A stretch of 64,000 bases of DNA, taken from contig NZ_JABMJK010000001.1 in assembly GCF_013376005.1 (NCBI RefSeq), positions 1 through 64,000 on the forward strand, written 5' to 3'. Below the pieces are notes generated by a model, which did no database searches, was not told the origin of the DNA, and worked only from the letters and a program-made list of their open reading frames with translations. Each line of letters begins with the position of its first letter. Positions within the stretch are counted from its first letter, which is position 1. Made by a program: the position numbers and the translations under genes. Positions 1 through 64,000 of the stretch are shown here, piece after piece. The stretch comes from Duganella sp. SG902 (lineage in GTDB: Bacteria; Pseudomonadota; Gammaproteobacteria; Burkholderiales; Burkholderiaceae_D).

Positions 1-37
1 TTGCAGTCCAACGTTTAACTTCCTCTTCCATAACCAT
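1..37 (-). CDS. N-terminus of putative IS transposase subunit (partial)
   Basis: Only twelve complete codons are visible, beginning MVMEEEVKRWTA, before the window ends. The acidic start followed by VKRWTA is typical of short DNA-binding proteins encoded at the upstream end of IS elements. An AAAGGA lies upstream of the first ATG at a rather long distance. A second ATG at 29-31 could be the true start. Nothing more can be said without the flanking sequence. Confidence 0.4.
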   Translation of the reverse strand, partial: MVMEEEVKRWTA

Positions 38-95
38 GCTCACGTGATGTCCTTTCAGTATTATCACCTGAGCAGGAATTCACTGGGTCATTACA
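1..95 (-). mobile_element. End of an insertion sequence (IS3-type suspected), cut by window edge
   Basis: On the minus strand the stretch begins with TGTAATGACCC at base 95 and leads, about 60 bases later, to an ATG at 35-37 opening a frame that starts MVMEEEVKRWTA and leaves the window. That start resembles the small helix-turn-helix (OrfA-like) proteins of IS3-family and related transposable elements; this is recognition from memory. A terminus beginning with TG fits that family. The boundary at 95/96 is exactly where a conserved protein (the remnant at 96-308) loses its similarity. Terminal repeat and target duplication cannot be checked because the other end lies outside. Confidence 0.55.
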
Positions 96-308
96 ATGAA
101 GCGAGTACTTGGCGGAGGCAATCTCAATAGCAATGCGCTCAACGCGAACGGCATTGGAATTGTCAATCAGCGCATGCCGAGCCTGAAAGCCAAGATCATG
201 AATCGTAAAGACGATCGCATCGAAAAGAGGCTTGAACTTGGCGTCGAACGGGCAATTAAGGAAGACTCGGTCATCGTAGTCAGCCGGTTTATTCACTGAG
301 AGGGCCAT
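96..308 (-). pseudogene. TIR-like nucleotide-binding protein, 3' end lost to IS insertion
   Basis: The 71 codons from the ATG at 306-308 encode a protein with the hallmark DDRVFLNCPFD near the N-terminus and a helix rich in charged residues ending in KYSLH. Proteins of this type (often annotated nucleotide-binding, TIR-like fold, about 150-200 residues) continue from this point with a HDIS-type motif. Here the frame instead runs 26 codons into the presumed IS end and stops at 15-17. The start codon overlaps the stop of the preceding small gene (TGATG), so the two were translationally coupled. I call it broken because the conserved core stops abruptly at the IS boundary; a functional short protein is unlikely. 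Confidence 0.6.
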
Positions 309-679
309 CAGATCAGCACCATCGAGGCCAAGAGCGACTTTCGCATTTCGTCGTCGAGCTTCAACTTGGTCTTGGGCGCCGGAAGGTGGTGGACCTCGGG
401 ATGTTTGCCCACGACGTTGCTCCGCGACAGTTTCAACTTCACGACCTTTCCTGGCTTCAGAGTGGTATTCGCCTCCAGTACCTTTCCAGGCGCCGATATG
501 ACAACCGTATGGCCTCCCCCCTTGGCGCGCGCGAGCGTCACTTTGTAAGTCTTGCCTACTGGAGGCTTGGACGCGGTCGCCTTCTTGGTCCTCTTCTCAC
601 CAACGACAGAACTTCCAATCTTTTTAGCCACCGCTTTCCCCTCTTCTGAAACCTTGATCCGAGCGTCGTTCGTAACCAT
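308..679 (-). CDS. Small basic protein of unknown function
   Basis: This 123-residue product is very rich in lysine (KKIGSSVVGEKRTKK near residues 19-33) and has no membrane segment or recognised domain. I chose the ATG at 677-679 (MVTNDARIK) because upstream codons in the same frame read like spacer and a GAGG lies upstream of this ATG. The stop codon overlaps the start of the TIR-like gene remnant, so the pair formed a two-gene unit. The basic N-terminal part could bind nucleic acid, but that is a guess. The gene looks intact while its partner is broken. Confidence 0.5.
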   Translation of the reverse strand: MVTNDARIKVSEEGKAVAKKIGSSVVGEKRTKKATASKPPVGKTYKVTLARAKGGGHTVVISAPGKVLEANTTLKPGKVVKLKLSRSNVVGKHPEVHHLPAPKTKLKLDDEMRKSLLASMVLI

Positions 680-786
680 AGGCTGATGATAGCCTCTAAC
701 AGGCAGGCTGTCATGCCGGGCGAGATCCCATGAAGGAGCCGCAACGGGCTGGGAGCCGAGGTTCAAGACTGACCAATCCCGACAAT

Positions 787-820
787 AAAAAAGGCCGCAA
801 CGTCACCGTTACGGCCTTTT
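787..820 (-). terminator. Rho-independent terminator after cheV
   Basis: A hairpin with arms AAGGCCGTAACG and CGTTGCGGCCTT on the minus strand is followed by a T-run (TTTTTTATTG) 17 bases past the cheV stop. The plus strand also ends in TTTT, so it may work in both directions. Confidence 0.85.
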
Positions 821-836
821 CACGCAACGCGAACGT

Positions 837-1805
837 TTAAGCTGCGGTTGCGGCTTTGCCCAGCACGCTACGGATGGTGCCAGCCAGGTCCTCGGCCGAG
901 AACTTGGCCACGTACGCGTCCGCGCCCACGCCTTTGACGTGGTCTTCGTTGGTCTTGCCCGACAGCGAGGAGTGGATCACGACAGGAATCTTGCCGAAGC
1001 GCGGGTCCTGCTTGATCAAGCGGGTCAGCGTGAAGCCATCCATCTCCGGCATCTCCAGGTCGGTCAGCACCATCGCCACGCGGTCGGTGATCGGCAATCC
1101 TTCGGCCTTGGCGCCTTCCGCGATCGACTGCAGACGGTCCCAGGCTTCCTTGCCCGACTTGGTCATGATGAAGTGCACGCCCATCGCTTCCAGACCTTTT
1201 TCGATCAGGTTGCGCGCCACCACCGAATCGTCGGCGGCCAGCACCACCGAGCCGGGTTTCAGCAACACTTTCGGGCCGATGGTTTCCGGGTCGATGTCCT
1301 CGCGCTCCGGAGGCACCAGTTCGCGCAGGATGGTTTCCACGTCCAGCACCTGCGCCAGGCGGGTGTTCTGGGTGTCGCCGTCGATGCGGGCGATGCTGGT
1401 GACCTTGCCGCCGGCCGTGCCTTCGGCGGTCAGCACCTGATTCCAGTCCAGACGCACGATTTCATCCACCGACTCGACCGCGAACGCTTGGGTGGTGCGC
1501 GCGAATTCGGTGACCAACATGATGTTCAGACCGGTTTTTGGGGTCACACCGACGATGCCTGGCAAATCCAGCACCGTGATGATTTGTCCGCGCAGGTTCA
1601 CCACGCCCAGCATGTGTGGCGGGGATCCGGCCACAGCAGTCACTTCGGGCATCGCCACGATCTCGCGGATTTTGAAGACGTTAATGCCGAACAGCTCGGA
1701 ATGTTCGCCCTTGGCGTCGCCGCCCAGACGGAACAGGAGGAGTTCGAATTTGTTGGAGTTGGTTAAGTTACTGCGTTCATCAACTTCCTGCTGAACTGAT
1801 TTCAT
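837..1805 (-). CDS. cheV: Chemotaxis protein CheV (CheW-receiver hybrid)
   Basis: The 322-residue protein has a CheW-like coupling domain (about residues 20-165, with the VVNLRGQIITVLDLPG stretch) followed by a receiver domain (about 185-318). The receiver has the acidic pair Asp192/Asp193, the phosphoacceptor Asp249 in VLTDLEMPEMDGF and a conserved Lys near the C-terminus. CheV couples chemoreceptors to CheA and may act in adaptation through phosphorylation; it is cytoplasmic at receptor arrays. The start at 1803-1805 has a good GGAG site; a longer frame upstream overlaps the tRNA-Gly gene and is rejected. The gene stands alone and ends in a strong terminator. No other chemotaxis genes are in the window. 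Confidence 0.93.
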   Translation of the reverse strand: MKSVQQEVDERSNLTNSNKFELLLFRLGGDAKGEHSELFGINVFKIREIVAMPEVTAVAGSPPHMLGVVNLRGQIITVLDLPGIVGVTPKTGLNIMLVTEFARTTQAFAVESVDEIVRLDWNQVLTAEGTAGGKVTSIARIDGDTQNTRLAQVLDVETILRELVPPEREDIDPETIGPKVLLKPGSVVLAADDSVVARNLIEKGLEAMGVHFIMTKSGKEAWDRLQSIAEGAKAEGLPITDRVAMVLTDLEMPEMDGFTLTRLIKQDPRFGKIPVVIHSSLSGKTNEDHVKGVGADAYVAKFSAEDLAGTIRSVLGKAATAA

Positions 1806-1888
1806 GGATTTCGTCTCCTTCGGTGGTCCGCTCCCAGTATAACGGTTGCGCCGGTGAAGATGTTGTGCTGGAGAACGATAAAACAACA

Positions 1889-1917
1889 AAAAAGGAAGCC
1901 CGTGGGCTTCCTTTTTG
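1889..1917 (-). terminator. Terminator downstream of tRNA-Gly
   Basis: A perfect 8-base stem GGAAGCCC/GGGCTTCC (1894-1901 and 1904-1911) with a two-base loop is followed on the minus strand by TTTTTTGTTG. It lies 27 bases beyond the tRNA 3' end and upstream of cheV, separating the two transcripts. Confidence 0.85.
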
Positions 1918-1943
1918 CTTACTACTTCTTTGCTACTGAATTC

Positions 1944-2019
1944 TGGAGCGGGAGAAGAGTCTCGAACTCTCGACCTCAACCTTGGCAAGGTTGCGCTCTA
2001 CCAACTGAGCTACTCCCGC
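1944..2019 (-). tRNA. tRNA-Gly (anticodon GCC)
   Basis: The minus strand gives a complete 76-base cloverleaf. The acceptor GCGGGAG pairs with CTCCCGC, followed by an encoded TCCA end. The D-arm has AGCTCAGTTGGTAGAGC, the anticodon loop reads TTGCCAA with anticodon GCC, and the T-loop has GTTCGAGAC. A possible -10 hexamer CATAAT lies at 2030-2035, with no good -35 box. Confidence 0.97.
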
Positions 2020-2133
2020 GGAGGCCCGTATTATGACAGAACAATTTCCTTTTCGCCAGAGCTCGCCGGCAACTTTTTACCGAACTTCCAATAGTGTAAG
2101 CTTAGCCTCGTTTCACTATCGGGAAGGAAGGGA

Positions 2134-3768
2134 ATGGATTCAATCGAAGTCGTGCTGATCATGCTGCTGGCGGTGGTGGCCAGCGCCTATATCCGGCGTT
2201 TGCTGCCGCGCGCGATTCCGCTGCCGCTGGTGCAGATCGTCCTGGGCGCCCTGATCGCCTCCAAGTCCTCGCACGGCGTGGATCTGGAACCGGACCTGTT
2301 CTTCCTGGTTTTCCTGCCGCCGCTGCTGTTCCTCGACGGCTGGCGCATTCCCAAGAGCGGCCTGCTGCGCGACAAGGGCACCATCCTGGAACTGGCCTTC
2401 GGGCTGGTGGTGTTCACGGTGGTGGGCGCCGGCTTCCTGATCCACTGGATGATCCCCGCCATGCCGCTGCCGGTGGCGTTCGCGCTGGCGGCCATCGTCT
2501 CGCCGACCGACCCCATCGCGGTCAGCTCGATCGCTTCCAGCTCGCCGATCCCCAAGCGGCTGATGCACATTCTGGAGGGTGAGTCGCTGCTGAACGACGC
2601 CTCCGGCCTGGTGTGCTTCCGTTTTGCGGTGGCGGCGGCCATGACCGGCGCGTTTTCGCTGCAAACCGCCGCCCTCACCTTCGTCTGGCTGGTGGCCGCC
2701 GGCATCGCGGCCGGTGTCGGCCTGACGCTGGTGGTGACGTGGGGACAGCGCTGGCTGGTGCGTCACTTCGGCGAGCCGCCGGGCTCCCCGATTCTGGTCA
2801 ACCTGCTGATTCCGTTCGGCGCCTATCTGGTGGCGGAACGCCTGCATGCCTCTGGCATCCTGGCGGCGGTGGCGGCCGGTGTGACCATGAGCTACGTCGA
2901 ATTGAGCGGCCATGCGCACGCCAACACCCGCATTCAGCGCTCGGCGGTGTGGGACACGGTGCAATTCGCGCTTAATGGCGTGATGTTCGTGCTGCTGGGC
3001 GAACAGCTGCCAGACATCTTCCGGCTGGCGGGCGCCTCGCTGGAGGAAAGCGGCCATGTCAACCGCTGGTGGCTGGTGGCATACGCGTTCGCCATCACCG
3101 GCGGCCTGCTGGCGCTGCGCATGGCGTGGGTGTGGGCCTCGCTGCGGCTGACCATCTTCAAGCAGAAGGTGCGTCACCAGCCGCGCCACAAGATCAATCC
3201 GCGCCTGCTGCTGGCGACGACGCTGGCAGGCGCGCGCGGCACCATCACGCTGGCCGGCGTGCTGACGCTGCCGCTGGCGCTGCCCGACGGCTCGCCGTTC
3301 CCGGCGCGCGCGCTGACCATCTTCCTGGCCTGCTCGGTGATCCTGATTTCGCTGCTGGTGGCCAGCATCGCCCTGCCTCGCCTGCTGGCAGGGATGACCT
3401 TCCCGGCCGAGCCGGAGGAACAGCAGGAAGAGGATCTGGCGCGCCGCGCGGCCGCCAACGCCGCCATCACCGCCATCGAGAAAACCCAGGTCGCGTTGAT
3501 GGAGTCCGACGCCTGCGTCGATCCGGAGGTCTACCCGCAGGCGGCCGCGCGCGTGATCGCCTTTTATGAGCACAAGTTGAAGGAGGTCGATCCGGAAAGC
3601 GAGCAAGCCTGGCGCAAGACCGATTCCGCCGAAAAGGAACTGCGTCTGGCCGCGCTGGAGGCCGAGCGGCGCACCGTGTGGGACCTCGCGAAGCACGATC
3701 AGATCTCCGACGAAATCTCGCGCAAGCTGGTGCGCGAGATCGATTTGATGGAAGCGCGTTACCGCTAA
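2134..3768 (+). CDS. Na+/H+ antiporter, CPA1 (NhaP-like) family
   Basis: The 544-residue inner-membrane protein has about twelve hydrophobic segments in its first ~420 residues and a charged cytoplasmic tail of about 120 residues. The CPA1 signatures are visible: FLPPLLFLDGWR (61-71), the ion-binding region SPTDP with Asp126, and GESLLNDASGL with Asn154/Asp155. It should exchange protons for Na+ or K+ and serve pH and ion balance. The start has a GGAAGG site. The histidine kinase gene follows only 4 bases after the stop, so co-transcription is likely and the two-component pair might sense an ion or envelope condition tied to the antiporter; that link is inference. Confidence 0.9.
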   Translation: MDSIEVVLIMLLAVVASAYIRRLLPRAIPLPLVQIVLGALIASKSSHGVDLEPDLFFLVFLPPLLFLDGWRIPKSGLLRDKGTILELAFGLVVFTVVGAGFLIHWMIPAMPLPVAFALAAIVSPTDPIAVSSIASSSPIPKRLMHILEGESLLNDASGLVCFRFAVAAAMTGAFSLQTAALTFVWLVAAGIAAGVGLTLVVTWGQRWLVRHFGEPPGSPILVNLLIPFGAYLVAERLHASGILAAVAAGVTMSYVELSGHAHANTRIQRSAVWDTVQFALNGVMFVLLGEQLPDIFRLAGASLEESGHVNRWWLVAYAFAITGGLLALRMAWVWASLRLTIFKQKVRHQPRHKINPRLLLATTLAGARGTITLAGVLTLPLALPDGSPFPARALTIFLACSVILISLLVASIALPRLLAGMTFPAEPEEQQEEDLARRAAANAAITAIEKTQVALMESDACVDPEVYPQAAARVIAFYEHKLKEVDPESEQAWRKTDSAEKELRLAALEAERRTVWDLAKHDQISDEISRKLVREIDLMEARYR

Positions 3769-3772
3769 GCCC

Positions 3773-4840
3773 ATGCAAAGAACCCGCGCCATCGTCGCCT
3801 ACGCCTGGATTCTGTTCTGGATCCTGATGGTCTCCACCTCGGTGCAGGAGTACCTGCGCGGCCATGATCAGGGCATATGGAAGCCGATCCTGTGGGAGAC
3901 CTCGTCGGCGCTGACCGGCACCACGCTGCTGATCCTGCAGCGCCGCTTCACCCGCAAGTACGACACGTTGATCGCCAACGCGCCGCTGCGCTGGTTCCTG
4001 CACCAGCTGGCATGGCTGCCTGTGTATTGGCTGGTCTTCGTGCCTGCCGCATTCGGCATGCGGCACGCGGTGTACGCCATGATGGGGGAAACCTACACGC
4101 ATGAAGGCTGGGCCCAGGTGTACCTGTATGAAGACATCAAGATGACGATCTTCTTCAGCATCTTCACCGCCATCACCTTCGGCGTGCTGTCCTTCCACGC
4201 CATGCTGGAGGAGAAACTGCGGGTCGAACGCGCCAACGCCTCGCTGCGGGAGGCGCAGCTGCTGCGCCTGAGCCAGCAGATGCAACCGCACTTCCTGTTC
4301 AATGCCCTGAACACGATATCGTCGCTGATGTACAGCGACGTGCAGCGCGCGGACGCCATGCTGGTGCAGTTGTCCGACGTGCTGCGCGCCACGCTGGACG
4401 TCGGTGAGCGCCATCTGGTGCCGTTGGAGACGGAGCTGCGCATCCTGCGCGGCTATGCGGCGCTGATGAGCGAGCGCTTCGCGGATCGCGTCAGCATCTC
4501 ATGGGACGTGGATGAATCACTGCACGCCTGCGAGGTGCCGGTGATGAGCATGCAGCCCTTGCTGGAGAACGTCTTCAAGCACACCGTTGAAAAGCGCCGC
4601 CAGCCGACCGCGATCAGCATCAGCGCCCGGCGCCAGGGCGACATGCTCCACCTGCGAATCGAAGACGACAGCGGCACGCTGCCACCGGCCGCCATCAACG
4701 ATGGCGGCCGTAGCGGCATCGGCGTGCGCAATTTGCGCGAGCGCCTGGCGGCGCTGTACGGCGAGCGCGCTGCGTTTGGTCTGAGCGCCCTGTCGCCGGC
4801 CGGCGTGCGCGCGGAAGTGAGGCTGCCATGCGCGTCCTGA
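3773..4840 (+). CDS. Sensor histidine kinase, LytS/YehU (HisKA_3-lacking, PF06580) type
   Basis: The 355-residue protein has about four membrane segments within residues 8-140, a short coiled linker, and the His_kinase domain with the phospho-acceptor His173 in QMQPHFLFNALNTI. The ATPase part has the N-box-like PLLENVFKH and a glycine-rich GIGVRNLRERL. Such kinases autophosphorylate and pass phosphate to LytTR-type regulators; the next gene encodes one and overlaps by 13 bases. There is no extracellular sensor domain, so the signal is probably sensed in the membrane. The stimulus is unknown. Confidence 0.9.
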   Translation: MQRTRAIVAYAWILFWILMVSTSVQEYLRGHDQGIWKPILWETSSALTGTTLLILQRRFTRKYDTLIANAPLRWFLHQLAWLPVYWLVFVPAAFGMRHAVYAMMGETYTHEGWAQVYLYEDIKMTIFFSIFTAITFGVLSFHAMLEEKLRVERANASLREAQLLRLSQQMQPHFLFNALNTISSLMYSDVQRADAMLVQLSDVLRATLDVGERHLVPLETELRILRGYAALMSERFADRVSISWDVDESLHACEVPVMSMQPLLENVFKHTVEKRRQPTAISISARRQGDMLHLRIEDDSGTLPPAAINDGGRSGIGVRNLRERLAALYGERAAFGLSALSPAGVRAEVRLPCAS

Positions 4841-5547
4841 TCGTCGACGACGAGCGCCCCGCGCGCGACAAACTGCGCCGCATGCTGGCCTCGGAGCCAG
4901 GCATCAGCGCCATCGAGGAAGCCCGCGACGGCGTGGAAGCGCTGGAAAAGCTCCCCTCCTTCGCGCCCGACCTGCTGCTGCTCGACATCCAGATGCCCGA
5001 GATCACCGGCCTCGATGTCGCCGCCTCGCTGCCAGCGCCGGCGCCGCTGGTGGTATTCGTCACCGCCTACGACGAATACGCCATTCGCGCTTTCGACGCC
5101 AACGCCATCGACTACCTGCTCAAGCCCTACGACCAGCCACGCCTGCAACGCGCATTGCAGCGCGCACGGGAGCGCCTGGCGGCGCGTCCGACCCCGGCGC
5201 CCCTGCCTTCGGTCACGCAACTGCTGGTGCCCGAGCGGCACGGCACGCGCGTCGTCAAGGTCGAACAAATCCAGTGGATCGAAACCGCCGACAACTACGT
5301 CATTCTGCACACCGCCGATGGCGATCCGCTGATGCGGCAAACGCTGGCCGGCCTGCTGGAGAAGCTGGGACCACGCTTCATCCGCTGCCACCGCCGCGCC
5401 GCCGTGCAGCTGGATTGGGTGGCCAGCATCGTCAATCTCGACAAAGGCGATGGCGAGCTGCTGCTGCGCGGTGGCGCCTCGGTTCCGCTCAGCCGCCAAT
5501 ACCGCGCCGACCTTGAAGCCCGGCTTGTATCGACTTGTAAAAAGTGA
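4828..5547 (+). CDS. LytTR-family response regulator
   Basis: The 239-residue protein has a receiver domain (residues 1-115, acidic Asp7/Asp8, phosphoacceptor Asp53 in LLLLDIQMPE, Lys in YLLKPY) and a C-terminal LytTR DNA-binding domain (about 135-235, with VEQIQWIETADNYVILHT and RCHRRAAVQLDWV). It is the partner of the overlapping LytS-type kinase. Regulators of this type bind paired direct repeats upstream of targets, often genes for envelope or adhesion functions. Its targets cannot be read from the sequence. Confidence 0.92.
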   Translation: MRVLIVDDERPARDKLRRMLASEPGISAIEEARDGVEALEKLPSFAPDLLLLDIQMPEITGLDVAASLPAPAPLVVFVTAYDEYAIRAFDANAIDYLLKPYDQPRLQRALQRARERLAARPTPAPLPSVTQLLVPERHGTRVVKVEQIQWIETADNYVILHTADGDPLMRQTLAGLLEKLGPRFIRCHRRAAVQLDWVASIVNLDKGDGELLLRGGASVPLSRQYRADLEARLVSTCKK

Positions 5548-5621
5548 CAAACCGCGCATATCTAACGCGATTGTTTTACGTACAATCACTGAGTCCTATT
5601 TCAATTCAGAGCAGTCAATCG

Positions 5622-7511
5622 ATGAAGCTGAAGTTTATCGCGGCGCTGTGTGCAGCCGCCCTGTTTTCCACCCAAGCCTATGCGGCCGATGATGGCACCG
5701 ACCGCTCGCTCAGCGTCCTGAAGAACCTGCAGCATTTTGTCGTCCAGCGTGACGGCGGCTATGTCCTGACCGAGGAATATCTGGTGCAGCTGAATGAGCA
5801 GCGCGCCGTCGGCAACGCGGCACAGCGCCAGTTTCACTTCAACCGCACGCTGGAGGACATCGACATCGTCGAGGCCTACACCGAAAAGCCCGATGGCCGC
5901 CGCATCCCGGTACAGCCGGCGCAAATCAGGCTGCAACAGGAGCCGGCGTACAACGGCGCGCCGATGTTCCAGGACATGCAGATCAAGGCCGTAATCTATC
6001 CCGATGTCGCGGTCGGCGACAAGCTGTACTCGAAGACCCGCAAAACGCGCCGCAGCGCCCTCTTCGGCGGGCAGTTCTACGACACCACCTATCCCCGCTA
6101 CCATCCGACCCAACAACTGACGCTGATCTACGATCTGCCGTCCGACATGCCGCTCAAGTCGGATGAACTGGGGTTCAAGGCCAGCGCGCCGGAGCGGCAT
6201 GACGGCCGCACCGTCTATCGCTGGGACTATACGCCGTCCGACAATCCGCGCCTTGAGTTCGACGCCGTCGGCTACGCCGACTTCGGTCAGCACCTGGTGG
6301 TCTCCACCTTCAAAGACTATCGCGACATCGGCCTGGCGTACGACGTTACGTCCAGGGCGGCGGCCAAGCCCACGCCCGCCATCGAGGCCAAAGCGCTTGA
6401 GCTGGTCAAGGGGCTGAGCGAGCCACGCGACAAGGCGCGCGCCATCGGCAACTGGGTGCGCACCAACATCCGCTATGTCGCGGTCTATATCGGCAATGGG
6501 GGCCGCGAACCGCACAGCGCCGAGTCGGTGCTGGAGAACCGCTACGGAGACTGCAAGGACCATGTGGTACTGATGGAGGCGATGCTCAGCGCCGTCGGCA
6601 TCGACAGCACCCCGGCGCTGATCAGCGCCGGCAACGCCTACAAGCTGTCGCCCGTCGCCAGCATGGAACCGTTCAACCACGTCATCAACTACATCCCGTC
6701 GCTGGACCTGTACATCGACACCACGGCGGACAACCTCAGTGTCGGCTACCTGCCGTTCTGGGACCTGGACAAGCAGGTGATCCTCACCCGCACCGGCCAG
6801 ATGGGCCACACTCCAACCACGCAGCCCGGCAAGATCAGGAACCACTACACGGTGCAAATTGGCGCGGACGGCTCGGCCCAGTTCAAATTCACGCGCGACA
6901 ATCTGGGTGCCTGGGAGGAGGAAGTCCGTACCGAGCAGCGCAACTGGAACAAGAACGACCAGGAGCGCTTCGTCGAGAGCCTGCTGAAATCCTTGGGCAT
7001 CAAGGGCAGCGGCGAAGTGGAACTGGGTAATCTTGACAGTGCGGCGGAGGGCAAAGGCTATAGCTACAGCCTGCGCGGCAAGGGCGAAAACTGGCTCTAC
7101 CTGCCCGGCACGATCGGCGTGCCCGCGGTCAGCAGCCTGTATGCGGGTCTGGCGGACCAGGTGTTCAGGATGACCAACGAGGCGACGCGCACCCAGCCTT
7201 TCATCTGCCCCGACAACGACTACGAAGAACAGGCCGAGTACCAATTGCCGGCCAACGCCAAACTGCTGGCGGTGCCGCCCGACGTCAACATCAGCAGCCC
7301 GTATTTCCAGTATCACGCCAGGTTCCGCCAAACCGGCGGCAAACTGGTAATCGACCGCAGCTTCAGGAGCGGCAAGGCGGGCGGCAAGGTCTGCACCCCG
7401 CAAGACCACCGGGCGATGCAGGCCGATATCAAGAAAATGGTGCGCGACCTGCGCAGCCAGTTCATCCTCCAGGTGCCGGATGTGACGGGCACGCCCGAGG
7501 TGGCAAACTAG
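5622..7511 (+). CDS. Secreted DUF3857 / transglutaminase-like protein
   Basis: The 629-residue protein begins with a clear signal peptide (MKLKFIAALCAAALFSTQAYA, cleaved after residue 21). It has an N-terminal DUF3857 beta-domain (about 50-240) and a transglutaminase-like core with the triad Cys311 (GDCKDH), His353 (FNHVI) and Asp366 (YIDTT). The C-terminal part is a DUF2569/DUF3858-type beta region. Such periplasmic proteins are common in Gram-negative bacteria and their substrates are mostly unknown. I chose the ATG at 5622 because the signal peptide starts there; an upstream in-frame ATG at 5544 overlaps the regulator gene and would put 26 extra residues before it. Confidence 0.88.
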   Translation: MKLKFIAALCAAALFSTQAYAADDGTDRSLSVLKNLQHFVVQRDGGYVLTEEYLVQLNEQRAVGNAAQRQFHFNRTLEDIDIVEAYTEKPDGRRIPVQPAQIRLQQEPAYNGAPMFQDMQIKAVIYPDVAVGDKLYSKTRKTRRSALFGGQFYDTTYPRYHPTQQLTLIYDLPSDMPLKSDELGFKASAPERHDGRTVYRWDYTPSDNPRLEFDAVGYADFGQHLVVSTFKDYRDIGLAYDVTSRAAAKPTPAIEAKALELVKGLSEPRDKARAIGNWVRTNIRYVAVYIGNGGREPHSAESVLENRYGDCKDHVVLMEAMLSAVGIDSTPALISAGNAYKLSPVASMEPFNHVINYIPSLDLYIDTTADNLSVGYLPFWDLDKQVILTRTGQMGHTPTTQPGKIRNHYTVQIGADGSAQFKFTRDNLGAWEEEVRTEQRNWNKNDQERFVESLLKSLGIKGSGEVELGNLDSAAEGKGYSYSLRGKGENWLYLPGTIGVPAVSSLYAGLADQVFRMTNEATRTQPFICPDNDYEEQAEYQLPANAKLLAVPPDVNISSPYFQYHARFRQTGGKLVIDRSFRSGKAGGKVCTPQDHRAMQADIKKMVRDLRSQFILQVPDVTGTPEVAN

Positions 7512-7616
7512 CGCCGCCGGCTTCCGGCTCGCCCCACGCGGCGCCCATTTCGCCCCAAGGCGATGGACGCTCGCGCGGGGCGCCGCTAATCTGGCTCCAT
7601 CAACAAGGAGCCAACA

Positions 7617-8816
7617 ATGAACAACAACCGTCTCTACTTCCTCGACTGGATACGCATCCTCGCGTTCTTCGTGCTGATTCTCTACCACACCGGTATGTAC
7701 TACGTGACGTGGGACTGGCACGTGAAAAGCCCCTATGCCAGCGACGCCATCGAACCGCTGATGATCCTGTCCTCGCCATGGCGCCTCGGCCTGCTATTCA
7801 TGATTTCCGGCGTGGCCACCGCCTTCATGCTGCAAAAAGTCCGGGGCGGCGCGCTGCTCAGGCAGCGCAGCTGGCGGCTGCTGGTGCCACTGATCTTCGG
7901 CATGTTCGTGATCGTGCCGCCGCAGGCGTATTTTGAAGTCGTGGAAAAAGTCGCCTACCAAGGCGGCTACGGGGAATTCATGCGACTGTACATGGCCCGC
8001 TACCACGGCTTCTGCCGGGGCGACGATTGCCTGATCATGCCGACCTGGAATCACCTGTGGTTCGTTGCCTACCTGTGGGTCTACACCATGATCGGCGGTT
8101 TGATCGTGTGGCTGCTGGGTGCGCGCTTCAACGCCGTTTCCGACGCGCTGGGCCGCCTGCTGAGCGGCTGGCGCATCGTCGTGCTGCCGGTGGCGGTGCT
8201 GGCCGCCGCGCGCTTCACGCTGGCCGACCACTTCCCCTCGACGCACGCCCTGGTGGACGACTGGTACAACCACGCGCAGTACTTCTTCCTGTTCGCACTG
8301 GGCGCGCTGCTGGCGACGCAACGCGGATTGTGGTCCAGGATGGAGGCCCTGCGCTTCACCAGCCTCGGCTTGTGGCTCGCCAGCTGGGCGCTGATCGTCT
8401 GCTACTGGTCGATTCCGGAGGCGCTGGCCAACACACCCGAGGTCCAGCAATGGAAGCCGGTATTCCGCACCATCTACTGCCTGTGCCAGTGGGCGCCGAT
8501 CCTGACCGTGTGCGGCTTCGGCCACCGCCACCTGAACTTCGACAGCGCCAAGCGCCGCTACCTGACCGAAGCCGTGTTCCCGGTCTACATCCTGCACCAG
8601 ACCCTGATCGTCTGCATGGCGCACTGGATGAAGCCACTCAAACTGGCACCCGGCATCGAGGGCGTATTCCTGATCGTGCTGACCTTCGCCATCAGCTTCG
8701 CCGGGTTTGAAGTGGTGCGCCGCATCGCCGTGCTGCGCCCACTGTTTGGACTTACTTCACAAAAGTCAGCGTATGCCGCGCAGGCCCCGGCAGCAGCGGC
8801 GTCGCCCGCCCGGTAA
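7617..8816 (+). CDS. Acyltransferase-3 family membrane protein
   Basis: The 399-residue integral membrane protein starts with RLYFLDWIRILAFFVLILYHTG, the typical first helix of the acyltransferase-3 family with its conserved His (YHTG), and contains about ten membrane segments. Relatives transfer acetyl or succinyl groups to periplasmic glucans, lipopolysaccharide or other envelope sugars (OpgC, OafA). The start has an AAGGAG site. The last 65 bases overlap, in antisense, the 3' end of the penicillin acylase gene. The acceptor substrate is unknown. Confidence 0.87.
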   Translation: MNNNRLYFLDWIRILAFFVLILYHTGMYYVTWDWHVKSPYASDAIEPLMILSSPWRLGLLFMISGVATAFMLQKVRGGALLRQRSWRLLVPLIFGMFVIVPPQAYFEVVEKVAYQGGYGEFMRLYMARYHGFCRGDDCLIMPTWNHLWFVAYLWVYTMIGGLIVWLLGARFNAVSDALGRLLSGWRIVVLPVAVLAAARFTLADHFPSTHALVDDWYNHAQYFFLFALGALLATQRGLWSRMEALRFTSLGLWLASWALIVCYWSIPEALANTPEVQQWKPVFRTIYCLCQWAPILTVCGFGHRHLNFDSAKRRYLTEAVFPVYILHQTLIVCMAHWMKPLKLAPGIEGVFLIVLTFAISFAGFEVVRRIAVLRPLFGLTSQKSAYAAQAPAAAASPAR

Positions 8817-11160
8817 CCCAGTCCTCGCGGCCATCGAGGAAGTAAGGCGACAGCGGATGGCCGCTCTGCCCCGCCGGCATGTTGAAGATGCCCTGCTCCT
8901 CGTGGCCGGGCGACACGGTCAGGCGCTCGGATTGGCCGAAGGTCGGGCCGGAGACACGCGGCATGTGCTGGTCGCCCGGCAGCATGTCCGGCGCCACCTT
9001 CAGGTACTTGCCCAGCACCGGAATCGCGGAGGCCATCGGATGCGCGCTGGCGGCCGTGTTGCGCTGGCCCCAGGTGGCGGCCGACAGCGGCTGGCCATCC
9101 TTGGTCAGATCCTTGATGACGCGATCCATCGCCGTCACCTGCAAGGCTTGCCAATCGGCGTACCGCGGCGGCAGCCAGGCCGCCGGCCGCTGATCCAGCA
9201 GGCGCGCCAGCACCACCGGCCAGCGCGAACTCACCGAGGCCATGCTGGCCTTGGCATCGATCTTCGCCAGTTCCGCGTTCGCGCTTTCGTACAGAATGTC
9301 GTAGACCGCGTACATGAAACCGCGCGTGATGCGGTAGCTGACGGAGTCCACATCCGCCCTGCCGCTCCAGCCATCCTTGAGCAGCTTGAGCGCCTCGCCG
9401 CGCTGCGCGTTGCCAGCAACCGCTTTGGCATCCAATGCAGCGATGGCACGCTCGCGCCACGCCGTCAGGAACACGGCGCGGTTATCGAGGCCGATGGCGT
9501 AGACCTGTTTCACATCGGTTTTCGGGCCAAGCGCGGCCAGATCGTCGCGCACCTGATGGGTGCGGGCACCGAGGTCGAAGCCGCCGTCGCCGATCAACTG
9601 CGCGCCGCTGCCCGCCAATTGACGGCTATTGGCCGTGCCGATATGGCCATGCGCCGGGTTCACCACTTTCGGATACTCCTCCGGCGCCAGCCAGCCTTGC
9701 CACACACCTGCGGCGGCGTCCGCGCTCATTGGATAAGTCGACGCCACGCCAGCCGGTGCGCGGCGCGGCAGCGGGCCCGCGATGGTCCAGCCGATATTGC
9801 CCTTGTCATCGCCGCCGACGAGGTTCTGCGCCGGGATGCCCAGCGTCGGCGCGATCGCCAGCGCCTGATCCAGCGTGTCGGCCAGTTCCAGCTTGCCGGC
9901 GTTGAAGTTGACGGCGCCCGGCAGGTGCGCGGTCCAGTGCAACGCGTAGCTGCGGCCCTGTGCTTCGCGGATCGGGCCGAGCGAGGTTTCGCGCACGGCG
10001 AACTTCACGGCCGGCGCGCCTTTAATCAGGATGGTTTCCTCATGCGCAACCGGCGTCTCCCAGCCGGCTTGCGTGCGCACCTGGCCCGGCTTGGACGCAT
10101 CGCTTTCAAGCGCGATGAAGTCCATGTAATCGCCATAGCTGTTGGTGAAGCCCCAAGCCACGTGACCATTACTGCCGACCACCACGAATGGCGTGCCAGG
10201 CAGCGTTACGCCGACCATGCGGCGCTGGCCGCCCTTCCCGTCCGGGAACTGCAGCACGGCGCGATACCAGGTGTTCGGCAGTTGAATGCCGAGGTGCATA
10301 TCGTCCGCGACGATGGCGGCGCCGGTGTCCGTGCGGCTGCCCGCGACCGCCCAGTTGTTGCTGCCCACGGTGTTGAGGAATTCAGCGGCGGCCACCTTGG
10401 CCGGCGCCGGCGCGTCGGCGTCCTTCGGTTTGCCCCACCAGGCAGGCGGCGCGGCCGGAATCGCCACATCGGCGGCGGCGATGGTTGGCGCGTCGAGCGG
10501 CGCATCCCATGGCGTGGACTCGGGCGCCAGGAATGCGCGCTGCTCATCGTTGGCGTTGTCCTTGAACCAGCCGCGCGCCAGTTCACGCGGTTCCTGGCTG
10601 CCCTGCAGGTCGAAGTACATGGCCCAGATCACCAGCATCGTGTCGGACGGCGACCACGCGCGTGGCGGCAGGCCCACCAGCGCGTACTCGAACGGTTTGG
10701 CGCTCAGCGCATTGAGGCCATCATTGACACCCGCCACGTAACGCTCCAGCAGCGCGCGATCGGCCGCCGGCATGGCCTTGATCGCCAGTTCGGCGCGCGC
10801 GCGGAAACGGTGCAGACGATGCGATTTATCGAGCGGCAGCGCGCGTTCGCCAAACAGCTCGGACAACTCGCCGGCCGCCACGCGGCGCAGCAGATCCATT
10901 TGGAAGAAGCGCTCCTGCGCGTGCACAAAGCCGGTGGCATACGCCACATCGCCGCGACTGCCTCCACTGATGACCGGCACGCCATGCTCGTCGCGCGCCA
11001 CGCTGGCCGTGGTTTCCAGTCCGGCCGCCTGGCGCGAGCCCTCCAGCTGCGGCAAACTGCCGCGCAAATACAGCCACGCCGCGGCGATCGCCAGCACCAG
11101 TAAAGCCACCGCAGCGATCAGTATCCGCTTCGACCAGACCATCACCCCGTTTTTTTGCAT
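8752..11160 (-). CDS. Penicillin acylase-family amidase (Ntn hydrolase)
   Basis: The 802-residue precursor has an N-terminal membrane anchor or signal sequence (residues 11-33), an alpha subunit, a linker and a beta subunit that would start at the catalytic Ser267 in VGSNNWAVAG. Family members self-cleave before this Ser and hydrolyse amides such as penicillins or acyl-homoserine lactones in the periplasm. The quorum-quenching or beta-lactam role cannot be decided here. The length is normal for the family. It converges with and overlaps the acyltransferase gene; upstream is the MarR-GNAT gene in the same direction, about 80 bases away, so it may have its own promoter in that gap. Confidence 0.9.
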   Translation of the reverse strand: MQKNGVMVWSKRILIAAVALLVLAIAAAWLYLRGSLPQLEGSRQAAGLETTASVARDEHGVPVISGGSRGDVAYATGFVHAQERFFQMDLLRRVAAGELSELFGERALPLDKSHRLHRFRARAELAIKAMPAADRALLERYVAGVNDGLNALSAKPFEYALVGLPPRAWSPSDTMLVIWAMYFDLQGSQEPRELARGWFKDNANDEQRAFLAPESTPWDAPLDAPTIAAADVAIPAAPPAWWGKPKDADAPAPAKVAAAEFLNTVGSNNWAVAGSRTDTGAAIVADDMHLGIQLPNTWYRAVLQFPDGKGGQRRMVGVTLPGTPFVVVGSNGHVAWGFTNSYGDYMDFIALESDASKPGQVRTQAGWETPVAHEETILIKGAPAVKFAVRETSLGPIREAQGRSYALHWTAHLPGAVNFNAGKLELADTLDQALAIAPTLGIPAQNLVGGDDKGNIGWTIAGPLPRRAPAGVASTYPMSADAAAGVWQGWLAPEEYPKVVNPAHGHIGTANSRQLAGSGAQLIGDGGFDLGARTHQVRDDLAALGPKTDVKQVYAIGLDNRAVFLTAWRERAIAALDAKAVAGNAQRGEALKLLKDGWSGRADVDSVSYRITRGFMYAVYDILYESANAELAKIDAKASMASVSSRWPVVLARLLDQRPAAWLPPRYADWQALQVTAMDRVIKDLTKDGQPLSAATWGQRNTAASAHPMASAIPVLGKYLKVAPDMLPGDQHMPRVSGPTFGQSERLTVSPGHEEQGIFNMPAGQSGHPLSPYFLDGREDWVTGRATPLLPGPARHTLTFVK

Positions 11161-11241
11161 ACCATCCCCGTGATAAAAATCTCCAAGTTGGCCATACTGC
11201 CAGAGACGCGGGGCGCGGGCAATCCGGCAGGTACATGCGGG

Positions 11242-12180
11242 TCAGAGATCCAGCTCCCAGGTTTCGTTGACCATGTCCTTGCCGAAGGCGTGCACCGGCT
11301 CCTGGGCCACCAGCACATAGCCTTTGTTCTGATAGATGTGGCGCGCTTCCTTTTGCTGATCCGTGGTCCACAGCCGCATCTTGCGGTAGCCGGCGGCGCG
11401 GGCGAAGCGGTGGCATTCGTCCACCAGGCGCGTGCCAAGGCCGTAGCCGCGCGCCTGTTCCTCCACCAACAGCAGGCGCAGCTTGCCCACGCCCTCCTCG
11501 CCGCTGCGCGCCAGCGCGATCGAGCCGACCGGCTGGCCGTTCATCTCGGCGATCCAGCAATGCTCCAGCGTGGGATCGAAATCGCGCTCGAAATCGGCGC
11601 AAATCTGGCCGACCAGGGTTTCAAAGCTGCGATCCCAGCCCTGCTGCGTCGCGTAGATATCGCCGTGGCGGCGCGTGATCCACGCCATGTCGCCGGGACG
11701 ATGGGCGCGCAGCACGAAAGGCTGGGCGTATTTCAGGCCGCTCTCCGTGTCGAGCAGTTGGCGGATGGTGCGCATGGCGTCCAGCATGCGCAGTTGGTCC
11801 GATTCGTCGAAGCGCGACAGCATGTCGCCGACCTCCTCGCGCGAACGGCGGTCCAGCGGTTCGTAGACGGCGCGGCCGTGCGCCGTCAGATGCAGCAGCT
11901 TGGAGCGGCCGTCGGTGGCGGATGGGACTTTGCTGACCAGGCCCGCGCTTTCAAACTTGGCGATGATGCGGCTCAGGTACCCACGGTCCAGCCCAAGGTC
12001 GCGGCACAGCGCGGCGGATGGCTGGTCGCCGTGGTGCGCCAGCTCGTACAGCACGCGCATCTCGGTCAGCGTGAACTCGCTGTGCAGCAGGCCCTCGCGC
12101 AGCACGCCAATCTGGCGCGTGAAAAAGCGGTTGAACGAGCGGACCGCGGCAATACGGTCATTGAAAACAGGGACAAGCAT
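11242..12180 (-). CDS. MarR-type regulator fused to GNAT acetyltransferase
   Basis: The 312-residue protein has a MarR winged-helix domain (about residues 1-145) and a GNAT acetyltransferase domain (about 155-312) with the acetyl-CoA loop ARGYGLGTRL. This fusion is a known, widespread architecture whose acetylation substrate is generally unknown. It is transcribed away from the GAF gene; an 11-base palindrome in its promoter suggests self-control. Confidence 0.9.
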   Translation of the reverse strand: MLVPVFNDRIAAVRSFNRFFTRQIGVLREGLLHSEFTLTEMRVLYELAHHGDQPSAALCRDLGLDRGYLSRIIAKFESAGLVSKVPSATDGRSKLLHLTAHGRAVYEPLDRRSREEVGDMLSRFDESDQLRMLDAMRTIRQLLDTESGLKYAQPFVLRAHRPGDMAWITRRHGDIYATQQGWDRSFETLVGQICADFERDFDPTLEHCWIAEMNGQPVGSIALARSGEEGVGKLRLLLVEEQARGYGLGTRLVDECHRFARAAGYRKMRLWTTDQQKEARHIYQNKGYVLVAQEPVHAFGKDMVNETWELDL

Positions 12181-12206
12181 GGGAACTCCGGCGATCGTAT
12201 GGAGCG

Positions 12207-12235
12207 ATTTTGCGACAGATTGCTGACTGAGTCAA
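12207..12235 (-). promoter_or_regulatory. Promoter and palindromic operator of the MarR-GNAT gene
   Basis: On the minus strand TTGACT (12230-12235) and CAAAAT (12207-12212) are spaced by 17 bases. The perfect palindrome TGACTGAGTCA (12224-12234) covers the -35 box, a position that suits repression by the MarR domain. Confidence 0.5.
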
Positions 12236-12237
12236 CA

Positions 12238-12266
12238 TTGTGCACCGTAGGGGATAGTGCTACAGT
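12238..12266 (+). promoter_or_regulatory. Candidate promoter of the GAF/receiver operon
   Basis: TTGTGC (12238-12243) and TACAGT (12261-12266) are separated by 17 bases, 41 bases before the GAF gene start. It lies next to the palindrome shared with the divergent regulator. Confidence 0.45.
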
Positions 12267-12307
12267 GAGGCCAACACGACTACGCGGCCGTCGCGCCGCC
12301 TCCCGCC

Positions 12308-12811
12308 ATGTTAGCTGCGCCGATCCCCGACAACGACAAGGAGCGCCTTGCCGCCCTGCGCGCGTTACTGATCCTGGACACGCCGCCCGAGGAGCGTCTC
12401 GACAAGGTGGTGCAATTCGCGGCGCAGGAATTCGACGTGCCGGTGGCGCTGATCTCGCTGATCGACGAAAACCGGCAGTGGTTCAAGGCGCGCGTGGGCC
12501 TGGATGCGTGCGAGACCGGGCGCGATATCTCCTTCTGCGCGCACGCCATCCTGCAACCGGACATTTTCGTGATTCCCAACTCCCGCGCCGACGAACGCTT
12601 TGCCGACAACCCGCTGGTGACGGGGGCGCCGCACGTGATCTTCTACGCAGGCGCGCCGCTGCTCATGCCGTCCGGTTACGCGATCGGCACCTTGTGCCTG
12701 ATCGACCACCAGCCGCGCAATCTGGACAAGACCGAACTGGCCATCCTGTCATCGCTGCGCGACCTGCTGGTGGAAGAGCTGAGCAACCCGGCGGAGGCTG
12801 CCCATGGCTGA
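12308..12811 (+). CDS. GAF-domain protein
   Basis: The 167-residue protein is a single GAF domain. It opens with PIPDNDKERLAALRALLILD and ILDTPPEERLDK, the usual start of free-standing or sensor-kinase GAF domains, followed by ISLIDENRQWFKARVGL and SFCAHAI. It likely binds a small ligand or chromophore in the cytoplasm. There is no clear ribosome site before the ATG. It overlaps by 8 bases the next gene, a receiver-like protein, suggesting the two act together as a sensor and output without a kinase domain. Confidence 0.85.
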   Translation: MLAAPIPDNDKERLAALRALLILDTPPEERLDKVVQFAAQEFDVPVALISLIDENRQWFKARVGLDACETGRDISFCAHAILQPDIFVIPNSRADERFADNPLVTGAPHVIFYAGAPLLMPSGYAIGTLCLIDHQPRNLDKTELAILSSLRDLLVEELSNPAEAAHG

Positions 12812-13199
12812 GGCATCGCCGCGTCAACTCGACATGCTGCTGGTGGAAGAACAAAACCTGCTGCGCAAAACCGTCTCGCTGACGGCGCGCTCACTGGGGA
12901 TGGGGACCGTGCACGAAGCGGCCAACCTGCAAACCGCAGAGCGCCTGCTGCGCGAGCGGGCGTTCCACGGCGCGGTGATCTCGATCGACTGCGGCGGCGT
13001 CCATAACTTCGCTCTGGTGGACAAAGTGCGCAACGGCCTGTCGGCCAGCCAGGCCGACATCCCGATCGCGGTGATGGTGGACCAGGCCACCACCGACCTG
13101 ATGAAAGAACTGAAGGAACGCCGCGTCACCCGCGTCATCCTCAAACCCTTCCGCGCCAAAATCCTGCTGGAAGCGTTTGAATCGTTCAGCGGCGGCTAG
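12804..13199 (+). CDS. Receiver-like protein with altered active site
   Basis: The 131-residue protein follows the receiver-domain fold: LDMLLVEEQNLLRKT (acidic pair replaced by Glu15/Glu16-like residues), GAVISIDCG (possible phosphoacceptor Asp at the end of strand 3), IAVMVDQ (Asp where Thr/Ser is normal) and RVILKPF with the conserved Lys. There is no output domain. The unusual pocket suggests weak or absent phosphorylation, so it may be a protein-interaction partner of the GAF protein. It ends 4 bases inside the convergent lysR gene. Confidence 0.72.
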   Translation: MAEASPRQLDMLLVEEQNLLRKTVSLTARSLGMGTVHEAANLQTAERLLRERAFHGAVISIDCGGVHNFALVDKVRNGLSASQADIPIAVMVDQATTDLMKELKERRVTRVILKPFRAKILLEAFESFSGG

Positions 13200-14134
13200 T
13201 AGATTTCCCGCGCCACTTCGCGCACGGATTTGAGCAGCAGTTCCGCGCCCGGCGACAGGATATGGCCATCCACGGTGATGATGCCGAAAGCGTCCATCCG
13301 GCACGGCAGCTCGATCGGCAGGATGTTCAACACTCCCTGCGATTCGTAGTACTTGGCCACCGCGATCGGCATGACGTTCAAGGCGTCCGTCTGCTGCAGC
13401 AGCGGTTTAATCAACAGCACCGCCGTGGTGTCGACCACGTTGATCGGCACTTCCAGGCCCGCGCGGCGGAACATCAACTCGCAGCGCGCGCGCAGGATCG
13501 AGCCTTGCGGCGGCAGAATCCACGGCTGGTTGGCGATGTCGCGCAATTGCAGGCTCTTGGACTTGAGCAGTGGATGGCCGACGCGCACCACCGCGCACGC
13601 CGGCTCGTCGCCCAGTTCCTCGTAGCTCAGGCCCTCGGCGCTTTCGCGCTCCGGAATACGGCCGATCATGAAGTCCAGCCGGCCGCGCTGCAACTGCTCC
13701 AGCAGCACGTTGGACTGCTCCATCTCGACACCGATGCGCAGCTTGGGCGCGGCCTGCTTGGTGCGCGTGATCGCCTGCGGCAGCAGCGCGATCCCCGGCG
13801 TCATGATGGTGCCGATGTCCACCTGCCCGGTCAGCCCGGCCTTGATGGCGACGATATCCTCGTGCGCCAGCGAGAGGCTGGTCAGCGCCATGCGCGCGTG
13901 GCGGATCATGGTCTCGCCGTAGATGGTCGGCTCCATGCCGCGCGGCAGGCGCTCAAACAGCTGCACGCCCAGCATCTCCTCCAGATCCTTGAGCTGCTTG
14001 GACGCGGCAGGCTGCGTCATGTGCAGCTCTTCGGAGGCACGGTGGATGTTGCGTTGTTCGTCCAGCGCGATCAGCAGCAGCAGCTGGCGCGTTTTCAGGC
14101 GCGCGCGCAGGAACCAATTGGGGTTAGTATCCAT
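13196..14134 (-). CDS. LysR-family transcriptional regulator (sugar-responsive, GbpR-like)
   Basis: The 312-residue protein has a winged-helix domain (about 10-70, RQLLLLIALDEQRNIHRASEELHMTQPAASKQLKDLE) and a LysR substrate-binding domain (about 100-305). The sequence resembles regulators of galactose/arabinose uptake operons in proteobacteria; that assignment is from memory and moderate. It lies just downstream of the arabinan locus with a 56-base gap holding ATATC/GATAT repeats, which recur before other genes of the locus. It is therefore the likely regulator of that locus, responding to arabinose or a pathway intermediate. Confidence 0.85.
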   Translation of the reverse strand: MDTNPNWFLRARLKTRQLLLLIALDEQRNIHRASEELHMTQPAASKQLKDLEEMLGVQLFERLPRGMEPTIYGETMIRHARMALTSLSLAHEDIVAIKAGLTGQVDIGTIMTPGIALLPQAITRTKQAAPKLRIGVEMEQSNVLLEQLQRGRLDFMIGRIPERESAEGLSYEELGDEPACAVVRVGHPLLKSKSLQLRDIANQPWILPPQGSILRARCELMFRRAGLEVPINVVDTTAVLLIKPLLQQTDALNVMPIAVAKYYESQGVLNILPIELPCRMDAFGIITVDGHILSPGAELLLKSVREVAREIY

Positions 14135-14140
14135 AGTCTT

Positions 14141-14159
14141 ATGATATCATGTTCGATAT
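14141..14159. promoter_or_regulatory. AT-rich palindromes before lysR (candidate operator)
   Basis: The perfect palindrome ATGATATCAT (14141-14150) and the spaced repeat ATATC-N6-GATAT (14144-14159) lie 7-25 bases upstream of the lysR start. The same half-sites with the same 6-base spacing occur before ytfQ. Autoregulation by the LysR protein is inferred. Confidence 0.45.
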
Positions 14160-14190
14160 TGATTTATACACAATACCGCGAGTTTAGATA

Positions 14191-15147
14191 TCACTTGCAA
14201 GCAGCACTAGGATTGGCCGCCGGGCCTTCCTTGGTCTGCTTGATGAATGGAATGGTGCCGTCGGCGTTGTAGGTGAACTCCTCCACCGCCACCGAACGGC
14301 GGAACTCGCCGCCGCCCGGCAGTTTGGCGTTGTGGTAGAAGATGTAGTTCTTTCCATTGAACTCGACGATGGTCTGGTGGATGGTCTTCACCTTGGCGTT
14401 TTTCGACATGATCACGCCCTGATACTTCCACGGGCCAGTGGCGGAAGGGCCGGTGTAGTACGCCGTCTCCTCGGGATAGTCGCGCGAGTACGACAGGTAG
14501 TAGGTGCCTTTATGCTTGTGCAGGTAAGGCGCCTCGGTGAAGCGGTCCATGCCGACGGTGTGGACCGGGCCATCCAGTTCGGTCATGTTGGCTTTCAGCT
14601 TGGCGTACTTCAGCACCGTATTGCCCCAGTAGAGATAAGCCTGGCCGTCATCGTCGATGAACACGCCCGGGTCGATGTCGTCCCACGCGATCGGCGCTTC
14701 CAGCGTCATGTTGTTGGTGACAAGCGCGGAGCCGCGCGCGTCCACGAACGGCCCTTCCGGCTTGTCCGACACCGCCACGCCGATGGCGCGGCCGGGGATC
14801 GAGGCGTGATCCACGGTGGCGTAGAAGTAGTATTTACCATCGCGCTTGGTGATGTCGCCAGCCCACGCATCGACTTTGCCGATCGCCCATTTGAAGGCGG
14901 ACGGCTGGATCGGCGAACCACGATCGGTCCAGTTCTTCATGTCGCAGCTGCTGTACAGGCGCCATTCCTTCATGACGTAGTCCTTGTCGGTCGGCGAAGC
15001 CTGGTCATGGCCGACGTACAGATAGACGGTGCCGTTTTCCACGAAGGCCGCCGGATCGGCGGTGAACAGCTTGGGCAGGATCGGATTGGCCGCGTGCGAG
15101 GCGCACGCCAGCAGGCTCGCCGCGGCGAACATCATGGTTTTTTTCAA
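14191..15147 (-). CDS. Secreted GH43-family glycosidase (arabinofuranosidase/arabinanase-like)
   Basis: The 318-residue protein has a signal peptide (cleavage near residue 19, after ASHA) and a five-bladed GH43 beta-propeller. Likely catalytic residues are the Asp in FTADPAAF (base), the Asp in DDIDPGVF and the Glu in RFTEAPYL (acid). GH43 enzymes release L-arabinose or xylose from arabinan, arabinoxylan or oligosaccharides. It is the last gene of the ytfQRT-yjfF operon, 24 bases after the permease gene, which ties import to cleavage. The exact linkage specificity is not readable. Confidence 0.85.
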   Translation of the reverse strand: MKKTMMFAAASLLACASHAANPILPKLFTADPAAFVENGTVYLYVGHDQASPTDKDYVMKEWRLYSSCDMKNWTDRGSPIQPSAFKWAIGKVDAWAGDITKRDGKYYFYATVDHASIPGRAIGVAVSDKPEGPFVDARGSALVTNNMTLEAPIAWDDIDPGVFIDDDGQAYLYWGNTVLKYAKLKANMTELDGPVHTVGMDRFTEAPYLHKHKGTYYLSYSRDYPEETAYYTGPSATGPWKYQGVIMSKNAKVKTIHQTIVEFNGKNYIFYHNAKLPGGGEFRRSVAVEEFTYNADGTIPFIKQTKEGPAANPSAACK

Positions 15148-15171
15148 AATACTCTCCAGTGTTTTTTTGAT

Positions 15172-16158
15172 TTATTTTTTATTGGTGCGCATGGTCATCA
15201 CGCGCTGTACTACGCAGAACACGAACAACAGGCCGCCGATGACAATCTTGGTCCACCAGGAGCTCAGCGTGCCATCGAAAGCGATCAGCGTCTGGATGGA
15301 ACCCAGCACCAGCACGCCGGTCAGCGCGCCGGCCACGTAGCCGTAGCCGCCGCTCAGCAGCGTGCCGCCGATAACCACCGCCGCGATCGCATCCAGCTCG
15401 GTGCCCTGCGCGTGCAGGCCGTAACCGGACAGCATGTAGAACGAGAACAGCACACCGGCCAGTGCGGCGCAGAAGCCACTGAACGCGTAGATCAGCACCT
15501 TGGTGCGCGCCACGCGCAGGCCCATCATCAGCGCCGACTGCTCGTTGCCGCCAATGGCGTAGATGGCGCGGCCGAACGGCGTGCAGTGCGCGACGTAGAT
15601 GGCGCCCGCCAGCGTCACCAGCGCGATCAGCGCGCCCGGCGAGATGAAGCAGTCGCCAAGCGGCAGCTGGGTTTGCGACAGCGCGACGAAGAACGGATCC
15701 TCGATGGTGATGGAGTTAATGCTGATCAGGTAGCACAGGCCGCGCGCCAGGAACATGCCCGCCAGTGTGACGATGAACGGCTGCAGCTTGAAGTAGTGGA
15801 TCATCGCGCCCATGCCGGCGCCAAACAGCGTACCGACCGCCAGCGCGACGGCGATCACCAGCAGCGGGTGCCAGTGCCAGTTCTGCAGCATGTAGGCGCA
15901 GATCATGGTGGTCAGCGCCAGCACCGAGCCGACCGACAGGTCGATGCCGCCCGAAAGAATGACGAAGCTCATGCCAACCGCGATCACCAGCAGGAAGGCG
16001 TTGTCGATCAGGAGGTTGAACAGCACCTGCAGCGACAGGAAGCCCGGATACGCGGCCCCGCCCGCGCCCAGCAGGACGACCAGCAGGAACACGGTGATCA
16101 GGGAAGTGAAGTACGGCGACGAGGTGATCGAGCGCGCCGGAAGGCTCATGGTGCTCAT
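15172..16158 (-). CDS. yjfF: Sugar ABC transporter permease (YjfF-like)
   Basis: The 328-residue permease has about eight to ten membrane segments and the branched-chain/ribose-type permease motif GGIDLSVGSVLALT (about residues 60-73). Together with the preceding permease it would form the inner-membrane channel of a YtfQ-type furanose importer. The start ATG at 16156-16158 overlaps the stop of the upstream permease gene by one base (TAATG), a sign of coupled translation; a longer frame running back over that gene is rejected. Confidence 0.88.
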   Translation of the reverse strand: MSTMSLPARSITSSPYFTSLITVFLLVVLLGAGGAAYPGFLSLQVLFNLLIDNAFLLVIAVGMSFVILSGGIDLSVGSVLALTTMICAYMLQNWHWHPLLVIAVALAVGTLFGAGMGAMIHYFKLQPFIVTLAGMFLARGLCYLISINSITIEDPFFVALSQTQLPLGDCFISPGALIALVTLAGAIYVAHCTPFGRAIYAIGGNEQSALMMGLRVARTKVLIYAFSGFCAALAGVLFSFYMLSGYGLHAQGTELDAIAAVVIGGTLLSGGYGYVAGALTGVLVLGSIQTLIAFDGTLSSWWTKIVIGGLLFVFCVVQRVMTMRTNKK

Positions 16159-17231
16159 TATGCTTTCCCTTTGAAGCTGCGACGCCACATGGTCTTGAAT
16201 TCCGAGGACTGCGACACGCAGACCAGGAACACCACCACCGATTTGACCACCATGTTCACTTCCGGCGGCAGGCCGAGGGAGTAGATGGTGTAGGTCAGCG
16301 TCTGGATAATCAGTGCGCCGATCACGCTGCCGGCCAGGCTGAATTTGCCGCCGGCCAGCGAGGTGCCGCCCAGCGTGACGGCCAGGATGGCGTCCAGCTC
16401 CAGCAGCAGGCCGGCGTTGTTGGCGTCCGCGCTCTTGATGTTGGAGGTGATCATCAGGCCGGCCACGCCGGCGCAGGCCGCGCAAAACACGTAGACGAAG
16501 AAGATCAGCGATGCCGTCTTCAGGCCTGCCAGGCGCGCCGCGACAGGATTGATACCGACCGACTGAATGAACAGGCCCAACGCGGTTTTACGCAGCAGCA
16601 GCGCGGTCACAATGAACACGGCGGCCACGATGAACAGCGAAAACGGCAAGCCAAACAGATAACCGCTGCCGATGAAGAAGAACGGCTGATAGTAGACGGT
16701 GATGATCTGGCCGTCGGTGAACAGCTGCGCCAGGCCGCGCCCCGCCACCATCAGGATCAGGGTGGCGACGATGGGCTGCAGGCCAAGGCCGGCCACCAGC
16801 GCGCCGTTCCAGGCGCCGCACAGCAACGCGGCGCCCATGGCGGCGGCCAGCGCCATCCACATCGGCGTGTTGGCCACGTATTCCGGCGTGCCGTTGTTCA
16901 TGACCATGGTGCCGCCGATCAGCATCGCGGCCACGGTGCCGCTGATGGCGACGGTGGCGCCGACCGAAATGTCGATGCCGCGCGTGGCGATCACCAGCGT
17001 CATGCCGATGGCCGCCAGGATCAGCGGCGCGGCGCGGTTGGCGATGTCGATCAAGCTGCCGTAAAGGTGGCCATCCTTGATCTCAAGGTGGAAGAAGCCG
17101 GGGATCATGATCAAGTCGATCAGCAGCAGGATCGCCAGCGCGGCCGATGGCCGGAAAAGTGGGTGTTGCACGAACATGGGCAAGCCTGGTTTGGTTGATG
17201 CTCCGCCAGTGCGGGCGGTGGAGCTATGCAT
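16158..17231 (-). CDS. ytfT: Sugar ABC transporter permease (YtfT-like)
   Basis: The 357-residue inner-membrane permease has about ten hydrophobic segments and the motif TRGIDISVGATVAISG. It pairs with the next permease. The start overlaps the ATPase gene stop by 8 bases and has a GGGAG site. In E. coli the YtfQRT-YjfF system imports galactofuranose; here the setting among arabinofuranosidases suggests L-arabinose (furanose) or short arabino-oligosaccharides. Confidence 0.88.
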   Translation of the reverse strand: MHSSTARTGGASTKPGLPMFVQHPLFRPSAALAILLLIDLIMIPGFFHLEIKDGHLYGSLIDIANRAAPLILAAIGMTLVIATRGIDISVGATVAISGTVAAMLIGGTMVMNNGTPEYVANTPMWMALAAAMGAALLCGAWNGALVAGLGLQPIVATLILMVAGRGLAQLFTDGQIITVYYQPFFFIGSGYLFGLPFSLFIVAAVFIVTALLLRKTALGLFIQSVGINPVAARLAGLKTASLIFFVYVFCAACAGVAGLMITSNIKSADANNAGLLLELDAILAVTLGGTSLAGGKFSLAGSVIGALIIQTLTYTIYSLGLPPEVNMVVKSVVVFLVCVSQSSEFKTMWRRSFKGKA

Positions 17232-18786
17232 GCTGGTCTCCCGCCGCGATCACGTGCAGCACGGTGGTTTCGTCCAGCGCGCCGCGCGGGTATTCGCCGC
17301 CGGCTTTGCGGTCGCGCATGACGACGATGCGGTCGCTCACGCGCAGCACTTCCGGCAGCTCGGAGGAGATGAACAGGATCGACATGCCTTTCTTGCACAA
17401 GGCCGAGACGTAGTCCATGATTTCCTGCTTGGCGCGCACGTCGATGCCGCGCGTCGGCTCGTCCAGGATCAGCAGCTTGGGATCGGTGACCAGCCAGCGG
17501 GCCAGCAGCACTTTCTGCTGGTTGCCCCCGGAGAGGGAGCCGATCGGCGTTTCGATGCTGGCGGTCTTGATGCCAAGCGCCTTGACGTATTCCTCGGCCA
17601 GCTGCTGCTGGCGTTTGAGCGGGATGGCGCGCATGATGCCGCTGCGCGCCTGCATCGCCAGGATCAGGTTTTCGCGCACCGACAGGTCGAGGATGGCGCC
17701 TTCCAGCTTGCGGTCCTCGGAGCAGAAGCCGATGCCGGCGGCGACGGCGTCGCGCGGCGTGGCGAAAGTGTGTTCCTTGCCGTCGATGGTGATGGTGCCG
17801 CTGTCGGCTTTGTCGGCGCCGAACAGCAGGCGGGCGGCTTCGGTACGGCCGGAGCCCAGCAGCCCGGCAAGGCCCAGCAGCTCGCCCTGGCGGATTTCCA
17901 GGTCCATCGGCGTCAGCGCGCCCTTGCGGCCCAGGCCCACGGCGCGCAGGAAGGCCTTGAAGCGGCCCTCGCCGGCCGTGCCACTCGCATCGCCTTGCGC
18001 CGGCGATTCGGCGGTCGCCGCACCCGCGGCGGCTGGCGTTGTAACCGGCGCGCCAACCATCTTGTTGACCAGCTCCACGCGCGACAGGTCGGCGGCGAGG
18101 TACTCCCCTTCCCGCTCGCCATTGCGCATGACGGTGATGCGATCCGAAATCGCATAGGTCTGGTCGAGGAAGTGGGTCACAAACAGAATCGCCATGCCCT
18201 GCTCGCGCAGGCCGCGCAATACGCTGAACAGCAAATCCACTTCCTTCTCATCGAGCGAGGAAGTCGGTTCGTCCAGGATCAGTACCTTGGCCGACACCAG
18301 CAGCGAACGCGAAATCGCCACCATCTGCTGGATCGCCAGCGGATAGTGCGCCAGCGGCAGCGTGACGTCGATGCGGATCCGCATGCGCTCCAGCAGCTCG
18401 GTCGCCTGCTTGGCCATGCCGGCCCAGTCGATGCGTCCCAGCTTGCGCGGATAGCGGCCGATGAAAATATTCTCCGCCACGGACAGATTCGGGCAGAGGT
18501 TCACTTCCTGATAAACAGTGCTGATGCCGTGATTCTGCGCATCCAGCGTGGACTGCGGCTGGATCGACTGCCCGGCCAACACAATCTGGCCCTGATCCGG
18601 CGTATACACGCCGGTCAGCACCTTGATCAACGTCGACTTGCCGGCGCCGTTCTGGCCCATCAGCGTATGCACCTCGCCCGGATACAGGTTGAGCGACACG
18701 CCGTTCAGTGCCTGCACGCCGGTGAAGGCCTTGCTGATGCCGCGCAGCTCCAGCACAGGCGCCGGAGCGGAAGAAATAATCGTCAT
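17224..18786 (-). CDS. ytfR: Sugar ABC transporter ATP-binding protein (YtfR-like)
   Basis: The 520-residue protein has two ATPase modules. The first has Walker A GQNGAGKST near residue 43 and a standard signature region; the second has the altered P-loop GLLGSGRTE and LSGGNQQKVLLARWL, as usual in ribose/xylose-type importers. It powers the YtfQ/YtfT/YjfF importer. A linker rich in Ala between the modules (about 240-265) is longer than in E. coli relatives. Confidence 0.92.
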   Translation of the reverse strand: MTIISSAPAPVLELRGISKAFTGVQALNGVSLNLYPGEVHTLMGQNGAGKSTLIKVLTGVYTPDQGQIVLAGQSIQPQSTLDAQNHGISTVYQEVNLCPNLSVAENIFIGRYPRKLGRIDWAGMAKQATELLERMRIRIDVTLPLAHYPLAIQQMVAISRSLLVSAKVLILDEPTSSLDEKEVDLLFSVLRGLREQGMAILFVTHFLDQTYAISDRITVMRNGEREGEYLAADLSRVELVNKMVGAPVTTPAAAGAATAESPAQGDASGTAGEGRFKAFLRAVGLGRKGALTPMDLEIRQGELLGLAGLLGSGRTEAARLLFGADKADSGTITIDGKEHTFATPRDAVAAGIGFCSEDRKLEGAILDLSVRENLILAMQARSGIMRAIPLKRQQQLAEEYVKALGIKTASIETPIGSLSGGNQQKVLLARWLVTDPKLLILDEPTRGIDVRAKQEIMDYVSALCKKGMSILFISSELPEVLRVSDRIVVMRDRKAGGEYPRGALDETTVLHVIAAGDQHA

Positions 18787-18791
18787 CGGTA

Positions 18792-19751
18792 TCAGTATTT
18801 ACGGTTCGGGAATTCCTTGGCCGCGACTTCGGCCGGGAACACACCCTCTTGCGTCACAACGCGCTTGGGTACGGGTTTGCCGGCGACGACGTCCTTGGCG
18901 ATCTGCATCAGCTGAGGGCCGAGCAGCGGGTTGCACTCCACCGTCACGTTCAGCTTACCGGCGATCATAGCCTCGAACGCGCCCTTCACGCCGTCGATCG
19001 AAATCACCAGGATGTCCTTGCCCGGTTTCAGGCCGGCTTCCTCGATCGCCTGGATCGCGCCGATGGCCATGTCGTCATTGTGCGCATACAGCACATTGAT
19101 TTTCTTGCCCTCTGCCTTGAGGAAGGCTTCCATCACTTCCTTGCCCTTGGCGCGGGTGAAGTCGCCGGTCTGCGAACGCAGCACCTTCAGCTTGGGATTG
19201 CCGGCGATGACTTCCTCGAAGCCCTTCTTGCGATCCAGCGCGGGCGCGGAGCCCACGGTGCCTTGCAGCTCAACGATATTCAAAACGGCATCAGGGGTTT
19301 TCTTCTGGCGTTCCACCAGCCAGCGGCCGGCGCGGCGGCCTTCTTCCACGAAGTCCGAACCCAGGAAACTCACGTACAGCGAAGGATCGCTGACATTGAC
19401 CGCGCGGTCGGTCAGGATCACCGGAATGTTGGCGCGCTTGGCTTCGCGCAGCACCGTGTCCCAGCCCGATTCCACCACCGGCGAGAACGCGATCACGTCC
19501 ACGCGCTGGGCGATGAAGGAGCGGATGGCCTTGACCTGGTTTTCCTGTTTTTGCTGGGCGTCCGCGAATTTGAGGGTGATGCCTTCCTTCTTGGCGGCGT
19601 CCTTGATCGATACGGTGTTCGCGGTGCGCCATTCGCTTTCGGCGCCGACCTGGGAGAAGCCGATCACCAGCGGCTTGGCGGCGAAGGCCGGCACGCTCAG
19701 GGTGACGGCGGCGGCCAGTGCGGTCGCCAGTACGGTTCTACGATTAGTCAT
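18792..19751 (-). CDS. ytfQ: Periplasmic sugar-binding protein (YtfQ-like)
   Basis: The 319-residue protein has a signal peptide (cleaved after SVPAFA, about residue 24) and a type-I periplasmic binding fold. The mature start LVIGFSQVGAESEWRTANT and the segment VVESGWDTVLREAKRANIPVILTDR closely match YtfQ. It is first in the importer operon, 5 bases before ytfR. The Arg and Asp of the pocket (ESEWR, LTDRAV) fit furanose ligands; L-arabinofuranose is inferred from context. Confidence 0.9.
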   Translation of the reverse strand: MTNRRTVLATALAAAVTLSVPAFAAKPLVIGFSQVGAESEWRTANTVSIKDAAKKEGITLKFADAQQKQENQVKAIRSFIAQRVDVIAFSPVVESGWDTVLREAKRANIPVILTDRAVNVSDPSLYVSFLGSDFVEEGRRAGRWLVERQKKTPDAVLNIVELQGTVGSAPALDRKKGFEEVIAGNPKLKVLRSQTGDFTRAKGKEVMEAFLKAEGKKINVLYAHNDDMAIGAIQAIEEAGLKPGKDILVISIDGVKGAFEAMIAGKLNVTVECNPLLGPQLMQIAKDVVAGKPVPKRVVTQEGVFPAEVAAKEFPNRKY

Positions 19752-19814
19752 AGCTAGGTCTCCTGATAAGTTTTTCTTCGTGTTCTTTTGGGTTTAATAC
19801 TATGAGAAACACAA

Positions 19815-19862
19815 ATATCTATCCAATGATATTTTCACATCCTGCAATATCAAATTTGATAT
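19815..19862. promoter_or_regulatory. Palindromic operator candidates before ytfQ
   Basis: The perfect 16-base palindrome ATATCAAATTTGATAT lies at 19847-19862, directly after the GH127 stop. A second pair ATATC-N8-GATAT lies at 19815-19832. Both are upstream of the ytfQ start at 19751. The half-sites match those before lysR, so LysR binding is likely but untested. Confidence 0.5.
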
Positions 19863-19863
19863 G

Positions 19864-22296
19864 TCAGCGCATCAGGCGCAGGCCATACAGGCCACCCGCG
19901 ATCGAACCGTCACGCGCGACAAACTTGACTACCAGCTTGCCAGCCAGCGCCGCGCCAGCGGGAATCGGGTAATCGCGGGTGTAGAACTCCTCCGCCACGC
20001 CGGCGTCCAGGCGCACTTCCGCCAGCAGGTTGTCGTTGATTAGGATATCGAAACGGCGGCCGGCGTCATGTTTCGAATATGTCAGCCGCAGCACACGCGC
20101 CTCGCCATTCTTGTCGGTCAGGTCGTAGCTGAACCAGCCGCTCGCGTGGCGCCAGTGCTTGCCCTTGTTGACGCCCGCATCCGCGCCCTCGGCCTTGAAG
20201 AAGTGGTCGGACTCCGGCTGCTGCTCGCCCGGCGCCACCTGGTCGATGGTGCGGGCATCGAGCGAGAGTCGCTCCTTCTCGTCCTCGGCGGCCTTGGCGC
20301 GGCGTTCGGCCAAATCCTCCGGCGTGGAGTACGGCCAGTAGACGACGTAGCGGGAGTCGTGCACCCGGAAGAACGGCACAAAGGTGGTTGGCCCGCTCTG
20401 CGCGGCCTGCACCAGTCCCGGCGCGGTGAAAGTCAGCGGCCGGCCAGGCACGGGACGGAAGCGGTCCGCGAACGATGCGTTCTCGCTCACCAGCACCGGC
20501 GCCTGCTCCAGCGGGCATACCGAACCGCTGGCGATGTGGCCCATGCGGCTGTCGTCCGCCAGATAGTTGAGCCGCTCGCCGGGGAATGGATTGGTCTTCG
20601 CGGCCAGCACCACGGGGCCGTGCAGCACCGCGTAGTAGGCCGATTTATCCGGCATCTGCTCCAGGCGCGTCGTCATCGGCAGGTGTACCTCCACCTTGTC
20701 GCCATCGCGCCAGGCGCGGCGCACGTTGACGTAGCGGTCGGCGCCGATGGCGGCCGCCACCTGCTTGCCGTTGACGGTGAGGCGCAAGGCGCCCCGCGCC
20801 ACCCATTCCGGGTAGCGGATCTTCAGCGTGAACGTCTTGTTGCCCTTGACGGTGATGGTGGCGCGGTCTTCGTCCGGGAAGCGGTTGGCCTGGCGGATTT
20901 GCACGCCCTGCTCCCGCCAGTCCAGCGTGGACGGGATGAACAGGTTGACGTACAGGTTGTCGCCGCGATGGGCGTAGATGAATTCACCGTACTTGGCGGG
21001 GCTTTCGATGCCGGAGCCCACGCAGCACCACATGGCTTTCTGCGGTTGCGAGTAGACGCGATAATGGTTCGGCCGCATCGGCGTGAAGTAAACGAAGCCG
21101 CCGCTGTCGGGATGCTGCGACGACAGGATATGGTTGTACAGCGCACGCTCGTAGTAGTCGGCGTAGCTGCCTTTGGCATCACCGAGGAACAGCAGTTCGG
21201 TGAGCTTGAGCATATTGTAGGTGTTGCAGGTCTCCGGCCCCTCCACTTCCTCGATCATGGACGAGTAATCCTTGTCGCTGTGGAAGTGCTCCTTGACGCT
21301 GTTGCCGCCAATGGCGACGGTGCGGTGATCGTGGACGGTTTGCCAGAAAAAGGCCGCCGCCCTTTGCCAGTCCTTGCGGCTGGTGATGTCGCCGATGCGC
21401 TTGAAACCGATGACTTTCGGGATCTGCGTGTTGGCGTGCAGGCCGGTGAGCTGGTCCTTGCCTTCCTCCAGCGGCCGCAGGATGGCCTGGTGGGAGAAAC
21501 GCATGGCCAGGTCCATGTACTTCTGCCGCCCCGTCATTTGGGCGACGTCGGCCAGCACTTCATTCATGCCTCCATGCTCGCTGCGCAGCATGGACTGCAT
21601 TTGCTCTTCGGTGAGGTGCGAGCACAGCTCCGCGGTCCAGTCGCACAGGGCGACCAGCATGGCGCGCGACTGCTCGCTGCCGGCGTGGATATAGGCGTCG
21701 CGCAGGCCGGCGTAGGTCTTGTGCAGGTTGTACCAAGGGACCCATTTGCCGTTGACGGAAAAATTGTCGGCATGGAGTTTGCCTTGGGCGATGTCCTTCC
21801 ATGCCGCCGCGCCACCGGGCACGCCGCCGATGTAGCCATTGCCGTTGGCTTGTTGGCACAGCTTGAGCTCCGCCACGAAGTAGTCCAGCCGTTGGTGGAC
21901 TTCGCTGTCGCCGGTGGCCGCGTACATCAGGGCCAGCGCGGACAGATAATGGCCGCCCATGTGGCCATCGAGACCGGACGATTCCCAGTTGCCGTAGCTC
22001 GGCTGCTTGAGCGGCAGGCCGGCTTCGCGCCGGAATGGCGCCAGCAGACGGTCGGCGTCCAGCGACAGGATGTAGCGCAGGTCTGTCCGCTGGGCTTCCA
22101 TGAAGGGGCTAGGCCCGAGCCGCACGGCGCTCAGGGGGAACAGCGCCACCGGTCCATCGGCGCGGGAGGCCGTGCTGGCCGCTGCCGCCGTGCCGGTGAT
22201 GCCATGCGAAGCGACCGTCGCGGCGGCGCCCGCCGCCAGCTTGATCGCGTTGCGGCGGGACAGGCGCGGCGACGGGTTGGACGCGCGGCCGGCCAT
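19864..22296 (-). CDS. GH127-family beta-L-arabinofuranosidase (Tat-exported)
   Basis: The 810-residue protein starts with a twin-arginine signal (RLSRRNAIKLAAGAAA, residues 11-26). The catalytic (alpha/alpha)6 barrel carries the GH127/DUF1680 features SGLDGHMGGHYLSALALMYA, a Cys pair in KAMWCCVGSG (the Cys is the proposed zinc-bound nucleophile) and EGPETCNTYNMLKL. Known members split beta-L-arabinofuranosides such as those on plant hydroxyproline glycoproteins; acetylated or other substrates are possible. Its C-terminus has an additional domain of about 150 residues. The ATG overlaps the upstream GH43 stop by one base (TAATG). A longer frame upstream is only the GH43 gene in another frame. 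Confidence 0.88.
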   Translation of the reverse strand: MAGRASNPSPRLSRRNAIKLAAGAAATVASHGITGTAAAASTASRADGPVALFPLSAVRLGPSPFMEAQRTDLRYILSLDADRLLAPFRREAGLPLKQPSYGNWESSGLDGHMGGHYLSALALMYAATGDSEVHQRLDYFVAELKLCQQANGNGYIGGVPGGAAAWKDIAQGKLHADNFSVNGKWVPWYNLHKTYAGLRDAYIHAGSEQSRAMLVALCDWTAELCSHLTEEQMQSMLRSEHGGMNEVLADVAQMTGRQKYMDLAMRFSHQAILRPLEEGKDQLTGLHANTQIPKVIGFKRIGDITSRKDWQRAAAFFWQTVHDHRTVAIGGNSVKEHFHSDKDYSSMIEEVEGPETCNTYNMLKLTELLFLGDAKGSYADYYERALYNHILSSQHPDSGGFVYFTPMRPNHYRVYSQPQKAMWCCVGSGIESPAKYGEFIYAHRGDNLYVNLFIPSTLDWREQGVQIRQANRFPDEDRATITVKGNKTFTLKIRYPEWVARGALRLTVNGKQVAAAIGADRYVNVRRAWRDGDKVEVHLPMTTRLEQMPDKSAYYAVLHGPVVLAAKTNPFPGERLNYLADDSRMGHIASGSVCPLEQAPVLVSENASFADRFRPVPGRPLTFTAPGLVQAAQSGPTTFVPFFRVHDSRYVVYWPYSTPEDLAERRAKAAEDEKERLSLDARTIDQVAPGEQQPESDHFFKAEGADAGVNKGKHWRHASGWFSYDLTDKNGEARVLRLTYSKHDAGRRFDILINDNLLAEVRLDAGVAEEFYTRDYPIPAGAALAGKLVVKFVARDGSIAGGLYGLRLMR

Positions 22297-23309
22297 TATT
22301 TCGCCGGCAGCTGATTGCTGCGGTATTTGTTCAGGTCCGCCTGATCGACTGTCGGCCAGCCGGCGGCATCGAATTTCATTTCCATGATCTTCAGCTTCTG
22401 CAGGTAGTCGTCGGCAGTCTCGTAGGCATGCAGCACCAGATAATCCTTGCCGTCCATGGTGTAGGCGCTGTTGTGGCCCAGGCCTTTCCAGTCCTTGTCG
22501 CCGGCGATCACCAACGTGCCGCCGCCCTTCATCATGTCCACGCCGCTCTTGTCCACATAAGGCCCGGTGATCTCCTTCGAACGCCCGACCATCACGTGGT
22601 AGGTGCTGTCGCCCTTGCGGCAGCAAAGTCCGAACGATACAAACAGGTAGTAATAATCGCCTTTTTTGAAGATGAATGGCGCCTCGATCTCGTCCAGGCC
22701 CGCCTTGGCGCCGGCGCCGGAAGCACCACCGGTGCGGCTGGCGATCGCATGCCATTCCTGCGGCTCGGCCAGGCCGGTCCAATCCTTGTTCAGCTTGACC
22801 AGTTTCAGGCCGCTCCAGAACGAACCGAACGACATCCAGGCATTGCCCTTGCCGTCCTCGATCACATTCGGATCGATGGCGTTCCAGTCGTCGCGGTTAG
22901 GCACCGACTGGAGCACCATCCCCTTGTCCTCCCATTTGTAATCGGGCGAACGAGGATTCAGCGTTTTATTGACGGTGACGCCGATGCCGGAGGTGTTCTT
23001 GCCGAAGCCCGAAACGGAATAATACAAATAGTATTGCCCGTTATGGAACTGGATGTCCGGCGCCCAGATATGGTCGTCAAACGTCGGCGCGGCCTTCTTC
23101 GCCCACACCGGCTGACCTTTGAAAACGCGGCCCTCCGGCGCCCAGTTCTTCATATCCTTCGAGCTGTAGAAAGTAATGCCCGGCCCCGTGCTGAACACGT
23201 AGTAGGTATCGCCTTCCTTGGCCATCACCGGATCGTGCACGCTGACTTCCTTGGCGGTACAGCCCAAGACAGCCAGCGACAACGCCACCATCGATAAAAC
23301 ATGCTTCAT
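22296..23309 (-). CDS. GH43 endo-/exo-arabinanase-like lipoprotein
   Basis: The 337-residue protein has a lipoprotein signal (LAVLGC, Cys17), so it is anchored to a membrane. The GH43 propeller shows Asp in SVHDPVM (base), Asp in NAIDPNV and Glu in DEIEAPFI (acid). It resembles arabinan endo-1,5-alpha-L-arabinanases. The chosen ATG at 23307-23309 has a GAGG site; 17 codons upstream in frame do not add a better signal. It is translationally coupled to the GH127 gene. Confidence 0.87.
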   Translation of the reverse strand: MKHVLSMVALSLAVLGCTAKEVSVHDPVMAKEGDTYYVFSTGPGITFYSSKDMKNWAPEGRVFKGQPVWAKKAAPTFDDHIWAPDIQFHNGQYYLYYSVSGFGKNTSGIGVTVNKTLNPRSPDYKWEDKGMVLQSVPNRDDWNAIDPNVIEDGKGNAWMSFGSFWSGLKLVKLNKDWTGLAEPQEWHAIASRTGGASGAGAKAGLDEIEAPFIFKKGDYYYLFVSFGLCCRKGDSTYHVMVGRSKEITGPYVDKSGVDMMKGGGTLVIAGDKDWKGLGHNSAYTMDGKDYLVLHAYETADDYLQKLKIMEMKFDAAGWPTVDQADLNKYRSNQLPAK

Positions 23310-23322
23310 TAAAAACCTCTTG

Positions 23323-24885
23323 TCAGTTGCCGGTGCGCGCGCCCCAGATGGACACGCCATCCACCGACTGCGCCGTCCAAGTCACCACGAACGCGCTGGC
23401 GTTGGTATTCCACTGGCGCGACAACACGCCAACGAAAGTCCCGGTCGCGCCGAGCGAGATGGTGATCTTGTTGCCGCCATCATGCTTCCACGTACCGGAC
23501 GCCGAGCCGGACACCGTGCCATCCGCCGCCAGCACCACGTTCTGCGATGCCTTGATGGCGGTCGAGATGTCTTTGCCATGGTTGATCATCTTGTACGAGC
23601 CCACCGCATCGGCCGCCGTCACCTCGGCCGACAATGGCGTCGCGTTCTTGCTGAGCGGCGCGTAGCGGAATGGCGCCACCACCGGCCAGCCATCGGCATT
23701 GATGAACATCTCGTGCACACGTACCTGGTGCTGCTCGCCCAATCCCGGGAAGCGGGTATGGAAGATCAGGAAGTACTGGCCGGTCGAGGCCTCGTAGTAA
23801 GCCGAATTGTGTCCGGGCGATACGTAGCCCAGTGGCGTGCCGGTCTCGCCGGCGGCCAGCGCGAACTGGTAATTGCCCATGATCTTCTGGCCATACGGCG
23901 CGATGCTGGCGTCGTCAAACAGCGGCAGCGCGGGATTCGACTTGACGTTGGCCATGTCGTTGCCCTTCGCGTCCAGGTACGGACCGTTCGGATTCAACGA
24001 GCGCGATACGCGCATGTTGTATGCGCCGTTCGCATCCAGGCCGCCGAAGGACGTGAACATGTAGTAGTACTTGGACTGCGGGCTGTACATCACATACGCG
24101 CCCTCGATGCGGCTGTGGTTACCGCCCATCAGGTGCTTGCCGTAGCCCTGCCCCGGCTTCTGCAAGCCGGTGGTGGTGTCCATCTCCAGAATGAAGATGC
24201 CGCCCGAGTACGAACCATAGATCATCCACAGCCTGCCCTGCTGGTCGAAGAAGGTGTTCGGGTCCACCACGTTCGGCATGGTCAGTGCGTCGTAGATGGT
24301 GACGCCATCTTCGCCCGGCTGGCCCCACATGCCCGACTTGAGCAGGATCTGCTTGTTGACGTACGGCCCTTCCACCTTGTCCGCCACCGCGAGACCCAGT
24401 GCCGAGCGCGGGGAATCGCCCTTGCAGGCGCAGTAGTAGTGATAGAACTTGCCGTCGGCAAGCTTCACCACGTCCGGCGCCCACAGGTCGGTGACCTGTG
24501 CCCAGGCAAAGGTATCAGCGAGCGACGTCACCACGTTGTTGAACAACGGGTTGGTGGCGTTGACGCCGTCGGCGATCTTGGTCCAGTTCATCAGGTCCGT
24601 CGACTTGGCTGCGGCCAGGTGCGAGCCGAACACGTAGAACGTGCCATCCACCTTGATGACGGATGGATCGTGCACCGAAACGTCCGCGAAAGTGACGCTG
24701 GTTGGCGTAGGCGTCGGTGTTGGCGTCGGTGTTGGCGTCGGCGTTGGTGTCGGCGTAGGGGTTGGGGTTGGCGTCGGCGTCGGAGTTGGCGTCGTCCCAC
24801 CGCCGCCGCCACCGCAACCTGCCAGCATCAGTGCCACACCGCCGGCGGTAATCACCTTGCGGCGCTTCATCTTGATCTCTTCCAT
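23323..24885 (-). CDS. GH43 arabinanase-like lipoprotein with Thr-Pro linker
   Basis: The 520-residue protein has a lipobox (LMLAGC, Cys24), six Gly residues, then about seventeen Thr-Pro repeats (residues 32-62) and a GH43 propeller with Asp73 in SVHDPSV as the base, Asp in NVVDPNTF and Glu in RIEGAYV. A C-terminal beta domain of about 100 residues (from about 420) fits the extra domain of GH43 arabinanases. The TP spacer holds the enzyme off the membrane like a stalk. The start at 24883-24885 has a GGAG site overlapping the GH51 stop, 4 bases away. Confidence 0.88.
   Translation of the reverse strand: MEEIKMKRRKVITAGGVALMLAGCGGGGGGTTPTPTPTPTPTPTPTPTPTPTPTPTPTPTPTSVTFADVSVHDPSVIKVDGTFYVFGSHLAAAKSTDLMNWTKIADGVNATNPLFNNVVTSLADTFAWAQVTDLWAPDVVKLADGKFYHYYCACKGDSPRSALGLAVADKVEGPYVNKQILLKSGMWGQPGEDGVTIYDALTMPNVVDPNTFFDQQGRLWMIYGSYSGGIFILEMDTTTGLQKPGQGYGKHLMGGNHSRIEGAYVMYSPQSKYYYMFTSFGGLDANGAYNMRVSRSLNPNGPYLDAKGNDMANVKSNPALPLFDDASIAPYGQKIMGNYQFALAAGETGTPLGYVSPGHNSAYYEASTGQYFLIFHTRFPGLGEQHQVRVHEMFINADGWPVVAPFRYAPLSKNATPLSAEVTAADAVGSYKMINHGKDISTAIKASQNVVLAADGTVSGSASGTWKHDGGNKITISLGATGTFVGVLSRQWNTNASAFVVTWTAQSVDGVSIWGARTGN
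24703..24798. repeat. Simple repeat coding the Thr-Pro stalk
   Basis: About sixteen imperfect copies of a 6-base unit (plus strand GTTGGC/GTCGGC/GTCGGT) encode Thr-Pro on the minus strand. The third positions vary, so selection at protein level is likely, but the tract could still change length by slippage. Confidence 0.85.
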
Positions 24886-24889
24886 GTCC

Positions 24890-26431
24890 TTACTCCACAG
24901 CGACCACGATCACGGCCTTGGCTGGCACTTTCACCGACAGCTTGCCATCGGCGCCGGCCACGGCGCTGAACGGCGCTGGCTTGATCGCTTGCGGCGCGGC
25001 GAAGGTGTTATGCGCATCCATCGCGGCGGCGGTCAGCACTTTCCCCTTTACCGCCTTCACGGTCTGGCCTGGAATATTCAGCGCCACGTCGGTCGATTTG
25101 TTCGGATTGGTGTTCACCAGCGCCACGTACAACTTGCCATCGGTGCCGCGTGCGGCCGATGCGCTCACCTCCGGCACCTTCACTCCGCCAACGCTGTAAT
25201 CGGCGTTATCCTTGAGCGTGACCGGCAGCGAGGTCGCGCCTTGGAACGGCACGTACATCTGGTAAGCGTAGTAGGTCGGCGTCAGGATCATCTTGTCCTT
25301 GTCGGTGATGATCATCGCCTGCAGCACGTTGACCATCTGCGCGATATTGGTCATGCGCACGCGGTCCGCATGGGCGTGGAAGATATTGAAATTGAGCGCC
25401 GCGACCACCGCGTCGCGCAGGGTGTTCTGCTGGAACAGGAAGCCAGGATTGGTGCCCTTCTCAACGTCGTACCAGGTGCCCCATTCATCCACGAACAGGC
25501 CCAGTTTCTTCTCAGGGTCATGCTTGTCCATGGCGGCGGTGTTCTTGCGGATGTGGTCTTCCATGCGCAAGGTGTTGGACACCGTGGAAATCCATTCGTT
25601 TTCCTGGAAGCCGGTGGAAGCGCCCTTCACTTCCCATTTGCCGGTCGGCAGGGTGTAGTAGTGGAAGCTGATGCCGCTGGTTTGTTTTTTCAGCTCCTTG
25701 CTCAGCACATCGGTCCAGCTCACGTCGTTGTCGTTACCGCCGCTGGCGATGATCTTCGGACGATACTGCTGCGGCGCGCGCAGGAAGGTCTCGACCTGCT
25801 TGTACAGGTCCGAATAGTACTGCGGGCTCATATTGCCGCCGCAGCCCCATGCCTCGTTACCGACAGCGAAGTAAGCCACCTTGAATGGCTTGTCGCGGCC
25901 ATTCTTGCGGCGCAGGTTGGCCAGCGTGGACTTGCTGTCGGAGGTCATGTACTCGACCCACTCCGACATCTCTTGCGCGCTGCCGGTGCCCAGGTTGCCG
26001 TTGACGTAGGCGTCCGCGCCCAGCAGGTCGACCAGATCGAAGAATTCATGCGTGCCGACGGCGTTGGATTCATCCACGCCGCCCCAGTTGGTGTTGACCT
26101 TGACCGGACGCTTCTCGCGCGGGCCAATGCCGTCGCGCCAGTGGTATTCGTCGGCGAAGCAGCCGCCCGGCCAACGCACCAGAGGAACCTTGATGTCCTT
26201 CAGCGCACCGACCACGTCGTTGCGCCAGCCCTTGGTGTTAGGGATCTTGGATTTAGGCCCGACCCAGATGCCTTCGTAGATGCCGGTGCCAAGGTGCTCG
26301 GCAAACTGGCCGTACACGTCCTTGTTGATGACGGCGCCGGGTTTGGCGGCATCGATGGTCAGTTCGGCCGCGAATACGCCGCCGGAAGCCAGCATGCACA
26401 GCGCGAGTACACCACGTTTGATTGGATTCAT
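24890..26431 (-). CDS. Secreted alpha-L-arabinofuranosidase, GH51
   Basis: The 513-residue protein has a signal peptide (cleaved near residue 21, GGVFA) and a GH51 barrel plus C-terminal beta domain. The acid/base is Glu193 (VGNEAWGCGG) and the nucleophile Glu316 (FVDEWGTW); RWPGGCFADEYHW is the family hallmark. It removes terminal alpha-L-arabinofuranose from arabinan or arabinoxylan fragments, here in the periplasm or outside. The length is normal. It lies between GH97 and GH43 genes in a tight run. Confidence 0.94.
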   Translation of the reverse strand: MNPIKRGVLALCMLASGGVFAAELTIDAAKPGAVINKDVYGQFAEHLGTGIYEGIWVGPKSKIPNTKGWRNDVVGALKDIKVPLVRWPGGCFADEYHWRDGIGPREKRPVKVNTNWGGVDESNAVGTHEFFDLVDLLGADAYVNGNLGTGSAQEMSEWVEYMTSDSKSTLANLRRKNGRDKPFKVAYFAVGNEAWGCGGNMSPQYYSDLYKQVETFLRAPQQYRPKIIASGGNDNDVSWTDVLSKELKKQTSGISFHYYTLPTGKWEVKGASTGFQENEWISTVSNTLRMEDHIRKNTAAMDKHDPEKKLGLFVDEWGTWYDVEKGTNPGFLFQQNTLRDAVVAALNFNIFHAHADRVRMTNIAQMVNVLQAMIITDKDKMILTPTYYAYQMYVPFQGATSLPVTLKDNADYSVGGVKVPEVSASAARGTDGKLYVALVNTNPNKSTDVALNIPGQTVKAVKGKVLTAAAMDAHNTFAAPQAIKPAPFSAVAGADGKLSVKVPAKAVIVVAVE

Positions 26432-26446
26432 CTCTCAGGTCTCCTG

Positions 26447-28384
26447 TTATAGTTGGATGACAAAGCCGCCATGCGGCTTGATGGTTACCGCTACTTTTTT
26501 GCTGGCAGCGAGGCTGCGCTGGCTAAAGCTGCGGGGCTGGTCGCCGTCGGTGAAGATGACGCCCTGTTTTTTGCCGACGAAGGACAGATCCAGCGTCAGC
26601 GTTTTTTCCTTGTCCGTGCCGTTGATGCCGGCGATGTACCAGGTGTCGCCGGCGCGGCGCGCGATCACCGCGTACTTGCCGGGATAACCGTCCACCAGGC
26701 GGCTGTCGTCCCAGCCGCGCGGCAGCTTTTGCAGGAACTGCTTGACGTACGCCGGCGCGGTGGCCATGCCTTCCGGCGTGTCGGCAAAGTGCTGGATGCC
26801 CGACAGGTACAGCACCGAGGTGGCCAGTTCAAAGCCATTGGTGCTGGCGCGCTTGATGTTCGGGATGTCGCCAAACACCATCGGCGTGAAGTCCATCGGA
26901 TCGAACAGGTTGCGCGCGAACGGCAGCATGGCGGCGTGGCTCGGCATCAGGTCCTGGTCCTTCTGTTCGAAGGTGGTGAACTCGAAGCCGCGAATGGCTT
27001 CCATGGTCATCAGGTTGGGCCAGGTGCGCGCCCAGCCGCGCGGCAGCGTGGAGCCATGGAAGTTGACCAACAGGCCGGCATCGGCGGCGTCGCGCAGGAT
27101 GTCGTTGTAGTAGGCGATCATCGACTGGCCATCGCCGGCGAAGAAGTCGATCTTCAGGCCTTTGACACCCAGGTCGCGCACACGCTTGAATTCCTTGACA
27201 CGCTGTTCGCGGGTCAGCAGTTGGTTCTTGGGCGAATACTCGGTTTTGTTCCAGTCGCCGGACGAGTTGTACCAGAGGATCAGGCCAACGTTTTTGGTGG
27301 CGGCGTAGTCGGCCAGTTCCTTGATCTTGTCGTAGCCGATGTTGCGGTCCCAGTTCACGTCGATCAGGGTGTAATCCCAATGCATGTCGGCGGCATAGTC
27401 GATGAACTTTTTCTGCACGTCGTAGACGATGGAGTCATCTTTCAGGATGGCCCAGCTCCACGACGCGTGGCCAGGTTTCACCAGCGACGCGTCGAAGGCG
27501 ACGGCCGGCGCGGCGAGGTCGGTGCCAAGGGTGGAGTTGGTCACGGTTTGCAGCGAACCCAGTGCGATCAGGCGCCATGGCGACGTGAGAGTGCCCTCCA
27601 CTTCCGCCATCAAGCCGCCGTTGGTGTAGACCTCCGCAGCCATCGGATTGCCGATGCTGTATTTGCCGCCGGTGGAATCGGCCGCCAGACGGGAGGCTTG
27701 CCAGCTGCCGTCCATATTGGCTTCCGAGATGGCGAGCCAGTTGGCGCCGGTCTTGAACAGCGCGGGGAACACCCAGCCGGCCTCGGTCGGGGCTTTGGTG
27801 CCGGCCGGGATCTCCATCTGGTAGTGCTCTTCGTAGGAAGGATTGGTGTTGCTCCAGCCGGTTTGCGCGACGGCCATCGGCTGCAGCCAGGCTTTGGCGC
27901 CGGCTGGCAGCGCGAAGGTGGTGCGCTCCTGCACCAGTTTCTTCAGCGGCAGCGAAGGCTCGGCCACGATGTAGCGGAAGGCGACGCCGTCGTTCGAGAC
28001 GCGGAACTCGACGTCGATCTTCTGCTGCCTGGCGTTTTGCAGCGACCAGGTTTGCTCGTTGGCGCGGTAGGTGATATCGCGCTTTTTACCGACTGCCATC
28101 TGATAGTGATCTTCCACCTCGCGCGGCGCGGAGGTGGCGAGCAGCGTGAGGTCGCTGCTCAGGTCAGCGCCGGCAAGCTGCAGGCCCAGCTCGGAGGCCA
28201 GCAGCACCGGCTTGCCATCGCGCGCGATGGCATAGGTTAGTTTGCCGCCGTCCTCGCGCACGGTGACGGCGATGTGTTTGTCCGGACTGCGCAGCGACGC
28301 CGGCGCCGCGGCCTGCGCGGCGGGCGCTGTTGCGATGATTGCGGCGGCGCTGGTCAGCGCGGCGGCGATGGTTGTTCTCACCAT
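26447..28384 (-). CDS. GH97-family glycosidase (retaining type)
   Basis: The 645-residue protein has a signal peptide (cleaved after AQA, about residue 25), an N-terminal beta-sandwich and a TIM barrel. Asp413 in KGLKIDFFAGD corresponds to the nucleophile of retaining GH97 enzymes (alpha-galactosidase type), while inverting SusB-type enzymes lack it. In this arabinan setting alpha-galactosidase or beta-L-arabinopyranosidase activity is the best guess. It is 15 bases upstream of the GH51 gene and 87 bases downstream of the dehydrogenase gene. Confidence 0.85.
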   Translation of the reverse strand: MVRTTIAAALTSAAAIIATAPAAQAAAPASLRSPDKHIAVTVREDGGKLTYAIARDGKPVLLASELGLQLAGADLSSDLTLLATSAPREVEDHYQMAVGKKRDITYRANEQTWSLQNARQQKIDVEFRVSNDGVAFRYIVAEPSLPLKKLVQERTTFALPAGAKAWLQPMAVAQTGWSNTNPSYEEHYQMEIPAGTKAPTEAGWVFPALFKTGANWLAISEANMDGSWQASRLAADSTGGKYSIGNPMAAEVYTNGGLMAEVEGTLTSPWRLIALGSLQTVTNSTLGTDLAAPAVAFDASLVKPGHASWSWAILKDDSIVYDVQKKFIDYAADMHWDYTLIDVNWDRNIGYDKIKELADYAATKNVGLILWYNSSGDWNKTEYSPKNQLLTREQRVKEFKRVRDLGVKGLKIDFFAGDGQSMIAYYNDILRDAADAGLLVNFHGSTLPRGWARTWPNLMTMEAIRGFEFTTFEQKDQDLMPSHAAMLPFARNLFDPMDFTPMVFGDIPNIKRASTNGFELATSVLYLSGIQHFADTPEGMATAPAYVKQFLQKLPRGWDDSRLVDGYPGKYAVIARRAGDTWYIAGINGTDKEKTLTLDLSFVGKKQGVIFTDGDQPRSFSQRSLAASKKVAVTIKPHGGFVIQL

Positions 28385-28471
28385 GTCCCTGCCATTTTCT
28401 ATGGTTGCTATACCCCGCCGCGTCGATGCGCGGTGTCTCCGGGGGTGAACGGTGCTGCTACCGCGGGCGGT

Positions 28472-29239
28472 TTATACCCAGCCCGCGTCGACGATGAATT
28501 CCTGCGCGGTGCACATGGCGCCGTCATCGGCGGCCAGGAACAGTACCATCGATGCCACGTGCTGCGGCATCAGTTTGTTTTGCAGGCACTGGTTGCGCTT
28601 GATGTCCTGCTCGCCGGCGTCGTCCAGCCACAGGTCGATCTGGCGCTGGGTCATCACCCAGCCCGGCGTGACGGTGTTAACGCGGATGCCGTGTGCGCCG
28701 AATTCGCGCGCCAGGCCACGGGTCAGGCCATGCACGGCGGCCTTGGTGGTGGCATATGCCGGATAGCCGGCGTTCTTGACGTGCCAGGAGATCGAGCCGA
28801 CGTTGATGATGGAGCCGGCGCCTTTTTTCTTCATGCCTTCCAGGACGGCCTGGCAGGTGAAGAACATCGGGCGCTGGTTGACGGCGATGCACTTGTCCCA
28901 GTATTCGGGCGTGACTTCGGAGGTTTCGTGGCGCTGGTCGTTGGCGGCGTTGTTGACGAGGATGTCGAAGTCGCCCACCAGGCCGGCCAGTTCGTTGATG
29001 GTGGCCTGCAGGGCCGGGATGTCTGTGATGTCGCACTGGCGGAACAGCGGCTCGGGATAACCGGCTTCCTTCACGCGCCGGGTCAGCGCCAGGCTGGCGT
29101 CGCGGGCGATGTCGACGAAGGCGACTTGGGCGCCTTGCTCGGCGAAGGAGATCACCATCGCCTCGCCGATGCCGGTGCCGCCGCCGGTGATGAATACGCG
29201 CTTGCCGCGCAGGCTGCCAAATTTGGCCAGTTGTGTCAT
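28472..29239 (-). CDS. SDR-family pentose 1-dehydrogenase (XylB-like)
   Basis: The 255-residue protein is a classical short-chain dehydrogenase with the NAD motif TGGGTGIG (18-25), NNAAN (97-100) and catalytic Ser149, Tyr162 and Lys166. NVGSISWHVKN and the C-terminus VDAGWV closely resemble Caulobacter D-xylose dehydrogenase XylB. In this locus it should oxidise L-arabinose (or D-xylose) to the lactone, the first step of the oxidative pathway. I chose the ATG at 29237-29239; the longer frame upstream runs through the REPIN repeat. Confidence 0.87.
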   Translation of the reverse strand: MTQLAKFGSLRGKRVFITGGGTGIGEAMVISFAEQGAQVAFVDIARDASLALTRRVKEAGYPEPLFRQCDITDIPALQATINELAGLVGDFDILVNNAANDQRHETSEVTPEYWDKCIAVNQRPMFFTCQAVLEGMKKKGAGSIINVGSISWHVKNAGYPAYATTKAAVHGLTRGLAREFGAHGIRVNTVTPGWVMTQRQIDLWLDDAGEQDIKRNQCLQNKLMPQHVASMVLFLAADDGAMCTAQEFIVDAGWV

Positions 29240-29259
29240 ACAGTCTCCATTGTTATCCG

Positions 29260-29331
29260 CGTCGCACCGGCGAAAGCCGGTGTCCATGCTGTGCATGCGT
29301 TCTATAGGCTCCGGCTTTCGCCGGAGCGACG
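29260..29331 (-). repeat. REPIN-like palindromic repeat, copy A
   Basis: This 72-base element has two palindromic arms (built on CGTCG...CCGGC GAAAGCC GG) flanking a centre with TATAGAACGCATG. Its reverse complement matches the copy at 31912-31983 at 61 of 72 positions by my count. It fills most of the gap between two pathway genes. Confidence 0.8.
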
Positions 29332-29336
29332 ACGTT

Positions 29337-30905
29337 TTAGTTGCGGGTCAATTCACCTTCGCGGCGCAGCCATTTGGCCGAGCCGTTGTCGCGCAGGACT
29401 TCAGGCAGCAAGGCCTGCGACAGGTTCTGGTAGCACACCGGACGCAGGAATCGCGTGATCGCGCCCGTGCCCACCGAGGTGGTGCGGCCATCCGAGGTCG
29501 ATGGGAACGGACCACCGTGCACCATGGCGCTGCACACTTCCACGCCGGTTGGATAGCCATTGGCCAGGATACGGCCAACCTTGCGCTCCAACACCGGCAG
29601 CAACGCTTGCGCGGCTTCCAGGTCGCCATCGTCCATTTGCAGCGTGGCGGTCAGTTGGCCTTCCAGCTTGTCCGCGACCTGGCGCAGTTCCGCCACGTCC
29701 TTGCACGCCACCACCAGCGATGCCGGGCCAAAGATCTCCTCTTGCAGCGCGTGCTGCGAAAGGAAGGCCGATGCCGAAGACACGAACAGCGCCGGAGCGC
29801 CCTTGCCTTCCGCCTGCGGCGCCAGCGCCAGGGTCTTCACGTCCGAGTGCTCGGCCAACTGGCTGACACCGCGCGCGAAGTTGCCGGCGATCCCCGGCGA
29901 CAGCATGGAGCAAGCCGCGCCGCCCACCAGCGCCTGCGCGGCGGCCGCCGTAAAGCGATCCAGGTCGGGACCGGCGATCGCCAGCACCAGGCCCGGATTG
30001 GTGCACATCTGACCCACGCCCAGCGTCAGCGAGGCGGCGAAACCAGCGGCGATATCTTCCGCGCGGTTCTTCAGCGCCTGCGGCAGCAGGAACACAGGGT
30101 TGATCGAACTCATTTCGGCATACACGGGAATCGGCACCGGACGTGCGGCCGCCGCGGCCATCAACGCCATGCCGCCACCGCGCGAACCGGTGAAGCCCAC
30201 CGCCTTGATGGCGGGATGGCGCACCAGCTCAATACCCAGTTCATTGCCCACGCCGGTCAGCAGCGAGAACACGCCGGCCGGCAGGCCGCAGATCTCCACC
30301 GCCTTCACCACCGCGCGGCCGACCAGTTCCGAGGTGCCGGGATGCGCGAAGTGCGCCTTCAGCACCACCGGACAACCGGCTGCCAGCGCCGACGCGGTAT
30401 CGCCGCCTGCCACGGAAAACGCCAGTGGGAAGTTACTGGCGGCGAAAACCGCCACCGGGCCAAGGCCGATCATGCGCATGCGCAGGTCTGGACGCGGAGG
30501 CGTCCGATCCGGCAGCGCTTTATCGAAACGCACATCGTGCCACGAACCTTCGCGCAGCAAGTTGGCGAACAGTTTCAGCTGGCCGACGGTGCGGGCACGC
30601 TCGCCTTCCACGCGCGGGCGCGGCAGGCTGGTTTCGGCCATCACACGCTCCACCAGCACATCGCCCAGCTCCATGATCTGGTCTGCGATGGTTTCGAGGA
30701 ACACGGCACGCTTCTCGTCGCTCAGCGAACGGAAGGTGTCGAACGCTTCATCGGCCAAGCGGCAGGCCTGGTCGATCTGCGCCGCGTCCACGGTACGGAA
30801 TTCGGGTTCGATGGCCTGGCCCAACGCCGGGTTGTACGCGCGGACGCCCGCGCCGGTGCCCTTGACGGATTGGCCGCCGATCAGTGCATCGCCGGTGATG
30901 ATCAT
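29337..30905 (-). CDS. Alpha-ketoglutarate semialdehyde dehydrogenase
   Basis: The 522-residue aldehyde dehydrogenase has the catalytic Cys301 (GQMCTNPG), Glu264 (YAEMSSINP) and Asn158 (AASNFP). The version with EMSSINPVF and this length matches the NADP-dependent alpha-ketoglutaric semialdehyde dehydrogenases of the arabinose, glucarate and hydroxyproline routes. It makes alpha-ketoglutarate, the last step of the pathway. Its start overlaps the stop of the FAH-family gene by 4 bases. Confidence 0.9.
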   Translation of the reverse strand: MIITGDALIGGQSVKGTGAGVRAYNPALGQAIEPEFRTVDAAQIDQACRLADEAFDTFRSLSDEKRAVFLETIADQIMELGDVLVERVMAETSLPRPRVEGERARTVGQLKLFANLLREGSWHDVRFDKALPDRTPPRPDLRMRMIGLGPVAVFAASNFPLAFSVAGGDTASALAAGCPVVLKAHFAHPGTSELVGRAVVKAVEICGLPAGVFSLLTGVGNELGIELVRHPAIKAVGFTGSRGGGMALMAAAAARPVPIPVYAEMSSINPVFLLPQALKNRAEDIAAGFAASLTLGVGQMCTNPGLVLAIAGPDLDRFTAAAAQALVGGAACSMLSPGIAGNFARGVSQLAEHSDVKTLALAPQAEGKGAPALFVSSASAFLSQHALQEEIFGPASLVVACKDVAELRQVADKLEGQLTATLQMDDGDLEAAQALLPVLERKVGRILANGYPTGVEVCSAMVHGGPFPSTSDGRTTSVGTGAITRFLRPVCYQNLSQALLPEVLRDNGSAKWLRREGELTRN

Positions 30906-31894
30906 AATGCCTTCACCTTGGCGACTTCGGTTTTGTACACGGCCAGCTTGTTGCGCAGGGCCGGGCCGAATTGCGGCGAATGAATCTCAAACGTTTCGCC
31001 CGGCTGCACCGAGATGTTGTCGGCCACGCTCAGGGTCGCGGTGCCGAAGAAGTGCACGTGCACGTCGCCCGGACGCTTGAACAGCGCATACTTGAAGTGG
31101 TGGTGCTCCAGGTTGGCGATGGTGTGCGACATATTCTGTTCGCCGCTGAAGAATGGCTTCTCCCAGCGTACCTTGCCTTCCTTGTCGTAGATGCGCGAGG
31201 TGCCTTCGATGCTGGCCGGGGCTTCGCCCACCAGCAGCGCCGGACCGAGGCCGCACACGCGCAGCTTGGAGTGCGCGAGGTACAGGTAGTTCTGGCGTTC
31301 GGTCACGTGGTCCGAGAATTCGTTGCCGATGGCGAAACCGACGCGGTATGGCTGGCCATCGTCGCCGATGATGTACAGGCCCGCCACTTCCGGTTCCTCG
31401 CCGCCGTCCAGCGCGAAGTCCGGCATGTTCAGGTCCTGGCCGCTGGCGGCCACGATCGAGCCGTCGCCCTTGTAGAACCATTCAGGCTGCACGCCCGCTT
31501 CGCCGGCGGCTGGCTTGCCGCCTTCCACGCCCATGCGGAACATCTTCATCGAGTCGCTCAGCGATTCGACGTCGCCGCCGATTTTCTTGTGCATGGCGTC
31601 GCGGGTGTCGGCGGAACCCAGGTGGGTCAGGCCGGTGCCGGTGACGTAGGTGTGGGCGTCGTCCGAATGATCCAGCGGCGACAGCAGGCGACCGGCGGCG
31701 GCGACGGCTTCAAACGAGGTGGTTTGCGCGCCGATGGCTTTTTCAGCCAGCGTGGCCAGCGGGGTGGCCTTGCGGATCGCGTCCTGGGCCAGCGCGTAGG
31801 TGGTGCTGTAGCCGTCGATGATGCGGATGGTTTTATCTTCCAGCACGCCGATCTTGCGCGCACCTTGTTCGTTTTTGAATTGTACGAGTAGCAT
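30902..31894 (-). CDS. 2-keto-3-deoxypentonate dehydratase, FAH family (XylX-like)
   Basis: The 330-residue protein has the fumarylacetoacetate-hydrolase fold in its C-terminal two thirds, with the metal-binding area VGFAIGNEFSDHVTE. It is close in length and sequence pattern to Caulobacter XylX, which dehydrates 2-keto-3-deoxy-D-xylonate to alpha-ketoglutarate semialdehyde. In the classical Azospirillum L-arabinose route the same step uses a DHDPS-family enzyme, so this locus uses the FAH-type solution. The start has an AGGAG site upstream. Confidence 0.88.
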   Translation of the reverse strand: MLLVQFKNEQGARKIGVLEDKTIRIIDGYSTTYALAQDAIRKATPLATLAEKAIGAQTTSFEAVAAAGRLLSPLDHSDDAHTYVTGTGLTHLGSADTRDAMHKKIGGDVESLSDSMKMFRMGVEGGKPAAGEAGVQPEWFYKGDGSIVAASGQDLNMPDFALDGGEEPEVAGLYIIGDDGQPYRVGFAIGNEFSDHVTERQNYLYLAHSKLRVCGLGPALLVGEAPASIEGTSRIYDKEGKVRWEKPFFSGEQNMSHTIANLEHHHFKYALFKRPGDVHVHFFGTATLSVADNISVQPGETFEIHSPQFGPALRNKLAVYKTEVAKVKAL

Positions 31895-31911
31895 TGAAAT
31901 CTCCTAAGCGC

Positions 31912-31983
31912 CGTCGTTCCGGCGGAGGCCGGAACCTATAGAACGCATGCTCAGTATGGGTCCCGGCTTTCGCCGGGACGACG
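31912..31983 (+). repeat. REPIN-like palindromic repeat, copy B
   Basis: This 72-base element is the inverted partner of copy A at 29260-29331 (about 85 % identical). It sits in the 93-base gap between the dehydratase and the FAH-family gene, which on the minus strand are consecutive steps of the pathway. Confidence 0.8.
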
Positions 31984-31987
31984 ATGG

Positions 31988-33730
31988 TTAGTGCGAGTGG
32001 CGTGGAACGGCCGAGCCGCGTTTGCCGACCAGGAAGTCGAAGTCGCAGCCTTCGTCCGCCTGCAGCACGTGCTCGATGTACAGCTGCTGGTAGCCGGTCT
32101 TCGGACCTGGCGCGCTGCCTGCCTCGCGAACGGCCTGGCGTGCCGCGATCTCTTCATCCGACACTTCCAGGTTCAGCTGACCGCCCGCGCAATCCAGCGT
32201 GATCCAGTCGCCGTCCTTGACGATGCCCAGCGGGCCGCCGGCCATCGCTTCCGGCGCCACGTGCAGCACCACGGTGCCGTATGCCGTGCCACTCATGCGC
32301 GCATCCGAGATACGCACCATGTCTTTCACGCCGGCCGCCAGCAGTTTCGGCGGCAGGCCCATATTGCCCACTTCCGCCATGCCCGGATAACCTTTCGGGC
32401 CGCAGTTCTTCATCACCAGCACCGAGTCCTTGTCGACTTCCAGGTCCGGATCCATGATGCGGGCTTTGTAGTGCTCAAAGTCCTCAAACACCACCGCCTT
32501 GCCGCGATGCTGCATCAATTCAGGAGTGGCGGCCGATGGCTTCAGCACCGCGCCGCGCGGCGCCAGGTTGCCGCGCAGGATGCAGATGCCGCCGTCCTTG
32601 CGGATCGGATTGTCCAGCGTGCGGATCACTTCCTCGTCGTAGATCGGCGCGTCGTTGCAGTTTTCCCAGATGGTCTTGCCGTTGACGGTCAGCGCGTTCG
32701 GGTGCGGCAGGATGTTACCGTCGCCCATGCGGCGGATCACGCCCGGCAGGCCGCCGGCGTAATAGAACTCTTCCATCAGGAAGCGGCCCGACGGCAGCAG
32801 GTCGACGATGGTCGGGGTGCCGCGGCCCACGCGGGTCCAGTCTTCCAGTTCCAGATCGACACCAATACGGCCGGCGATGGCTTTCAAGTGGATCACGGCG
32901 TTGGTCGAGCCGCCGATGGCGGCGTTGACGCGGATGGCGTTCTCGAAATTCTCTTTGGTCAGGATCTTCGACAGCTTCAGGTCTTCCTTCACCATCTCGA
33001 CGATGCGGATGCCCGACATATGCGCCAGCACATAGCGGCGTGCGTCCACGGCCGGAATGGCGGCGTTGTGCGGCAGCGAGGTGCCCAGCGATTCGGCCAT
33101 GCAGGCCATGGTCGATGCGGTGCCCATGGTGTTGCAGGTACCGGCGGAACGGGAGTGGCCCGCTTCCGCCGCGATGAAATCGTGCATCGAGATCTCACCG
33201 GCCTTGACTTGCTCGTGCAGCTGCCAGACGGCGGTGCCGGAGCCGATATTCTTGCCGTTCAGTTTACCGTTCAGCATCGGGCCGCCGGTAACGACGATGG
33301 TCGGGATGTCGACCGAGGCGGCGCCCATCAGCAGCGCCGGGGTGGTTTTGTCGCAGCCGACCAGCAGCACGACGCCGTCCATCGGATTGCCGCGGATCGA
33401 TTCTTCCACGTCCATGGAAGCCAGGTTACGGGTCAGCATGGCGGTCGGGCGCAGATTGGATTCGCCGTTGGAGAACACCGGGAATTCAACCGGGAAGCCG
33501 CCTGCTTCGAGGATGCCGCGCTTGACGTGTTCCGCCAGTTTGCGGAAGTGCGCGTTGCATGGGGTCAGTTCGGACCAGGTGTTGCAGATGCCGATGATCG
33601 GTTTGCCCTGGAATTCATGATCAGGAATGCCCTGATTCTTCATCCAGCTGCGATACATGAAACCGTTTTTGTCTTGCGTACCAAACCACTCGGCGGAGCG
33701 CAGCTTCACCTTTTTGTCATTCTCAGACAT
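31988..33730 (-). CDS. Pentonate dehydratase, IlvD/Edd family (L-arabonate or D-xylonate)
   Basis: The 580-residue protein has the iron-sulfur cysteines Cys58 (ELTPCNA), Cys126 (VGCDKTTPA) and Cys199 (SAGTCNTMG) in the spacing of sugar-acid dehydratases. It converts arabonate or xylonate to the 2-keto-3-deoxy acid and needs a [2Fe-2S] cluster and Mg2+. The start at 33728-33730 has an AGGAG site. Upstream lie palindromes typical of the locus, so a promoter for the four catabolic genes probably begins here. Confidence 0.92.
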   Translation of the reverse strand: MSENDKKVKLRSAEWFGTQDKNGFMYRSWMKNQGIPDHEFQGKPIIGICNTWSELTPCNAHFRKLAEHVKRGILEAGGFPVEFPVFSNGESNLRPTAMLTRNLASMDVEESIRGNPMDGVVLLVGCDKTTPALLMGAASVDIPTIVVTGGPMLNGKLNGKNIGSGTAVWQLHEQVKAGEISMHDFIAAEAGHSRSAGTCNTMGTASTMACMAESLGTSLPHNAAIPAVDARRYVLAHMSGIRIVEMVKEDLKLSKILTKENFENAIRVNAAIGGSTNAVIHLKAIAGRIGVDLELEDWTRVGRGTPTIVDLLPSGRFLMEEFYYAGGLPGVIRRMGDGNILPHPNALTVNGKTIWENCNDAPIYDEEVIRTLDNPIRKDGGICILRGNLAPRGAVLKPSAATPELMQHRGKAVVFEDFEHYKARIMDPDLEVDKDSVLVMKNCGPKGYPGMAEVGNMGLPPKLLAAGVKDMVRISDARMSGTAYGTVVLHVAPEAMAGGPLGIVKDGDWITLDCAGGQLNLEVSDEEIAARQAVREAGSAPGPKTGYQQLYIEHVLQADEGCDFDFLVGKRGSAVPRHSH

Positions 33731-33837
33731 GCATTTCTCCTCAGTATTTTCCTGTGCGGAGGCCTGAAAATCACGCCCCCGCATCGATAAGGCATACTAA
33801 GATGTACTGAGATAACTTTCCAATAAATTGTTTATCA

Positions 33838-33859
33838 ATATCGATACCAAAATCGATAT
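33838..33859. promoter_or_regulatory. Inverted repeat before the dehydratase gene
   Basis: ATATCGAT and ATCGATAT (8-base perfect arms, 6-base spacer) lie just after the galM stop and about 110 bases upstream of the dehydratase start. It shares the ATATC/GATAT ends with the sites before lysR and ytfQ. It is a candidate LysR operator. Confidence 0.5.
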
Positions 33860-33861
33860 AG

Positions 33862-34920
33862 CTAGACCACCGAGAAGCGGTAAGCCATCACCGTGGCGTA
33901 TTCCTCGCCCGGGCGCAGGATGGTCGAAGGGAAGTCAGGCCGATTTGGTGAGTCCGGGAAGTGCTGCGGTTCGAGACAGAAGCCGCTGCGATAACTGTAG
34001 ATGCGCCCTTTTCCACTGATCGAGTCGTTCAGGAAATTGCCGCTGTAGAACTGGATGCCCGGCTCCTGCGACAGCACCTCCAGCACGCGGCCGGACACCG
34101 GTTCCACCACGCGCGCCGCCACTTCCAGCGCTTTTTCCGCCGTTTTTTTCAACACGAAGTTGTGGTCATAGCCGGAACCCAGCGCCAACTGATCATCTTT
34201 TTGATCGATGCGCGCGCCGATCGGGTGCGGCGTGCGGAAATCGAATGGCGTGCCGGCCACCGGAGCTGGCGGGCCGACCGGAATCAGGCCGGCGCCGACC
34301 GGCGTGTAGGCGTCGGCATGGATGGTCAGTTCGTGGCCGAGGATATCGCCCTTGCCGGCCAGGTTGAAATACGCATGGTTGGTCAGGTTCATCGGCGTGG
34401 CCTTGTCGGTCACGGCGTGGAAGGCGATGCGCAATTCATTATTCTCGCGCAGCTCGTAGATCACCGTGACTTCGGCGGTGCCGGGATAGCCCTGGTCGCC
34501 GTCTATGCTCAGGTAAGTCAGGATCAGGCCCACCGATGCCGGCGTCTCGAAGGTTTCGGCCTCCCACAGCTGGCGATGGAAGCCGTCGGCGCCGCCGTGC
34601 AGGTGGTTGACGCCGTCGTTCACGTCCAGTTGGTGGGTGACGCCGTCCAGCGTGAAGCGGCCGTTGGCGATGCGGTTGCCGTAACGGCCGATCAGCGCGC
34701 CGAAATAATGCGATTCGCCCAGGTAGGCGTCGACATTGTCGTAACCGTGGCAGACATCGGCCAGCACGCCATCGCGGTCCGGCACCTGCAACGCGACGAT
34801 CACGCCGCCCAGGTTACTGATCCTGGCGGTCATGCCATTGGCATTGGTCAGGGTGTAGAGGGTGGCTTCGCGGCCGTCCGGCAGTTTGCCAAAGGGTGAT
34901 TCAGTAATCGTTGCTTGCAT
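33862..34920 (-). CDS. galM: Aldose 1-epimerase (mutarotase)
   Basis: The 352-residue protein has the galactose mutarotase beta-supersandwich signatures: GRYGNRIANGRF (78-89), the catalytic His in LTNHAYFNL and the C-terminal catalytic Glu region PGIQFYSGNF. It interconverts alpha and beta anomers of aldoses, here probably L-arabinose or xylose, so that the dehydrogenase sees its preferred anomer. No signal peptide is visible, so it is cytoplasmic. Confidence 0.93.
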   Translation of the reverse strand: MQATITESPFGKLPDGREATLYTLTNANGMTARISNLGGVIVALQVPDRDGVLADVCHGYDNVDAYLGESHYFGALIGRYGNRIANGRFTLDGVTHQLDVNDGVNHLHGGADGFHRQLWEAETFETPASVGLILTYLSIDGDQGYPGTAEVTVIYELRENNELRIAFHAVTDKATPMNLTNHAYFNLAGKGDILGHELTIHADAYTPVGAGLIPVGPPAPVAGTPFDFRTPHPIGARIDQKDDQLALGSGYDHNFVLKKTAEKALEVAARVVEPVSGRVLEVLSQEPGIQFYSGNFLNDSISGKGRIYSYRSGFCLEPQHFPDSPNRPDFPSTILRPGEEYATVMAYRFSVV

Positions 34921-34939
34921 GTTGACTCTCTAATGACAA

Positions 34940-34970
34940 GGCGGCCGAGAGGTTCCCCTGCTCGGCCGCC
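34940..34970 (-). terminator. Hairpin between GH43 and galM (possible attenuator)
   Basis: Perfect 10-base arms GGCGGCCGAG/CTCGGCCGCC enclose an 11-base loop. The minus strand lacks a clear T-run after the stem (TTGTCATT), so partial termination or mRNA protection is more likely than full termination. Confidence 0.4.
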
Positions 34971-34991
34971 GGAAGTGGTGCGTTCGCTTGG

Positions 34992-35939
34992 TTACGCGAT
35001 CGACGGCTTTCCGAATACGGGCATCCCCTGCTCGTCCCACTTCAACGGTTTTACGTAGGTGTGACGGTCCGGATTCCACAGCGGGTCGCCGATAATCTCG
35101 GTGTAGGTGCGTGCATGATAAACCAACATGACAGTTTCACCATCATCCGCTACGGTAAAACTGTTATGGCCGGGGCCATACACCTTGTGCTCGAAGCAGG
35201 TTTGCAGCACCGGCTCCTTCGACTTGGTCCACGATTTCGGGTCCAGCACGTCGGCGTTTTCGTCGGCCCACAGCAGGCCCATGGCGTAGTTCTCATCGGT
35301 GGCGCTGGCCGAGTAGCTGATGAAGATCTTGCCGTTCTTCTTGAGAACGGACGGGCCTTCGTTGACCCAGAAGCCGCGAATCTCCCAGTCGAACTCCGGT
35401 TTGCTCAGCATGACCGGCGCGCCGCCCAGCTGCCACGGCGTCTTCATGGGCGCGATGTAGATGTTGGAATTGCCCTCGATGGCGTTGTCCTTCTGCGCCC
35501 ATACATAGTACAGCTGTCCCTTGTGGGTGAAGGTGGTGGCGTCCAGGCAGAAGGTGTCGATGCCGGTGTCGATCTGGCCTTTGAACTCCCATTCGCCTTC
35601 CAGCGGATTGGCGGCGGCGGTGCTGATCGCGTACATGCGGTGCTGGAACAGCTTGTCCTTGATCTCGCGGCTCGGCGCGGCGGCGAAGTAGACGTACCAG
35701 GCGCCTTCATTGAAGTGCAGCTCCGGTGCCCAAACCAGTTCGCTGTACGGGCCGGTGTCCGGCTTGCGCCAGACGGTGACCTTCTCCGCGTCCGCCAGGC
35801 CGGCGATCGTTTTCGCACGACGCAGCTCGATGCGGTCGTATTCCGGCACCGAGGCGACGAAGTAGTAATAGCCGTCGGTGTGACGGTAGATATGTGGATC
35901 GGCGCGCTGCTCGATCAGCGGAGTGAGTACGTTTTCCAT
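34992..35939 (-). CDS. Cytoplasmic GH43-family glycosidase
   Basis: The 315-residue protein lacks a signal peptide. It has the GH43 pattern with Asp in IEQRADPHIY (base), Asp in FCLDATTF, and Glu in WVNEGPSV (acid). Being intracellular and next to the sugar transporter, it likely splits imported arabino- or xylo-oligosaccharides. I chose the ATG at 35937-35939, which has a GGA site; ATGs at 35951 and 35969 are also in frame, and the latter overlaps the transporter stop. Confidence 0.83.
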   Translation of the reverse strand: MENVLTPLIEQRADPHIYRHTDGYYYFVASVPEYDRIELRRAKTIAGLADAEKVTVWRKPDTGPYSELVWAPELHFNEGAWYVYFAAAPSREIKDKLFQHRMYAISTAAANPLEGEWEFKGQIDTGIDTFCLDATTFTHKGQLYYVWAQKDNAIEGNSNIYIAPMKTPWQLGGAPVMLSKPEFDWEIRGFWVNEGPSVLKKNGKIFISYSASATDENYAMGLLWADENADVLDPKSWTKSKEPVLQTCFEHKVYGPGHNSFTVADDGETVMLVYHARTYTEIIGDPLWNPDRHTYVKPLKWDEQGMPVFGKPSIA

Positions 35940-35955
35940 TTCAATTTCCATAAAA

Positions 35956-37308
35956 TTAGACTGCCACATAGCCTTTCGCTCCCAATTCCTGTTTCACCTG
36001 CGCGTAGTAGCCGTCATTGATACGGTATTTGAACATCAGCAGACCCATGACGGTATGGAAGAAACCTGGAATCAGCGTCATCATCAGGACGATGCCGTGC
36101 AATGCGAAGTCAGTTTGTTCGACGTTGGGCACGTAGGCGAAATACGCCAGCAGCTTGCCGACCACGATGCCGGCGATGCCCATGCCGGCCTTCTGGCACA
36201 CCGAAATCCCGCCGAAGGCGAAGCCGGACACGCGCTTGCCGGTCTTGACCACGCCGTAGTCGATGGTCTCGGCGATCGCCGACCAGAATACCGGCGCGTG
36301 CAGGTCCACCACGAACGACAGCAGGAAGTACAGCACGAAGGCCAGCGCCACGTCGCCCGGCTTGACCAGGAAGTAGATGGCGGCGCTGATCACGCCGACG
36401 CCGATCTGGGTCCAGCGGAACAGCTTGATCTTGCAATAGAACTTGGTGATCCAGGTCGACGCCACCATCGACAGGATGGCCGCCGCCACGCCGGTGGACA
36501 GGAAAGCCGAGATCACGGCGGCATCGGCGTGCAGGTAGTATTTGGCGTAATAGATGGCCACCGAGCCGCGCAGCACATAGCCGACGGTGCCGGTGATGCA
36601 CACGCCACACAGGATCAGCCACTGGTCGTTGCGCACCAGGACCTTGATCTGCTCCCACAGCGGCTGGCGCTTGATCTCGTGCTGCACACGCTCCTTGGTG
36701 GTGAAGAAGCAGAACAGGAACAGCACTACACCCATCGCCGCCATTACCGCCATCGCCAACTCGTAGCCGGCGGCGGCGTTGCCGTTGCCGAGACGCTCCG
36801 ACAGCAGCGGCACGATCACCGTCACCATGAAGGCGCCGATCTTGGCGAAGAACAGGCGGTAGCCGTTCGCTGACAAGGTCTCCTGCGGATCCTTGGACAG
36901 CACGCTGGGCAGCGAGATGTATGGAATGCCCACGCCCGCCGTCATGATGGTCATGATGATGTAGGTGGAATAGGCCCATACCAGCTTGGCGCTGTAATCC
37001 CAGTCCGGCGTGAGGAAGACGAAGAACACGCTGACGCCATAAGGTACGGCCAGCAACAGCAGCCACGGACGATAACGCCCCCAGCGCATGGTGACGCGGT
37101 CGGTGATCTGGCCCATCACCAGGTCAGCCATGGCGCCGACGAATTTGACGACGCCGAACATCAACGCAAGGTCCGTGGTCTTCAGGCCGTAGATATCGGT
37201 GTAGAAGAAGGTGATGATCAACATCATCGACGAGATCACCACATTCAGCGCCATGTCGCCCGCGCCAAAACCGATTTTCTCCAGCACCGACATTTTTTGA
37301 TTCGACAT
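35956..37308 (-). CDS. GPH-family glycoside/cation symporter
   Basis: The 450-residue protein has about twelve membrane segments and the GPH opening KIGFGAGDMALNVV, with GQITDRVTMRWGRYRPWLL between helices 2 and 3. Family members (XynT, MelB, YicJ) import glycosides with H+ or Na+. It stands between the TonB receptor and a cytoplasmic GH43, suggesting import of oligosaccharides. Confidence 0.92.
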   Translation of the reverse strand: MSNQKMSVLEKIGFGAGDMALNVVISSMMLIITFFYTDIYGLKTTDLALMFGVVKFVGAMADLVMGQITDRVTMRWGRYRPWLLLLAVPYGVSVFFVFLTPDWDYSAKLVWAYSTYIIMTIMTAGVGIPYISLPSVLSKDPQETLSANGYRLFFAKIGAFMVTVIVPLLSERLGNGNAAAGYELAMAVMAAMGVVLFLFCFFTTKERVQHEIKRQPLWEQIKVLVRNDQWLILCGVCITGTVGYVLRGSVAIYYAKYYLHADAAVISAFLSTGVAAAILSMVASTWITKFYCKIKLFRWTQIGVGVISAAIYFLVKPGDVALAFVLYFLLSFVVDLHAPVFWSAIAETIDYGVVKTGKRVSGFAFGGISVCQKAGMGIAGIVVGKLLAYFAYVPNVEQTDFALHGIVLMMTLIPGFFHTVMGLLMFKYRINDGYYAQVKQELGAKGYVAV

Positions 37309-37329
37309 CGTGATTACCTCAAAGTGCGA

Positions 37330-37361
37330 GGCCGCGCCCTCGCTCAGGCGGGGACGCGGCC
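37330..37361 (-). terminator. Hairpin between TonB receptor and transporter genes
   Basis: Arms GGCCGCG/CGCGGCC with extra inner C-G pairs form a GC-rich hairpin in the 70-base gap. No T-run follows, so it could be a processing or stabilising element giving different amounts of the two proteins. Confidence 0.35.
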
Positions 37362-37378
37362 AGATGACATCAGCTTAC

Positions 37379-40006
37379 TCAGATCTTCCAGTTCAGGAAC
37401 AGGCCAACCGAACGATCATACTTGCGCGTATCGCGCGGATACAGGTTCTTGTTGGTCCAGTAGTCCGTGTACTTGAAGTTCAGCAGATTGGTGCCGGTCA
37501 GGGTGATCGAGGTATTCTCGTTGATCTTGTAGCCCAGCGAACCATCCAGCGAGGACATGGCCGATGCGATCAGATCCAGGCCCGGGCCGCCGTCATTGTA
37601 GACCTGCGTGAACTTCGAGCGCCAGTTGTACGCCAGGCGGGCCGACACGCCATACTTCTCATACAGGCCCACCACGTTGTACGACCATTTCGACATGCCG
37701 GCGAACGGTTTGCCGTTCAGGTCCGGGTTGCTCGACGAGCTGGTTTCGCCCTGGGTGTAGGTGGCATTCGTCTCCACACCGAAGCCGCCCAGCCAACCTG
37801 GCAGCTTGTCGAAGAAGGTACGGTAAGTCACCTCCGCGCCTTGCAGGTAGCCATCGTCCGTGTTGAACGGACGGGTGGTGTCGTAGGCGATGCCGTTGAA
37901 GTTCTCCTTCACCACCTTGTTCATGATGTAGCCCTTGAACTCGTGGCGGAACAGCGCCAGGCTGGCGATGCCGGTCGACGAGAAGTACCACTCCAGCGAA
38001 GCGTCGTAGTTACGCGCGGTGAACGGCTTCAGGTCCGGGTTGCCGCCCGATGCGGTGGCCTGCACGGTGGTGCCGTTGGCGTTGACGTAGGCGGTGCCAG
38101 GGTTCAGCTGGGCGAAGTCCGGACGGGTCAGGGTCTTCGATACCGAGAAGCGGGCCAGCAGGTCGTCGCGCAGCGTGGCCTTGAAGTTTGCGCTTGGCAG
38201 ATACGAGGTATCGCTCGACTTCTTCGAGGTTGGCACGATGGTGGTCCCGACCAGCGAGTTGCCCAGCAGGTCCGAATCGGTCTTGGTCACACGCATGCCC
38301 AGCACGCCGTCGAACGGAATGCCGGCGGTTTCCCAGCCCACGTGGGCCTTGCCATAGAAGGCGTAGTTCTTCTCTTCGTCGGCGAAGTAGGAGCCAGGAT
38401 CGAGCGCCTTGGCGGCGCTGTTGCCGGTGACGGCCTTGCGCACATCGGCGGTGTTCGAGATCAGGTAGCTCGCGCATGGGGTGTACCACGAGGTGGTGCC
38501 CCAGTTGTTCTGCATCTGCGTGGTGCAGGTCATGCCCGGCAGCGTGGTCACGGCGACGCCGGCCGGCGCCGGGGTCGAACCCTCGTACGACTTGATCGAC
38601 GAGGCGGTACGCTTGGCGGCGCGCACGCCGAAGCCGAAGTCCTTGAAGAAGCCTTCGTCCTGCATGGTGTAGGTGCCGTCGGCGCGCCAGTCGGTCGAGG
38701 AACCGTGATCGTGGCCATAGCGGTCGAACAGCTGCGACAGCGTGTATTTCGACGGGTCGTTCAGGTCCATGCCGCCGTAGGCGACGTTGGAGCTGCCGCC
38801 GACGTTGGTGTTCACCGTGGCGTTAGGCACGTTGGTGATGGTGTCCAGGATCGGGTTCTGCCAGTCGTAGTCCGACAGGGTGCGGGCGATCTCGGTGGTC
38901 AGGCGCAGGCCCGGCGCGGCGTTCCAGCGGCCGCCGATGGCGTGCTGCTGGGTGACGTTGCTGGCGCGGTTGGCCTGGGTCGACATGATGGTGTTGACGT
39001 TGTGCGAATTCAGCGTCTGCAGCTGATTCGAGCCAGGGATCTTGGTGGCGCTCATTTGATCGCCAGGGCCCCACCACGGCAGGCCGACGAAGAAGTCGGT
39101 CTCGAAGTTGTTCAGGTAGTGCGTGCCCAGGCCTTCGGCGTACAGCTCGACGTCCTTGTTCGGTTTCCACTGCAGCGCGTAGTTGGCGGCGGCGCGGCGG
39201 CGGTTGCCCAAAATGTTTTCCAGGCCCACCAGGTCAGGACCGGTCAGGTTGGGCAGCAGCCAGCTCTTGTCGATTGGCTTGGTGTTGAATACGCGCTCTT
39301 CCGAGTAGTGGTTGCGCAGGTACGACACGCCGAACAGCGCGCCGAATTCACCGAGGTCGGTCTTCCAGCGGTTGGAGATCATGCCGCTGACGTTAGGGTC
39401 GGTGCGGTCGGCCTGCGAGTTGTTGGTGGCGCCGCCATTGACCACGGCGGTGAAGCCTTTGAAGTCGAACGGACGATTGGTGCGCACGTCGATCACGCCG
39501 GCGATGCCGCCCTCGTTCAGGTCCGCGCTCTGCGATTTGTACACGTCCACGCGTTGCAGCATGGTCGACGGGATGTCGGCCAGCTGGATGTAACGGCCGG
39601 TGGTGGTGAACAGCTCGCGGCCGTTCAGCAGCGTGGCGATGCCGGGCAAGCCGCGGATCAGCACCGTGTTGGCCTCGCCGCCATCGCGACGCACCTGCAC
39701 GCCGGTGACGCGCGCCAGAGTCTCGGCCACGTTGGTGTCCGGGAACTTGCCGATGTCGTCCGCGACGATGGAATCGATAACGTTATCGGCATCCTTCTTG
39801 ATTTTCTGGGCGCTTTGCGCCGCGCGGCGCACGCCGGTCACGACCACGGTCGCTTCGGCGCCGGCGGATTCAGTTGCCGGGGCTTCCTGCGCCATGACTG
39901 GGAAGGTGCTCAACAAGCCTGCGGCGGCCAGGACGGCGACGCCGGATTTCAGGACGAGGCGATGCTTCGCCTGGGACGCAACGGCCCCGGATACTGTGTG
40001 TTTCAT
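37379..40006 (-). CDS. TonB-dependent outer-membrane receptor (arabino-oligosaccharide candidate)
   Basis: The 875-residue protein has a signal peptide (cleaved near VMAQ, about residue 40), a plug domain (about 65-175, VVVTGVRRAAQSAQ, IRGLP, NGRELFTT) and a beta-barrel ending in the aromatic LFLNWKI. It belongs to the Xanthomonas/Caulobacter-type carbohydrate receptors that take up plant oligosaccharides with energy from TonB. The start at 40004-40006 has a GGAG site. It is first in the minus-strand arabinan locus and has palindromes upstream. Confidence 0.9.
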   Translation of the reverse strand: MKHTVSGAVASQAKHRLVLKSGVAVLAAAGLLSTFPVMAQEAPATESAGAEATVVVTGVRRAAQSAQKIKKDADNVIDSIVADDIGKFPDTNVAETLARVTGVQVRRDGGEANTVLIRGLPGIATLLNGRELFTTTGRYIQLADIPSTMLQRVDVYKSQSADLNEGGIAGVIDVRTNRPFDFKGFTAVVNGGATNNSQADRTDPNVSGMISNRWKTDLGEFGALFGVSYLRNHYSEERVFNTKPIDKSWLLPNLTGPDLVGLENILGNRRRAAANYALQWKPNKDVELYAEGLGTHYLNNFETDFFVGLPWWGPGDQMSATKIPGSNQLQTLNSHNVNTIMSTQANRASNVTQQHAIGGRWNAAPGLRLTTEIARTLSDYDWQNPILDTITNVPNATVNTNVGGSSNVAYGGMDLNDPSKYTLSQLFDRYGHDHGSSTDWRADGTYTMQDEGFFKDFGFGVRAAKRTASSIKSYEGSTPAPAGVAVTTLPGMTCTTQMQNNWGTTSWYTPCASYLISNTADVRKAVTGNSAAKALDPGSYFADEEKNYAFYGKAHVGWETAGIPFDGVLGMRVTKTDSDLLGNSLVGTTIVPTSKKSSDTSYLPSANFKATLRDDLLARFSVSKTLTRPDFAQLNPGTAYVNANGTTVQATASGGNPDLKPFTARNYDASLEWYFSSTGIASLALFRHEFKGYIMNKVVKENFNGIAYDTTRPFNTDDGYLQGAEVTYRTFFDKLPGWLGGFGVETNATYTQGETSSSSNPDLNGKPFAGMSKWSYNVVGLYEKYGVSARLAYNWRSKFTQVYNDGGPGLDLIASAMSSLDGSLGYKINENTSITLTGTNLLNFKYTDYWTNKNLYPRDTRKYDRSVGLFLNWKI

Positions 40007-40244
40007 ACGTCTCCAATGTTTGGTCTGTTGTCGGAGAGCTGATTGATATTCAGCCTTCTGAATTAATCTTATGGGCTGGAAGGAAAACAAACCAATCAAT
40101 TTTTGGCGGTTTTCGATATCGAAAAAGGTATCAAGGAGCCGTCGGCGCAGCTTGATATGCCGCTGTTACTAGCAAAAGTGAAGTTTAAGAGCGCGTGGCC
40201 CCTGTCGTCGGCGCGCAACACCGCCGTATGGTTCAACTGGGCAA
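40007..40244. promoter_or_regulatory. Control region of the arabinan TonB gene
   Basis: This 238-base gap holds no gene I can support. It contains the perfect 16-base palindrome TTTTCGATATCGAAAA (40110-40125) and, next to it, half-sites TATCAAG (40129-40135) and CTTGATA (40151-40157) in inverted orientation. These resemble the candidate operators before ytfQ and the dehydratase. No convincing -35/-10 pair was identified. Confidence 0.5.
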
Positions 40245-41393
40245 CTATGGCTTCCTTGAGGGAATCACTTCAAACAATAGCAATTGCGTCACCTCGTCCC
40301 GGCTGAAGTTGTCGTCCGAGATGAACACCAGGGTGTCATGACCGTTTGCCAACGGCGGCCCCCAGGCCATGCCTTCGATGTTGTCGAGCTTGGGCAGGCG
40401 CAGGCTGTCCAGATCGAGCACCAGGCGTTTGCGCGCCGCCACATAGCCGGCGTTTTGCAAGGCAGGCAGCCGCGCCACGTCGGTGGCCGCCGTCACATCC
40501 ATTTCGTACAAGCGAATGTGAAAACTGAACTCGCCGCCTGCGTTCTGGGCACCCGAGCGCTCGATGGCATACAGATGCCCTCCATCGATCGCCAGGATTT
40601 CCGACAGCCCGTTGTCAGCCAGCCGGCCTGGCGCCGGCGCGTGCGGGATCGGGTTCAGCGGATACGCATACTGTGCCAGCAAGGCGCCGTCGCGGTCGAA
40701 GCGGCTGATGCGGGCATGGGCGCCGGCCGTGATGGTGGGCGCCGCGCCGTCCTGGTACAGCGGTCCCTCCATCGCCAGCCAGAGCGAGCGGCCATCCGGG
40801 GCGAAGCTGAGTCCCTCGAACGCCAGGTTGTTGCGCACGCCGTATTCGCGCCGCGGCCATACGCGGAACATGTCTGGCGCCGGCAGCGTCCCGAGGTGGC
40901 GGCCATCGGCAGACGCGTGCCGCACAAAGGGCTGGAATCCAAGCTTCCGGTCGCCCTCACTGCCGTACCAGATGCTGTCGTCCAGCGGGTCGTAGCGTAT
41001 GGTTTCGATATCGGGCACCTCACCGCCGGCGGCGGCCACCGTGGCCAGGCCGGGATAGCGGCTGCCATCGGGCTGGCGGAAGAAGTGCACGCCGGTCAGC
41101 CGCACGCCGCGAAAGGCGTTTTCGTCGTAATCCAGCGCCGCCGTGTAAAACCGCGCCGGACTCAATTCGGAGCGATCATCGCTCTCCATGATCCACTGGC
41201 CGCTGCGCGGGCTGTAATCGATGCCGGACAGGCCGCCAACTACGGTGCCCTGGAATGGCAGGCGCCATGCCAGGCGCTGCTCGCCGATGAAGCGCAGGCT
41301 GGCCCCTACGGCATGCGGCCGCGCCGGCAGGTCTGCGCAACCGGCCAGCGCGATCGCGATCGCCGGCGCCAGCAGCCAGCGCCATCCCTTCAA
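40245..41393 (-). CDS. Phytase-like esterase domain lipoprotein
   Basis: The 382-residue protein has a lipobox (ALAGC, Cys19) and a beta-propeller of the esterase-like phytase family (GGLSGIDY, LAFEGLSFAPDGRSLWLAMEGPL, GLSEILAIDGGHLYAIER). Such proteins may hydrolyse phosphate esters in the periplasm, which would suit removal of phosphate from nucleotides before uptake; this is inference. The start is TTG at 41391-41393, overlapping the stop of the nucleoside hydrolase gene (TTGA), with GGAG upstream. It is the last gene of the purine-riboside operon. Confidence 0.82.
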   Translation of the reverse strand: MKGWRWLLAPAIAIALAGCADLPARPHAVGASLRFIGEQRLAWRLPFQGTVVGGLSGIDYSPRSGQWIMESDDRSELSPARFYTAALDYDENAFRGVRLTGVHFFRQPDGSRYPGLATVAAAGGEVPDIETIRYDPLDDSIWYGSEGDRKLGFQPFVRHASADGRHLGTLPAPDMFRVWPRREYGVRNNLAFEGLSFAPDGRSLWLAMEGPLYQDGAAPTITAGAHARISRFDRDGALLAQYAYPLNPIPHAPAPGRLADNGLSEILAIDGGHLYAIERSGAQNAGGEFSFHIRLYEMDVTAATDVARLPALQNAGYVAARKRLVLDLDSLRLPKLDNIEGMAWGPPLANGHDTLVFISDDNFSRDEVTQLLLFEVIPSRKP

Positions 41394-42304
41394 GGCAGGC
41401 TCCCGATCGCGCTCCGCACCAGCTCCAGCAAGGCGTCGTTGCGCACGGCCGTCATGGCCAGCGCGTTGGCCGCATGGGCATCGTCGATCTGCTCGCCGAA
41501 CCAGGCCAGCGTGTGGCCGGCGGTGACGCCCGGCCGCCAGTCAACCTCGAGATGGCAAGGCTCGCCGGTGAACAGGGTCTCGTCCAGCAGATAAGCCACC
41601 GGGCAGGCGTCGTGCAGCAACGGGTCGAGTTCCGCATAGGCTTGCAGCATGCCTGCGGCGGCACGGCCGCATACGCTGCCCAGCTGATTGAAGGACTCGA
41701 TCCACGCCGGGGTCATGATGGCGGAACTGGTGACGTCCAGCGGGAACAGCACGGTGTTTGCGCCGGCCGCCAGCACCATCTCGGCCGCCACCGGATCGGC
41801 GTAGAAATTGAATTCCGCCGCCGGGGTGATATTGCCCGGGAAGCGCAGCGCGCCGCCCATGACCAACAACCGGCGGGCGCGCCGCAGGATGCCCGGCGAC
41901 AGGCTCTCGGCCAGCGCCAGATTGGTCAGCGGCGCCGTCGCCACCAGTTCGATGCTGTGCGGCGGATGGGACAGCAGCAGTTCGATCAGGCGGTTGGCCG
42001 CGTGCCCTTCCTGCACCAGCGCGGCGTCGCCGACATCGACCCCGCCCAGGCCATCCTCGCCGTGCACCAGGTTGCAGCGCGCCTCGGCATAGCCCAGCGG
42101 CCGCGCCGCGCCGGCGTACACCGGCACCTCGCGCCGCCCGGCCAGGTCCATGATCTTGCGGCCGTTGACGGCGGTGGTGGCCACCGGGCGGTTGCCGGCC
42201 ACGGTGGTCACCGCCAGTATCCGCAGCGACGGACTACCGGCCGCCAGCAGCAGCGCCAGCGCGTCGTCGATGCCCGGATCGCAGTCGATAATGATTTGCT
42301 TCAT
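41390..42304 (-). CDS. Nucleoside hydrolase (IunH/RihA-like)
   Basis: The 304-residue protein opens with IIIDCDPGIDDALALLLA, the Asp cluster that binds Ca2+ and ribose in nucleoside hydrolases. It has no signal peptide, so it acts in the cytoplasm. It splits nucleosides to base and ribose. The ATG overlaps the ribokinase gene stop by 4 bases and starts where the similarity begins; 37 upstream codons in frame are rejected. The ribose product fits the adjacent kinases. Confidence 0.92.
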   Translation of the reverse strand: MKQIIIDCDPGIDDALALLLAAGSPSLRILAVTTVAGNRPVATTAVNGRKIMDLAGRREVPVYAGAARPLGYAEARCNLVHGEDGLGGVDVGDAALVQEGHAANRLIELLLSHPPHSIELVATAPLTNLALAESLSPGILRRARRLLVMGGALRFPGNITPAAEFNFYADPVAAEMVLAAGANTVLFPLDVTSSAIMTPAWIESFNQLGSVCGRAAAGMLQAYAELDPLLHDACPVAYLLDETLFTGEPCHLEVDWRPGVTAGHTLAWFGEQIDDAHAANALAMTAVRNDALLELVRSAIGSLP

Positions 42305-43251
42305 GCAGACTCCCCTTGCTGTGTTGATTGATGCGTGGCGTGCGCCTGCGACGCCATCAGCTGTTCGATTTGCTGGCGGTCCGGCTGGGCGGCCTGGGCG
42401 CCGCGCCGCGTGCACGCCAGCGCCGCCGCCGCGCTGGCGTAGAGCATGGCCCGCTCGCGCGGCTCTCCTTCTGCAATCGCGGCCGCGAACACGCCGGCAA
42501 AGGTGTCGCCGGCGCCGGTGGTGTCCACCACCTCCACGGCAAACGCGGGCGCCGTCAGCACCTTGCCGCCGGCGTCCGCCAGCAGCGCGCCTTTGGCGCC
42601 TAGCGTGACCAGCACCTCGTTGGCGTATCGCCCGGCCAGCGCGGCGGCCAGCGCCGCCGGTGTGGCGTCGGCCACGCCGGCACCCGAGGCCAGTTGCCGC
42701 AATTCGTCCTCGTTGACGATCAGGATATCGACTGCCTGCGGGTCCAGCCGCAGGCCCTGGTCCAGCGGCGACGCATTCATGATCACTTTGCAGCCTTGCG
42801 CACGTGCGCGCCGCGCCAGCGCCATGCTGGCGGCGACGTCGGTTTCCAGCTGCAGCAGCAAGGCGCCGCTGTCGCGCAGTTGCTGGTCCGAGAGCTGCGC
42901 CGCGCTGGCCGCCAGATTGGCGCCCGGCGCCACCACGATGGTGTTCTCGCCGTGCGCGTCGAGCACAATCAACGCCACGCCGGTGCTTTGCCCGGCTACG
43001 CTGGCAACGCCGCCGATATCGACGCCGGCGGCCACCAGTTGTTCCAACGCCGGCGCGGCGAAGGCATCGTCGCCCACCGCGCCCGCCATGCAGACCCCGG
43101 CGCCGAAACGGCGCGCGGCGTGGGCCTGGTTGGCGCCCTTGCCGCCGGGCGACAGCAACGACTCGCCGCCCAGCACCGTTTCGCCCGGCGCCGGCAGGCG
43201 CGGCGCGGCCACGCTGATATCAACGTTGATGGAGCCAAATACCGTAATCAC
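42301..43251 (-). CDS. rbsK: Ribokinase (PfkB family)
   Basis: The 316-residue protein has the ribokinase start GSINVDISV, the sugar site GGKGANQAHAARRFGA and the catalytic DTTGAGDTFAGVF with its Asp base. It phosphorylates ribose at O5. The start codon is GTG at 43249-43251, overlapping the stop of the upstream PfkB kinase gene. It receives ribose from the nucleoside hydrolase. Confidence 0.9.
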   Translation of the reverse strand: MITVFGSINVDISVAAPRLPAPGETVLGGESLLSPGGKGANQAHAARRFGAGVCMAGAVGDDAFAAPALEQLVAAGVDIGGVASVAGQSTGVALIVLDAHGENTIVVAPGANLAASAAQLSDQQLRDSGALLLQLETDVAASMALARRARAQGCKVIMNASPLDQGLRLDPQAVDILIVNEDELRQLASGAGVADATPAALAAALAGRYANEVLVTLGAKGALLADAGGKVLTAPAFAVEVVDTTGAGDTFAGVFAAAIAEGEPRERAMLYASAAAALACTRRGAQAAQPDRQQIEQLMASQAHATHQSTQQGESA

Positions 43252-44198
43252 TCGTCCCTCCCTTGATGGCGCGCCAGCACGCTTTCGACGGTGGCGCGAT
43301 CCGGCAGCGCGGTGCGCGCGCCCATCGCCGCCACGGTGCAGCTGGCGGCGGCGCAGGCGAAGGCCAGCGCCGCGCGCAATCGCGCTCCCTCCAGCCAGGC
43401 CGCTAGGAACGCGGCGTTGAAGCTGTCGCCGGCGCCGGCGGTGTCCAGCACCCGGGCCGGAAAGACCGCTTGCGCCGCCTGCTCGGCATCGGTCACCGCC
43501 ATCGCGCCGGCCGCCCCCAGGCTGACCACCACCACCTTGGGACCCAACGCCAGCAAGGCGCGCATGGCGTCGAACGACGGCGCGCAGCCGGCGCCGGCCT
43601 CAAAGCCGGACTGGTTGAAAAACACGATGTCGGAGCGCGACACTCGCTCGCGCATCGCCTCGCCATCGGGCGCCACCGCCCTTTCGAGGTCAATCGCCAC
43701 CAGCGTCCCCTGCGCGCGGGCGGTGGCGCTCAGCGTGTCAAACTGTTCCAGGTCATACGGCATGGCATATACCACGCGCGTCTCGGCCAGCGCCGCCTTC
43801 AGCTGGAGCGAGTCAAGCGGCGCGCTGTCCATCGGCTGATAGATGATGGATTTCTCGCCGCTGGGCGTCACGATCACGATGGCGGACGCCGACGCCGCGC
43901 CCTGTGTGCGCCGCAGATGGCTGGTGTCCACGCCGAACGCGGCGAACGAGTCCTGCAGCAACTGGCCCGGCGCATCGTCGCCGATGCCGCCGAAAACGCC
44001 GCTGGACAACCCCAGGCGCGCCACCGCGCACGCGACGTTGGCGGTGGTGCCGCCGGCCAGCATGCCCAGCGGCCGCCCCACGACTTTCTCACCGAGGGCG
44101 GGCGGCTCGCTGGCGGCAATGACGATATCGGCCACCGGATCGCCAAACGACAGCAATTGCCAGCGCCGCGCGCGTGCTTGCGAAATCGGTGTGCTCAT
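43248..44198 (-). CDS. PfkB-family sugar or nucleoside kinase
   Basis: The 316-residue protein has the PfkB signatures GGTTANVACAVARLG and DTAGAGDSFNAAF. It is distinct from the neighbouring ribokinase and may phosphorylate another ribosyl compound, a nucleoside or a pentose released by the operon. Its start overlaps the ADP-ribosylglycohydrolase stop (ATGA). The exact substrate cannot be read. Confidence 0.86.
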   Translation of the reverse strand: MSTPISQARARRWQLLSFGDPVADIVIAASEPPALGEKVVGRPLGMLAGGTTANVACAVARLGLSSGVFGGIGDDAPGQLLQDSFAAFGVDTSHLRRTQGAASASAIVIVTPSGEKSIIYQPMDSAPLDSLQLKAALAETRVVYAMPYDLEQFDTLSATARAQGTLVAIDLERAVAPDGEAMRERVSRSDIVFFNQSGFEAGAGCAPSFDAMRALLALGPKVVVVSLGAAGAMAVTDAEQAAQAVFPARVLDTAGAGDSFNAAFLAAWLEGARLRAALAFACAAASCTVAAMGARTALPDRATVESVLARHQGRDE

Positions 44199-45283
44199 CC
44201 TGCTTCCTCCTCGGTGGTGGCGTGCAGCGTCAACGCGGCCAGCCCGGCCGCCATCGCGTCCAGATCGAATTCCGCCGCGTTGACGCGCTTAAACTCGGAC
44301 AACATCGGCTGCGGCAACGCCGCCGTGCCGCGCAGGGCGCCAACGATGGCGCCGGCCATGGTGGCGATCGAATCGGTGTCGTTGCCGATCGAGGCGCTCA
44401 GGGCGATGGTGCGCAGCGGGTCGCCTTTGGCATACGCTACCACGCCCAGCGCCGCCGGCACCGATTCCGCCGCCAGCACCGAGTTGCCGACCTCCCGCTC
44501 CATGCGCCGCAGGAAGGCGTCGTCGCTGTGCGACTCGCGGGCGATGCGCAAGGCCATTTCCAACCGCGCCAGATAACTGGGCCCGGCCACCAGCCGCGCG
44601 TGACGGCGCGCCAGTTGCTCGCCCGTCCGCGCACCCTGCAGCGCCGCCGCCAGCACCGGTTCCAGATCGTCCGCCACCAGCGCCTGCGCGGTCGCCGCCG
44701 CCACCGAACAGGCGGCCGAGATGGCGACGTCGGTATCGTGCGACGGCAGGCAGGTGACCAGCGCGCAGCGGCAAGCCGCGTCGACCTGGCCGGGGTACAA
44801 CAGGCCAGCCGGCGCCACCCGCATGGCCGCGCCATTGGTGGTGCCCACCGTGGTCATCTTGCGGCGCGACTGGCCGATCACGCCCACCAGCGCGGTGTCG
44901 CTGCCTTCGCGCAGCGCCTTGACGATGCCGGCGGTGCTCGGCCCCATGAAACCGGCCTTGGGGCTGTGGGCGACCCAGTCCAGCAGGCAGCGCACCCACT
45001 GCTCCTGGTTCAATGCGCCGCCGGCGGCCAGCATGGCGCGCGCCAGGTAATACATCTGGCTGGCGTCGTCCGTGACTTCGCCGCGCCGGCCCTGGTTGGC
45101 GCCGGCGAAGGTGTCGTCCGGCGGATCGTCGAAGGCGGTCACCAGGCCGCCGTACTTGGCCGCGATTTCATCGATCGACCATTGTTCGGTAGGCGCGCCG
45201 AGGGCGTCGCCCATGCCGGCCAATGCCAGCGAGGCGTGGATGCGGTCTTGCAGTTGATCGCGATTGAGCGTGTCGAAATTCAC
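44195..45283 (-). CDS. ADP-ribosylglycohydrolase-family (DraG-like) enzyme
   Basis: The 362-residue all-helical protein has the metal-binding motifs of the family: GMGDALGAPTE (23-33), the TDD of VTDDASQ and GNDTDSIATMAGA near the C-terminus. Family members remove ADP-ribose from arginine or serine or split other N-ribosyl bonds using two Mg2+ ions. Here, in an operon with a nucleoside importer, hydrolase and kinases, a role in breaking down imported ribosides or ADP-ribose is more likely than reversing protein modification. The start is GTG at 45281-45283 with an AAGGA site. Confidence 0.88.
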   Translation of the reverse strand: MNFDTLNRDQLQDRIHASLALAGMGDALGAPTEQWSIDEIAAKYGGLVTAFDDPPDDTFAGANQGRRGEVTDDASQMYYLARAMLAAGGALNQEQWVRCLLDWVAHSPKAGFMGPSTAGIVKALREGSDTALVGVIGQSRRKMTTVGTTNGAAMRVAPAGLLYPGQVDAACRCALVTCLPSHDTDVAISAACSVAAATAQALVADDLEPVLAAALQGARTGEQLARRHARLVAGPSYLARLEMALRIARESHSDDAFLRRMEREVGNSVLAAESVPAALGVVAYAKGDPLRTIALSASIGNDTDSIATMAGAIVGALRGTAALPQPMLSEFKRVNAAEFDLDAMAAGLAALTLHATTEEEAG

Positions 45284-45296
45284 TTGTATCCTTTGT

Positions 45297-46274
45297 TCAG
45301 AAAGAGGTGGACTTGCGGCGCCGCCGGCCTGCCAGCATCAGCGCCAGTATCGTCACCAGCGGCGGCAACATGTAGATAATCTGGGTCGGCCAGTTCAACG
45401 CGCCGAGCCGGGTGGCCAGCACGCTGGCGGCGCCGAACAGCAGCGCGGCCGCCAGCACGCCGCGCGGCCGGCGCGCGCCAAGGAACACGGCGGCCAGCGC
45501 CAGGAAACCGCGGCCGGCGGTCATGTCGGCCTGGAACAGGGACAGGTAGCCCATGCTCAGGTAGATGCCGCCCAGCCCCGCCAGCGCGCCGCTCAGCAGC
45601 AGGGCCGCGTACTGCACGCGGCGCACCGGGATGCCGGCCGCCAGCGCGGCGGCGCGGTTCTCGCCCACCGCGCGCAGCCAGGCGCCGTGGCGGGTGCGCG
45701 TCAGCCAGAACGACAGCAGCGGCACCAGCGCGAAGGCGGCGATCAGCAGCACATGGTGGCCCTGGCCGCCCTCGCCGTTGATCAGCAACTGGGCCAGCGG
45801 CAAGCCGTCCAGGCCCGGCACGTGGAGCGACGGCAGCAGCGGCGTGTTGATGCCGGCGGTCGAGCCCTTGTCGCCGATCAGGGAAACCAGCAGGAACACC
45901 GTCAGCCCGCCGGCCAGCAGATTGATGGCGATGCCGCCGACGATCAGGTCCGCGCCCAGTTCGAGATGGAACACCGCCAGCAGCGCCGTCAGCAGCAGCG
46001 CCGCCAGCAGGCCGGCCGCGCACCCCAGCCAGGGATAGAGCCACGGCGCCAGCCCGGGGAACCAGCGTTCGCCGTAGAACGCGCCGATCACGCCGAAGAA
46101 GGCGGCGATCAGCATGGTGCCCTCCAGCGCCACGTTGATGCAGCCGGCCAGCTCGGACACCAGCCCGCCCAGCGCCGCCAGCAGGATCGGCGTGGCGGCG
46201 CGCAGCAGCGCGATCAACAGCAGGGCCGCGCCCATGCCGGCGAAGCCGCCGGCCGCGGTGAGATCGGCGCTCAT
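45297..46274 (-). CDS. Nucleoside ABC transporter permease (BMP/NupQ-type)
   Basis: The 325-residue inner-membrane protein has about eight hydrophobic segments, with ELAGCINVALEGTMLIAAF near residue 45 as in YufQ/NupC-type permeases. It pairs with the preceding permease to make the channel of a purine-nucleoside importer. The ATG overlaps the upstream permease stop; a longer frame upstream is rejected because it lies over that gene. Confidence 0.87.
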   Translation of the reverse strand: MSADLTAAGGFAGMGAALLLIALLRAATPILLAALGGLVSELAGCINVALEGTMLIAAFFGVIGAFYGERWFPGLAPWLYPWLGCAAGLLAALLLTALLAVFHLELGADLIVGGIAINLLAGGLTVFLLVSLIGDKGSTAGINTPLLPSLHVPGLDGLPLAQLLINGEGGQGHHVLLIAAFALVPLLSFWLTRTRHGAWLRAVGENRAAALAAGIPVRRVQYAALLLSGALAGLGGIYLSMGYLSLFQADMTAGRGFLALAAVFLGARRPRGVLAAALLFGAASVLATRLGALNWPTQIIYMLPPLVTILALMLAGRRRRKSTSF

Positions 46275-47365
46275 CGTGCACCTCCGGTCCAACGCGCCAG
46301 CCAGCCGGCCAGGCGCTGGGGCAGCAAGCGCTCCGCCACCACGAACAGGATGATCAGGGCCTGGATCACCAGCACCGTCTCCCGTGAGACGTCGGTGCTG
46401 CGCTCCATGGTCTGTGCGCCGGTGCGCAGCCAGGCGTAGAACAACGCCGCCCACGGCACCGCGCGCGGCTCGTTACGCGCGAGCAGCGCCACCAGCAGGC
46501 CGTCGTAGCCCAGGCCCGGCGTCAGGTCGACCGGCAGCCGCTTGAGCAGGCCATTGCTGATATGGAGCCCGGCCAGCGCGGCAAAGGCACCGCCGGCCGC
46601 CATCGACAGCGCCACCGCGCGGCCCACCGGCAGGCCGGCCTGCAACGCGAACGCCGGCGCCGCGCCGGTGACGCGGATCTCGTAACCGAGCGTGGTGCGC
46701 ATCAACAGCAGCGCGGCGCCGGCCACAGCCAGCGGCACGGCGAACAGCAGCGTGGTCACATTGGTGTGCTCCAGCAGCGTCGAGAACACGGCAGCGGGCG
46801 GCAGCAGCGGCGTGACCTGGTAGCCGGCGTGCGGATCGCACAGCCAGTCCGCCACCGCCAGGCGGTAGAACTGCAGCGCGATCAGATTGAGCATCAGGCT
46901 GGTGACCATTTCGTTGGCGCCAAAGCGCACCTTCAGCCAGCCCGGCACCAGGCCCCAGCCAAAGCCGGTCAGCATGGCGGCGCAGGCGGCGGCCGGCAGC
47001 AGCAGCCAGGCCGCCCCGCCCTGCCGCGGCCAATACAGGCTGACGGCGGCTGCGGCCAGCGCCGCCAGGAACATCTGGCCGTCCGCGCCCAGCGAGAACT
47101 GGCGCGCGCGGAACGGCAGCGCCACCGCCAGGCCAAGGAAGGTCAACGTGATGGCGTCTTCGATCACGGTACCGAAACGCACCATGCGGTGCAGCTGCCA
47201 GCCCCCGGATGGGCTCCAGCCAATGTCCGGCAAGGCGCCGGTCAACAGCACCAGATAGGCGCGCAGCGGTTCGCGGCTGACCAGCGCGGTGATGGCCAGG
47301 CCGGCCAGCAGCGCGGCAAACACGGCCAACGCCAGGCGCCAGCCGCGCGACAATTCAGGCGTCAT
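46271..47365 (-). CDS. Nucleoside ABC transporter permease (YufP-type)
   Basis: The 364-residue inner-membrane permease has about nine hydrophobic segments and the motif LGADGQMFLAALAAAA. It forms a heterodimer with the next permease. Its ATG overlaps the ATPase gene stop by 4 bases. Confidence 0.87.
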   Translation of the reverse strand: MTPELSRGWRLALAVFAALLAGLAITALVSREPLRAYLVLLTGALPDIGWSPSGGWQLHRMVRFGTVIEDAITLTFLGLAVALPFRARQFSLGADGQMFLAALAAAAVSLYWPRQGGAAWLLLPAAACAAMLTGFGWGLVPGWLKVRFGANEMVTSLMLNLIALQFYRLAVADWLCDPHAGYQVTPLLPPAAVFSTLLEHTNVTTLLFAVPLAVAGAALLLMRTTLGYEIRVTGAAPAFALQAGLPVGRAVALSMAAGGAFAALAGLHISNGLLKRLPVDLTPGLGYDGLLVALLARNEPRAVPWAALFYAWLRTGAQTMERSTDVSRETVLVIQALIILFVVAERLLPQRLAGWLARWTGGAR

Positions 47366-48954
47366 GCCGCCACCTCGCCGCTGAAGGGTGAGTCGAGCAG
47401 CGCGGCGGCGCCGGCCTGGCGCCGTGCGCCGGTCATGTATGCGCCCAGCTCCGCGGCGCTGGCGCCGCCGTTGAAGTGGCCGACGATCTCGCCCTGCGAC
47501 AGCACGGCGATGCGGTCCGACAGTTCCAGCACCTCGTCCAGATCGGAGGAGATCAGCAGCACCGCCGCGCCGCTGTCGCGCAGCTCGACCAGGTAGCGGC
47601 GCAAGGCCTGCGCCGCGCCCAGGTCGACGCCGCGCGTCGGCTGGCTGGCGATCAGGAAGCGCGGCGCGCCGTCCAGCTCCCGGCCCAATACGATCTTTTG
47701 CATATTCCCGCCGGACAGCGCGCCAATGGCCTGCTCCGGCCCGCGCGCGGCGACGCCGTAGCGCGCCATCAGGCGCCGCGCCATGTCCTGCGTGGCGCCG
47801 GCGTTCAGCCACCCCAAGCGCGACAGGGGCTGGCGATGGTAGGCGCCGGCGATGGCGTTGTCGGCGATGCTCATGTCGGCGGCGACGCCGTTGTGCAGGC
47901 GATCCTCGGGGATGGCCGCCAGCCCCGCCGCGCGCGCCGCGCGCACGCCGGCGCCGGTGACGACCTGGCCGTCCAGCAGCGCGCGGCCGTGATCGGGCGC
48001 GCGCAGACCGCCCAGCACATCGGCCAGCGCACCCTGGCCGTTTCCCTCGACACCGGCGATGCCGAGGATCTCCCCGGCCGCTATCTCGATCGAAATGTCG
48101 TTCAACTGCGCCCTGCCGTCCGGCCGGCGCAGGCCGATGCCCCGCGCGCTGAACAGCGCCGGCAGGCCCAGTCCGCGCTTGCTGGAGTGTTCCACCTGCA
48201 GCGGCGCCAGCGCGCGGCCGACGATCATTTCGGTCAGGCGCGCGGCGTCGACCGCGCGCGCCTCGTCATGGCCGGTCACGCGCCCGCCGCGCAACACGGT
48301 AAATCGGTCCGACACGTCCAGCACCTCGCTTAATTTGTGGGTGATCAGCAGTACCGTCAGGCCCTGCGCGGTCAGCGCGCGCAAGGCGGTGAACAGCGCC
48401 TGCGCCTCGCTCGGGGTCAGCACCGCCGTCGGCTCGTCCAGCAGTATCAGGCTGGCGCCGCGATACAGTGTCTTGAGGATTTCAACCCGCTGTTGCTCGC
48501 CCAGCGACAGGCCGGCCACCAGCGCGCGCGGATCGACCTCCAGGCCGAAACGCCGCGACACCGCGCGCACCCGCTCGATCGCGGCGCGCTGATCCAGCAG
48601 GCCGAAACGCGACGGTTCGCTGCCCAGCACCACGTTCTGGGCCACCGTGAACGACGGCAGCAACTGCAGGTGCTGCGGCACCAGCCCGATGCCGGCGGCG
48701 ATCGCCTCGGCGGGCGTGCGCAGCTGGCGCACCTCGCCGTCCAGCAGGATGCTGCCGTCGCTGGGCTGTTCCAGCCCGTAGAGCATTTTCATCACGGTCG
48801 ATTTGCCGGCGCCGTTCTCGCCCACCAGCGCGTGGATCTCGCCGCGCCGCACCTGCAGGTTGACGCCATCGCTGGCCAGCGTGCCATTCGGGTAGCGTTT
48901 GGACACCGCGCGCAATTCAACGCGCAGGGTCTCGTGTTCGGGGTTCATCATCAT
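47362..48954 (-). CDS. Nucleoside ABC transporter ATP-binding protein
   Basis: The 530-residue protein carries two ATPase modules. The first has Walker A GENGAGKST, signature LSLGEQQRVEILK and Walker B LILLDEP. The second has the altered P-loop GVEGNGQGAL and LSGGNMQKIVLGREL, as usual in BMP-type systems. It drives nucleoside import. Three ATGs in a row lie at 48946-48954; the first is closest to the GAGG site at 48966-48969. Confidence 0.92.
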   Translation of the reverse strand: MMMNPEHETLRVELRAVSKRYPNGTLASDGVNLQVRRGEIHALVGENGAGKSTVMKMLYGLEQPSDGSILLDGEVRQLRTPAEAIAAGIGLVPQHLQLLPSFTVAQNVVLGSEPSRFGLLDQRAAIERVRAVSRRFGLEVDPRALVAGLSLGEQQRVEILKTLYRGASLILLDEPTAVLTPSEAQALFTALRALTAQGLTVLLITHKLSEVLDVSDRFTVLRGGRVTGHDEARAVDAARLTEMIVGRALAPLQVEHSSKRGLGLPALFSARGIGLRRPDGRAQLNDISIEIAAGEILGIAGVEGNGQGALADVLGGLRAPDHGRALLDGQVVTGAGVRAARAAGLAAIPEDRLHNGVAADMSIADNAIAGAYHRQPLSRLGWLNAGATQDMARRLMARYGVAARGPEQAIGALSGGNMQKIVLGRELDGAPRFLIASQPTRGVDLGAAQALRRYLVELRDSGAAVLLISSDLDEVLELSDRIAVLSQGEIVGHFNGGASAAELGAYMTGARRQAGAAALLDSPFSGEVAA

Positions 48955-48967
48955 TTTTTTGGGGTCC

Positions 48968-50062
48968 TCACATCTGCCGGGCGAATGCGCCGGGTACCTG
49001 TACGCGTCCCTGCACGATGGCCTCGGAGAGGGCCTGCAGCTCGCCACGCAAGGCCGGCGGCGCCGCGTCCAGCACCTGCGAATGCGGCGCCAGGCTAATC
49101 CCTCCTTCGGCCAGTCCGAGCGACTCGGCGCGGCCGTAGGGCAGCCTACCATCGAGCTGCAGCCCGACCGCGCGCAGCAGGCCGGCGTCCACTTGCTTCA
49201 GCACCGAGGTGACGATGCCGGCCGCGCGTTGGGGATTGCTGGCGCGGTAAAGCTGGTATTGGTCCATGTCCACCCCGATGGCGTAACGCCTGGCTTCCGC
49301 CGCCGCCTCGGTGACGCCCTGGCCGGTGGCGCCGGCGGCGTGGAAGATCAGGCCCGCGCCCTGGCCGAATTGGGCCTTGGCGATCTCCTTGCCGGCGGCC
49401 GGGTCGGAGAAAGCGTTGGCGTACTGGCTCATGATCCTCACGCCCGGCACGGCGGCGCGGGCGCCGGCGCCGAAGCCGATGATGAAGTCTTCGATGACTG
49501 GAAACTGCATGCCGCCCACCACGCCCAGTGCGCTGCCGGCCGGCGCCCCCGGCAGCCCCTGCTGCATCAGGCGCGCGGCCAGGTAGCCGGCCAGGTAGGC
49601 GCCTTCGTTCTGGCGGAACAGCATGGAGTAGACGTTGTCGCAGCGGCAGGCCTTGTAGTCGACCGCCGCGTCGAAGACGATGAAGCGCACCGCCGGAAAC
49701 TGCATGGCCAGCTTCTGCACATACGGCACCATGGTGAAGGTGCCCGCGATGACCACGTCATAGTCGCCGCTGTCGGCCAGGTCGCTGAGCGCGGCCTCCC
49801 AGCGGGTCGGATCGACGCCGCCCTCGATCACGCGGGTGCGCACCGGCAGCTGCGCTGCCACCAGCGCCATGCCATGCGCGGCCGAATCAAACATCGACTT
49901 GTCGCCACGGGTGCCGTTGATGAACAGGGCCACCCGCAGGCGCGCACCGGCGTCGCGCGGTTCGTAGATGTGCCGCCCCGCCCATGCCAGCGCATACAGC
50001 GCCAGCACCACGACGCACAGCAGGCCTGTCTGCCGCAGCAAATGAATACCGGTTTGCTTCAC
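48968..50062 (-). CDS. BMP-family nucleoside-binding protein, membrane-anchored
   Basis: The 364-residue protein has the BMP fold (RVALFINGTRGDKSMFDSA, GGMQFPVIEDFIIGFGAGA). BMP-family proteins bind purine nucleosides. The N-terminal hydrophobic helix (residues 10-28) lacks a standard lipobox, so it is either a membrane anchor or an uncleaved signal. The start is GTG at 50060-50062 with a GAGGA site. It follows the TonB receptor gene by 68 bases and leads the importer genes. Confidence 0.9.
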   Translation of the reverse strand: MKQTGIHLLRQTGLLCVVVLALYALAWAGRHIYEPRDAGARLRVALFINGTRGDKSMFDSAAHGMALVAAQLPVRTRVIEGGVDPTRWEAALSDLADSGDYDVVIAGTFTMVPYVQKLAMQFPAVRFIVFDAAVDYKACRCDNVYSMLFRQNEGAYLAGYLAARLMQQGLPGAPAGSALGVVGGMQFPVIEDFIIGFGAGARAAVPGVRIMSQYANAFSDPAAGKEIAKAQFGQGAGLIFHAAGATGQGVTEAAAEARRYAIGVDMDQYQLYRASNPQRAAGIVTSVLKQVDAGLLRAVGLQLDGRLPYGRAESLGLAEGGISLAPHSQVLDAAPPALRGELQALSEAIVQGRVQVPGAFARQM

Positions 50063-50130
50063 TTTTCCTCCGAACGGTGGCTGGGGTCCGCTCTATTATG
50101 CGCTGCCTGCATGGTGGCTGGTCATCCGGC

Positions 50131-52602
50131 TCAGAAGTGGGTACGCAGGGTGAAGAACAGCGTGCGCGGGCTGCCGAGGAAGTAGCGGCCCGACGTCAGC
50201 GGATTGGAGGTGGTCAGCTCCGCACCCACGCCGCCCAGATAGCGCTTGTCGAACAGATTGTCGACGTTGAACGACAGCTCCACGTTGCGGAAGTAGCCGA
50301 AGAACCGGCCCTGCGGACGATAGCTGAGCGACAGCCCCACCAGCGTGTAGGCCGGCATGTACTCGCGCGGATAGCTCGCTGGACCGCCAGTGACCACCGT
50401 ATTGGGCACCACGCCATAGGTGCCGGCGGCTTCGCCGACATATTTGGCGTTGAGGGCGGCGCGCCAGGTGTCGGCCGGCTTCCATACCGCCTCCGCGAAG
50501 GCTGTGCGGCGCGGCGCGCCCAGCACCGGATCGCCGGCCTTGATGCCCTCGGCGACGGTGTCGGCGACATAGTGCGCGTCGTTGTAGGCGGCGTTGGCAT
50601 ACAGCTCGTAGGTGTCGCCGGTGACGCGGCCGGTCAGCTCCAGGCCGCGCGAGCTGATGCCGCCCTGGTTCTGGAAGGTGGTCTTGGCATCGCGCGAGAA
50701 GATGTCGCCGTTCGGATTGCCGTTCTGGATCGAGATGCGGTCGCGGTAGTCGATCGAGTACGCGGTCAGGGCCAGACCGTAGCGGTCGCGCACCCAGCGC
50801 AGCCCCATGTCCTTGTTGATCGAGGTCTCGGGCTTGATGCCGTTCTTGGAGTCGACCGCCGCCGTGCCCTCGAACACGCTGTCCGGAATGGCGCTGAAGT
50901 TTTTCGAACCGCTGGCGAAGACTTCCCACTCGTCGCTGATGCGGTACAGCGCGGCCAGTTTGGGCAGCAGCTTGGACGACACCTTGAGCGAGCGCGTGCC
51001 CGCGAACTCCACCGGTGAACGGTAGGATTCGCTGAACCGCTGGAAGGTGGCGCCGACGTCCAGTTCCACGCGGTCGTTCAGCAGCGTCATTTTGTCCTGG
51101 GCGTAGGCCATCGCCGTGTTGGAGGCGTAGTGGCGGTCCTGGGTGACCGAGTACAGCGCATTGTCGGCGTAGGCGCCACTGACCTTCGGATCGGTCACGT
51201 CAAACCAGTTGCGCACCTTTTCGCGGGTGATGTGCTCATACCAGCCGCCCAGGCGCACGCGGTGCACCTCGCCGAGGGTCATCGCCACCTCGGCCAGCGT
51301 GCCTTTGCGGTCGATCGCGTTGTCGCTGCGGCGGGTGGTGGCCTCGCGCGCGCCCCAGGCGTTGACCGGATTCATCGCGTACTTGGCCGCCGCCGGGCAG
51401 CCAGCGGATTTCAGCGATGCCGCGCTGGCGCCGGCCGGGAAGACCACCGCCGCCACCGGCACCAGCGCGCCGCTGGCGGTGCGCTGGTACTGGTTCTTGT
51501 AGCACTCCTGCACCACGGCGGTTGGCGCGCCGCCCGGGGCGACCACGCTGTACTGCTGGCCGTTGCTCGGCAGCTGCTCGTAAGGGACGTAGAACCAGCC
51601 GTTGCCATTCTGCTTGTGCAGATAGGGCTTGAGCGTGAACTTGCCGGTTTCGCCGAAACGCTGGGTCCAGTCGATATGCGCCAGCGTGTCCTCGCTGTTG
51701 ATGCCGCGCGTGCCGCGATAGTTTTGGTCGATGTTCGGATCGCCGGTCCAGCGATCGGTCAGCGCGTCGGTGTTCGGGTTGCCTTCAAAGGTCGCCTTGT
51801 AGAACGGCGCCGCCACGGCGCGCAGCGCCACCGCATCGTAGTCGTTGTCGGCAAAGTTGTTGTAGCTGATGGTGGCGCGCAGGCTGGAACCGGCGCCCAG
51901 GTCCTGCAGCACGCGCAGGTCGGCGTGCTGGCGGTGATTGCGGCCCGACTGGTCACCTGGCCAGGTGCGCACGTATTCATGCGAATAATCGAGATACGCG
52001 CTGGTGCCCAGCGCCGACTTGCCGGTGTCCACGCGCACGAACTCGCGTTGATAACCGAATTTGCCGGCCGAGAGTTCGACATCGCCGCCGCGCTCCTTGG
52101 CCGGATCGCGCGTGCGGTAGTCGATGTAGCCGCCCAGCGCCTGGTTCGACGGCGTGCCCAGGTCGCCGGCGGTTTGCGAGGCGTCGATCCGCACCAGGTT
52201 GGCGGGTTCCAGCAGGCGGTTCGGCATGGTGCCGCCGTTCGACAGCGTCGAGCCGTTCGGAATGCCGTCCACCGAGATGCCGATTTGTTCCTTGTTCAAG
52301 CCACGCATGGTCAGGCGCATCGAGAAGCTGCCGGTCAGGGCGTCGCTGGAGCTGACCTGCAGGCCCGGCACCCGCGCCAGCATCTTGAGCGGATCGAGGC
52401 CCGCCGGCTGCTGCTGGATGGTTTCCTTGTCGATCACGCTGTTGGCGCGGGCCTCGCCCTTGCCCATGATATGGCCGGTGACTTCCACCACGGTCGGCGC
52501 CTTGTCGTCGGCGTTGACCGCGGCTTCCTGGGCGGAGGCCGGAGCGCTCCACTGCAGCATGGCGGCCGATCCGGCAGCCAGCAATCCGATTTTTCGATAC
52601 AC
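50131..52602 (-). CDS. TonB-dependent receptor of the purine-riboside locus
   Basis: The 823-residue protein has a signal peptide (cleaved after PASAQ, about residue 24), a TonB plug (VVEVTGHIMGKGEARANSV, LDPLKMLARVPGLQV, GLNKEQIGISVDGIP) and a barrel ending in FFTLRTHF. It is first in the ten-gene nucleoside operon, so nucleosides, nucleotides or related ribosides are likely ligands; a known substrate cannot be named from the sequence. I chose the GTG at 52600-52602, where the signal peptide begins, with AGGGGG upstream. Confidence 0.87.
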   Translation of the reverse strand: MYRKIGLLAAGSAAMLQWSAPASAQEAAVNADDKAPTVVEVTGHIMGKGEARANSVIDKETIQQQPAGLDPLKMLARVPGLQVSSSDALTGSFSMRLTMRGLNKEQIGISVDGIPNGSTLSNGGTMPNRLLEPANLVRIDASQTAGDLGTPSNQALGGYIDYRTRDPAKERGGDVELSAGKFGYQREFVRVDTGKSALGTSAYLDYSHEYVRTWPGDQSGRNHRQHADLRVLQDLGAGSSLRATISYNNFADNDYDAVALRAVAAPFYKATFEGNPNTDALTDRWTGDPNIDQNYRGTRGINSEDTLAHIDWTQRFGETGKFTLKPYLHKQNGNGWFYVPYEQLPSNGQQYSVVAPGGAPTAVVQECYKNQYQRTASGALVPVAAVVFPAGASAASLKSAGCPAAAKYAMNPVNAWGAREATTRRSDNAIDRKGTLAEVAMTLGEVHRVRLGGWYEHITREKVRNWFDVTDPKVSGAYADNALYSVTQDRHYASNTAMAYAQDKMTLLNDRVELDVGATFQRFSESYRSPVEFAGTRSLKVSSKLLPKLAALYRISDEWEVFASGSKNFSAIPDSVFEGTAAVDSKNGIKPETSINKDMGLRWVRDRYGLALTAYSIDYRDRISIQNGNPNGDIFSRDAKTTFQNQGGISSRGLELTGRVTGDTYELYANAAYNDAHYVADTVAEGIKAGDPVLGAPRRTAFAEAVWKPADTWRAALNAKYVGEAAGTYGVVPNTVVTGGPASYPREYMPAYTLVGLSLSYRPQGRFFGYFRNVELSFNVDNLFDKRYLGGVGAELTTSNPLTSGRYFLGSPRTLFFTLRTHF

Positions 52603-52641
52603 GATACCCCCTGAGCTATGGATAAATGCTGAATAAATTCT

Positions 52642-52745
52642 GGTTCTGATCCTAATGGAGCCGTCATTCCCGCGAAGGCGGGAATGACGGCGCATCGGTT
52701 TGCGGTCAAAAAAGCCTTAACTTAGCGGCATTAGGTTCTGATCCT
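52642..52745. repeat. REP palindrome flanked by 12-base direct repeats
   Basis: GGTTCTGATCCT occurs at 52642-52653 and 52734-52745. Between them is CCGTCATTCCCGC-GAAG-GCGGGAATGACGG (52661-52690), a perfect 13-base-arm hairpin. CCTAATG (52651-52657) and CATTAGG (52729-52735) form an outer inverted pair. The hairpin family resembles the arms of the REPIN copies at 29260 and 31912. Confidence 0.75.
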
Positions 52746-52795
52746 GTGATGCCGCGCGCCGCAGTCCGCACGAAAGCGCCCGACCGTTGAAGTTT

Positions 52796-52824
52796 ATTGT
52801 ATAGTGGTACGGACCACTTATCAA
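52796..52824 (-). promoter_or_regulatory. Promoter of the TonB/BMP operon with embedded GntR operator
   Basis: On the minus strand TTGATA (52819-52824) and TACAAT (52796-52801) are 17 bases apart. The palindrome AGTGGTACGGACCACT (52803-52818) fills the spacer almost exactly, the classic position for repression. The core matches the sites near 58002 and 58088. Confidence 0.75.
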
Positions 52825-52859
52825 CGACAATCGCGAAATATTCCATTAAACACACAACA

Positions 52860-52869
52860 GGTACGAACC
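52860..52869 (+). promoter_or_regulatory. GntR-like half-degenerate site before gntR
   Basis: GGTACGAACC differs from the palindrome GGTACGTACC at one base and lies 4 bases upstream of a TATAAT box (52874-52879). It could give autoregulation of gntR. No good -35 is present. Confidence 0.5.
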
Positions 52870-52949
52870 AAGCTATAATTTCCATAGCCGCGCGGCACAC
52901 CGTGATAGGATGTCGCGCAACCAAACACCGTCATATACAGGTGAACAGC

Positions 52950-53696
52950 ATGACCGCCTTTACAAATTCTTCCCCTATTTATCGCCAGCTGGCGGACATG
53001 TTGCGCCAGCAGATCGAATCCGGCCACATCGCCCCCAACGACGCCATCCCGGCCGAACGCGACCTGGCCGCCTCGTATGAAGTGAGCCGCGACACCGTCC
53101 GCAAGGCCATCAAACTGCTGGAAGAACAAGGGGTGCTGTACAGCGACCATGGTCGCGGCACGTTCGCCGCGCCGGCGGCGGTGCGCAAGATGTCGCGCTT
53201 CCTCGACAGCTTCACCGAGGACACCATCAAGCGCGGCGGCGTGCCGGGCCAAAAGATCCTGGTGATGGAACAAGTCATTCCCAGCATGGCCATCGCCAGC
53301 CTGCTCAACATCGACAGCGAGACGCCCATCCTGCACCTGAAACGCCTGCGCCTGATGGACGGCGCGCCGATCGGCATCCAGGATTCGCATGTCAGGCTGC
53401 CGCCCGGCGAGCAACTGACGCGCAAGGAACTGGAACGTACCGGTTCGCTGTACCGGCTGCTGGTGGAGAAATTCGGCATCGAGCCGTCGGAAAGCCTTGA
53501 GAGCATCGGCGCCATACCGGCCGCCAGCGAGGAAGTGGAGCTGCTGAACATCCCGGCCGGGACGCCGATACTGGTGTGCGAACGCATCATGCTGTCGAGC
53601 CGTCGCGAACCGGTCGAATACTGCGAGATGAAATACCTGCCGTCCTACCGCTACAAGACGCGCATCAGCAAATGGAGCATCGGCCAGCCGGCGTGA
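52950..53696 (+). CDS. GntR-family regulator, HutC subfamily
   Basis: The 248-residue protein has an N-terminal GntR winged helix (about 8-75, PIYRQLADMLRQQI, ERDLAASYEVSRDTVRKAIKLLEEQG) and a UTRA ligand-binding domain (about 95-240, with LHLKRLRLMDGAPI). HutC-type regulators usually repress until a sugar phosphate or related ligand binds. Palindromes of the matching form sit in the promoters of the neighbouring operons. The ATG at 52950 has an AGGTGA site; 51 upstream in-frame codons cross the promoter and are rejected. Confidence 0.92.
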   Translation: MTAFTNSSPIYRQLADMLRQQIESGHIAPNDAIPAERDLAASYEVSRDTVRKAIKLLEEQGVLYSDHGRGTFAAPAAVRKMSRFLDSFTEDTIKRGGVPGQKILVMEQVIPSMAIASLLNIDSETPILHLKRLRLMDGAPIGIQDSHVRLPPGEQLTRKELERTGSLYRLLVEKFGIEPSESLESIGAIPAASEEVELLNIPAGTPILVCERIMLSSRREPVEYCEMKYLPSYRYKTRISKWSIGQPA

Positions 53697-53702
53697 CGCC
53701 AC

Positions 53703-54641
53703 TTATCTGCACGCCGACTCGATCAGCAGCTCCAGTTGCGCCGTGTCCCCGCAAAACTGACGTATGCCCTCGGACAGCTTGAGCCGCGCCATGGCGTCGC
53801 CGTTGAGCATGAGACGGAACGACTCCTCGTCCACCGGCCTGCGGGCGATGCGGTCCGTACCGGCCGCACCGCGATCAAGCTTGCGTGTCAACGGCGCGTC
53901 GGAATCGTGCAATTGACGCAGCAGGCCCGGACTCACCGTCAGCAAATCGCATCCCGCCAGCGCGGCGATTTGCTCGGTGCTGCGGAAGCTGGCCGCCATG
54001 ATTTCGGTACGGAACCCGTGCGTGACGTAGTAATCGAAGATGCGGCGCACCGACAATACGCCGGGATCGTCATCGGCGGCGTAGGTCTGGCCGGTGTGCT
54101 GCCGGTACCAGTCGGTGATACGGCCGACGAACGGCGAAATCAGCCTCACCCCGGCCTCGGCGCAGGCGGCCGCCTGCGGCAGGCCAAACACCAGCGTCAT
54201 ATTGCAATGGATGCCCTCGCGCTCCAGTATCTCGGCGGCGCGTATGCCTTCCCAGGTCGCGGCGATCTTGATCAGCACCCGTTCGCGCCCGATGCCGGCC
54301 GCCTCGTACAGGGCGATCAGGGCGTGGCCCTTGGCCACCGTGGCGGCGGTGTCGAACGAGAGGCGCGCATCCACCTCGGTGGACACCCGCCCGGATACGA
54401 TGCCCAGGATCTCGGCGCCGAAAGCCACCAGCAAATGATCCGCCAGCACGGCACTGGCCAGGCCCGGATGCTGGCCCACCACCCGTTCCAGCAAGGGCCG
54501 GTAGGCGGTCGCCTGCGCAGCCTTGAGTATCAGCGACGGATTGGTGGTCGCGTCGCGCGGGGCATATTCCCGCATCGACAGGAAGTCGCCGGTATCGGCG
54601 ACCACCACGCTGTGTTGTTTAAGCTGGTCGAGCTGATTCAT
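53703..54641 (-). CDS. tal: Transaldolase
   Basis: The 312-residue TIM barrel has the Schiff-base Lys125 ([11 protein letters not shown]) and Asp18 (VVADTGDF), and [13 protein letters not shown] as in TalB. It moves a dihydroxyacetone unit between pentose-phosphate sugars, so it can carry ribose-derived carbon into glycolysis. It is the third gene of the operon headed by the second TonB receptor and converges with gntR, 6 bases apart. Confidence 0.93.
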
Positions 54642-54654
54642 GCTGTTTTTCCCT

Positions 54655-57941
<3,287 letters not shown>

Positions 57942-57992
57942 ACCCACCCCTCGTTGTCGTCAAATTGATCGTCGTGTTCACCACCTGAGAAA

Positions 57993-58021
57993 ACTATATA
58001 TTGGTACGTACCATTTTTCAA
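57993..58021 (-). promoter_or_regulatory. Promoter of the second TonB operon with GntR operator
   Basis: On the minus strand TTGAAA (58016-58021) and TATAGT (57993-57998) are spaced by 17 bases. The perfect 12-base palindrome TGGTACGTACCA (58002-58013) lies in the spacer, as in the first TonB promoter. Confidence 0.75.
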
Positions 58022-58059
58022 CTAGTTTGTTTGAAGTTGATATTTTTAAGTACAAACGG

Positions 58060-58097
58060 TTGATTTCCGTGGTTTTGAAAATATAATGGTACGTACC
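58060..58097 (+). promoter_or_regulatory. Promoter of the TrpF-like gene with GntR operator
   Basis: TTGATT (58060-58065) and TATAAT (58082-58087) are 16 bases apart. The palindrome GGTACGTACC (58088-58097) follows the -10 box directly and would cover the transcription start. Confidence 0.72.
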
Positions 58098-58117
58098 TTT
58101 ACTTAACGAAAACCACC

Positions 58118-58771
58118 ATGATGACACTTTCACCCCCACCATTCTTTGTCACCTTCACCGGCGTCGACGACAGCACCCTGCTGCCTGGCATGCTGGCGCT
58201 GTCCGCGCGCTATCCTGTTGAATGGGGCGTGTTGCTGGATGCGGCGCAAGAGGGAGCGCCGCTGTTTCCGCTGGAGGCGGCGCGCAGGGCATTTCAGGGA
58301 GCGCCATTGCGGCTGTCCGCGCACATTTGCGGCGCGGCGGCGCGGGCCATCGTGGAAGGCCGCGATCCCGGCCTGAATTTAAGCGGCTATGGACGCATCC
58401 AGGTGAACCACAGCCGGTCGGGCAGCAGCGAGCGCGAAATCCGCAACAGCCAATTGTTCGCCGCCCGCAGCGGGGTGCGCGCGGCGCTGCAGTGTCAGGG
58501 GGAGTTTCCGGATGATGTCAGGGTGGACTGGCTGTACGACGTTTCGTTCGGCACCGGCCAGCAGCCCGGCGCATGGCCGGCGATCGGGGCGAGCCAGGCG
58601 TTTTGCGGCTATTCAGGCGGCCTGAATCCGGACAACGTGGCCAGTGTGCTGGCGCGCCTGCCGCTGACGGCAAACACCGCGTACTGGATCGACATGGAAT
58701 CCGGCGTCCGCACCGGGAACCGCTTCGATCTGGACAAATGCGAAGCGGTGTGCAGGGCGGTCTTCGGCTAA
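58118..58771 (+). CDS. TrpF-like TIM-barrel protein of unknown function
   Basis: The 217-residue protein shows TrpF (phosphoribosylanthranilate isomerase) traits: Asp141 before a glycine-rich loop (YDVSFGTGQQP), GGLNPDNV (167-174) and DMESGVR (192-198), the phosphate-binding strands. The catalytic Cys near the N-terminus of TrpF is absent (FVTFTGVDD). It is much unlike a housekeeping TrpF and stands under a GntR operator in the riboside locus. It may isomerise or cleave a ribosyl or ribosyl-phosphate compound. No ribosome site is obvious before the double ATG at 58118. Confidence 0.7.
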   Translation: MMTLSPPPFFVTFTGVDDSTLLPGMLALSARYPVEWGVLLDAAQEGAPLFPLEAARRAFQGAPLRLSAHICGAAARAIVEGRDPGLNLSGYGRIQVNHSRSGSSEREIRNSQLFAARSGVRAALQCQGEFPDDVRVDWLYDVSFGTGQQPGAWPAIGASQAFCGYSGGLNPDNVASVLARLPLTANTAYWIDMESGVRTGNRFDLDKCEAVCRAVFG

Positions 58772-58781
58772 GGTTCGCCGC

Positions 58782-60287
58782 TTACTGGAACGCCACCTCG
58801 GTAAAGCTGCGCAGTTTGCGCGAGTGCAGCTTGTCCACGCCGAGGGCGCGCAGCAGTTCCACCGCGCGGATGCCGATGCGCAGGTGCTGGTCGACGCGGT
58901 CGCGGTAGAACTGGTTGGCCATGCCCGGCAGCTTGATCTCACCGTGCATTGGTTTGTCGCTTACGCACAACAGCGTGCCGTAGGGGACGCGGAAACGGAA
59001 GCCATTGGCGGCGATGGTCGCGCTTTCCATGTCCAGCGCGATCGCCCTGCTCTGACTGAAGCGGCGCTCGGGCGTCCGCTGCGGCATCAGCTCCCAGTTG
59101 CGGTTGTCGGTGCTGGCCACGGTCCCGGTGCGCATCACGCGCTTGAGGTCATGCCCGGTGAGCTGCGTGACCTCGGCCACCGCCGCCTCGATCGCCACCT
59201 GCACCTCCGCCAGCGGTGGGATCGGCACCCACAACGGCAGATCCTCGTCCAGCACATGGTCCTCGCGCACGTAGCCGTGGGCCAGCACGTAGTCGCCCAG
59301 TTCCTGCGTGTTGCGCAAGCCGGCGCAGTGGCCCAGCATCAGCCAGGCGTGCGGGCGCAGCACGGCAATGTGGTCGGTGATGGTCTTGGCGTTGGCCGGG
59401 CCGACGCCGATGTTCACCATCGAGATGCCGGTGCCATCGGCGCGGATCAGGTGATAGCCCGGCATCTGCGGCATGCGCGGTGGCGCGGCGCCCAGCGCGT
59501 CGCCCGGCTGCACCGCCTGGCCCACGCGGCGCGTGACCAGGTTGCCCGGCTCCACAAAGGCGATGTAGTCGTCGTCCGGCGCGTCGGATGGACGCGCCAT
59601 CAGCTCATGCCCCAGCTGGATAAATTCGTCGATGTAGAACTGGTAGTTGGTGAACAGGACGAACTTCTGGAAATGCTCGCACGAGGTGCCGGTGTAGTGG
59701 CGCAGGCGTTGCAGCGAGTAGTCCACGCGCGGCGCGGTGAACAGCGACAGCGGCTGCGCCTCGCCCGGCGGTGGCTCATGGGTGCCGTTGGCGATGCCAT
59801 CGTCCATGGCGGCCAGGTTGGGCAGGTCGAACACGTCGCGCATCAGCAGGCGGCGCTCGGCCGTCATGCTGCCCTCGATATGCTCATGCTCGGCGAACGA
59901 AAAGTGGATCGGAATCGGCTGCGAACTGGTGCCAACCTCGATCTTGACGTGGTGGCTGCCGTGGTTCTTCAGCAGCAGCTTGAATTGCTGCAGATAGTAG
60001 CGCGCGAACAGGTCCGGCCGCGTCAGCGTGGTTTCGTAGGTGCCGGGACCGGCCACAAAGCCGAACGCCAGGCGCGAGTCGGCGCGCGCCACCGTGTCGG
60101 TATGGACGCGAACGAACGGATAGCAGGCGCGCACATGGTCGCCAACGTTTTCGCCGGCCACGAAGCGCCGCATGGCGTCGCGCAGGAAGGCGATGTTGGT
60201 GTCGTAGATGGCCAGTACCTGATCGTAGGCCGCCTGGGCGTCGTCAAACTGCATCGGGGCGATGAATGGGCGATGATTCGTAGACAT
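58782..60287 (-). CDS. amn: AMP nucleosidase
   Basis: The 501-residue protein has the N-terminal AMP nucleosidase domain and a C-terminal phosphorylase-like domain with MVNIGVGPANAKTITDHIA, LGHCAGLR and IALDMESATIAANGFRFRVPYG. It splits AMP to adenine and ribose 5-phosphate. It converges with the TrpF-like gene, with no GntR site in its own promoter, so it may be regulated separately while sharing the purine theme. Confidence 0.95.
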   Translation of the reverse strand: MSTNHRPFIAPMQFDDAQAAYDQVLAIYDTNIAFLRDAMRRFVAGENVGDHVRACYPFVRVHTDTVARADSRLAFGFVAGPGTYETTLTRPDLFARYYLQQFKLLLKNHGSHHVKIEVGTSSQPIPIHFSFAEHEHIEGSMTAERRLLMRDVFDLPNLAAMDDGIANGTHEPPPGEAQPLSLFTAPRVDYSLQRLRHYTGTSCEHFQKFVLFTNYQFYIDEFIQLGHELMARPSDAPDDDYIAFVEPGNLVTRRVGQAVQPGDALGAAPPRMPQMPGYHLIRADGTGISMVNIGVGPANAKTITDHIAVLRPHAWLMLGHCAGLRNTQELGDYVLAHGYVREDHVLDEDLPLWVPIPPLAEVQVAIEAAVAEVTQLTGHDLKRVMRTGTVASTDNRNWELMPQRTPERRFSQSRAIALDMESATIAANGFRFRVPYGTLLCVSDKPMHGEIKLPGMANQFYRDRVDQHLRIGIRAVELLRALGVDKLHSRKLRSFTEVAFQ

Positions 60288-60414
60288 GCGGCTCCTTCGG
60301 TTTTCTGCTCGTATTTCCTATTGTAAAGGCTGTAAGCAGAACTTGCATTCCTCCTCTATGGGAACCGTTTCGCGTACCGTACAATGGCAGCCTGAATATG
60401 AATAAAGTACCCGC

Positions 60415-63400
60415 ATGACTCACGCCGTAATATCGCCCCATCCCGACGTTCTTTTTGGCCCGGCGCAGGACAGCCTGCTGCGCGAGGAAATCCTCGCGGA
60501 CCTGCTGGAAGCCAGCGCCGCGCGCCATCCGCGGCGGGTGGCGCTGATTTTCGGCGAGCGGCAGCTGACCTACGGCGAGCTCGATGCGCAGGCCGACCTG
60601 GTGGCGGCGCGGCTGATCGCGGCCGGCGTGCGGCCGGGCCAGATTGTGGGCCTGTGGCTGCCGCGCGGGATCGAGCTGCTGGTGTTGCAGGCGGGGATCG
60701 CCAAGGCCGGCGCCGCCTGGCTGCCGGTGGACGAGGATACCCCGGTCGAACGCCTGCAGGTTTGCCTGGACGATGCCGCCGGCGCCGGCGTGCTGACCTG
60801 CGCCGCCTTCGCGCCGCGCCTCGCCGGCGTCGCCGCCTCCGGCCGCGCCGTGTGGACCGCCGAAGCGCTGCTGGCGACGCCCGCGCCCGGCGAAACGCTG
60901 GCCCGGCGCGGCGCCGTGTCGCCGGACGTGCCGGCGTACGTGATCTACACCTCCGGCTCCACCGGCAAGCCCAAAGGGATCCTCATCACCCAGCGCAGCA
61001 TCTGCCACTTCCTGCGCAGCGAGAACGAGGTGCTGGGCGTGGCCGGCGGCGACAAGGTTTACCAAGGCTTCTCGGTGGCCTTCGACATGTCGTTCGAGGA
61101 GATCTGGATTTCCTACCTGGTCGGCGCCACCCTGTGGATCGGTCCCAAAGAGATCAGCGGCGACCCGGAGACCCTGCCGCGCATGCTGGAGCAAAACGGC
61201 GTCACCGTGCTGCACGCCGTGCCGACGCTGCTGGCGCTGTTCAACCAGGAGGTGCCGAGCCTGCGCCTGATTAACCTGGGCGGCGAGGCCTGCCCGGAAT
61301 CGCTGGTGCAGCGCTGGTCGCGCGACGGCCGCGCGATGTTCAACACTTACGGCCCGACCGAGGCCACCGTCTCCGCCAGCCTGGCGCGCCTGCGTCCGGG
61401 CCACCCGGTGACCATCGGCCGCCCGCTGCCCAACTACGGCCTGCTGGTCATCGACGCGAATGTCGAACAGGGACTGCGCCTGCTTGCGCATGGCGAAGTC
61501 GGCGAATTGTGCATCACCGGCCCCGGTCTGGCCGCCGGTTACCTGGGCCGCCCGGACCTCACCGCCGAGAAGTTCCTGCCCAATCCATGGTCCAGCGGCC
61601 CGCACGACGCGCGCCTGTACCGCACCGGCGACCTGGCCCGCATCGGCCCTGACGGCGAAGTCACGTGCCTCGGCCGCGCCGACGATCAGGTCAAGATCCG
61701 CGGCTTCCGCGTGGAACTGGGCGAGATCGAAGCCCTGCTGGCCCAGCAAGCGGGCGTCGGCACCGTCGCCGTCCTGCTGCGCAAGGATGATGGCATCGAC
61801 CAGTTGGTGGCCTACATCGTACCGGAAGGCGGCGCGGCGCCAGACTCCCGCGCGCTGCGCACCGCGCTGGCGGCCAAGCTGCCGCCCTACATGGTCCCCG
61901 GCCGCTATGAGATGCTGGACGCCATGCCGCGCCTGACCTCCGGCAAAATCGACCGCAAGGCACTGAAAGCCATGCCACTGAGCGCGCCGCAAGCCGGCGG
62001 CGCCGAAGACTCCGACCTGCCCGAGACGCCGGCCGAAGCAGCCGTCTTCGCGGCCCTGGCCGCCCTCTTCCCCGGCCAGCCGATCCTGCGCAACGCCGAC
62101 TTCTTCACCGATCTTGGCGGCCACTCCTTCTTCGCCGCCCGACTGGCATCGTCGTTGCGCGCCGATCCGCGCTACGCCCACGTCACCGTGCGTGACATCT
62201 ACCAGCAGCGCCAGATCGGCAAGATCGCATTGGCGCTGGCCGACGCCCCCAACGCCGGCGCGCAAGAACAGGACTGGACGCCACCATCCACGCTGAAACG
62301 CTGGATCTGCGGCATCGCCCAAGCCGCCGCCATGCCGCCGCTGGTCACCCTGCGCATGGCGCAATGGCTCGCGCCCTTCTTCACCTATCACTTCTTCACC
62401 GGCGATCCCGGCGACTCGGTGGCGCGCGCCATGGCCGCCTCGGTCGGCGTGTTCCTGCTGGCGACCATCGGTGAATTCGCCATCGCCATCGGCGGAAAAT
62501 GGCTGATCGCCGGCCGCCTGAAGGCTGGCGTCTATCCGTTGTGGGGCCTGACCTACTACCGCTGGTGGCTGGCCGACCGGCTGGTGGAGGCAGCTCCGGC
62601 GTACCTGCTGAGCGGCTCCTCGCTCAACGCATGGTGGCTGCGCGCGCTCGGCGCCACCATCGGCAAGGAAGTCACCATCGGTTCCATGACCCTGCGCGCG
62701 CCGGACCTGCTTCGCATCGGCGACCAGGTCAGCATCGGCAACGCCGTCAATTTCGAGAACGCCCGCGTCGAACGTGGGCAACTGCACCTCGGCCAGATCA
62801 CGCTGGAAAACGACGCCTGCGTCAGCTCCTTCGCCATCATGGAAGGCAATACGCGCATCGAGGCGCTGGGCCATCTCGAAGGCCAGTCCGCGCTGAGCGA
62901 CGGCGGCGTGGTGCCGGCCGGCCGCGTCTGGGCCGGTTCGCCGGCGCGCGACATGGGCGCGTTTGAACCCAAGCTGCCGCCGCGCCCAACGGTCGGCAAC
63001 GCGCGCCGCGCCGGCGAGGCGCTGTTCTTCATCTTCGGCATCCTGCTGGTGGTGACGCTGTTCTTCATGCCGGTCTTCCCCAGCTTCGTGCTGATCGACT
63101 GGTTCGACGAAGCCGGCTGGCTGCCGTGGATACAGGGCGACGACATGCGCATCCGCCTGCTGCGCTACTTCCTGCTGGCCTTCCCCGCCAGCACGGTGCT
63201 GATCGTGCTGACCGCGCTGGTCTCGGCCGGGATCCGCTGGAGCGCGCTACCGCGCCTGAATCCGGGCCAGTTCCCGGTCCACGGCAATACCTACTGCGCC
63301 AAATGGCTGGTGAGCCAGATTCAGGAATCGAGCCTCAACGTCTTGCACGGCATTTACGCCACCGTGTTCGCGCCCTACTGGTATCGCCTGCTGGGCGCGA

Positions 63401-64000
63401 AAGTCGGCAAGGACGCGGAAATCTCCACCGCGCTGGGCGTGGTGCCGGACATGCTGACGCTGGGCGACGAAACCTTTATCGCGGATGCGGTCATGCTGGG
63501 CGACGAGGAAATCGACGGCGGATGGATGGTGATGAAGCCGACCGTGATCTCGCACCGCAGCTTCGTCGGCAACGGCGCCTACATCCCGGACGGCACCGTG
63601 CTGCCTGAGCATGTGCTGATCGGCGTGCATTCGCGCGCGCCGGACAACGCGCACATGAACAGCGGCGACACCTGGCTCGGCTCCCCGCCCATCAACCTGC
63701 CGGCGCGCGAGCAGACCAGCGGCTATCCTGAATGGCTGACCTTCCACCCCTCTCCGCTGCGCCGTCTGGGTCGTGGCTTGATCGAGGCGTTCCGCATCGT
63801 CGCGCCGCATGCGCTGGTGATCGCGGTCGGCTACACGCTGGTGCTGGCGGTGATGCCGGCCGCCGGCGCGGGCCGCTGGGGTGAGGTGATCTGGGACCTG
63901 GCGCTGGCCGGACTGGCCTACGGCGTGGGCAACTACGTGTTCGTGGTGCTGCTCAAGTGGCTGCTGATCGGGCGCTATCGCAAACAATCGGAGCCGATGT
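60415..64000 (+). CDS. Pls/PosA-type single-module NRPS (3' end beyond window)
   Basis: About 1195 codons are visible. The adenylation domain spans about 25-530 with YTSGSTGKPKG (178-188), NTYGPTEATVS (about 310), YRTGDLA (about 402) and SGKIDRKAL. A carrier domain follows with DLGGHS (Ser571). Then comes a membrane-associated region of about 600 residues with several hydrophobic helices and two left-handed beta-helix (hexapeptide) stretches, such as LGATIGKEVTIGS and LGAKVGKDAEIS. That order matches the Pls/PosA family, whose best-known member makes epsilon-poly-lysine. There is no condensation or thioesterase domain in the visible part. The monomer is unknown. The start at 60415 has no strong ribosome site. 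Confidence 0.92.
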   Translation, partial: MTHAVISPHPDVLFGPAQDSLLREEILADLLEASAARHPRRVALIFGERQLTYGELDAQADLVAARLIAAGVRPGQIVGLWLPRGIELLVLQAGIAKAGAAWLPVDEDTPVERLQVCLDDAAGAGVLTCAAFAPRLAGVAASGRAVWTAEALLATPAPGETLARRGAVSPDVPAYVIYTSGSTGKPKGILITQRSICHFLRSENEVLGVAGGDKVYQGFSVAFDMSFEEIWISYLVGATLWIGPKEISGDPETLPRMLEQNGVTVLHAVPTLLALFNQEVPSLRLINLGGEACPESLVQRWSRDGRAMFNTYGPTEATVSASLARLRPGHPVTIGRPLPNYGLLVIDANVEQGLRLLAHGEVGELCITGPGLAAGYLGRPDLTAEKFLPNPWSSGPHDARLYRTGDLARIGPDGEVTCLGRADDQVKIRGFRVELGEIEALLAQQAGVGTVAVLLRKDDGIDQLVAYIVPEGGAAPDSRALRTALAAKLPPYMVPGRYEMLDAMPRLTSGKIDRKALKAMPLSAPQAGGAEDSDLPETPAEAAVFAALAALFPGQPILRNADFFTDLGGHSFFAARLASSLRADPRYAHVTVRDIYQQRQIGKIALALADAPNAGAQEQDWTPPSTLKRWICGIAQAAAMPPLVTLRMAQWLAPFFTYHFFTGDPGDSVARAMAASVGVFLLATIGEFAIAIGGKWLIAGRLKAGVYPLWGLTYYRWWLADRLVEAAPAYLLSGSSLNAWWLRALGATIGKEVTIGSMTLRAPDLLRIGDQVSIGNAVNFENARVERGQLHLGQITLENDACVSSFAIMEGNTRIEALGHLEGQSALSDGGVVPAGRVWAGSPARDMGAFEPKLPPRPTVGNARRAGEALFFIFGILLVVTLFFMPVFPSFVLIDWFDEAGWLPWIQGDDMRIRLLRYFLLAFPASTVLIVLTALVSAGIRWSALPRLNPGQFPVHGNTYCAKWLVSQIQESSLNVLHGIYATVFAPYWYRLLGAKVGKDAEISTALGVVPDMLTLGDETFIADAVMLGDEEIDGGWMVMKPTVISHRSFVGNGAYIPDGTVLPEHVLIGVHSRAPDNAHMNSGDTWLGSPPINLPAREQTSGYPEWLTFHPSPLRRLGRGLIEAFRIVAPHALVIAVGYTLVLAVMPAAGAGRWGEVIWDLALAGLAYGVGNYVFVVLLKWLLIGRYRKQSEPM

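Follow-up and report, generated by a model that had tools for sequence, protein, structure and literature searches.

A predicted GntR/UTRA-controlled regulon linking TonB-dependent receptors to purine ribonucleoside use in Duganella sp. SG902

Gene content and organisation of the locus

The stretch of DNA analysed here (64,000 nucleotides, hereafter the window) contains a minus-strand operon in which all ten genes had Pfam matches (Table 1). TBDT1 comes first (start 52695) and is followed by the genes for BMP, the ATPase and permeases 1 and 2, then by the ADP-ribosylglycohydrolase-family gene, PfkB2, PfkB1, the nucleoside hydrolase gene and the phytase-like gene (40245). Under our choice of start codons, six consecutive gene pairs overlap by 4 bases, which resembles a coupled operon. 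Pfam also matched the GntR/UTRA regulator and the second unit and, together with the TrpF-like gene, these matches bear out the gene content claimed by a sequence-only reading of the window. By eye, the true start of TBDT1 is perhaps near 52602. Proteins 75–76% identical to TBDT1 adjoin the same regulator in five Duganella loci, proteins 75–76% identical to TBDT2 occur in four, and permease 2 has 62–65% identical relatives in L030–L032. An open reading frame overlapping permease 2 (45280–46281) gave no match in the Pfam scan.

Table 1. Genes and operators of the locus, in window coordinates
Feature	Position	Strand	Evidence or remark
Phytase-like (PF13449) probable lipoprotein	40245–41393	-	E 4e-78; LAGC by eye
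Nucleoside hydrolase (IU_nuc_hydro), without leader	41390–42304	-	PF01156 E 1e-78; start MKQIIIDCDPGIDD (start codon checked)
PfkB1, probable ribokinase	42301–43251	-	GGKGANQ motif; TIGR02152 251 bits, cut-off 299.65
PfkB2 kinase	43248–44198	-	PfkB E 7e-48
ADP-ribosylglycohydrolase-family enzyme (YegU-like)	44195–45283	-	PF03747 E 9e-52
ABC permease 2	45297–46274	-	BPD_transp_2 E 1e-32; in ORF 45297–46454
ABC permease 1	46271–47365	-	BPD_transp_2 E 3e-32; in ORF 46271–47812
ABC ATPase, two ABC_tran stretches	47362–48954	-	ABC_tran E 7e-46; in ORF 47362–49152
BMP-family (PnrA-like) substrate-binding protein	48968–50062	-	Pfam Bmp E 1e-50
TBDT1, TonB-dependent receptor, operon gene 1	50131–52695	-	Pfam barrel E 4e-36 and plug
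Operator TGGTACGGACCA	52805–52816		In spacer of predicted TBDT1 promoter
Weaker operator AGGTACGAACCA	52859–52870		10/12 bases; upstream of regulator gene
GntR/UTRA regulator	52950–53696	+	UTRA E 2e-28, GntR E 1e-20
Transaldolase	53703–54641	-	TIGR00874 418.5 bits (cut-off 396.2)
Adenine deaminase, Pa0148-like (labelled adenosine deaminase by the tools)	54655–55692	-	3ou8 E 7e-124; NF006850 548 bits, above cut-off 419
TBDT2, TonB-dependent receptor	55689–57947	-	Barrel E 4e-35, plug E 5e-16
Operator TGGTACGTACCA	58002–58013		In spacer of predicted TBDT2 promoter
Operator TGGTACGTACCT	58087–58098		Starts at last base of -10, predicted TrpF-like promoter
TrpF-like protein, uncharacterised family	58118–58771	+	Profile, model and fold comparisons

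Operators and extent of the regulon

The palindromes claimed for the promoters were found at the four operator positions of Table 1. All three sigma-70 promoters predicted in 52500–58300 overlap an operator; 1.5 promoters were expected there by chance. The window stretch held five sites matching at least 10 of 12 bases, one of them within the regulator gene (53431); five shuffled versions held 0.0 on average. Exact TGGTACGNACCA occurs at three places in the 6.8-Mb genome, two of them in this region and the third (C8:130952) within a long open frame. With up to two mismatches the pattern was common genome-wide (610/609, reversed control 561/545), and because these counts barely exceed the control, weak matches are uninformative. 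When sites were counted at 11 or more of the 12 bases of TGGTACGTACCA, 56 were found in related loci, covering 21/21 with an orthologous GntR regulator, and none in the 49 comparison loci (15 of CNT/LacI or related context and 34 distant). Regulator-related genes were present in 20 other loci. The TrpF-like gene, listed as a separate item in the sequence-only reading, is indeed present and, with an operator of its own, is part of the predicted regulon.

Transport and catabolic proteins

The best solved relative of the BMP protein was 2fqw (TmpC; E 2e-32), which we take to be PnrA. The importer gene set is complete, with a BMP receptor, an ATPase with two ABC domains and two permeases, and we infer a nucleoside importer of the PnrA type. 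The nucleoside hydrolase matched 6ba0 (E 7e-53). Since its best solved relatives are pyrimidine-specific or inosine-uridine enzymes, a purine specificity would rest on its neighbours. The deaminase had 3ou8 and 3pao as best solved relatives (3ou8 across residues 11–324 of 345); they presumably represent the adenine deaminase Pa0148, although the label in the PDB and NCBIfam is "adenosine deaminase". PfkB1 is probably a ribokinase, as judged from its motif (Table 1). By sequence, a nucleoside-cleaving enzyme, a pentose kinase and a nucleoside-type transporter thus lie under one regulator. A search for solved relatives of the phytase-like protein returned none at E 0.01.

The remaining operon enzymes resemble a module of E. 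coli. The glycohydrolase-family enzyme is 32% identical to YegU, PfkB2 23% to YegV and the regulator 26% to YegW; in the window, as in the YegTUV-YegW module, the ADP_ribosyl_GH gene adjoins a PfkB gene and is accompanied by a GntR/UTRA regulator. Among 23 loci elsewhere with a YegU-like gene, 19 showed a neighbouring PfkB gene and 20 a neighbouring GntR/UTRA gene; these loci carry YegT-like, NCS1-type or ABC transporters, and 13 of them gave no YegT match in the flanks covered. The TDD and DTDS/T motifs are metal-binding in the ARH/DraG family, and the TDD and DTDS motifs of the YegU-like enzyme align with ARH3 and were invariant in four sequences. The enzyme scored far under the NCBIfam cut-offs for DraG (45 of 337) and Tri1 (32 of 490). 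PfkB2 has GGTTANVA where ribokinases have GGKGANQ (alignment and motif count), and reached only 22 bits against the pseudouridine kinase profile (cut-off 540).

The TrpF-like family

The TrpF-like protein scored 18.7 bits against Pfam PRAI, under the cut-off of 22.7 (E 0.0015). Searched with a 40-sequence profile of the family, the PDB gave five sequences with E no higher than 1, each a PRAI (best E 0.013), and PRAI structures took ranks 1 and 2 in Foldseek with the structure model (pLDDT 95.1). Positions 135–208 align with 5lhf, C-terminal loops included. In TrpF these loops bind phosphate, the Asp after strand 6 also has a role, and a catalytic Cys lies at the end of strand 1. By model, alignment and fold comparison, the barrel, the C-terminal phosphate loops and the Asp are present; a conserved Thr14 stands at the end of strand 1 (residues 10–14; by eye, outside the tool alignments). 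Among 40 family members 23 residues are invariant. Of 68 named loci with the gene, 33 offered a nucleoside context, the gene lying within the operon in L032 and L085, and 34 had no nucleoside gene in view; a few phages carry the protein. A strong match to TrpF was present elsewhere in 15/15 genomes examined. One genome (G026) has the operon and no TrpF-like match, so the operon can do without the protein.

Variation of the inner step in related loci

In relatives, the regulator, the receptors and the TrpF-like gene are kept and the inner step varies. Loci with an AzgA-type (adenine/guanine-type) permease encode a hydrolase with a leader, hence exported, in 11/11 readable cases, whereas the hydrolase lacks a leader in 18/18 readable BMP-ABC loci or loci in which a CNT nucleoside transporter replaces the importer (both by eye). 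For one AzgA-type permease, that of L035, the solved relatives were the adenine/guanine permeases AZG1/AZG2. Of the 10 distinct BMP-ABC loci, 9 had the ADP-ribosylglycohydrolase-family gene, against 0/14 AzgA loci and 0/12 CNT loci; within the flanks covered (up to 10 kb), its presence among regulon relatives was thus confined to loci with the BMP-ABC importer. The neighbourhood, which had been expected to be conserved, does recur in Oxalobacteraceae, Rhizobium, Pseudomonas, Caulobacter and others, although the operon is rare (4/145 family genomes, its own included, and 0/7 other listed genomes of the genus) and the loci compared cannot count as independent cases (5 Duganella, 4 Collimonas and 3 Rhizobium).

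Proposed function and alternatives

What was computed here comprises the families and order of the genes, the conserved operators, the co-occurrence and the transport/cleavage swap; these frame the prediction of activities, substrates and effector that follows. The PnrA-like BMP protein, hydrolase, deaminase, ribokinase motif, AzgA/CNT swaps in relatives and operators across 21/21 loci argue for a GntR/UTRA-repressed regulon that probably serves the uptake of purine ribonucleosides, and probably nucleotides too, as a carbon and nitrogen source. The earlier idea of a TonB-to-cytosol purine-riboside system is supported to this extent. Nucleosides or nucleotides would cross the outer membrane through the two TonB receptors, and phosphate, where present, would be taken off by the phytase-like lipoprotein. 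The intact nucleoside would then reach the cytosol through the BMP-ABC importer and be cleaved by the hydrolase. PfkB1 would convert the ribose to ribose 5-phosphate, which would enter the pentose phosphate pathway, aided by transaldolase, while adenine would be deaminated to hypoxanthine. PfkB2 and the YegU-like enzyme could form a second kinase/glycohydrolase branch, PsuK/PsuG-like, for N-ribosides that the hydrolase handles poorly, and the TrpF-like protein might work on an intermediate with a phosphorylated ribosyl group. Within the promoters, the regulator would occupy TGGTACGTACCA and may be released by the imported riboside or its phosphate. Several points count against this reading. 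The solved relatives of the hydrolase, the G026 operon, the 34 TrpF-like loci with no nucleoside gene in view, and the rarity and non-independence of the loci are noted above; in addition, TonB receptors usually carry larger or scarcer ligands, and AzgA-type loci retain PfkB2 and the TrpF-like protein although only the base should enter.

Scarce ligands being the usual business of TonB receptors, an unusual N-riboside (a modified RNA nucleoside, an alpha-riboside such as alpha-ribazole, or a cytokinin riboside) might be the real substrate, with the ordinary nucleoside genes only clearing products. One operon holding two different N-glycosidase families, the missing ribokinase motif of PfkB2, the activity of ARH enzymes on alpha-linkages and the alignment of the TrpF-like loops with PRAI, TrpF acting on an N-(5'-phosphoribosyl) compound, would fit. 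This is nevertheless unlikely: the AzgA-, CNT- and BMP-type transporters and the adenine-deaminase-like genes of relatives indicate common purines, and the scans named no modification-specific enzyme. Scavenging of ADP-ribose or NAD, with the receptors importing them, the phytase-like protein cutting the pyrophosphate and the YegU-like enzyme removing ADP-ribosyl groups, appears distinctly unlikely. The enzyme retains both ARH/DraG motifs, the receptors hint at a ligand bigger than a nucleoside, and the deaminase would process the adenine; however, the gene was not found in the flanks (up to 10 kb) of the AzgA and CNT loci, no Nudix, macro-domain or nicotinamide family occurred among the regulon proteins scanned, and the nearest described kin, YegU, adjoins a putative nucleoside transporter. 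The earlier suggestion of ADP-ribose, NAD fragments or ribosyl-arginine as substrate is unsupported as stated.

A YegTUV-like system tied to ADP-glucose and glycogen is highly improbable. In the excerpts from PMC10819704, YegW/GgaR is proposed to sense ADP-glucose and repress yegTUV, and the identities given above would agree; yet the same excerpts give yegTUV no clear function, no glycogen gene was named in the regulon, and the hydrolase, ribokinase, deaminase and PnrA-like importer would have no evident place. That the genes are chance neighbours without common function is scarcely credible: the operon is rare in genus and family, but the shared operators and the repeated co-occurrence in other bacteria contradict it.

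Within the purine-nucleoside reading, the TrpF-like family might, though this is rather doubtful, be a new riboside-catabolism enzyme. By analogy, PfkB2 would 5'-phosphorylate an N-riboside, the TrpF-like protein would open or isomerise the resulting N-(5'-phosphoribosyl) compound and the YegU-like enzyme would hydrolyse such bonds, with phage copies serving a related nucleotide reaction. If true, this would be a route to pentose phosphate separate from the nucleoside hydrolase and phosphorylase routes. More generally, receptors and regulator of one kind occur with both "cleave outside, import base" and "import nucleoside, cleave inside", a natural swap that offers a clean genetic test of receptor cargo, and yegTUV-type genes and a conserved TrpF-like family are placed in a concrete, assayable pathway. 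The regulon includes uncharacterised conserved proteins, relatives of which are repeatedly found next to nucleoside genes elsewhere among bacteria.

Comparison with known systems

The literature matches listed described neither the full gene set nor the use of nucleosides by way of dedicated TonB receptors. Among these matches, the view that no described system has this set held for the whole but not for the yegTUV/yegW part, which is described in the excerpts from PMC10819704. There, as in the window, a GntR-family repressor, an ADP-ribosylglycohydrolase-family enzyme and a PfkB kinase lie by a putative nucleoside transporter. E. coli has the MFS symporter YegT in place of the BMP-ABC importer, identities are only 23–32%, and the E. 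coli K-12 yeg region viewed has no gene for a TonB receptor, nucleoside hydrolase, phytase-like protein, TrpF-like protein, adenine deaminase or transaldolase.

The importer shares its binding-protein family and its make-up (BMP, ATPase and two permeases) with BMP-type nucleoside ABC importers, which include PnrA of Treponema, NupNOPQ and BmpA-NupABC. It differs from them in its link to TonB receptors and a catabolic operon. Salvage through nucleoside hydrolase and ribokinase (rihABC-rbsK) likewise combines IU_nuc_hydro with a PfkB protein carrying the ribokinase motif, to which the window adds outer-membrane receptors, a second kinase and the YegU-like and TrpF-like proteins. In the PsuK-PsuG pseudouridine pathway, a PfkB kinase and a glycosidase act on a riboside 5'-phosphate; the PfkB2/YegU-like branch may work alike, but the PsuG glycosidase belongs to another family. 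Finally, the TrpF-like protein matches phosphoribosylanthranilate isomerase best in fold and aligns with it in the C-terminal loops, but differs in falling under the PRAI cut-off in genomes that carry a strong TrpF elsewhere; it is the most novel component of the regulon.

Gene content of the region and its immediate neighbours

Pfam and NCBIfam searches together with sequence scans confirmed what the sequence-only reading had described, namely a ten-gene operon, a second unit, a GntR-type regulator gene, a TrpF-like gene and palindromes at the promoters. The resulting features are listed in the table, in which signal peptides and the lipobox were assigned by eye.

Regulon features and flanking genes in the window
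Feature	Position	Strand	Content or location	Evidence
Ten-gene operon	52695-40245	minus	In order: TonB receptor (TBDT1), BMP binding protein, ABC ATPase (with two ABC stretches), permeases 1 and 2, ADP-ribosylglycohydrolase-family enzyme, PfkB-family kinases PfkB2 and PfkB1, nucleoside hydrolase, phytase-like probable lipoprotein	Pfam
Second unit		minus	TonB receptor 2 (TBDT2), deaminase, transaldolase	
Regulator		plus	GntR/UTRA regulator	
TrpF-like gene		plus	TrpF-like protein	
AMP nucleosidase	58782-60287		Directly adjoins the regulon, without operator	TIGR01717, 647 bits
TBDT3	37379-40099		Third TonB receptor, just downstream of the phytase-like gene	TIGR01782 type, 608 bits

With the start codons used here, six adjacent gene pairs of the operon overlap by 4 bases (47365/47362, 46274/46271, 44198/44195, 43251/43248, 42304/42301 and 41393/41390). 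The closest solved structure to the BMP protein was 2fqw (E 2e-32), which we take to be PnrA. The nucleoside hydrolase resembled IU-type enzymes, and its best solved match was a cytidine/uridine-specific enzyme, a match that does not settle base specificity. PfkB1, a probable ribokinase, contained the ribokinase motif and scored 251 bits against the ribokinase cut-off of 299.65, and PfkB2 carried GGTTANVA in place of that motif. In the second unit, the deaminase was labelled adenosine deaminase by the annotation tools, and its solved relative was 3ou8 (E 7e-124), presumably the adenine deaminase Pa0148; the transaldolase scored above the NCBIfam cut-off. Near the beginning of the listed TBDT1 ORF, a REP-like inverted repeat, TCATTCCCGCGAAGGCGGGAATGA (52665-52690), was noticed by eye, and its position suggests a true start further downstream, close to 52602.

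Two flanking genes were not assigned to the regulon. No site matching the operator at 10/12 bases or more was present in 58100-60500 around the AMP nucleosidase gene, nor, on the TBDT3 side, in 40001-40245. An AMP-nucleosidase-like gene was found within two related loci in other genomes, L062 and L077 (L-numbers denote such loci with their fetched flanks, and G-numbers the comparison genomes). The ORF at 60244-62874 had no Pfam match, looked like a shadow ORF and was discarded; an adenylation-domain-like gene appeared by eye to begin at about 60424 on the plus strand.

Operators and promoters

A palindrome resembling TGGTACGTACCA occurs four times across the two divergent promoter regions. The exact sequence TGGTACGNACCA occurred at three places in the whole 6.8-Mb genome, two of them in this region and the third within a long open frame. 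When up to two mismatches were allowed, the genome frequency was barely above that of the reversed control; therefore, only close matches count. Sites with at least 11/12 matching bases were present in all 21 loci with a related GntR gene (56 sites in 398 kb), whereas none was found in 15 loci of CNT/LacI or related context (228 kb) or in 34 distant TrpF-like loci (L067-L103 minus L073, L077 and L085; 569 kb). L041 and L032/L085, which are cut off before the regulator gene, belong to none of these three groups. This comparison much strengthened the earlier proposal that the genes form a regulon under the GntR regulator. In addition, a promoter scan of 52500-58300 predicted three sigma-70-like sites against 1.5 expected, and the operator overlapped all three, lying in the spacer of two and at the last base of the -10 element of the other. 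This arrangement is that expected of a repressor.

Locus types and the exchange of transport and cleavage genes

Gene-order comparison revealed three kinds of related loci, named here after their inner-membrane transporter. The AzgA type (14 loci) encodes a permease of the Xan_ur_permease family, checked with Pfam in L035 and L046 and assigned by clustering in the others; for L035, the only permease compared with solved structures, the relatives were the adenine/guanine permeases AZG1 and AZG2 (E 2e-50). The CNT type (12 loci) encodes a concentrative nucleoside transporter, Pfam-checked in 6 of the 12, and a LacI-cluster regulator was found in nine of these loci. The BMP-ABC type comprises 10 distinct loci (the window, L030, L031, L032, L050, L051, L052 and L054-L056), nine of which contained the glycohydrolase; none was in view in L055, and that of L056 was only 38% identical. 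Two of these loci, L055 (1835-9851) and L056, both with GntR and TrpF-like genes, additionally contained amidohydrolase, cytidine-deaminase-like and adenine-deaminase-like genes and a LacI regulator, forming a larger nucleobase set.

The nucleoside hydrolase of the AzgA type carried a leader in all 11 readable N-termini (L045 included), and that of the ABC and CNT types had none in 18 of 18 readable loci, both judged by eye. This count excludes L073, which shows no transporter in its fetched flanks and has a short hydrophobic stretch ahead of its hydrolase motif. The ribokinase motif GGKGANQ was absent from all 14 AzgA-type loci. The GGTTANVA-type motif was present in 22 of the 38 loci compared and absent from every CNT locus; apart from the truncated L032 and L041, these 22 loci all have the GntR gene.

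Four Duganella loci (L036, L037, L038 and L040) share with the window receptors 1 and 2 (75-76% identical), the regulator, and the phytase-like and TrpF-like genes, but carry AzgA and an exported hydrolase where the window has the importer, the glycohydrolase and a cytosolic hydrolase. An adenine deaminase gene was visible in three of these loci. Because these loci keep the receptors and exchange the importer and hydrolase, both arrangements probably handle the same outer-membrane cargo and differ in the site of cleavage, which a purine nucleoside fits better than the other ligands considered. The riboside interpretation made from the sequence was supported, and ADP-ribose, offered there as one candidate, was not. 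In AzgA-type loci, PfkB2 and the TrpF-like protein would need another source of substrate if the base alone entered the cell. Given this puzzle, and given that the comparison genome G026 contained the operon and no TrpF-like match, functions for PfkB2, the YegU-like glycohydrolase and the TrpF-like protein are put forward as proposals.

Distribution and possible role of the TrpF-like protein

Counting the source genome itself, a glycohydrolase match was found in 4 of 145 sampled genomes of the family (E 1e-20 or better) and in 2 of 399 genomes of the order (1e-40), and a TrpF-like match likewise in 2/399 genomes of the order (1e-8). A TrpF-like alignment searched against a named genome collection retrieved 68 loci. 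At least one of nucleoside hydrolase, PfkB, AzgA, CNT or BMP-ABC occurred in the flanks of 33, and none of these was present in the fetched flanks of 34; L049, on a 6-kb contig, showed only a LacI regulator. The 33 loci, several of which are close relatives of one another, include Duganella, Collimonas, Pseudomonas gingeri, Xylophilus, Rhizobium, Pleomorphomonas, Caulobacter, Novosphingobium, Steroidobacter, Porticoccus and Woeseia. In L032/L085, the same 6,007-base contig counted once, the TrpF-like gene is part of the operon and is flanked by the PfkB2 and glycohydrolase genes.

The AlphaFold2 model of the TrpF-like protein (pLDDT 95.1) had two archaeal PRAI structures as its top Foldseek hits (E 6e-6 and 2e-5). 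The five PDB sequences that a 40-sequence profile matched at E up to 1 were PRAI without exception, although the matches were weak (best E 0.013), and the C-terminal loops and D141 aligned with PRAI. The 23 columns invariant across 40 diverse members indicate a conserved, enzyme-like family.

A role in tryptophan synthesis was rejected because a separate, strong TrpF match was found elsewhere in all 15 genomes examined; judged from these searches, the protein is probably not the tryptophan enzyme. In four of the 15, a weak second TrpF match was also present, apparently the TrpF-like gene itself. Nor was the protein supported as a substitute for ribose-5-phosphate isomerase, since RpiA was detected in 14 of the 15 genomes, the exception being G902, which carries L056. 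The protein may be a redundant copy of this isomerase. Two RpiA copies each were seen in G026, G129 and G898 (the genome of L047), and the other 12 genomes differed.

Distant members also occurred in four phage records (LR745206, LR756501, LR756503 and PP438406), of which LR756501 and LR756503 had equal length and an equal match. Some distant genes adjoin a radical-SAM protein (L067, 9126-9995), a DNA methyltransferase (L093, 9018-9968) or DUF5131 (cluster of L081, whose L070 example at 8769-10004 matches PHROG 2045 and the PADLOC candidates PDC-M41B/M30B); by eye, these surroundings look prophage-like. We consider this uncharacterised family the most interesting component of the regulon.

Comparison with known systems

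The TDD and DTDS motifs of the glycohydrolase align with ARH3, and Escherichia coli YegU is 32% identical to the window enzyme. Matches at 1e-30 or better occurred in 24 of 398 genomes of the phylum, the source genome included. Among the other 23 YegU-like loci, a PfkB gene (19/23) and a GntR/UTRA gene (20/23) lay within about 1.5 kb, and wider stretches revealed PfkB in two of the four loci with none nearby. The transporters were YegT-like in 10 of the 23, an SBP-type ABC importer in L129 and NCS1-type permeases in L132 and L133. These neighbour counts indicate a module of regulator, glycohydrolase and kinase that is joined to varied transporters.

In PMC10819704, YegW/GgaR is described as a single-target repressor of yegTUV, with ADP-glucose as its proposed effector, and yegTUV are stated to lack a clear function. 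Among the papers listed by literature searches with thin coverage of subscription journals, judged from titles and abstract beginnings, none described a system with this set of genes; passages from papers on LacI and GntR regulons contained nothing on it, and a passage of PMC6365646 had no bearing on it. The regulon is probably a nucleoside salvage system joined to a YegUVW-type module and TonB receptors.
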